Virus record (IMG/VR): IMGVR_UViG_3300010883_013602
Coordinates: 1-23,610 of that record
Strand: one strand, 5' to 3'
From: a virus
DNA length: 23,610 nucleotides
Shown: positions 1-23,610 of the stretch, one piece after another
How positions within the stretch are numbered: the first letter of the stretch is position 1
How the letters are laid out: each line of letters starts with the position of its first letter
Program-made: the position numbers and the translations under genes
The notes under the pieces: model-generated
What the model saw: the letters and a program-made list of their open reading frames with translations, nothing else
Databases searched by the model: none
Told to the model about the DNA's origin: nothing

Positions 1-7
1 AACAGAT

Positions 8-769
8 ATGATAAAATTAGAAGACATAAACGAAGATATTTATTTCAAGTTTAGAAAATCACAGGTAGAGGCAATGGGTACTGAGAGATTAGGTCAAATA
101 CATGTATCAGATATAATTAAACCTTGTATGAGAAACGTTATCTATAAAAAAATCAGTAATGAACAAGGTATGAGTACTGAGGATATGAAGTCATTATACT
201 TTGGACAGGCAGTTCATAATAATTCAATGGTGGCAAAACCAGAACACCATGAAATGTTTTTAGCATATGATTATGTTAGAGATGAACCAGTTTCATATGA
301 GGATGCCAAAAAGATACCTGATGACGACCCAGCACACTTAGATATTATCTATGGAAGTATAGATGATTTGATAAAAGTAGGTGATAAATGGGTTATTGTT
401 GATAAAAAAACCACTGGTAGTATAGATTACTTTAGTAGAGCTACAAGTAAAGTAAGTGATTCACATAAGGATCAACTTAATAGATATAGGGTATTGTTAA
501 AAAAATGCTATGATATTGATGCCACACATGGTTGTATCATCTACATAAGTAATAGGATAGAGAAAGATAAAAGGGATAAACCAATCACACTATCATTTAA
601 ATTACAGGATATGGAAACAACTCTAGTAGATATGATAGAGAAATCAAGAATAATTAAATCTTCATTAGTAGATAAAACTCTTCCTGAAAGAACAAAGTGT
701 TTCTTATGTGATGGTATGTGTCCTTATGCATCAATGTGTTTCACAGATGAGAGGAAACAGTATGCTTAA
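8..769 (+). CDS. Cas4-like PD-(D/E)XK exonuclease with Fe-S-type cysteines
   Basis: Predicted 253-aa RecB/Cas4-family nuclease. The core is seen as H70 (GQAVH), D119/D120 (GSIDD), D132-x-K134 (IVDKKT) and Q156-x3-Y160, in the order expected for the PD-(D/E)XK fold with its QxxxY motif. C40 near the N-terminus plus C231, C234, C238 and C244 at the C-terminus match the one-plus-three cysteine layout that binds a 4Fe-4S cluster in Cas4/AddB-type enzymes. Such proteins degrade single-stranded or end-resected DNA. No cas1, cas2 or CRISPR repeats are in the window, so a viral role in recombination or end processing is more likely than adaptation (inference). ATG at 8; nothing upstream is available to judge its promoter. 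Confidence 0.8.
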   Translation: MIKLEDINEDIYFKFRKSQVEAMGTERLGQIHVSDIIKPCMRNVIYKKISNEQGMSTEDMKSLYFGQAVHNNSMVAKPEHHEMFLAYDYVRDEPVSYEDAKKIPDDDPAHLDIIYGSIDDLIKVGDKWVIVDKKTTGSIDYFSRATSKVSDSHKDQLNRYRVLLKKCYDIDATHGCIIYISNRIEKDKRDKPITLSFKLQDMETTLVDMIEKSRIIKSSLVDKTLPERTKCFLCDGMCPYASMCFTDERKQYA

Positions 770-827
770 ATTCACTTTTAAAGGTAGAAAATTCAAAAGA
801 AAAGGATGGACATTAGAACTTGAATAA
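762..827 (+). CDS. Possible 21-aa basic peptide
   Basis: ATG at 762 overlaps the stop of the Cas4-like gene (ATGCTTAA) and opens a 21-codon frame of lysine-rich, hydrophobic composition (MLKFTFKGRKF...). The stop overlaps the TTG of the next small frame. The overlap fits this genome's packing style, but the frame is too short to separate from chance. No function recognised. Confidence 0.22.
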   Translation: MLKFTFKGRKFKRKGWTLELE

Positions 828-936
828 GATTCACCATATTTATTGTAAAGTATGTAAAGCATTTTACATGGATTCATGTTTTATGCATTATGCTATAAAA
901 GATTCGTGGGATGAAAGAGTTGACCCATCTAAGTGA
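820..936 (+). CDS. Mini zinc-finger protein, 38 aa
   Basis: A TTG-initiated frame of 38 codons with C9-x2-C12-x7-C20-x2-H23, a plausible single zinc site (CCCH spacing). TTG starts are used elsewhere in the window. It overlaps the frame before and the frame after. The Cys/His spacing is the only argument for it being real. Function unknown; comparable mini zinc proteins recur throughout the window. Confidence 0.4.
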   Translation: MNKIHHIYCKVCKAFYMDSCFMHYAIKDSWDERVDPSK

Positions 937-1054
937 CAGTAAGACCAATTACCTAACTCATTGGAGGAAAGCAATGGGTATGAGTATTGCATTATGGGTT
1001 CATGCTTGGATTCCTGAGTTGTTTAAGACATATGCAAGTGAGAGGATGAAATGA
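911..1054 (+). CDS. Hypothetical protein, 47 aa
   Basis: Frame from ATG 911 to TGA 1054. It overlaps the preceding zinc frame by 26 nt, and its stop overlaps the next start as ATGA. The product is Trp-containing (LTHWRKAMGMSIALWVHAW), amphipathic to mildly hydrophobic and without cysteines. An internal ATG at 974 follows a GGAGG-like stretch (963-967) and would give 26 aa. No family recognised; possibly a small membrane-associated or helical peptide. Confidence 0.3.
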   Translation: MKELTHLSDSKTNYLTHWRKAMGMSIALWVHAWIPELFKTYASERMK

Positions 1055-1158
1055 AAGTAATATCTCCTGAATGTCATCAACATAATCATGTAGAATGTCC
1101 ATTAAATTCAGCCATATTAAAATGTCAATGTATGTGTCATAAGGTGGCTGGCGAATAG
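1051..1158 (+). CDS. Cys/His-rich microprotein, 35 aa
   Basis: ATG overlaps the preceding stop (ATGA), and the stop TAG is one base before the next gene's ATG. The 35 residues include C7, H8, H10, H13, C16, C25, C27, C29 and H30, which is enough for one or two metal sites. The tight junctions on both sides and the cysteine density support translation. Function unknown. Confidence 0.45.
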   Translation: MKVISPECHQHNHVECPLNSAILKCQCMCHKVAGE

Positions 1159-1159
1159 T

Positions 1160-1582
1160 ATGCCTAAATGTGCTAATTTTGTATGCCTAAATGATGTTAT
1201 AGTGGGTTTCAAACCAGAGACATATTGTAGATCATGTATTCATTCAGATCAACCATTTGTATTCTTATGTGATGTATGTGATACCACATTTACATCTTCT
1301 GGAAGAAACGGTCATCTATCAGTATCATGTAGTGAGCGATGTAGGAAAATAAAAAGGAGTATTAAATGTAAGGTTAGGTATATGAAAAAAAATCCAGCCA
1401 AAGAGAAGGAGTGTCCTACTTGTAAAAAGAAATTCACCAATAATACAAAGTATTGTTCTTATGGATGTCATGGATCACATCAACCTCATATTAGAAGAGT
1501 AAAGGCTTATTTTGAGAAAAAGATACCAGCCATGACTCCTTACCTAGCATATAACCAAGTATTAACCCATTTGATAAGCTAA
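1160..1582 (+). CDS. Triple zinc-ribbon protein, 140 aa
   Basis: Three successive four-cysteine modules are visible: C4/C9/C23/C26, C37/C40/C57/C61 and C85/C88/C99/C103, followed by a basic helical tail (HIRRVKAYFEKKI). The second and third have the CxxC...CxxxC pattern also seen in the mini-proteins at 6668 and 22135, so this gene may be a multi-module member of a family spread through this genome. A basic linker (KIKRSIKCKVRYMKK) suggests nucleic-acid binding (inference). The stop TAA shares its last base with the ATG of the next gene, implying co-translation. No specific family recognised. Confidence 0.7.
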   Translation: MPKCANFVCLNDVIVGFKPETYCRSCIHSDQPFVFLCDVCDTTFTSSGRNGHLSVSCSERCRKIKRSIKCKVRYMKKNPAKEKECPTCKKKFTNNTKYCSYGCHGSHQPHIRRVKAYFEKKIPAMTPYLAYNQVLTHLIS

Positions 1583-2340
1583 TGAAGATATTTTTCAATG
1601 CTAATAACAAGGCTACCTTAGAATCGTTACAGCAGTGTGGAGTAAAAAATGTACTTGTATCTCATAGATACTCTCATAACCTAAAGAAATTTTCTGATTG
1701 CTTTGATAATATATTTCTTATAGCAGGGGTGAATGGTGAACCTGATAAATATCACAGGTTCTTAAAAGATAATATGGAGTTGTATACTAATGCTGCACAA
1801 TTTTTCGTTAATAATAATATGTGTGACACCATTAATTTTTTAAAAAAAGAGAGGGCTCTGAAACTTAATACAATACCAGTATTACAAGAAGATTTTAATA
1901 AACATTTGAGTCAACTTAACTTACCTATAAATTCTGATGTATGTGTGGGTAAGATGAGTGGTCGACTTGATATGGAAGAATCAATAAGAAGACTACCAGT
2001 CAGTATGAAATATCATGGTTTAGGAAAAGGTAAATACATCAATAAAAAAACATTTGAAAGTATAGATACCAGTCTTTGGATTTCAGCAGCACTGGCTAAA
2101 AAATTTGATATTTGGACAGGTACTGGCATAATACCTATTAAAATAAACCCAAATAACATGAGTGATCCTATACTAAAACATTATTGTGAAAAACATAAAG
2201 ATAATATGGATAAAATAGGTATCAAATATGAAGAGATATTAGAAAACAAATACTTTGCCATGCTTAAACTCCCTATAGCACTATACTACATGCCTCTCTG
2301 TGAATCACTTAACTCGTACACAGATAACTTTATTAAGTAA
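1582..2340 (+). CDS. TIM-barrel protein resembling tRNA/DNA-guanine transglycosylase (DpdA-like)
   Basis: 252 aa. Residues 137-170 carry an HGLG motif (145-148) followed by a segment ending S-I-D162-T-S-x-W166, and an IPVLQ strand lies at 98-102. This HGxG...SxDSxxW signature is typical of the barrel of queuine/archaeosine transglycosylases and phage DpdA enzymes, which insert 7-deazaguanines into tRNA or DNA. The canonical N-terminal nucleophile motif is not obvious and the protein is shorter than cellular TGTs. The gene sits directly upstream of the terminase pair. No queC/D/E-type precursor genes are seen. Alternatives are a degenerate barrel or an unrelated fold. Confidence 0.45.
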   Translation: MKIFFNANNKATLESLQQCGVKNVLVSHRYSHNLKKFSDCFDNIFLIAGVNGEPDKYHRFLKDNMELYTNAAQFFVNNNMCDTINFLKKERALKLNTIPVLQEDFNKHLSQLNLPINSDVCVGKMSGRLDMEESIRRLPVSMKYHGLGKGKYINKKTFESIDTSLWISAALAKKFDIWTGTGIIPIKINPNNMSDPILKHYCEKHKDNMDKIGIKYEEILENKYFAMLKLPIALYYMPLCESLNSYTDNFIK

Positions 2341-2358
2341 TAATTAAACTGTTATATA

Positions 2359-2874
2359 ATGGGGGATTTATTTAAAATTAAGCCTATTGGTGGTAAAAAC
2401 ATCGTAGTTGAGGATAAAAGGAAGACTGTATCACCTTTTAACAGTGCTAAACATTTTAAAGATGCCAACATCCCTGCATATTGTAATCAATGTATGTATA
2501 GAAGTGTTGATTCAGGTGGTAATGGTAGGTGTCCAAAATATGAAAAGGATGCAATATGTACCGTCAGGGAAGATTTTATTAAGGTAATAAATCAGATTGA
2601 CACAAGGAATCCAGAAGATGTAAAAGCAATGTTAGATATGATAGCCAAACTATCATTTGAAAATGTTTTAATGGCACTAACTCAAGCAAAAATGGATGGT
2701 AATATACCAGATAGAAACACAAAATCTGAGATAAACACTTTCCTAAACATAGTAAAATCACTTACTGATTTATCTACAAAAATAATGATTACTGAAACGA
2801 AATCAGTTGATGATAAGACTGGTGATATAACATCAATATTTAAACAGATAAAGGCACAGAAGAACGATGGGTAG
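2359..2874 (+). CDS. Probable terminase small subunit (by position)
   Basis: 171 aa, ending 8 nt inside the start of the large terminase gene. It has a Cys cluster C42-x2-C45...C58...C67, compatible with one zinc site, followed by a long helical region (about 75-160). The name rests on position, size and tight coupling to terL. No helix-turn-helix could be identified by eye. As a small terminase it would recognise viral DNA and load the large subunit at the packaging start. An 18-nt gap separates it from the preceding gene, the only clear gap in this operon. Confidence 0.5.
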   Translation: MGDLFKIKPIGGKNIVVEDKRKTVSPFNSAKHFKDANIPAYCNQCMYRSVDSGGNGRCPKYEKDAICTVREDFIKVINQIDTRNPEDVKAMLDMIAKLSFENVLMALTQAKMDGNIPDRNTKSEINTFLNIVKSLTDLSTKIMITETKSVDDKTGDITSIFKQIKAQKNDG

Positions 2875-4249
2875 ACCCACAACTGAGGAGGTTCAAGAGA
2901 GACAGGACTTCATGCAAGTGATTGCAGAGTGTGCAGATAGTCCTAGTAAATTCAGTGAGATATTTTTAGGTCATAAATTATTTGATTATAATGTTAAATA
3001 TGTAGACTGTCAAGATAGATTCATAGTATATAGATCTGGAAGACAGGTGGGTAAAACCATGTCAACTGCTGTTAAAGCTATACATTTTGCTTTCTTTGCA
3101 CCCCTAATGTTAGACACTATCAATAAAGAATGTACAATAGTTATTGCTGCACCTACCCAAAACCAGTCTGGTATTATGTTTGATAGAATCAGAAGTTTAA
3201 TTATGGGTAATGATTTTCTAAAAAACTATGTAGTAAGAAACACACAAACAGAAATGACTGTTGCATTCTTAGATAACACAGGTGTTTCAAAAATTGTAAC
3301 AAGGGCTACTGGTGAAAAAGGTACAGGACTCAGAGGTTATTCACCTCATTGTATTATTGCTGACGAATGCAGTTTCATAAAGACAGATATTCTTAGAGCA
3401 TTCTTACCTTCTGGTATGGCTACACACGCTAGAGTATGGCTTACATCAACACCGTTTTCTAAATCAGGTTACTTTTATGAAGCTAGTATGAACTCCAAAC
3501 CCCTAAAACCAGATGGATTGTGGACAGAATTCCATGTAAAATCCACAGATAACCCTCTGATTCAAGAAGACCCTACATTTGTAGAAGAAATGAAAAAATT
3601 AACCAGAGAGGAATATGTACAAGAAGTTGAGGGTGAGTTCCTAGATATAGGAGATCAATTAATACCATACTCCTTATTAATGGATGCAGTAAACGATAAG
3701 AAACCTACTGGTAGGCTCAAACATTATCTTGGTGTGGATGTGGCAAGAAGTGGTAGGGATGAGACTGTATTCACAGTTGTAGCAGTTGATGAAGACGATC
3801 ATGTGTTTGTTGAGGATATTTTTGCAGAAACACAGTCAAATGTTGTCAATGTATGTGGTAGAATAGGTGATATGGTAAGAGATTATAGAATAGAAACAGT
3901 GTACATAGATGAAACTGGTCTAGGTGGAGGTCTTATAGACTTGGCAAGAGAGCAAGATATACCAGCTAGAGGGGTGGTATTCTCGTTACAAGAGAAGGGT
4001 GCTATGTATAAAAACCTTAGATTAATATTTGAAAACCATAAAATAACACTCAAAAACACTGATAAACTAATATATCAACTCTCATATTTGAAGAGAGATT
4101 ATACGGAAAACGGTCAAATGAAGATTAAATCAGATGAACATGATGATTATCCAGATAGTTTGGTTTTAGCGTGTAGGGCATTGGCTGGAGGTGATACTTG
4201 GCATGTTTTAGACGTAGGAAAGAACCTTAGAGAGGCTTTATTCGGTTAA
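2867..4249 (+). CDS. terL: Terminase large subunit (DNA-packaging ATPase/nuclease)
   Basis: 460 aa with both TerL domains complete. ATPase: Walker A G58-R-Q-V-G-K-T64, Walker B IIADE with D166/E167, and coupling motif TSTP at 193-196. RNase H-like nuclease: D291 (LGVDVARSGRDET), D348 (VYIDETGLGGG) and a late acidic cluster around D427/D430 (DDYPD). It cuts concatemeric DNA and drives it into proheads through the portal. The adenine-binding N-terminal Q50-D-R-F lies just before Walker A. The usual downstream portal gene is not recognisable; after the stop comes a new TATA box and genes of low complexity. Confidence 0.95.
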   Translation: MGRPTTEEVQERQDFMQVIAECADSPSKFSEIFLGHKLFDYNVKYVDCQDRFIVYRSGRQVGKTMSTAVKAIHFAFFAPLMLDTINKECTIVIAAPTQNQSGIMFDRIRSLIMGNDFLKNYVVRNTQTEMTVAFLDNTGVSKIVTRATGEKGTGLRGYSPHCIIADECSFIKTDILRAFLPSGMATHARVWLTSTPFSKSGYFYEASMNSKPLKPDGLWTEFHVKSTDNPLIQEDPTFVEEMKKLTREEYVQEVEGEFLDIGDQLIPYSLLMDAVNDKKPTGRLKHYLGVDVARSGRDETVFTVVAVDEDDHVFVEDIFAETQSNVVNVCGRIGDMVRDYRIETVYIDETGLGGGLIDLAREQDIPARGVVFSLQEKGAMYKNLRLIFENHKITLKNTDKLIYQLSYLKRDYTENGQMKIKSDEHDDYPDSLVLACRALAGGDTWHVLDVGKNLREALFG

Positions 4250-4250
4250 C

Positions 4251-4258
4251 TTTATATA
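4251..4258 (+). promoter_or_regulatory. TATA box for the hydrophilic-protein operon
   Basis: TTTATATA just after the terL stop, centred about 26 nt before ATG 4281. This spacing supports a leaderless mRNA starting at that ATG rather than the upstream GTG at 4269. It lacks the ACTAGTAA element found to the right of 8.7 kb. Confidence 0.6.
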
Positions 4259-4280
4259 TTATCTTGCAGTGAAGATCATA

Positions 4281-4559
4281 ATGGATGACAAACCTTGGAA
4301 GAGTGAGACCACTCCTCAACCATTAGAAGAAGTATCAGATGGTGACTTAGAAGAGGTCAAGAAAAAACCAGAGTTTAAAGAGGCTGGAAGTCCAGAAGAG
4401 TTATGGAAAACGTTCTTAGAGAGACGAAAAATGCAAGGTGCAGGCGATGCTAGATTTGGTAACCCACATGAGACTGGAATGGAGACAGAATGGGATAAAG
4501 CAGTTGATAGCGAAACTTATATAGGAAGTACACCAAAAAAAGGTGATAAACATGAATAA
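4281..4559 (+). CDS. Hypothetical acidic protein, 92 aa
   Basis: Start placed at ATG 4281, because the TATA box at 4251-4258 would put transcription initiation there; an in-frame GTG at 4269 adds four residues. The product is hydrophilic and rich in Glu, Lys, Asp and Pro, with no cysteine and no hydrophobic core, so probably disordered or a small helical adaptor. A segment reading SPEELWKTFLERRK may form one amphipathic helix. Its position after terL and before two larger low-complexity proteins suggests a head-assembly role, but no motif proves it. Confidence 0.6.
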   Translation: MDDKPWKSETTPQPLEEVSDGDLEEVKKKPEFKEAGSPEELWKTFLERRKMQGAGDARFGNPHETGMETEWDKAVDSETYIGSTPKKGDKHE

Positions 4560-5757
4560 GATCGCCAACACTAGAGTAGGGGATAACATAAACTACTTTG
4601 TTAATGGCGTAGAAGATAGTGGTATTGTAGTTAAAATGAATAACGCATATGTAACAGTAGTAAAAGACGGTAAATTTAAAGATATTCAGTTAAACGAGAC
4701 ATTTTTTGTTAAAGATATTATCTTAAACAAAACTTGGGATGACATGGATTCTGTTGAAAGAATAGATGCTTTAAATAAAGCACATGCTGGAAGTCCAAGA
4801 TATGTAACCAAGACATGGGATCAACTTCCTCAAATTTTAAAAGACCTATTAGTTAAAAATAATGGTACAGAATCTTCTGCAAAAGATGGTAAGGATGACG
4901 ATATGAATACAACTGTTAGAATATTTGATGAACAAAAAGCACTTAGTGGAGATTCTAATTATAAACGAACACCTAGTAAAAACTCAGACCACGCATCAGC
5001 AGATGCAATGAGTACTGATCCTAAATCAGATTCAGGTGGATTTAAAATAAATAGTCCTATAGGAACTGAGGGTGTTAATGATCATGGTCAAACTGGAAGA
5101 ACCCGACAAAGAGGTGTAGGTGAAAGAGAGCCATCCGTTGAAGAGGAAAAAGGTGTTAAACGAGGTGGAGAACATGATTCAAAAGAAAATAAACGAGCAT
5201 TAGGAGAAAGTTCAGTAAAACTATTCAGTGGATATAATGCAGATACTGGTGAAAAAGAATATAATGATAAATCATGGACAGATGCATTAAATGAAGTTAG
5301 AACAAGCACTGACGTAAATAAAATTTTACCAGCAATAGGTGCTGTTGCTGGAGGCGTAGCCAGAGGAATTGGTGGAGCTGTAGCTGATGCTGGAAAAGAA
5401 GCAGTTGAATCTGCAACAGAGCCAGATGTAGAAAAATCATGGATAGAAAAATTAAACCAAGTTAAATCAAACGTTGAAACCAGTATTCATGGAAATGCTG
5501 GAAGTAACCCAAGTTCTGGAGTAAGTACTAGTATAAAACCAGATGCACCAAAAGATTATGAAGGTGCTTCACATAGTGGTATTAGATTAGAACAATTTAA
5601 ACATGAGAAACTAAAGCCAAAAACTAAAGAAACACTTGATTTAGGAGATACAAAACCATCAGATACTAAGGATGGAGGCAATAAATATGATACTAAAACA
5701 CAACCAAAAACTATAAAAGGTCGTATTGTAGATCAAGAGAAGGATAAAAAGATATGA
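4552..5757 (+). CDS. Large low-complexity protein, 401 aa (candidate structural or scaffold)
   Basis: Start at ATG 4552, with an AGGTG ribosome-binding site six bases upstream and an 8-nt overlap with the previous gene; an in-frame GTG at 4543 is less likely. Residues about 1-60 form an alternating beta-type segment (VGDNINYFVNGVEDSGIVVK) that could be a small SH3/KOW-like barrel. The rest is Ser/Gly/Asp/Lys-rich and probably disordered, with one Gly/Ala stretch (GAVAGGVARGIGGAVADAG). Two imperfect copies of a KSW-x4-LN-x-V motif flank that stretch. No family recognised. The size and terL context suggest a virion or scaffold component. Confidence 0.6.
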   Translation: MNKIANTRVGDNINYFVNGVEDSGIVVKMNNAYVTVVKDGKFKDIQLNETFFVKDIILNKTWDDMDSVERIDALNKAHAGSPRYVTKTWDQLPQILKDLLVKNNGTESSAKDGKDDDMNTTVRIFDEQKALSGDSNYKRTPSKNSDHASADAMSTDPKSDSGGFKINSPIGTEGVNDHGQTGRTRQRGVGEREPSVEEEKGVKRGGEHDSKENKRALGESSVKLFSGYNADTGEKEYNDKSWTDALNEVRTSTDVNKILPAIGAVAGGVARGIGGAVADAGKEAVESATEPDVEKSWIEKLNQVKSNVETSIHGNAGSNPSSGVSTSIKPDAPKDYEGASHSGIRLEQFKHEKLKPKTKETLDLGDTKPSDTKDGGNKYDTKTQPKTIKGRIVDQEKDKKI

Positions 5758-6632
5758 CTGTAGGTAAACCTGAATATAATATGAATTCTTATGGAATCAC
5801 ATATGTCAAAAAAGAGACAAAACCAACTGGTTCAACACCAAGTACAACAAAAACACCTCACGGTCTAGATGCTCCAAAAGACAAATTAGACTTAGGAGGC
5901 AATAATCCAACTACTGGTGGTGATAATGTAGATACCACTACATCATATGGTGAAGGTTCATCAGGTGCTCAATTTGGTGGTAAAACAACACAAGGAGAAG
6001 GTAAAAATACTGGTGATAAAGCAGAAATGACTGGTATTGGTGGTACTAAGAAAAATCCAAATTCTAACGCACAAGGAAATCAAGTAAATTTCAAAAAACC
6101 AGAAGGTGAGGCACTACCAAAGAATGCATCATTAGAATTAGCAATTATCAAATGTAAACTATTAAAATCAGGCTCTGCATTAAAAAAAGGACTTATTGGA
6201 GGAATGTTAATTTCCAAAAAAGAATCACTACAAGAATCATCTGAAAATTATCTTAAAGAGCCTAAAAAAGAATCTGTTGATGATTCAGCAAAAGAATACT
6301 TAAAGGAAAAAGATTCAGAACCTAAGAAAGAGAAATTAAACTCAAGAAACCAAAGACCATTAGATCCAGATAGTGATGATGATAGATCATTTGGAGAAAT
6401 CCGTAGTCAAAGTGAAGCAAAAGAAAAATCAGTAAGAGAACTGGCAATAGATGCTATTGATATAGCAATGAAAAACATTGCTGAATTTCAAGATAATAGA
6501 GAAAAAGCACTTCAAGAAGAATTAATCAAAGAAGCATATGAGGCACAAAAAGACGGTGGTATGGCAAACACATCAGACGGTGTAAACGCTGTATACTCTG
6601 ATGTTAAACAAAAACCAATAAAGAAAGAATAG
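5754..6632 (+). CDS. Low-complexity protein, 292 aa, co-translated with its neighbour
   Basis: ATGA overlap with the preceding gene. The N-terminal third is Gly/Thr/Asn-rich. Around residues 125-150 there is a short, more hydrophobic helix (LELAIIKCKLLKSG). Next come two similar blocks, ESSENYLKEPKKES and DSAKEYLKEKDSEPKKEK. The C-terminal third (about 220-270) is a long charged helix (VRELAIDAIDIAMKNIAEFQ). A KxxLDLG segment near the start recalls the end of the neighbouring protein (KETLDLGDTKPS), so the two genes may share ancestry. No enzymatic motif. Possible tail, scaffold or virion-internal protein (inference). Confidence 0.6.
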   Translation: MTVGKPEYNMNSYGITYVKKETKPTGSTPSTTKTPHGLDAPKDKLDLGGNNPTTGGDNVDTTTSYGEGSSGAQFGGKTTQGEGKNTGDKAEMTGIGGTKKNPNSNAQGNQVNFKKPEGEALPKNASLELAIIKCKLLKSGSALKKGLIGGMLISKKESLQESSENYLKEPKKESVDDSAKEYLKEKDSEPKKEKLNSRNQRPLDPDSDDDRSFGEIRSQSEAKEKSVRELAIDAIDIAMKNIAEFQDNREKALQEELIKEAYEAQKDGGMANTSDGVNAVYSDVKQKPIKKE

Positions 6633-6638
6633 AAACCC

Positions 6639-6646
6639 TTTTATAT
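6639..6646 (+). promoter_or_regulatory. TATA box upstream of the mini zinc gene at 6668
   Basis: TTTTATAT in the short gap after the 5754-6632 gene. Its centre lies about 26 nt before TTG 6668, supporting a leaderless TTG start. Confidence 0.5.
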
Positions 6647-6667
6647 TATTAGCACACCACAACATTA

Positions 6668-6808
6668 TTGAGAAAAGATGATACCCATTATTGTATAGAA
6701 TGTGGAACTACATTACCATGGCGTTATAAAGGCAGGCAAAGAATCTACTGTAGTCCAGCATGTAGAAAATTATATACTGAAAAACAGAAGGAAATTAAAA
6801 ATAAATAG
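6668..6808 (+). CDS. Mini zinc-ribbon protein, 46 aa
   Basis: TTG start placed by the TATA box 26 nt upstream. C9-x2-C12 and C28-x3-C32 (YCSPACRKLY) form one four-cysteine site, followed by a lysine-rich tail. The CxxC...CxxxCR pattern resembles FCS/MYM-like fingers and recurs in the proteins encoded at 1160 (third module) and 22135. Likely a nucleic-acid or protein adaptor; function unknown. Confidence 0.6.
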   Translation: MRKDDTHYCIECGTTLPWRYKGRQRIYCSPACRKLYTEKQKEIKNK

Positions 6809-6826
6809 TAGTAATTCATAATCATA

Positions 6827-7186
6827 TTGTTGATTAAACTCTATATTGACGGTGGTACTAGGAATAATAACATATGCCTCGTTGATGGGACTAGAACAAT
6901 AGTAAAAACTCGTAATGGTTTAGATGGAGAACCTACAAATAATGAACTTGAATATCTTGCTTTAGTATATGCATTGAGATATATTCAGAATAATTATAAA
7001 TTAAGATCTATCACAATTTACAGTGATTCAATGCTTGTTGTTAATCAAATCAATGGTAAATGGAGGGTTACAACACCTACATTATACCCACTATGGCAAA
7101 AATGTATGAAATTAATGACTGATAAAATAAAAATAAAATGGATTAGCCGAGAATTTAATCGTGCTGGTTGGGTTCTTGAGAAGTGA
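6827..7186 (+). CDS. RNase H-like (RNase HI family) protein
   Basis: 119 aa from TTG 6827, with TTG 6830 one codon later equally possible; both lie about 26 nt after an AT-rich TATA-like stretch. RNase HI landmarks: D8 (YIDGGTRNN), E42 (NNELEYLAL) and D67 (IYSDSMLVV), with the strand-helix order intact. The usual last acidic residue falls in NRAGWVLEK (111-119), where the expected Asp is Gly, so the fourth metal ligand is missing or replaced. It would remove RNA primers or R-loops during replication. The 3' end overlaps the convergent RHH gene by 32 nt. Confidence 0.8.
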   Translation: MLIKLYIDGGTRNNNICLVDGTRTIVKTRNGLDGEPTNNELEYLALVYALRYIQNNYKLRSITIYSDSMLVVNQINGKWRVTTPTLYPLWQKCMKLMTDKIKIKWISREFNRAGWVLEK

Positions 7187-7394
7187 TTTTAGTTGGGTAA
7201 GTCGGTTTTATCTCACTAGGTCTATGATGCTCATTAAAGAACGCTAATATTTTATGAAACAATACTGCATCAGATTCGTGTAAATCACCAGTTTTTGTTT
7301 TCTTTACAAACTGTGCAAACTGTCTAAATCTCTCTTTATCTTCCCATGTTATAGATATGGTAGTATGAGAGTTACCAATTTTTCGTCTTGCCAA
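7155..7394 (-). CDS. Ribbon-helix-helix DNA-binding protein, 79 aa
   Basis: TTG start (leaderless; TATA box about 26 nt upstream in the palindrome at 7404-7422). The N-terminus reads as one beta-strand (TTISIT, 11-16), helix 1 (WEDKERFRQFAQFVKK) and helix 2 (ESDAVLFHKILAFF), the typical CopG/Arc/MetJ-type layout. RHH proteins bind DNA as dimers through the strand, commonly as repressors of their own promoter. It is divergent from the metalloprotease gene at 7467 and probably controls one or both promoters (inference). Confidence 0.6.
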   Translation of the reverse strand: MARRKIGNSHTTISITWEDKERFRQFAQFVKKTKTGDLHESDAVLFHKILAFFNEHHRPSEIKPTYPTKITSQEPNQHD

Positions 7395-7403
7395 TAGGTA
7401 ACA

Positions 7404-7422
7404 TATATAATACTATTATATA
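7404..7422. promoter_or_regulatory. 19-bp perfect palindrome in a divergent promoter
   Basis: TATATAATA-C-TATTATATA is a perfect inverted repeat between the leftward RHH gene and the rightward metalloprotease gene. Its distal half supplies a TATA box at the right distance for TTG 7394. The symmetry suggests a dimer binding site, with the RHH protein the obvious candidate (inference). Confidence 0.55.
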
Positions 7423-7439
7423 AGTCTTTGCTGTAAATT

Positions 7440-7447
7440 TTTATACT
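7440..7447 (+). promoter_or_regulatory. TATA box of the secreted protease gene
   Basis: TTTATACT centred 24 nt before ATG 7467, implying a leaderless transcript. It has no ACTAGTAA element. Confidence 0.5.
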
Positions 7448-7466
7448 ATAATAAATACCGAATATT

Positions 7467-8273
7467 ATGCAATATTCAGTGTTAGTGATACTATCAGTCT
7501 TGGCTATATTGATATTCTCAGTGTCTATCACTGAGGCATTTGCTGAAAGAGTACCAGTTGATTTGTACAAGACATTAAAACTTAGACATGATACTAATCC
7601 TACAATATGTATTTTTGAAGCTAATCCTGAAATAACAGACAAATGGAGTGATGTATTGTTAATGACAGTGTCTGGAATAAATGAATGGAGAACAACTCTA
7701 AGTTACACATACCCTGATGGTGATTGGAATATGCCATTAAAACAAGTAATATCATGGGATGACCACGCAAAAAAATCTGCTGATGATTTTAGATATTGTA
7801 ATATTATGATTAATTATGAAAAAGCATCGGGTGACTCGTCATTAGGAAACACAGGGTTACAATTTAATAAATCATATCATAAATATATGTTCATCAATGT
7901 GTTCTTAGAATCCCAAAAAAATGCAATGGTTATAAAATTAAACAACAGTGGTAATGCAACAATAACTTATGACACTTTTGAAATGCCTATGAACACAATA
8001 AAGAATATAGTAGTACATGAATTAGGTCATGCTTTAGGTCTAGGTCATTATTTCATAGGAACACCACTTATAGGATATGAGAAAAATTTTGATAGATCTG
8101 TTATGATACCAACTATTAAGCCATTTGAAGAAGACCAATCACTTATTGTTAGACCATTGGACACATTTTTACTGGGTCAATTATATGGTAATGATGGCTG
8201 GTCAGGAGCACACCCACCTCATGTAGTTAGAGAATGTTATATTCCGTATCCAACTGTTTATAGTTGTGATTGA
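7467..8273 (+). CDS. Secreted matrixin-like (metzincin) zinc metalloprotease
   Basis: 268 aa. Residues 1-26 are a signal peptide: a hydrophobic core, then AFA with predicted cleavage after A26. The catalytic site is H184-E-L-G-H188-A-L-G-L-G-H194, the full HExxHxxGxxH metzincin signature, followed by a Met-turn candidate at M213 (SVMIPT). Cys48, Cys111, Cys257 and Cys267 could form disulfides outside the cell. It should act beyond the membrane, for example on S-layer or surface glycoproteins during entry or release (inference). The length suits a bare catalytic domain without a clear pro-peptide cysteine switch. Its 3' end overlaps the convergent methyltransferase gene by 16 nt. Confidence 0.85.
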   Translation: MQYSVLVILSVLAILIFSVSITEAFAERVPVDLYKTLKLRHDTNPTICIFEANPEITDKWSDVLLMTVSGINEWRTTLSYTYPDGDWNMPLKQVISWDDHAKKSADDFRYCNIMINYEKASGDSSLGNTGLQFNKSYHKYMFINVFLESQKNAMVIKLNNSGNATITYDTFEMPMNTIKNIVVHELGHALGLGHYFIGTPLIGYEKNFDRSVMIPTIKPFEEDQSLIVRPLDTFLLGQLYGNDGWSGAHPPHVVRECYIPYPTVYSCD

Positions 8274-8731
8274 TCTGTAATGATTTTCCTAAAAACTACA
8301 CACATGTAAGCATTTCTACTCATATGTTCACTGAGTTTACCCTCATGTAGGAATCTAATTCTACCCATTATAGGATAATATGATGCATATGGTTGTATGA
8401 ATTCATGCCAATATTTACTACTACATGTGTTTGCTGGTATAATCATCATAACATTGATATTATGTTTTTTCCACTCATTACATGCTTTTTCTACAAATTT
8501 ACCTGTCATTGAATGTGGAGGATTTACCCATGCATCTACAGTCCAACTACATAAAAGACCGTCAACATTGACTCCAAAGAAATCCTGACATTTTTTATTA
8601 TCAACATTTGCACATACATCTATCTTTGGTTCTATAGCATGTGTGAAACAAAGTTCTTTGTATAATTGTGTAGGTGTCTCATAGTCATCACTTAATGACA
8701 GTTTGCTTCTAGGTTTTTGATGTAGTTCCAA
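8258..8731 (-). CDS. Phage-type DNA N6-adenine methyltransferase (Dam family)
   Basis: 157 aa. The DDYETPxxL motif (15-23), DVCA with a following N-K-K-C segment (38-48), DGLLCSWTVDAWVNPPHS with the catalytic NPPH (about 69-72) and a MIIPA...YWHE stretch match the compact phage DNA adenine methylase family (PF05869-like). It methylates adenine in viral DNA, possibly for restriction evasion or packaging control. The only start that includes the conserved N-terminus is TTG 8731, which lies within the ACTAGT element of the opposite-strand promoter. Confidence 0.85.
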   Translation of the reverse strand: MELHQKPRSKLSLSDDYETPTQLYKELCFTHAIEPKIDVCANVDNKKCQDFFGVNVDGLLCSWTVDAWVNPPHSMTGKFVEKACNEWKKHNINVMMIIPANTCSSKYWHEFIQPYASYYPIMGRIRFLHEGKLSEHMSRNAYMCVVFRKIITDQSQL

Positions 8732-8748
8732 CTAGTAACTCTTATAAA
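8731..8748 (+). promoter_or_regulatory. ACTAGTAA-TATA promoter, copy 1
   Basis: ACTAGTAACT followed by CTTATAAA; TATA centre about 26 nt before ATG 8771. CTTATAAAG reads as CTTTATAAG on the other strand, so it could also serve leftward transcription toward the methyltransferase, though the spacing to TTG 8731 is short. Confidence 0.75.
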
Positions 8749-8770
8749 GAAGTAACTAATAAGACTTGTT

Positions 8771-9178
8771 ATGGGAACAACAATAAGTGCAAAGTTTGAT
8801 GGATCTTGTAAGATCTGTGGAGAATCTTGGAGTATAGGTAAACAAATATTTTACCAAAAAACACCAAAGGCTATCTGTGTTGATAAAGACTGTTTCTTAC
8901 AACAGGGAGGCACAGTTGGTGATTTTAAACAAAAAGCATTCGGAAACCCCTCAAATATAATCATAACACAAATACCAGAAGTTAAGGTCTCAGAAGACAC
9001 TATAAAAATTGGTAAGTTATGGCAACAGTATTTTAAAGAGGCACACGAATTAACCAAGATGGTTTATCCAAAAGAAGACGTTCAGAGCGATAGGTTTGGT
9101 ATGATTAGACAAACTGTATTGAATCAACTAGTACACCTAGCTGGTGTTGTAGTTGCAAAACAAAATAGTTTAGATTAG
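8771..9178 (+). CDS. Zinc-ribbon protein of unknown function, 135 aa
   Basis: Leaderless ATG start, 26 nt after the TATA box. The N-terminal domain has C13-x2-C16...C36-x4-C41 around a GESWSIGKQIFY hairpin, a zinc-binding cap of the type found at the start of several phage-encoded DNA-associated proteins. Residues 80-135 are helical, with no catalytic motif (KLWQQYFKEAHELTK, then a second helix). It opens the ACTAGTAA-controlled part of the genome and lies close to replication genes, so a DNA transaction role is plausible but unproven. Confidence 0.65.
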   Translation: MGTTISAKFDGSCKICGESWSIGKQIFYQKTPKAICVDKDCFLQQGGTVGDFKQKAFGNPSNIIITQIPEVKVSEDTIKIGKLWQQYFKEAHELTKMVYPKEDVQSDRFGMIRQTVLNQLVHLAGVVVAKQNSLD

Positions 9179-9179
9179 T

Positions 9180-9196
9180 ACTAGAAACCCTTATAT
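9180..9196 (+). promoter_or_regulatory. ACTAGTAA-TATA promoter, copy 2 (variant ACTAGAAA)
   Basis: ACTAGAAACC-CTTATAT directly after the stop of the previous gene; TATA centre 27 nt before ATG 9220. Confidence 0.7.
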
Positions 9197-9219
9197 CCTA
9201 GTATATCAATAGGCTATTA

Positions 9220-9570
9220 ATGAATGTTTCAGAAGTACTGGATATTTCCAGTTCACAAGGAGATCACTCTACTCCATTGGAAGTAGGGGAAAAAATTGTC
9301 ATTCAGAGTTTCAATATCAAACATGTTGAACAACTTGGTGCTGATGTAGCAGAAATCAAAACTACAGATGGACTAAGACACTCATTTGCAAAAGCAGTTG
9401 TCGGTCAAGCAAAATCCGATTACTGGATTGATGTAGTTGAGAAATGTGTTGATAAAGATGCATCTGACGGACTCGACTGTTATGTTGTTGAACGTATCTC
9501 GGATAAAACTGATAGACCTATGATTTGTTTATCTATGTTTCCGAAGAACCAAAAGAAAAAGCAACAATAA
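9220..9570 (+). CDS. Hypothetical protein, 116 aa, beta-rich
   Basis: Leaderless ATG start. The sequence alternates short beta-type stretches (EKIVIQSFNIKHV, DVAEIKTTDG, YVVERISDK) and ends in a basic KNQKKKQQ tail. The layout is compatible with a small beta-barrel or OB-like fold that contacts nucleic acid, but no signature confirms it. A T-run immediately after the stop suggests its own terminator and a single-gene transcript. Confidence 0.6.
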   Translation: MNVSEVLDISSSQGDHSTPLEVGEKIVIQSFNIKHVEQLGADVAEIKTTDGLRHSFAKAVVGQAKSDYWIDVVEKCVDKDASDGLDCYVVERISDKTDRPMICLSMFPKNQKKKQQ

Positions 9571-9575
9571 CTTCC

Positions 9576-9583
9576 TTTTTTTT
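9576..9583 (+). terminator. T-run after the 9220-9570 gene
   Basis: Eight consecutive T residues begin 6 nt after the stop codon, in a C/T-rich then TTA-repeat context. Archaeal RNA polymerase commonly terminates at such runs. There is no hairpin. Confidence 0.4.
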
Positions 9584-9592
9584 ATTATTATT

Positions 9593-9691
9593 ATGATTCC
9601 TAAAGATTGTATGAAATGTGGAGCAAATGTTGTAGAAACAAAATCACAAAGTAAAATATTAATATGTGAAATATGTGAGTATGTGCAATAA
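9593..9691 (+). CDS. Mini zinc-ribbon protein, 32 aa
   Basis: ATG-initiated frame with C6-x2-C9 and C25-x2-C28, one complete four-cysteine ribbon. Its stop TAA overlaps the next ATG (TAATG), which argues for translation and coupling. No good TATA box at 26 nt; it may be read through from the upstream transcript. Confidence 0.55.
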   Translation: MIPKDCMKCGANVVETKSQSKILICEICEYVQ

Positions 9692-9807
9692 TGAATCAAG
9701 AATGTCCTAAATGTGGATTTGAAATGAAGAATATGACAACCTGTCATTTAATATGCCCTAATTGTGGCTCACACCTAGATTGTTCAGATAAAGGCAGTTT
9801 TTGGTAG
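9691..9807 (+). CDS. Mini zinc-ribbon protein, 38 aa
   Basis: Translationally coupled to the previous mini-gene. C5-P-K-C8, C18, C22-P-N-C25 and C31 are present; CPxCG knuckles on both sides make a rubredoxin-like or transcription-factor-type ribbon. It ends two bases before the next ACTAGTAA promoter. Function unknown. Confidence 0.6.
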   Translation: MNQECPKCGFEMKNMTTCHLICPNCGSHLDCSDKGSFW

Positions 9808-9825
9808 ACTAGTAAATCTTATATA
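9808..9825 (+). promoter_or_regulatory. ACTAGTAA-TATA promoter, copy 3
   Basis: ACTAGTAAATCTTATATA, identical over 18 nt to the copy at 11957-11974. The TATA centre is about 28 nt before ATG 9851. Confidence 0.8.
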
Positions 9826-9850
9826 CTTGTTAATTTGATGTAAGTGTAGA

Positions 9851-10378
9851 ATGAAGATTAATTTTTCAACTGAAAATATAAATAAAAAAGAATATGAGAG
9901 ATTAATATTACATTATATTTATGAACATTATCACCACACAGATCATACTAGATTACAGAAACAGGATGACTGGACTATTAATATTAAAAGAACAGACCAA
10001 TATAATCAAAAATTTTATAGTGATGACCCAAGATTAGCAGAGTTAGATTTTAGTATTCCTCATGGGGTTACTGGTGAAGGTGAAGTTGTATGTTATATTA
10101 CAGATAATCCAAACAATATGGTTACATTACAAAACATGTCTGTAATATGTCATGAATTAGCACATATGATACTTATGATATACTTTAGAGATAGAATTAC
10201 TGAGATGAGACATAACGATTTTCATGGTAAAAAGGGTGATAAACGCAAGTTTTTTAGCTGTGAAGTGCATGATAGGGTCACAGAAGGTAGGGTAAAACAG
10301 TTCAGATATAGGTTTACAAGATATATTGGTGTAGATATATCTGATTTAACGAATACTAGGAAACAAAGAAGACATTGA
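9851..10378 (+). CDS. HEXXH metallopeptidase-like protein, 175 aa
   Basis: H101-E-L-A-H105 within VICHELAHMILMI, preceded by a hydrophobic helix. H121 or H125 (RHNDFHGKKGDK) is a candidate third ligand. No signal peptide, so it should act inside the host. The N-terminal ~90 residues are beta-rich with no known domain. Possible roles are prohead maturation or degradation of a host protein (inference). The stop overlaps the TTG of the next gene. Confidence 0.65.
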   Translation: MKINFSTENINKKEYERLILHYIYEHYHHTDHTRLQKQDDWTINIKRTDQYNQKFYSDDPRLAELDFSIPHGVTGEGEVVCYITDNPNNMVTLQNMSVICHELAHMILMIYFRDRITEMRHNDFHGKKGDKRKFFSCEVHDRVTEGRVKQFRYRFTRYIGVDISDLTNTRKQRRH

Positions 10379-10674
10379 AGTGGGAACAATTACCAAATGG
10401 TAAATGGAAACCATTAAAAGAATTTAAAAAAAGTGCTGATGGTAAATATTCACCCGATGATCCAGTCTATAAGGCAAGGGCATTAAAAGCAATGAAAAAA
10501 GTAATTCTAAATTGTGATGTTTGTGGTAATTCAACATTAGCAGAACCATGTGTACATCATTTACCAGATGGATATCAAAATGAAATGAGGAAAAAATCCT
10601 ATAGGAAAGCAATGAAAGATTCTAAATCAATAACTGATAAAAAAACAAATGGAGTATTAACTAGTAACTCTTAA
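10375..10674 (+). CDS. Small basic zinc protein, 99 aa
   Basis: TTG 10375 overlaps the TGA of the metallopeptidase gene (TTGA), and the product starts MKWEQLPNGKWKPL. A central knuckle C47-x2-C50...C59-x-H-H is a plausible zinc site flanked by lysine-rich helices. The last residues, TSNS, are encoded by the next ACTAGTAA promoter, so the 3' end of this gene is shaped by that element. Function unknown; basic composition suggests nucleic-acid binding. Confidence 0.55.
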   Translation: MKWEQLPNGKWKPLKEFKKSADGKYSPDDPVYKARALKAMKKVILNCDVCGNSTLAEPCVHHLPDGYQNEMRKKSYRKAMKDSKSITDKKTNGVLTSNS

Positions 10675-10678
10675 ATAG
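10660..10678 (+). promoter_or_regulatory. ACTAGTAA-TATA promoter, copy 4
   Basis: ACTAGTAACTCTTAAATAG lies across the end of the preceding coding region; TATA centre 26 nt before ATG 10699. Confidence 0.8.
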
Positions 10679-10698
10679 ATAGAGTTGGTGTATGGATT

Positions 10699-11502
10699 AT
10701 GGTATTTGCAAAGAAATGGACAATAGACCTTGAAAAAAAGGATGATATAGTACACTTAGAACCACTAAGTGATATTCATATCGGGCATGTAGGTTTTGAT
10801 GAGGAACTTTATAAAAAACGAATTAAAGCCATTGCTAAAGATGACAATAGGTATACATTATTTATGGGAGATCAGTTGGATGCAATAACTACATTCGATA
10901 AAAGATTTAACCCTGATATGTCAGTAGAACATGATGTTGATAATCAGAGAAAAGTTTGGCAAACATTATCTCAACCATTAATAGATGTTCATCATCATTC
11001 AAATAATGAGAAAATTGGAGGGCTTCTGCATGGAAATCACGAATATAATATTAGAGAAATAACTAGAGCATATATTGAGAATCAATTTTGTGAACCAAAT
11101 GGTATTCAGTTTCTTGGTAGTAGAGCAATTATAGGTTTAGAAATAACTTATAAAAAGAAAGTTATGGGTCAATGGACTATATTAGCAATACATGGTTCAG
11201 GTGGTGGTAAACCAGAAAGAATGTTTGATCAGATGAAAAAGAACGTCTATGCAGATATATTCCTTTGTGGTCACTTACATCAAAAACGTTATACACCAGA
11301 AATGGTAAATGACTTTGACTTTGAGACTGGTAAACGATGGGAAAGAGAAATTCACCTAGTAAATGCTGGTACTTTCTGTCACACAGTAGTAGACCAGACC
11401 GATGGTTATATGGATAGGAAAAATGAATTAGTATATGGTCAAACAGGTACAGCAACTTTGTCAATCGATGCAATGAATGGTAAGGTGGTTGGACATATCT
11501 AG
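10699..11502 (+). CDS. Calcineurin-like metallophosphoesterase
   Basis: 267 aa with all the family's metal motifs in order: D25-x-H27 (SDIHIGH), G57-D58 (MGDQLD), G112-N-H-E115, H165 (AIHGSGGG) and G191-H-L-H194. This is a two-metal phosphodiesterase or phosphatase fold; viral members act on DNA, RNA ends or nucleotides. It has no MRE11-type capping domain and no partner Rad50 gene, so an SbcD role is not supported. Leaderless ATG 10699; an out-of-frame ATG lies at 10692. The winged-helix gene overlaps its 3' end by 26 nt. Confidence 0.85.
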   Translation: MVFAKKWTIDLEKKDDIVHLEPLSDIHIGHVGFDEELYKKRIKAIAKDDNRYTLFMGDQLDAITTFDKRFNPDMSVEHDVDNQRKVWQTLSQPLIDVHHHSNNEKIGGLLHGNHEYNIREITRAYIENQFCEPNGIQFLGSRAIIGLEITYKKKVMGQWTILAIHGSGGGKPERMFDQMKKNVYADIFLCGHLHQKRYTPEMVNDFDFETGKRWEREIHLVNAGTFCHTVVDQTDGYMDRKNELVYGQTGTATLSIDAMNGKVVGHI

Positions 11503-11743
11503 GATAGTTCGTAACAATAAACGTACCCTAGATACTCAGATTCCTTCACCAATTCGTGTACCAAGAGTAAAAAACACTGATAAAGTTATAGAAACATTAG
11601 AATATTCTAAATGTCCGTTGACTTTTACAGAAATATTATCAACTACTAAGATAAAAAGTAGTGGTAACTTACACAATGTTTTAAGAAACCTTATAAACGA
11701 TAATAGAATTTCAAGGAATTCTGACTTATATAATCTCATATAA
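11477..11743 (+). CDS. Winged-helix DNA-binding protein, 88 aa
   Basis: ATG 11477 lies within the end of the phosphoesterase gene. Residues about 34-88 show a helix (DKVIETLEYSKCPLTF), a turn, a recognition helix (SGNLHNVLRNLINDNRI) and a wing/strand end (SRNSDLYNLI), the pattern of a compact winged helix. Residues 1-33 are basic (RIVRNNKRT, PSPIRVPRVK). Likely a transcription regulator; no cysteine and no other domain. The stop TAA abuts copy 5 of the promoter element. Confidence 0.6.
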   Translation: MVRWLDISRIVRNNKRTLDTQIPSPIRVPRVKNTDKVIETLEYSKCPLTFTEILSTTKIKSSGNLHNVLRNLINDNRISRNSDLYNLI

Positions 11744-11760
11744 CTAGCAATTCTTAAATA
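11743..11760 (+). promoter_or_regulatory. ACTAGTAA-TATA promoter, copy 5 (variant ACTAGCAA)
   Basis: ACTAGCAATTCTTAAATA starting on the last base of the previous stop codon; TATA centre about 25 nt before ATG 11782. Confidence 0.75.
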
Positions 11761-11781
11761 CCCTAATTGTGTTAACATTAC

Positions 11782-11952
11782 ATGTTTATCGAGATTTCAT
11801 GGAAAAATAAAAAAGGAGACACCTTACGATCATTTATAGAGTCAACTAAGGTGCAAGGTTTCATTAATTCTTTCGTTGAAAGAGAGGTAGAACCAACACT
11901 AACAATGCCTGATGAAGTAACATTAGAGTCACAACCAGTATTGCAAGCATAA
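11782..11952 (+). CDS. Hypothetical protein, 56 aa
   Basis: Leaderless ATG at the distance predicted by the TATA box. The product (MFIEISWKNKKGDTLRSFIE...) has a short beta-strand followed by a helix (STKVQGFINSFVEREV) and an acidic tail ending VTLESQPVLQA. No family recognised. Its own promoter, the absence of other genes on that transcript, and the following promoter 5 nt after its stop make it a credible single small gene. Confidence 0.6.
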   Translation: MFIEISWKNKKGDTLRSFIESTKVQGFINSFVEREVEPTLTMPDEVTLESQPVLQA

Positions 11953-11956
11953 AATC

Positions 11957-11974
11957 ACTAGTAAATCTTATATA
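11957..11974 (+). promoter_or_regulatory. ACTAGTAA-TATA promoter, copy 6, with no ORF downstream
   Basis: ACTAGTAAATCTTATATA, identical to copy 3. The predicted transcription start is about 11997. The next protein gene, 12351, has its own promoter, so this one appears to drive the structured RNA at 11997-12150. Confidence 0.8.
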
Positions 11975-11996
11975 CTAGTTACACACTCTATTTTTT

Positions 11997-12150
11997 GTCT
12001 GTCAGGGATTATCCTAATACGATAGCTCTCTTAAGACAACTAACCAACATAGGAAAGAACGAAAAGGGAATCCATCGGTTAGTGGATAACTGCCCTGAGT
12101 AGGCGAAATATATCGGTAAAAGGTGTAGAGGCACTATTACTTATTTCTCA
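11997..12150 (+). ncRNA. Candidate structured non-coding RNA with pseudoknot
   Basis: A viral promoter points into a stretch without a credible ORF that folds well by eye. P1 pairs 12003-12007 with 12093-12097 (CAGGG/CCCTG) and continues, after a small internal loop, as 12009-12014 with 12084-12089 (TTATCC/GGATAA). P2 pairs 12039-12045 with 12077-12083 (ACTAACC/GGTTAGT) and abuts P1. In the 3' domain, 12105-12110 pairs with 12142-12147 (GAAATA/TATTTC) and 12116-12119 with 12137-12140. The bulge TATCG (12111-12115) complements CGATA at 12020-12024, a possible pseudoknot. The predicted 5' end falls just before P1. I do not recognise the class; it is not a tRNA, 5S rRNA or standard RNase P RNA. 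Confidence 0.65.
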
Positions 12151-12163
12151 ATTCCTATCTTAA

Positions 12164-12170
12164 TTTTTTT
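12164..12170 (+). terminator. T-run terminator of the candidate RNA gene
   Basis: A run of seven T residues about 15 nt after the last predicted helix of the candidate RNA, in the expected place for archaeal termination. Confidence 0.45.
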
Positions 12171-12174
12171 CAAA

Positions 12175-12275
12175 GGTTAACTAAACTAATAACTAACTCA
12201 TTTTATTAGCTATTAACTAACTCTAAACATTAACTAACTCCTTGATCTATCTCTTAACTATTAACTTAACTAATA
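12175..12275. repeat. G-poor iterated TTAACTAACTC repeats; candidate origin region
   Basis: TAACTAACTC occurs exactly three times (12190-12199, 12214-12223, 12231-12240), and TTAACTA/TTAACTTAA variants fill the surroundings (for example 12177, 12254, 12261). The top strand is almost free of G for about 100 nt. The tract lies between the RNA gene and the MCM operon. Iterated short repeats in an AT-rich, strand-asymmetric tract beside the replicative helicase are typical of replication origins; function here is inference. Confidence 0.5.
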
Positions 12276-12311
12276 AAAATTTCAATGTTAATACATTATT
12301 AGCTAACATCT

Positions 12312-12330
12312 ACTAGTAAGCCTTTTATAT
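12312..12330 (+). promoter_or_regulatory. ACTAGTAA-TATA promoter, copy 7 (replication operon)
   Basis: ACTAGTAAGCCTTTTATAT; TATA centre about 25 nt before ATG 12351. It drives the DNA-binding protein-MCM-RadA operon. Confidence 0.8.
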
Positions 12331-12350
12331 CATACTAGAATAAAGGTAGC

Positions 12351-12683
12351 ATGCAGTTCAATCGAAACACAGTAACACTGTCAGTAAGTCAAAATGCAAT
12401 TCCTATTTTTGAATCGCTAAACCAGATCAAACCTGAGAATGTCAGTTTTAGTCTATTTTTAGCAGAAGTTGCAAATGACTTTGTACAAAAGAATAGAAAG
12501 TCAGCAAAGTTAACAGACTTTGATCATGAGGATGTAACAGCAGAATTACCACTGTTCTATGCCAGTATATCAAAATGGGAAAAACATGTATGTGCTTTAG
12601 ATGCTGAGGACTTTAAGAAATTACAGAGACGATTATCTCAACTAGGAAATCTAATAAGCAAGGAAACTGAGAAACGATTATGA
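12351..12683 (+). CDS. Small putative DNA-binding protein (RHH-like), 110 aa, upstream of mcm
   Basis: Leaderless ATG. The start reads as a strand (NTVTLSVS) and two helices (NAIPIFESLNQI, SFSLFLAEVANDFVQKN), an RHH-like arrangement, followed by a helical C-terminal region (FKKLQRRLSQLGNLISK). It is co-translated with mcm through ATGA. A protein binding the adjacent repeats at 12175-12275 as an initiator or as an autoregulator would fit this position (inference). Assignment to RHH is by pattern only. Confidence 0.55.
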   Translation: MQFNRNTVTLSVSQNAIPIFESLNQIKPENVSFSLFLAEVANDFVQKNRKSAKLTDFDHEDVTAELPLFYASISKWEKHVCALDAEDFKKLQRRLSQLGNLISKETEKRL

Positions 12684-14635
12684 TGACCATGACCGATTCA
12701 GCAGTTCAAGATGCTATATATGAAATCCTTAATTATAGAGAATGGAATGATAAGTTATCAGGATTAAGACCTACTGATACTGTCACAATAGACATATCTG
12801 ATGAAAAATTCATCGATCTATACATTCAACGTCAAGGTGACTTTATTACATTACTAAGACAAGCAATATACAGAGTATTACAGCAAAGATTTGTAGGCGT
12901 GGATATACCTACAGCCTTTGGTTCATTAAAAATCAAACTTACATCTGGTGATGTCATACATATGAGGGAAATTAACTCTAAAAAGGAGGGTGAAACCATA
13001 TGTTTTGAAGCTACAGTTATTGCAACTGATGCACCAAAAACCTATATCAAGACTGCCGAAATGGAATGTGCAAAATGTTTTACTACAGAGAAAGTAACAT
13101 GTGGTTTTGACAGAACATTACCTACCTTATTTTGTATGAGTTCTGGTTGTGGTAGGTCTAAAATGGATGTTACTAAGAAGGGTATTCTAACAGATGATAT
13201 TCAAACAATATTATTACAACAACCATTAGAGAATGCAGACAACAATTCACCAATACTATTCTATGGTAAACTAATAGGTGATAATGTAGGTACTTCTTTT
13301 ATCGGACAGAGAAAAAGAATAGTTGGTATATTTAGATCAGTTATTAAACCAAAAGATGAAGAACATGAAGTCATTATTGATATACTATCAATAAATGATC
13401 TGGATGATAATAGAGATCTCGTACCTACTCATGAAGAGAAACTAAAACTATTAAAGGAATGTAAAGATGATGACTTTGTTGAGAAACTAATTCATAGTTA
13501 TGCACCTGATATTTTTGGGTATGATGACATTAAACTGTCATGTTTGCTCCAATTAGTAGGGGGTGTCAAGACAAAGAAGAGGGGTGACATCAATATTTTA
13601 CTAGTGGGTGACCCATCAATGGCAAAATCTGAACTGTTAAAGTATGGTAAAAGTATAACACAAAAATCAGTATACACCTCTGGTAGAGGTTCTACAAGTG
13701 CTGGACTAACTATCGGTATGGTAAAATTATCTGATGGTAGAATGGTAGCACAAGCTGGTGTATTACCTCTCTGTTCAGGTGGATATGCATTCATAGATGA
13801 GTTTGATAAGATGAATAAAGATGATAGATCTTCCATGCATGAAGCAATGGAGCAACAAACAGTAAGTATTGCAAAAGCAGGGATATCTTTAACACTTGAT
13901 GCAAAAACAAGTATTATGGCAGCAGCAAATCCAAAATTTGGTAACTATGATCCAGACCTATCATTAATGGATAACATAAACATACCTAGTCCATTACTGT
14001 CAAGATTTGATTTGATATGGTTAATTAGAGATGCTGTAAATGTAACAGAGGATTTACAAAAAGCTAATCACATACTTGATGGGTTTGATAATACTCAGAA
14101 AGACAGTGAATGTAGATTTACTGATCGTGAACTTACAGCATTTATTAATGAAGCAAAAAAATGCACACCAAAAATTACCAAAGAAGTGAGGGATGAGATA
14201 GTAAGTATATATGAAAAACTCAGACAATCAACTGATAAGGAATTAAATGTAGGTATTAGACAGCTTGAAGCCATGATTAGATTATCAATGGCTCATGCTA
14301 AACTAAGGTTTAGAGACTCTGTAGAAATTGATGATATTAATGCAGTTAAAGGTCTATTAGTAAAGATGTTTGATAACTTTAACATTGATATCTTACAAAA
14401 TAAGAGCTCACAACAGACACTTATTGGTAGTTCTGGTAGAATGTCTAAACAACAATTACACCTACACATATGGGATCAATGTAAGGATAGTGATGGATGT
14501 GTTAAAATGAACGAGTTCTTTAAAAGACTTGCATCCGAAGGTATAGATGAGTTGGAAAGACAAAAGATATTCGGTAACTGGGAAAAAACTAATCAAATAA
14601 AGGTGATGTCAAATGGTACGTGGAAAAGAACATAA
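12680..14635 (+). CDS. mcm: MCM replicative DNA helicase
   Basis: 651 aa. N-terminal domain with a zinc site C130-x2-C133...C152-x4-C157. AAA+ domain with Walker A G310-D-P-S-M-A-K-S317, Walker B FIDEFD (D373/E374), sensor 1 around AAANP (414-418) and arginine finger S441-R-F. A C-terminal winged-helix region follows residue 580 (QLHLHIWDQCKDSDGCVKMNEFF). MCM forms a hexamer that unwinds DNA 3' to 5'. Length is close to that of cellular archaeal MCM, so it appears intact. It is co-translated with the small protein before it and overlaps radA by 23 nt. Its presence suggests the virus drives its own replication fork; no polymerase or primase gene is in the window. Confidence 0.95.
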   Translation: MMTMTDSAVQDAIYEILNYREWNDKLSGLRPTDTVTIDISDEKFIDLYIQRQGDFITLLRQAIYRVLQQRFVGVDIPTAFGSLKIKLTSGDVIHMREINSKKEGETICFEATVIATDAPKTYIKTAEMECAKCFTTEKVTCGFDRTLPTLFCMSSGCGRSKMDVTKKGILTDDIQTILLQQPLENADNNSPILFYGKLIGDNVGTSFIGQRKRIVGIFRSVIKPKDEEHEVIIDILSINDLDDNRDLVPTHEEKLKLLKECKDDDFVEKLIHSYAPDIFGYDDIKLSCLLQLVGGVKTKKRGDINILLVGDPSMAKSELLKYGKSITQKSVYTSGRGSTSAGLTIGMVKLSDGRMVAQAGVLPLCSGGYAFIDEFDKMNKDDRSSMHEAMEQQTVSIAKAGISLTLDAKTSIMAAANPKFGNYDPDLSLMDNINIPSPLLSRFDLIWLIRDAVNVTEDLQKANHILDGFDNTQKDSECRFTDRELTAFINEAKKCTPKITKEVRDEIVSIYEKLRQSTDKELNVGIRQLEAMIRLSMAHAKLRFRDSVEIDDINAVKGLLVKMFDNFNIDILQNKSSQQTLIGSSGRMSKQQLHLHIWDQCKDSDGCVKMNEFFKRLASEGIDELERQKIFGNWEKTNQIKVMSNGTWKRT

Positions 14636-15677
14636 GAGTAATATATCAGAAGATCCTAAAAAGGATGTGTCTGAAACCATTGTAGAAGATATTGAAGAAA
14701 CATCTCATAAAGAACCAGAATTAGATTTATCTGTAGGTCAACTAGATGGAGTAGGTGGAATAACCACTAAAAAATTAGATACCTTCGGTGTAACATCTTT
14801 AATAGACATATGTATCAGAGGTGGTCGAGAAATATCAGAAATAACTGGAGTCACTAAAGCAAAAGCAGATGGATGGGTCTTTAATGCTCAGAAGATATTA
14901 GAAGACAATGACCTGATAAGAAAATCAGACATGGATATTATAGATTTAATGGAGTATCAAGACAATTTACCTACCATACCAACTAAATGTAAGTCAATAG
15001 ATGACATGTTTGGTGGTGGTATTAAACCAGAATGTGTCTATGAAGTGTATGGTGAATTTGGTTCAGGTAAAACACAGTTCTGTAATACATTAACAGTTGA
15101 GAGTATTAATAGTGGTGATAATGTAGTATGGGTAGACTGTGAAGATACCTTTAGACCTAGAAGAATAATTGAAATATTAAAAGTAAATGAGTATGCTGAA
15201 ACTAGAGAAGAAATTGAATCAAAATTAAAACACATAAGTTATTTTTACACACCAAATACAGAACAATTACTAGGAACTATCAACGCATTATCTAAAACAA
15301 TGGAGGAAAAACACCCAAAACTTGTGGTAATAGATGGTGCTATAGGTCAATTTAGGGAAGAATACCTAGGTAGAGGGACACTAGCAGACAGACAAAACCA
15401 AATAGCCAGACTTATGACACACATCAAAAACATATCATATTATTTTAGATGTACTGTAATATTTACAAACCAAGTTCAAACTGATCCATCAATTATGTTT
15501 GGAGATCCAGTTAAACCAATAGGTGGTAACGTTGTAGGACATGCTGCAACATATAGGATATACTTTAAGAAATCTGGTAAAAAAAGAATTGCCAGAATGG
15601 TAGATTCACCAGAACATCCAATATCAGATGCTGAATACAGATTGACAGCAAAAGGTGTAGAGGATATAGAAGAATGA
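14613..15677 (+). CDS. radA: RadA recombinase
   Basis: 354 aa. Residues 1-38 are acidic and variable. An N-terminal helix-hairpin-helix domain (LDGVGGITTKKLDTFGV, then the ITGVTKAKAD segment) is followed by the RecA core: Walker A G147-E-F-G-S-G-K-T154, Walker B LVVID (237-241), the YLGRGTLADRQ region and an L2-like segment FGDPVKPIGG. RadA forms filaments on single-stranded DNA and carries out strand exchange. It overlaps mcm, indicating coupled replication and recombination functions. Together with the nucleases downstream and the Cas4-like gene at the left it could make up a viral recombination-dependent replication set. Confidence 0.93.
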   Translation: MVRGKEHKSNISEDPKKDVSETIVEDIEETSHKEPELDLSVGQLDGVGGITTKKLDTFGVTSLIDICIRGGREISEITGVTKAKADGWVFNAQKILEDNDLIRKSDMDIIDLMEYQDNLPTIPTKCKSIDDMFGGGIKPECVYEVYGEFGSGKTQFCNTLTVESINSGDNVVWVDCEDTFRPRRIIEILKVNEYAETREEIESKLKHISYFYTPNTEQLLGTINALSKTMEEKHPKLVVIDGAIGQFREEYLGRGTLADRQNQIARLMTHIKNISYYFRCTVIFTNQVQTDPSIMFGDPVKPIGGNVVGHAATYRIYFKKSGKKRIARMVDSPEHPISDAEYRLTAKGVEDIEE

Positions 15678-15781
15678 TTACACTCAAGTGGCTAGATTAT
15701 GAATATAGGGGTTTAAACCCTAAAACATACGAAGGTTATTCTACGTTTGCCTGCATTGATACCACTTGCACACTTCTCTAA
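15674..15781 (+). CDS. Possible 35-aa peptide after radA
   Basis: ATG overlaps the radA stop (ATGA) and gives 35 codons (MITLKWLDYEYRGLNPKTYE...) ending within the stem-loop at 15774-15808. The overlap is the same type used by true genes here, and two cysteines (C27, C32) are present, but the frame covers two palindromic elements and could be incidental. Otherwise this interval is regulatory. Confidence 0.3.
   Translation: MITLKWLDYEYRGLNPKTYEGYSTFACIDTTCTLL
15709..15720. repeat. 12-bp perfect palindrome GGGTTTAAACCC
   Basis: Perfect palindrome inside an ATAGGGGT context that also appears at 22485 and 23391. It contains TTTAAA, so it could be an operator overlapping a TATA-like element. No protein can be assigned to it. 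Confidence 0.45.
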
Positions 15782-15808
15782 GGGTGACTAATAATCAACC
15801 CTAGAGAA
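15774..15808 (+). promoter_or_regulatory. Stem-loop just upstream of the 15812 gene
   Basis: TTCTCT-A-AGGGT (15774-15785) pairs with ACCCT-AGAGAA (15798-15808): 11 base pairs, one bulged A and a 12-nt loop. It ends 3 nt before ATG 15812, so as RNA it could limit translation or mark a processing or termination point between radA and the nuclease genes. Confidence 0.5.
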
Positions 15809-15811
15809 CGT

Positions 15812-16135
15812 ATGAGATTTTCCAATAGAAAAGCTGTTATGTGGTTATTGAAAAATGGTTATGATGAAATATGGTTAAAAGCACATGGTAGAAGACAAGA
15901 CTTAGTATATAATAGAGGTGATTGGTATAGAGCACTTGATTTGTGGAATTTATTTGACGGAATTTGTTTTGATGAAAAAGGAAACATAATTCTAATACAG
16001 ATAAAAACAAATGCATGGGCTTCCGAAAAACCATTTCATGAATTTTTGGCTGATAAGAAAAACCTAAGAATACTCTCAATAAATGTACGAGGAAAGCTTA
16101 AAACATGGGAAGTTCTTATTAGAAAGTATGACTGA
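15812..16135 (+). CDS. PD-(D/E)XK-like nuclease, 107 aa
   Basis: A compact fold with helix (AVMWLLKNGYDEIWLKA), then D49 (LWNLFDGICF) and the strand ILIQIKTN carrying Q63-x-K65. The D...(E/Q)xK arrangement and size resemble Holliday-junction resolvase (Hjc) and VRR-type small nucleases, although Gln replaces the usual Glu. Its position behind radA favours a recombination role such as junction resolution (inference). No TATA box sits at 26 nt, so it is probably part of the mcm-radA transcript, modulated by the stem-loop in front of it. Confidence 0.6.
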   Translation: MRFSNRKAVMWLLKNGYDEIWLKAHGRRQDLVYNRGDWYRALDLWNLFDGICFDEKGNIILIQIKTNAWASEKPFHEFLADKKNLRILSINVRGKLKTWEVLIRKYD

Positions 16136-16511
16136 GATAATTGGCAATGGTGAGGTTGTAACCCTAGAAATACTAAGAGATCTATATGGTGATGAAGGCA
16201 TATTATATAGTACACAGATACAGTTTAAAGACTTGATGACTCCTGATTTTAGAGAAGGTTTATCTGAAAGACAGATGAAAGAAAGTGTGGATATAGTAAT
16301 GTTCACATATTTTGAGACCATATGCATCAGGGTTCAAGGTAAAGATCATAAAGGATCATTAAAAAGTTGTAGGGATACGGTACAAAAACAGATGCTAGAG
16401 TGGTCAAACTGCAAAGTTATAGATATATGGTGGTATGACTGTCCAAACATATTCAAAAACAAGAAAAACGATGAATCAATAAGAGAAGTTAAAGAAGCTA
16501 TGGAAAGTTAA
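16128..16511 (+). CDS. Second small nuclease-like protein, 127 aa
   Basis: Start at ATG 16128 (8-nt overlap with the previous gene); an in-frame ATG at 16083 would add 15 residues but overlaps far more. The central part shows VDIVMF, then a strand ICIRVQGKDHKG with Q-x-K, followed by helix KSCRDTVQKQML, again recalling the D...(E/Q)xK core. The relation to the preceding gene is pattern level only; it could be a diverged partner. It overlaps the leftward 16508 gene by 4 nt, where the transcripts converge. Confidence 0.5.
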   Translation: MTEIIGNGEVVTLEILRDLYGDEGILYSTQIQFKDLMTPDFREGLSERQMKESVDIVMFTYFETICIRVQGKDHKGSLKSCRDTVQKQMLEWSNCKVIDIWWYDCPNIFKNKKNDESIREVKEAMES

Positions 16512-16789
16512 CCATACATAGATGAATCTGTTTCTTTCTTAGGTTCATCAGTTGTTTTACCATCCTTATCTTTAGAATCATGTGTGTGAGGTGGGTGTTC
16601 ATCATGTAAATATTGATGCATTAATGTTATTTTCTGTTGTAACATTTTATCACCCATTTTTAACAAGGCTAATTCAATCTCACCATAACTGATATTATCT
16701 TCCTTATATGATTTATCAATTAATGAGTCTAATTGGTCATAGAACTTATTAGATATATCTAACCTAATATCTTCTTGTTCGTCTGCCAT
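16508..16789 (-). CDS. Hypothetical protein with His/Asp tail, 93 aa
   Basis: ATG 16789 lies about 26 nt after a leftward TATA box. Residues 1-60 are helical (DISNKFYDQLDSLIDKSYKED, GEIELALLKMGDKMLQQK) with an RHH-like or small four-helix feel. The tail contains HDEHPPHTHD and is otherwise Lys/Asp/Thr-rich, which could bind metal or be disordered. No family recognised. Confidence 0.6.
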   Translation of the reverse strand: MADEQEDIRLDISNKFYDQLDSLIDKSYKEDNISYGEIELALLKMGDKMLQQKITLMHQYLHDEHPPHTHDSKDKDGKTTDEPKKETDSSMYG

Positions 16790-16810
16790 AGTATTTAAAG
16801 CTTTTAGAAC

Positions 16811-16820
16811 CTTTTAAACT
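16811..16820 (-). promoter_or_regulatory. TATA box for the leftward 16508-16789 gene
   Basis: AGTTTAAAAG on the minus strand, centred about 26 nt upstream of ATG 16789. A second TTTAAA lies closer but at an unsuitable distance. Confidence 0.45.
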
Positions 16821-16853
16821 TTATGACGTAAATCCCTTTATCACGCCCACAAC

Positions 16854-16872
16854 ATTAGTCAATCTTTTAATA
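16854..16872 (+). promoter_or_regulatory. Degenerate ACTAGTAA-TATA promoter
   Basis: ATTAGTCAATCTTTTAATA resembles the repeated element, with two changes in the upstream box; TATA centre about 25 nt before ATG 16894. Confidence 0.5.
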
Positions 16873-16893
16873 CATAATAATCTTTCTAATAAT

Positions 16894-17136
16894 ATGGATA
16901 ATCAGGTATCGGTAGATTTACGCATATATGGTGAAGATCGTGGGTGTTATTATAGTGAGACCCACAGGTGCTTAGTTAACCTCAATCATCATGAAAGTAT
17001 AGATGACGTCTATAAAACAATACAGCACGAATTAATCCATTTTTGCCTAGATGATTTGGGTGAAAATTTAACTATGGATGAGGGTCAAGAAGAGGCTCTA
17101 ATATTTAATATGCAGTGGGCTTCTTGCTCGATATAA
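16894..17136 (+). CDS. Mini HEXXH protein, 80 aa
   Basis: Leaderless ATG. H45-E-L-I-H49 lies in the helix VYKTIQHELIHF, and E63 or E67 (MDEGQEEALI) is a possible third, gluzincin-like ligand. At 80 residues it contains little more than a metal-binding helix pair with a short N-terminal sheet, far below most peptidases. It may be a minimal zincin, an inhibitor, or an accessory to a larger protease. The 3' end overlaps the convergent zinc protein gene at 17105-17320 by 32 nt. Confidence 0.65.
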   Translation: MDNQVSVDLRIYGEDRGCYYSETHRCLVNLNHHESIDDVYKTIQHELIHFCLDDLGENLTMDEGQEEALIFNMQWASCSI

Positions 17137-17320
17137 ATCCGTGTCTACCTCTAAACCTAGCCTTATTTCTAACTAATCCATTACAACAAGAGCATCTTAA
17201 CCTACCATTATCTTTACTCTCTCTACTAAGAAATCGTTTACCTACGAATTTAGCACAACTTTGACAGTAATAATTAAATCCAAGACTCTTGGTAAATCTA
17301 GAACATACACCATTACACAT
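17105..17320 (-). CDS. Zinc protein, 71 aa, paralogous to the 21446 product
   Basis: Start taken at the ATG that overlaps the previous stop (ATGTGTAA); an in-frame GTG at 17350 would overlap the previous gene by 38 nt. C2-x-G-x-C6, C19-x2-C22 and C43-x-C45-C46 are followed by a basic end (VRNKARFRGRHGF). The same order CxGxC...CxxCA...CxCC plus basic helix occurs in the protein at 21446-21655, so the two are likely duplicates. Probably a nucleic-acid-binding ribbon (inference). Confidence 0.6.
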   Translation of the reverse strand: MCNGVCSRFTKSLGFNYYCQSCAKFVGKRFLSRESKDNGRLRCSCCNGLVRNKARFRGRHGFISSKKPTAY

Positions 17321-17444
17321 TCTTAGTAACCTCCCTATAACATTTTTCACATAATGTCAATGCATCAAATTTTATTGGTTCAACTGGTAGATCACAAGTT
17401 AAACAAATATGACAGAATTCACAATATTCTACTGTCTCACTCAT
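17313..17444 (-). CDS. Mini zinc protein, 43 aa
   Basis: ATG overlaps the stop of the upstream gene (ATGAGTGA), and the stop overlaps the next start. Six cysteines in CxxC register (C8, C11, C14, C17, C32, C35) make one or two metal sites, ferredoxin- or ribbon-like. Overlaps on both sides and cysteine spacing strongly favour a real gene. Function unknown. Confidence 0.6.
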   Translation of the reverse strand: MSETVEYCEFCHICLTCDLPVEPIKFDALTLCEKCYREVTKNV

Positions 17445-17730
17445 CTTTCTTCCTCACGTTGAAACCCTGCATTCTATCATTAATATCATTACCATTCTCT
17501 AGGGCATATTCCTCATATACAACAGTTGCAGCAAAAGCCTCCTCTTCAACCTCATCATATATTTTCAAAATATCCTTAGTTTTAAGTTTTCTACATCTAT
17601 TTTTAGTAATTGCCATCATCATACCATCAACATCCATGCGAGGTTTATCCTTATCTCTACCACTTATAACATCGACTGTCATTAAAACTGAAAGGTGATA
17701 TAGAAACCTCTCTCTATCCGATAACGTCAT
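17437..17730 (-). CDS. Hypothetical helical protein, 97 aa
   Basis: Starts at a TAATG overlap with the upstream gene and ends overlapping the 43-aa zinc gene. Predicted mostly helical (RERFLYHLSVLMTVDVISG, LKTKDILKIYDEVEEEAFAAT), with a Met-rich MDVDGMMMAIT segment and no cysteine pairs or catalytic motif. An opposite-strand frame of similar length at 17354-17698 is its shadow. Function unknown. Confidence 0.6.
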   Translation of the reverse strand: MTLSDRERFLYHLSVLMTVDVISGRDKDKPRMDVDGMMMAITKNRCRKLKTKDILKIYDEVEEEAFAATVVYEEYALENGNDINDRMQGFNVRKKDE

Positions 17731-17984
17731 TACACCTTGTTCGCAAATGCATATTCATGCATTGATAGTTGTCGTTTTAATCCGTCATCATCCATTTCAT
17801 CGAAATATTCCTTTTTATCCTGATGCATGGGTATCCACAAACTTTTTTGTAGTTCAATTATTCTTTTTATTGTTTTACTTCTACTAAAAACCATTTCTTT
17901 AACCAATGATTCTAAATCTTCATCGGTTATAAGTTCTGTGGCTTGTTCTGCTGTAATATTTTTATTTTTTATTTGTGTGATCAT
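17730..17984 (-). CDS. Hypothetical helical protein, 84 aa
   Basis: Start placed at ATG 17984, about 24 nt after the TATA box of the leftward promoter at 18005-18023; a GTG at 18005 would lie upstream of the predicted transcript start. Helices NITAEQATELI, EDLESLVKEMVFSRSKTIKRIIELQ and DDDGLKRQLSMHEYAF. First gene of a five-gene leftward operon ending at 17105. Function unknown. Confidence 0.6.
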   Translation of the reverse strand: MITQIKNKNITAEQATELITDEDLESLVKEMVFSRSKTIKRIIELQKSLWIPMHQDKKEYFDEMDDDGLKRQLSMHEYAFANKV

Positions 17985-18004
17985 TACTGACTTTATTGAT
18001 CGCA

Positions 18005-18023
18005 CTATTTAAGTGTGTCTAGT
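18005..18023 (-). promoter_or_regulatory. ACTAGACA-TATA promoter, copy 8, inside the end of a gene
   Basis: Minus-strand ACTAGACACACTTAAATAG encodes the last residues and the stop codon of the VWA gene, while acting as promoter for ATG 17984. Confidence 0.75.
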
Positions 18024-19657
18024 ACTGCATTTCTAAATCTATTTGCCACTATAATACCACCATCATCCATATCTCTAACATGTATCACTTTACTTTTACC
18101 AAATACATCTTCAAGTATTCTACCACCCCATACATCTATACCTACTGACAACACAACCATTTCATTTGCTTGTCTTTTTGCTTTTAATGCTGCTTTTTTA
18201 TTCATTTTTAACAAAGTTTTTGCTGATATGTTGTAACCATAGTTTTGATACTGTGGTTGACCATCTGTTATTAATATTAATAATTTCTTTCTACCCTTCA
18301 TATGTTTCATCATTTTTGATGCATAATCTAATGCTAAATGGGTAGGTGTCATGTTGAAACCATACTTATTCTCTATAGATATCATTGCACAATCACCAAC
18401 TTCATTAATATCAGTCATACCTACTTCACCTTTACCATTACTAGACCAAACATTTGCTTTTAGATCTATATTTTTATAATCTTTAACAGAGTCAAAAAGT
18501 GTAGCAACTAAGTCTCTTACTTTTATCATTTTTTCATTCATTTTCATTGATGCAGAACCGTCTATTGATATCATGACAGATAAACCATGAGTTATTTTCT
18601 TATCAATAAAACAATTATTTATATCATAACCTCTAATTTTACCTTCAATATAAGATTCCATATCTATCTCATTACCATCATAACCTATGGTACTTTTTGG
18701 TATTTCAGATATGTTTCTAAACACTCTTCTTAAATTATGTGATACATGTTTATCAATATTATATTCATTCCTTAGTCTTTGTAGAGGTCTTAAATAAGCT
18801 GGTTTAATTATAGTATGTTTAGCATTCTCACTCATTGAATCCCTTAATTCATCTATCTCTATTTCACCGTCTTCTTTAGACTCTTTAATAGAATTTTCAT
18901 AATCTTGATCATCATTAAGATCATCAATAAAATTAGTATCGTCTTTAAGTGGATCAGATTTGAGCTGATCTACATCACTACCATCATACGGTTCTTTAAT
19001 ATGTTCAACAGGATTTGAACCACCATCTAATTCATTATCAACCCACTCATCAATTATTGGTTTTAATCTTTTTAATAAAATCAATGCACCAAGTCTACCC
19101 AAACTATGTACATCCTCTAATGCCTTCTTATAATCCTCAAAGTGTTTATGTTCAATAGCTAGATCTTCTCTGAAAAATCTAATATTTAATATAATATCAA
19201 CAGGATTAGATGAACATTTCACATGCATTTTACCTCTATTAGTTCTGGCTTTAATGAATCTCTTTTCATTTGCTAGCCATAGATTAGCCATTAATGATTC
19301 TATACGCTGATCTTCTAGTATATTAAATACATTCCAGTACGTTCTCTCTCTAGTTTTGTTTCCACTATCAGATACACCCTCACACCATCGATCAACAAGT
19401 TTTTTACCATCAGCTATAGGTGTACTCATAATAATATGTCCTAACTCATGGTTAAAAGCAGTGAATTTTTCAATACCTTTTACTGCTGGTGTTGCAACAT
19501 TAAGTATAAATTTTCTACCATTAAGTTCTTTATCCATAACCTTGTTATCATCATTCCAAAATACAACATCTATTTTACAATCTCTCATATGTTCAGCAAT
19601 ATCAGAGGTCTTCCTAAAGAACTCTTTATCACTTAGTAAATCTCTATCTCTAGCCAT
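18005..19657 (-). CDS. CobT-like protein: HEXXH domain plus VWA domain, 550 aa
   Basis: N-terminal zincin-like domain: H70-E-L-G-H74 in FTAFNHELGHIIMSTP, with a later E115-D-Q-R-x-E120 helix that could supply the third ligand. Residues 204-280 are an acidic linker. The C-terminal von Willebrand A domain has a complete MIDAS: D366-G-S-A-S370, T437 (NMTPTH) and D465 (LITDGQP). This layout matches metallopeptidase-VWA proteins related to CobT, which pair with MoxR/CobS AAA+ ATPases to remodel target complexes. The partner ATPase is encoded nearby at 20408-21355. The ATG shares a base with the stop of the preceding 72-aa gene. Confidence 0.85.
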   Translation of the reverse strand: MARDRDLLSDKEFFRKTSDIAEHMRDCKIDVVFWNDDNKVMDKELNGRKFILNVATPAVKGIEKFTAFNHELGHIIMSTPIADGKKLVDRWCEGVSDSGNKTRERTYWNVFNILEDQRIESLMANLWLANEKRFIKARTNRGKMHVKCSSNPVDIILNIRFFREDLAIEHKHFEDYKKALEDVHSLGRLGALILLKRLKPIIDEWVDNELDGGSNPVEHIKEPYDGSDVDQLKSDPLKDDTNFIDDLNDDQDYENSIKESKEDGEIEIDELRDSMSENAKHTIIKPAYLRPLQRLRNEYNIDKHVSHNLRRVFRNISEIPKSTIGYDGNEIDMESYIEGKIRGYDINNCFIDKKITHGLSVMISIDGSASMKMNEKMIKVRDLVATLFDSVKDYKNIDLKANVWSSNGKGEVGMTDINEVGDCAMISIENKYGFNMTPTHLALDYASKMMKHMKGRKKLLILITDGQPQYQNYGYNISAKTLLKMNKKAALKAKRQANEMVVLSVGIDVWGGRILEDVFGKSKVIHVRDMDDGGIIVANRFRNAVLDTLK

Positions 19658-19875
19658 TATTTAGTCTCATATACTCCGTCTCTTATTTTACCAGCATACA
19701 TCTTATATTTTGGACTTTTATATTTACCAGCTTTTGCTAACACCATTAATGTGATATTTTTAGGATATTCTTTAGGGTGTGCAATACATGTACATAGCAT
19801 ACACATATTATATTTAATCCAGCATCTTTTACCAGTTTTTACTTTAAATGATCTTTGACAGTTTTTACATCTCAT
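19657..19875 (-). CDS. Zinc protein, 72 aa, co-translated with the VWA gene
   Basis: Leaderless ATG about 26 nt after the leftward TATA box at 19895-19914. C3-x2-C6, C18, C25-x2-C28 and C30 form a cysteine cluster in a basic N-terminal half; the C-terminal half is Lys/Tyr-rich (AGKYKSPKYKMYAGKI). It is the first gene on the VWA transcript, and its stop overlaps the VWA start, so it may be an accessory factor of that system. Family unknown. Confidence 0.65.
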   Translation of the reverse strand: MRCKNCQRSFKVKTGKRCWIKYNMCMLCTCIAHPKEYPKNITLMVLAKAGKYKSPKYKMYAGKIRDGVYETK

Positions 19876-19894
19876 AATAAGGTATATATTCTAT

Positions 19895-19914
19895 CATATT
19901 AAAGTGTGTCTAGT
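19895..19914 (-). promoter_or_regulatory. ACTAGACA-TATA promoter, copy 9
   Basis: Minus-strand ACTAGACACACTTTAATATG; its TAG is the stop codon of the preceding gene. TATA centre about 26 nt before ATG 19875. The first 12 bases are identical to copy 8. Confidence 0.75.
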
Positions 19915-20134
19915 AATCAATTTCATCGCCACAGTTATCACAAGTATACATTTGAACCTCATCCTGACCATCAAATACATAGTCAGAACTATGGTGACAC
20001 TGGTGATTACATCCATGATCTAATGCATTAGAGTTTTCACTAGCACCTAACACCTCAAGTATTTTATCTAATTTAATATTAATTATTTTTATTCTCTCAT
20101 TCATTATTCTTAATTTATCAGTCAAGTTGTTCAT
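19910..20134 (-). CDS. Coiled-coil plus zinc-site protein, 74 aa
   Basis: Start chosen at ATG 20134, which overlaps the end of the upstream gene by 17 nt; a longer frame from 20302 merely reads through that gene in another frame and is low complexity. Residues 5-28 are a heptad-like helix (TDKLRIMNERIKIINIKLDK). The C-terminus carries C42, H44, C46, H47, H48 and a C65-x2-C68 pair. Possibly an oligomerising zinc adaptor for the AAA+/VWA module (inference). Confidence 0.55.
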   Translation of the reverse strand: MNNLTDKLRIMNERIKIINIKLDKILEVLGASENSNALDHGCNHQCHHSSDYVFDGQDEVQMYTCDNCGDEIDY

Positions 20135-20411
20135 CCCTCCATCTATCATAAGCATCTGGGTCTTCACCATCATCACCATCATTACATACTTGACATCCTT
20201 CAATACTCTCATCCTCACCTCTACCATAGTCACAGAATCTCTCACCGTCACATTCAGGACATGTATCTTTACACCCACACCCACATGGAATTTCAGTGTC
20301 ACCGTCTTTGTTTAATTTTAAATACCAACAATGTAAGCATAATTCTTTATCTGGTGAAGGTACTTCTTCAAAGTTATGAACGTTTTTACAAAAAAAGGAA
20401 CGAGGGGTCAT
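20118..20411 (-). CDS. Cys-rich acidic protein, 97 aa
   Basis: ATGA overlap with the AAA+ gene stop. Cysteines at 25, 28, 43, 45, 47, 51, 54, 60, 73 and 76 suggest two or three zinc sites. The CGCGCKxxCPxC stretch recalls DnaJ-type or rubredoxin-like knuckles and resembles the CQCGCKxxEICxxC segment of the 22524 protein. The end is strongly acidic (DGDDGEDPDAYD). Translational coupling suggests it serves the AAA+ ATPase, for instance as substrate adaptor. No family name can be given. Confidence 0.65.
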   Translation of the reverse strand: MTPRSFFCKNVHNFEEVPSPDKELCLHCWYLKLNKDGDTEIPCGCGCKDTCPECDGERFCDYGRGEDESIEGCQVCNDGDDGEDPDAYDRWRDEQLD

Positions 20412-21355
20412 TTGAATGACACCCCAAATGTTTCCTGTACTCTAGCCTTAATCAACTCATGTTCATTAGGGTCTGTATACTTTATCATTATTGTTTCTTT
20501 GATGGTATCAAGTAACACATTACTAACAATGTTAGGATCATCATCACTATAATCACTCAACAAGTCACGATAAACATCTACGAACTGTATAATATCTCTA
20601 GGAGATAATACATATTCTATATCACCCTTAGTTCTTAGACCATATGTGTCTTGTGCGAATGTCAATAATGGATTTTGTACTGTACTTTCTGGTATTTTAT
20701 CCCAATCAATAATTAGTTTTAATTGTTCTGATTTTGGGTAATCCCATACTCTACCTATGAATCTAGATCTTAGATCCTCTGTAAGGTTATTTACACCAGC
20801 ATATTCAATCGGATTAGTTGTTGCAATGATAGCAAGTTTACAATTTTTATTTAAACTGTAAGTTCTACCACCAGCAGTACAACTATTTCTCTTGTCAAGT
20901 GGTCTATTCAACCATTTTTGCATGTCGTGGTCTAATGCACCAACTTCATCCAAATACAACACAAGGTGTCCAAAGTGATTTGCTGTCTCAAAAGCAGTTG
21001 GTAAAAGACCTCTCTCAAAATACGAGCCATCTTTATCTACCTGTAATCTACCTTCAAGTTTAGCATGGTTTGTACCAGCACTACAGTTTATCTCTACTAA
21101 AGCATACCCTTTTGACTTACATATGGCATGTACTAGGGCAGTTTTACCAATTCCCTTTGCACCATATATTAAGTAAGGCATCGTGGCTCTTTCGATAACA
21201 TTCTCTAAACGTTTTCTTTCACCAGCTAAGTCAACATACTCACCCATGTCATCGATATTCTCTGATGAATAGAGATCAAAATTTATCCTATTAACACGGT
21301 CTTCTGCATCATTACCTGTTATTGGTGTTTCGAGAAACTTTACTTCTTCGCTCAT
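20408..21355 (-). CDS. CobS/MoxR-like AAA+ ATPase
   Basis: 315 aa. Walker A G65-A-K-G-I-G-K-T72, Walker B LVLYLDE (D136/E137), sensor 1 ATTN (178-181), arginine finger region L195-R-S-R-F199 and a sensor-2-type SPRDI late in the protein. The EGRLQVDKDGSYFERGLL stretch (101-118) is characteristic of the CobS/MoxR branch. These ATPases work with VWA partners; here the partner is probably the protein at 18005-19657. Homologues in marine viruses are often labelled cobaltochelatase CobS, but no cobN or other cobalamin gene is seen here. Leaderless ATG 25-30 nt after its TATA box. Confidence 0.85.
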   Translation of the reverse strand: MSEEVKFLETPITGNDAEDRVNRINFDLYSSENIDDMGEYVDLAGERKRLENVIERATMPYLIYGAKGIGKTALVHAICKSKGYALVEINCSAGTNHAKLEGRLQVDKDGSYFERGLLPTAFETANHFGHLVLYLDEVGALDHDMQKWLNRPLDKRNSCTAGGRTYSLNKNCKLAIIATTNPIEYAGVNNLTEDLRSRFIGRVWDYPKSEQLKLIIDWDKIPESTVQNPLLTFAQDTYGLRTKGDIEYVLSPRDIIQFVDVYRDLLSDYSDDDPNIVSNVLLDTIKETIMIKYTDPNEHELIKARVQETFGVSFK

Positions 21356-21376
21356 TGAATAGTTATTATTTTAATA

Positions 21377-21395
21377 TTATATAAACAGTACTAGT
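21377..21395 (-). promoter_or_regulatory. ACTAGTA-TATA promoter, copy 10 (AAA+ operon)
   Basis: Minus-strand ACTAGTACTGTTTATATAA, TATA centre about 26 nt before ATG 21355. It lies 10 nt from the rightward copy 11, forming a divergent promoter pair. Confidence 0.75.
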
Positions 21396-21405
21396 AGTTC
21401 ATTGT

Positions 21406-21423
21406 ACTAGACACTCTTAAGTA
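21406..21423 (+). promoter_or_regulatory. ACTAGACA-TATA promoter, copy 11
   Basis: ACTAGACACTCTTAAGTA; TATA centre about 27 nt before ATG 21446. Divergent to copy 10. Confidence 0.75.
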
Positions 21424-21445
21424 CTATAATTATACCAGTATCTGA

Positions 21446-21655
21446 ATGGGAGTAGGAGTATGTAAGGGACAGTGTTACTTGAAATATAGAGCACCAATAG
21501 GAAAGAGAACCTATCTACATGGAGGTAGACGATGCTCTGAATGTGCGTTGTTTCTTAAATGGGATGGTGTATACTGTCCTTGTTGTGGCACAAAACTACG
21601 TCACAAGATAAGATCCAGAGCCACACCTATATGCATGTACAAGGGAAGGTACTAG
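21446..21655 (+). CDS. Zinc protein, 69 aa, paralogue of the 17105 product
   Basis: Leaderless ATG. C6-x-G-x-C10, C30-x2-C33 and C44-x-C46-C47 are followed by a basic helix (TKLRHKIRSRA). Order and spacing mirror the leftward protein at 17105-17320. Its stop codon TAG lies within the next ACTAGTAA element. Probably a nucleic-acid-binding zinc ribbon; function unknown. Confidence 0.65.
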   Translation: MGVGVCKGQCYLKYRAPIGKRTYLHGGRRCSECALFLKWDGVYCPCCGTKLRHKIRSRATPICMYKGRY

Positions 21656-21668
21656 TAATTTTTAAATA
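21651..21668 (+). promoter_or_regulatory. ACTAGTAA-TATA promoter, copy 12
   Basis: ACTAGTAATTTTTAAATA includes the stop codon of the previous gene; TATA centre about 26 nt before ATG 21690. Confidence 0.8.
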
Positions 21669-21689
21669 CCATATAATTAATGATAAAAC

Positions 21690-21923
21690 ATGTTAGAAAG
21701 AAAGATAATTGATGATAGAATTGAGAGATTCATTGACATGGTTCAAACAGAAGTTATAGATGACATAAGAGAACATGTACATTCGTCTATCAATAAAAAT
21801 GATGAGAAGCATATGGTTATGAAACTATTGGCTAAACCCATAACAGACTATGTAATAGCTATGACAATAGACAACTTATTAACAAAAGAACTACTAGATC
21901 CAAAGGAGATTATAGATGAGTGA
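21690..21923 (+). CDS. Hypothetical helical protein, 77 aa
   Basis: Leaderless ATG. Entirely helical by appearance (IDDRIERFIDMVQTEVIDDI, then KHMVMKLLAKPITDYVIAMTIDNLL), acidic, without cysteine. It is first gene of a rightward operon of overlapping mini-genes. No family recognised; could be a dimerising regulator or anti-host factor. Confidence 0.55.
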   Translation: MLERKIIDDRIERFIDMVQTEVIDDIREHVHSSINKNDEKHMVMKLLAKPITDYVIAMTIDNLLTKELLDPKEIIDE

Positions 21924-21972
21924 ACGTGCTGAATGGGCGTGGCTTGTGGAGGATGATGATGATGATGACTAA
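21916..21972 (+). CDS. Possible 18-aa peptide ending in six aspartates
   Basis: ATGAGTGA overlap with the preceding gene. The peptide (MSERAEWAWLVEDDDDDD) ends in a hexa-Asp run encoded by the GATGATGAT repeat that in another frame provides the start codons of the next gene. It may be a real micro-peptide or a coupling leader that carries ribosomes to the next start. Confidence 0.3.
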   Translation: MSERAEWAWLVEDDDDDD

Positions 21973-22144
21973 ATGTTCACTCTGTGATCAGGAGTTTGAT
22001 ACATCTGATCCTTTAATTGAAGTTAGAAAGCAGAGACATGTACTAGGTATGCACTCTACAAATAGAGTAATATATTCAGAACGTGACGGATCAGCATCCA
22101 AACCCCTAGGTAATCACATATATGGTGAGGTAACATGGCAGTAG
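21959..22144 (+). CDS. C2H2-type mini zinc finger protein, about 60 aa
   Basis: Five in-frame ATG codons in a row (21953-21967) follow a GGAGG ribosome-binding site at 21948-21952. The third, 21959, has the best spacing and is used here; 21965 is the last possible. The product begins MTKCSLCDQEF, and with H-x4-H about 17 residues later (RHVLGMH) forms a classical C2H2 finger. Its stop is 10 nt inside the next gene. Function unknown. Confidence 0.6.
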   Translation: MMMTKCSLCDQEFDTSDPLIEVRKQRHVLGMHSTNRVIYSERDGSASKPLGNHIYGEVTWQ

Positions 22145-22329
22145 GTAAGATAAAAATTAAGAGGTGTCCTGAATGTCTTAAGATATTTACATTCATATCA
22201 TCACCTACAAACAATAGAAGGAGATACTGTACAGATGAATGCAGAATGGCTTATAGAACAATAAGTTCTAAACCAAAGATAGTAACTATGCGTGATTTTG
22301 AAATTAATCAAATGTTTGGTGATAAATGA
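22135..22329 (+). CDS. Mini zinc-ribbon protein, 64 aa
   Basis: C11-x2-C14 and C32-x3-C36 (YCTDECRMAYR) form one site with the same spacing style as the proteins at 6668 and in the third module of 1160. Basic N-terminus (KIKIKR). ATG overlaps the previous gene, and the stop overlaps the next start as ATGA. Likely nucleic-acid binding. Confidence 0.65.
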   Translation: MAVGKIKIKRCPECLKIFTFISSPTNNRRRYCTDECRMAYRTISSKPKIVTMRDFEINQMFGDK

Positions 22330-22448
22330 TGTCCATAGAACCATGCCCAAAGTGTAAGAAAGCAAGTGGATACGAATGGATATGGGGGAAGAATGATGGT
22401 CATTCTACTGGATATTCTAAATGTAAGTCATGTGATGCTAAGTTTTAA
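22326..22448 (+). CDS. Mini zinc-ribbon protein, 40 aa
   Basis: ATGA overlap with the preceding gene. C7-P-K-C10 and C33-x2-C36 flank an aromatic turn (YEWIWGKNDGHSTGY), a zinc ribbon of the type seen in TFIIS- or Ogr-like domains. A long T-rich tract directly after the stop should end the transcript. Confidence 0.6.
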   Translation: MMSIEPCPKCKKASGYEWIWGKNDGHSTGYSKCKSCDAKF

Positions 22449-22503
22449 TTTATTTTTATTTTATTTTTTTTAATTTGTGACTATATAGGGGTACTTAAGC
22501 GTT
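22449..22503 (+). repeat. T-rich tract plus ATAGGGGTA element, repeat copy A
   Basis: A run of T-rich sequence (terminator for the zinc operon) is followed by ATAGGGGTA (22485-22493) and TACTTAAGCGTT (22492-22503). The same order, T-rich tract then ATAGGGGTA then an AAGCGTT element, recurs at 23361-23409. The copies flank the three-gene leftward operon and the second RNA candidate. Confidence 0.55.
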
Positions 22504-22523
22504 ACTAACCATAACAAAAAAAA

Positions 22524-22727
22524 TCAGTCCAAGTCGTTGTATGACTCGTACCTGTCTGCTAGTTGTTGTACTTTGCATTCTTCACAAAGTCCCTCTTCAA
22601 GTAAATCCATTGTGAATAGTTGTTCACACCCATCACATATTTCAGGCTCTTTACACCCACATTGACATTCTACTTGGTTTTTTCTTGACCATTCATGTAA
22701 TGATTCACCTTTTACTGGTGCTATCAT
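22524..22727 (-). CDS. Cys-rich zinc protein, 67 aa
   Basis: C21-x-C23-x-C25...C31-x2-C34 and C48-x2-C51 give one or two zinc sites; the CxCGC knuckle resembles that of the 20118 product. The C-terminus is acidic. ATGA overlap with the upstream gene makes it the last gene of a three-gene leftward operon. Confidence 0.6.
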   Translation of the reverse strand: MIAPVKGESLHEWSRKNQVECQCGCKEPEICDGCEQLFTMDLLEEGLCEECKVQQLADRYESYNDLD

Positions 22728-22924
22728 GGTGCATGTTTCCTATAAACTCTGGTGATTTTAACATCAACATACCCTTCTTGCAACATTAGGTTAGCTATTC
22801 TAGTAGCCATGTCCCTTACATGATCTAAATTCTTCATGTCTCTTTGTACTATTGCAAAGTATTCAGGCTTACCTTCTGTTTCTATACCAGTTACTCTGTA
22901 TGTTGTATAGTTATTACCCATCAT
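22724..22924 (-). CDS. Hypothetical protein, 66 aa
   Basis: Middle gene of the operon, with ATGA overlaps at both ends. It reads beta-strand (TTYRVTGIETEG), strand (EYFAIVQRD), helix (VRDMATRIANLMLQEG), strand (VDVKITRVYRK), a small alpha/beta fold like many phage orphan proteins. No known motif. Confidence 0.6.
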   Translation of the reverse strand: MMGNNYTTYRVTGIETEGKPEYFAIVQRDMKNLDHVRDMATRIANLMLQEGYVDVKITRVYRKHAP

Positions 22925-23112
22925 TTACCATCTCTTAAGGATTCAGCATTGTTAATACATTCATCAAGTGATCTATGTAGTATAGTTCTAATAGCATCTA
23001 TTTTCATACCATTGGTATTAAGATAGTATGCAGAACTAGTACATATTTCAGAAAATTCTTGTTGAGCTTTCTTAACATCTTTCTGTATCTCTTCATTTGT
23101 ATGCAATTTCAT
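22921..23112 (-). CDS. Hypothetical helical protein, 63 aa
   Basis: First gene of the operon; ATG 23112 lies about 29 nt after a TATA-like TTTAAGTA on the minus strand. Two helices predicted (EEIQKDVKKAQQEFSEI, KIDAIRTILHRSLDECINNA). No family recognised. Confidence 0.6.
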   Translation of the reverse strand: MKLHTNEEIQKDVKKAQQEFSEICTSSAYYLNTNGMKIDAIRTILHRSLDECINNAESLRDGK

Positions 23113-23136
23113 TATAACAAGTATAGAACATACTGA

Positions 23137-23146
23137 TACTTAAAGG
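23137..23146. promoter_or_regulatory. TATA-like element usable in both directions
   Basis: TACTTAAAGG / CCTTTAAGTA. Leftward it suits the operon starting at 23112. Rightward it would start RNA near 23165-23168, at the 5' arm of the first hairpin of the RNA candidate. Confidence 0.45.
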
Positions 23147-23161
23147 TAGATAGTAAAATCT

Positions 23162-23318
23162 TAGGAGGATACCGTCTGTGTAGAGCGTTTTCTGCCACTC
23201 GGGTATTCCTCGAAACTAGTCTGTCCTCCAAGCCTCATGATCACTTGTTAGACACTAGGTTTCATGAGTTTTTAGTTTTGATAAGTCTAAAGATATCTCA
23301 TGTAACGTGAAGACTTGC
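23162..23318. ncRNA. Candidate structured RNA 2 (strand unresolved)
   Basis: A 200-nt gap without a credible ORF holds several helices: 23165-23173 with 23202-23211 (GAGGATACC/GGTATTCCTC, one bulge), competing with 23164-23169 and 23224-23229 (GGAGGA/TCCTCC); 23234-23240 with 23262-23268 (CTCATGA/TCATGAG, perfect); and 23283-23288 with 23311-23316 (AAGTCT/AGACTT). A consensus ACTAGTAA promoter at 23340-23357 reads leftward into it, start near 23318. Rightward reading is also possible: a TATA at 23137 and a hairpin followed by five T (23269-23273), and the inner pair 23298-23302/23306-23310 includes a wobble that favours the plus strand. Class unknown. Confidence 0.5.
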
Positions 23319-23339
23319 AATTAAACTAATACATAATAC

Positions 23340-23357
23340 TACTTAAACCTTACTAGT
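23340..23357 (-). promoter_or_regulatory. ACTAGTAA-TATA promoter, leftward, with no ORF downstream
   Basis: Minus-strand ACTAGTAAGGTTTAAGTA, a good match to the repeated element. The only frame near the predicted start is a 22-codon TTG frame, so the product is more likely the structured RNA. Confidence 0.7.
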
Positions 23358-23360
23358 AGT

Positions 23361-23409
23361 TATTTTATTTTATTTTTTAAATGACAACAAATAGGGGTAT
23401 AAAAGCGTT
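23361..23409 (+). repeat. T-rich tract plus ATAGGGGTA element, repeat copy B
   Basis: TATTTTATTTTATTTTTTAAAT, then ATAGGGGTA at 23391-23399 and AAGCGTT at 23403-23409: the same order as copy A at 22449-22503. Both copies have the same orientation. Confidence 0.55.
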
Positions 23410-23432
23410 TAGTACTATCAACGCTTAAGTAT
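23403..23432 (+). promoter_or_regulatory. Inverted repeat and TATA box upstream of the 23453 gene
   Basis: AAGCGTT (23403-23409) and AACGCTT (23420-23426) form a perfect 7-bp inverted repeat with a 10-nt spacer. The right arm runs into CTTAAGTAT (23424-23432), a TATA-like box about 25 nt before ATG 23453, so a protein on the repeat could block or aid that promoter. Confidence 0.5.
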
Positions 23433-23452
23433 TAGTATGTAGTAATATTGAC

Positions 23453-23610
23453 ATGGTAAGAAAAGATCAAATTGAAACATTAGTAAATGACTATACTGAA
23501 CATTTACTACTAAATCCTAATCTTTGTGGAGAAATAATGTACCGTGATCAATTCAGGTATATTCTAGAAGATGTTTTGGAATTAGTTGATAAAGAAACTG
23601 GTTTATCTGT
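23453..23610 (+). CDS. Hypothetical protein, 5' part only (cut by window end)
   Basis: An open frame of 52 complete codons from ATG 23453 to the window edge without a stop. The visible part is helical and acidic (KDQIETLVNDYTEHLLL, YILEDVLELVDKETG). The leaderless start is placed by the TATA box 25 nt upstream. Too little remains to assign a family. Confidence 0.55.
   Translation, partial: MVRKDQIETLVNDYTEHLLLNPNLCGEIMYRDQFRYILEDVLELVDKETGLS

Follow-up and report, generated by a model that had tools for sequence, protein, structure and literature searches.

Results

Composite promoters in the window

The window analysed here, 23,610 nt of virus record IMGVR_UViG_3300010883_013602, contains 13 clear copies of a rigid 18-bp unit made up of an ACTAG-box, 2 nt and YTTAWATA, which we refer to as class-I promoters. 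Nine copies lie on the plus and four on the minus strand, and all of them, as well as a weak copy at 16854, were found where an earlier note on this DNA had listed them. The spacer of 2-3 bases given in that note had to be corrected to 2 nt, which holds for all copies without exception; a 3-nt-spacer pattern matched none of them. The box is the 8-mer ACTAGTAA in seven of the 13 copies and ACTAGACA in three; ACTAGAAA (9180), ACTAGCAA (11743) and ACTAGTAC (21395) each occur once.

On the plus strand, ACTAGTAA-CT-CTTATAAA (8731..8748) precedes gene 8771, which starts 30 nt behind the first TATA base, and ACTAGAAA-CC-CTTATATC (9180..9197) precedes gene 9220. ACTAGTAA-AT-CTTATATA was found at 9808..9825 (gene 9851, 33 nt) and again, with 18/18 nt the same as had been noted before, at 11957..11974, where it lies without an ORF upstream of a putative structured RNA. 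The phosphoesterase gene 10699 is preceded by ACTAGTAA-CT-CTTAAATA (10660..10677), which overlaps the 3' end of ORF 10375-10674, gene 11782 by ACTAGCAA-TT-CTTAAATA (11743..11760), and a ribbon-helix-helix (RHH)-like gene, MCM and RadA by ACTAGTAA-GC-CTTTTATA (12312..12329). The weak copy, ATTAGTCA-AT-CTTTTAAT (16854..16871), is followed by gene 16894 at 30 nt, ACTAGACA-CT-CTTAAGTA (21406..21423) by gene 21446 at 30 nt, and ACTAGTAA-TT-TTTAAATA (21651..21668) by gene 21690 at 29 nt. On the minus strand, ACTAGACA-CA-CTTAAATA (18006..18023) lies in the VWA gene at its 3' end, upstream of gene 17984-17730, and its box is the same in most close relatives. ACTAGACA-CA-CTTTAATA (19897..19914) precedes gene 19875-19657 and a VWA/CobT-like gene, and ACTAGTAC-TG-TTTATATA (21378..21395) precedes a CobS-like AAA+ gene (21355, 30 nt); the latter promoter is divergent from the one at 21406. 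ACTAGTAA-GG-TTTAAGTA (23340..23357) has no ORF and may drive a leftward RNA. The copies at 11957, 21406 and 23340 were assigned by matrix, and the other clear copies by matrix and orthologous promoters.

Three copies had been overlooked. ACTATCAA-CG-CTTAAGTA (23414..23431, plus strand; gene 23453, 29 nt) is a variant recovered by the matrix, and ACTATCTA-CC-TTTAAGTA (23137..23154, minus strand; gene 23112, 32 nt) is a weaker variant of 9.9 bits. The variant AATAGAAA-CC-CTTTTATA (6628..6645, plus strand) reaches 15.0 bits and is uncertain because its ATG lies 40 nt downstream.

The matrix used to score the window was built only from other viruses, with the window left out, and a threshold of at least 14 bits was applied. 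In the window 15 composite sites were detected, compared to 0.15 per shuffle (maximum 1). The 8-mer alone is mildly enriched (12 vs 5.75 expected), a level reached by 1 of 100 shuffles. Across six viruses, 75 sites fall outside ORF interiors (66 kb) and three inside (119 kb). An equal frequency in coding or shuffled DNA, which would have spoken against the motif, was thus not observed. The proposal of a composite promoter with the box fused to the TATA box is strongly supported by the fixed register and by matrix sites far above the shuffles.

Transcript starts

The earlier note had placed start codons about 24-28 nt behind the TATA centre. Counted from the first base of the TATA box, start codons follow at a fixed 29-30 nt, with 33 nt at 9808; the copies at 11957 and 23357 have no ORF there. 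This fixed TATA position is shared with host genes. Therefore, class-I transcripts are probably leaderless. The same geometry would place the start of the putative structured non-coding RNA at 11997..12175 (plus strand) behind the 11957 promoter. This candidate RNA is conserved in five viruses, with compensatory change in 9 of 25 pairs.

Conservation in related viruses

In related viruses, orthologous genes keep the box at the upstream position, which the earlier note had named as a supporting outcome. ACTAG is found 51 times at one TATA offset and 0-2 times at other offsets, and never at that offset in host loci; likewise, TAGTAA-gap-TATA occurs 34 times at gap 2 and 0-1 times at each other gap from 0 to 5. 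The core TAGTAA is constant among lineages, and the outer two bases change jointly (AC, G[T/A], NA, GC, TC). This prefix is uniform per genome, with AC in 53/55 copies, G as first base in 13/13 copies of virus G003, and A as second base in 7/8 copies of G007 and L047 taken together; none of 5000 permutations gave an association of prefix and lineage as extreme. For example, the 8731 promoter has orthologues in four viruses of the ACT clade and reads GTTAG in G003 and AATAG in L047. The viruses that carry the box form a clade of tailed viruses, with Nitrosopumilales archaea (marine ammonia-oxidisers) as hosts.

Two promoter classes

The motif had been described as virus-wide, which did not hold, as the structural module of the relatives lacks the box. 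With the structural block defined by portal, head protease, tail tube and tape-measure matches, the box is present on 86 of 122 non-structural promoters and on 1 of 26 structural ones (P 1.2e-10). Structural promoters use AA-TC-TTTAWATA instead, and the TC spacer is found in 18/26 of them vs 9/122 non-structural promoters (P 7e-11). About 30% of the non-structural promoters carry no box. By this distribution the box is the mark of one promoter class, comprising most replication and accessory genes, and not of the whole virus. The gene content suggests early expression of this class. However, the operon leading to terminase in relatives also begins at a box promoter (nuc), and therefore the class extends beyond early or replicative genes.

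Inner and outer half of the box

In archaeal BREs, G is preferred at -6 and A at -3 (PMC11065993). In non-structural promoters of the ACT clade these bases have frequencies of 0.61 for G(-6) and 0.85 for A(-3), and in G003 of 0.81 and 0.71. By these preferences the inner half of the box is a canonical strong archaeal BRE, and therefore the extra part is the outer ACTA only. The earlier description of the box as more specific than a usual BRE is strongly supported, since host promoters of the same geometry lack it. The outer half, NNTA, spans -10 to -7 from the TATA box (about -40 to -37 from the start), and the bases that differ most between lineages, those at -10/-9, fall beyond the BRE.

Host genomes

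Among 151 Nitrosopumilaceae genomes, the box core pattern was matched just twice, once on a virus contig, and TAGTAA-gap-TATA was not found in 1.84 Mb of host DNA. A simple EM on longest-ORF upstream regions performed poorly because start calls were wrong, and yielded no host motif; it was replaced by TATA-anchored, ATG-distance-filtered logos. In host promoters matched for TATA-to-ATG geometry, neither such a box nor a conserved BRE was seen. The host genomes carry several TFB genes, with 6-18 TFIIB-repeat matches per genome and usually two repeats per protein.

Candidate readers

In eight virus records, which may be fragments, no TFIIB (PF00382) or TBP (PF00352) was detected, and nothing exceeded the cut-off for PF08271. 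The RHH-like protein encoded at 12351..12683 (plus strand) adjoins MCM in nearly all relatives examined. Its monomer model (pLDDT 77.5) has helices at 17-25 and 33-48 after an extended N-terminal stretch and no strand; the protein matches CopG (sequence, E 0.6) and TraM (fold, Z 3.2) weakly, and Foldseek with the model gave nothing significant. G003 (GTTAG) and L047 (NATAG) share the same N-terminus, the putative DNA-binding part of the protein, as do G004 and L024, although their boxes differ. Therefore, this protein alone cannot explain the outer bases. It is also conserved in viruses without the box. The second candidate, a basic 72-aa Cys-rich protein (CxxC...CxxC; 19657..19875, minus strand), is present in the box-bearing contigs that cover the locus and in no non-box contig. 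If one of these proteins is the reader, it should bind ACTAGTAA and not GTTAGTAA, and its G003 orthologue the opposite. The wHTH-like ORF 11477-11743, with a weak TFIIE-beta match, was rejected as general reader since it is missing from G003 and G004. ORF 7155-7394 was likewise rejected as an RHH reader; its own promoter lacks the box, its family also occurs in box-less viruses and its model is poor. The VWA protein had no relative in the phages collection.

Discussion

We lean towards a promoter class run by host TBP, TFB and RNA polymerase together with a putative virus-encoded regulator on the outer box. Host TBP would occupy the TATA box and host TFB the inner box half (BRE), and transcription would begin at or beside the start codon to give leaderless mRNAs. 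A virus-encoded DNA-binding regulator, either activator or repressor, would recognise the outer NNTA. Such a regulator might place replication, accessory and small-RNA genes under common control, apart from the head and tail genes with their own AA-TC-TTTAWATA promoter. A virus-encoded factor, already suggested in the earlier note, fits the host absence and the switching of the box as a set between lineages, but the virus records examined yielded no TFB or TBP. It is tempting to speculate, and we do so tentatively, that a virus-encoded promoter-specificity factor of a new kind, unrelated to TFB, reads the outer box beside the BRE and steers the RNA polymerase of the host to a single class of genes, its DNA specificity having changed between lineages. 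If so, each specificity change took a dozen or more promoters along.

It seems rather unlikely that host TFB alone, perhaps one Nitrosopumilales paralogue, reads the entire box as an extended BRE, with strong promoters optimised and lineages tracking host TFB differences. G(-6) and A(-3) would fit this (PMC11065993), as would the several TFB genes per host genome and the virus records in which no TFB or TBP was found. However, no host promoter class with the element was seen, with only the two matches in 151 genomes and no conserved host BRE, and the bases at -10/-9 lie beyond the BRE. Moreover, host TFB is also needed at the structural promoters of such a virus, which do without the box. A sub-case of the regulator explanation, in which the box is the operator of a virus-encoded repressor for later shut-off, is about equally doubtful. 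Since the box overlaps the BRE, repressor occupancy would block TFB, and precedents exist in the wHTH regulator Aca8 (PMC11065993), proposed to act on SIRV2 early promoters and to shut genes off later, and in RHH factors (PMC5569661). An activator adjoining TFB, however, would give the same sequence pattern. Chance, base composition or the context of stop codons (genes ending in TAG) in a genome rich in AT would fit the enrichment of the 8-mer by itself, which is only two-fold, and the contact of several copies with the 3' ends of preceding genes. This reading is refuted to a negligible residue by the fixed 18-bp register, the fixed start distance, the conservation at orthologues and in relatives, and the copy before a conserved non-coding RNA.

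The concerted box switch offers a direct test of what reads the box, a virus factor or a host TFB paralogue. Short upstream boxes are known from the middle promoters of phage T4, where the MotA box is read by a virus co-activator beside the basal factor and sets a temporal class. This can serve as an analogy only, as it belongs to a bacterial sigma-factor system and no homology is implied.

No earlier report of the box motif was found in literature searches. The closest likeness is to early genes of SIRV2 and other Sulfolobales viruses, in which a viral core promoter (BRE and TATA box TTTAWATA) is common to co-regulated genes, and core-flanking regions differ between viruses, from which the authors infer different regulators (PMC11065993). 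Here too, a conserved core and a flank are common to many genes of one virus. Unlike SIRV2, the present viruses are tailed viruses of Nitrosopumilales, a different host phylum, and are uncultured; the box is rigid and fused to the BRE, serves replication genes and a putative structured RNA as well, and is accompanied by a second promoter class on structural genes. The GTC element of SIRV1/SIRV2 promoters (Kessler et al. 2004, cited in PMC5569661) is likewise a short virus-specific word added to TATA/BRE promoters, but it is a different word, and here the box lies upstream of the TATA box. No conserved word or trinucleotide was found downstream of the TATA box in these viruses, and the box consensus NNTAGTAA has no GTC. 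Promoter-bearing repeats across the genome of a tailed archaeal virus also occur in halovirus HF2 (PMC8707807); those intergenic repeats measure 29-58 bp, whereas here 18 bp are conserved and switches are lineage-wide.

The analysis provides a sequence-only map of a transcription programme, with two classes, probable leaderless starts and putative small RNAs, for uncultured viruses. The box also serves as a metagenome signature of this virus clade; in an exact scan of IMG/VR, all multi-copy contigs came from it.

Results

All 13 copies of the composite promoter motif listed in the earlier note were found, in a single 18-bp register. The spacer between the ACTAG-type 8-mer (the box, core TAGTAA) and the TATA box YTTAWATA is exactly 2 nt in every copy, so that of the 2-3 variable bases first described the longer form did not hold up. 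The 8-mer by itself is barely enriched in the window. Scanned at a threshold of 14 bits with a matrix derived from five viruses other than this one, the window gave 15 sites and shuffled sequence 0.15; in six viruses ORF interiors are avoided, with 3 sites in 119 kb and 75 in the other 66 kb. On both the shuffled-sequence and the coding-region comparison the motif stands, and it is real and strong. A start codon follows 11 of the 13 copies, ten times at 29-30 nt from the first TATA base and once at 33; no ORF follows the copies at 11957 and 23357. The copy at 18023 falls inside the VWA gene, at its end, a position kept in most close relatives. Two similar stretches (22486-22516 and 23391-23431), both starting ATAGGGGTA with AAGCGTT inside, overlap box-like sites at 22509 (-) and 23414 (+).

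The 23.6-kb IMG/VR virus record encodes a large terminase subunit, MCM helicase, RadA, an AAA+ CobS-like ATPase and a VWA protein. Its host probably belongs to the Nitrosopumilales, because the closest cellular RadA proteins (~42% identity) all come from ammonia-oxidising archaea, nearly all of that order. Relatives in IMG/VR comprise seven records (G001-G007) and many contigs with MCM. Across eight virus records ACTAG occurs 51 times at one TATA offset and 0-2 times at every other; at the virus-type offset it is absent from 1.1 Mb of host loci. Exact matches to TAGTAA-NN-CTTAWATA number two across 151 host-family genomes, one of them on a contig where the virus nuclease, the terminase and genes adjoining them are ordered as in the viruses. 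In an exact scan of IMG/VR, multi-copy contigs were confined to this clade, other matches being singletons, most of which lack a start codon at the correct distance. The box is particular to this clade of viruses. Contig L245 (G124:C199), binned with a Nitrosopumilaceae genome, has nuclease and terminase genes ordered as in these viruses and is either a mis-binned virus or a provirus.

The motif had been called virus-wide. In records including structural genes (portal, head protease, tail tube, tape measure), the box is present at 1/26 structural-block promoters vs 86/122 non-structural ones (P 1.2e-10); the one structural promoter with a box, in G007, appears to lie at the block boundary. That description is therefore wrong. 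The box marks non-structural genes, together with the nuclease operon that lies upstream of the terminase. TC directly precedes the TATA box at 18 of 26 structural promoters vs 9 of 122 others (P 7e-11), alongside A at -3. Judged by sequence, AA-TC-TTTAWATA is a second, distinct promoter class. It is common to structural-gene promoters of L056 (G003), L063 (G006) and L067 (G007).

The box is kept across related viruses at the nuclease, gene 8771, gene 9220, phosphoesterase, gene 11782 and RHH-like-MCM promoters. This retention reaches viruses with MCM ~57% identical, and the box is absent from those at ~50% or less. Its outer two bases switch jointly by lineage: AC in the window's clade (53/55, among sequences related to each other) and in G004 (5/6), G then T/A/G in G003 (13/13, preceding unrelated genes in one genome), N then A in G007 and L047 (7/8), TC in L024 (2/2) and GC in L027-L029 (3/3). 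None of 5000 permutations matched this uniformity. At two promoters of L030, a relative without the TAG box, a possible other box, TTCAGNTA, precedes TTTATATT.

The 11957 promoter is kept in five viruses with no long ORF after it. Behind it lies a putative structured non-coding RNA (11997-12175, +), which is conserved across five related viruses and shows compensatory changes in 9 of 25 pairs; the window has no Rfam matches. A translation signal would be an alternative function of the box, and this copy preceding a non-coding RNA supports a promoter instead. The ORF-less stretch behind the promoter at 23357 (23160-23318, -), which aligns poorly to relatives, is possibly also a structured RNA. 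The stretch that separates this first RNA from the RHH-like-MCM operon, 12175-12310, is AT-rich with repeated TTAACTAACT-like words, in relatives too, and is a possible replication origin.

Discussion

Virus-specific archaeal promoter elements are already known as a kind, and no description of this motif was found in the literature searched. Two aspects of it are unusual: the concerted switch between lineages and the division of promoters into two classes. The box spans -10 to -3 from the first TATA base. It carries both bases that TFB prefers (PMC11065993), a G at position -6 and an A at -3, so TAGTAA includes a strong BRE and ACTA (-10 to -7) falls outside it. The TATA-to-start-codon geometry suggests leaderless transcription. 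In 0.7 Mb from two Nitrosopumilales genomes, host promoters have the same TATA-to-ATG distance and lack any conserved BRE or box.

No TFB or TBP gene was found in eight virus records; hosts have several TFBs per genome. As a lead only, the 72-aa Cys-rich protein (19657-19875) is a candidate reader of the box: it is present in box-bearing contigs covering the locus and in 0 non-box contigs, a distribution that a single gain could also explain. The RHH-like protein beside MCM (12351-12683, +), whose RHH fold is suggested, not proven, is disfavoured as sole reader of the outer two bases, since its N-terminus does not track them and box-less viruses carry it too. A winged-helix-like protein with weak TFIIE-beta similarity, encoded at 11477-11743 (+), is almost confined to the close clade.
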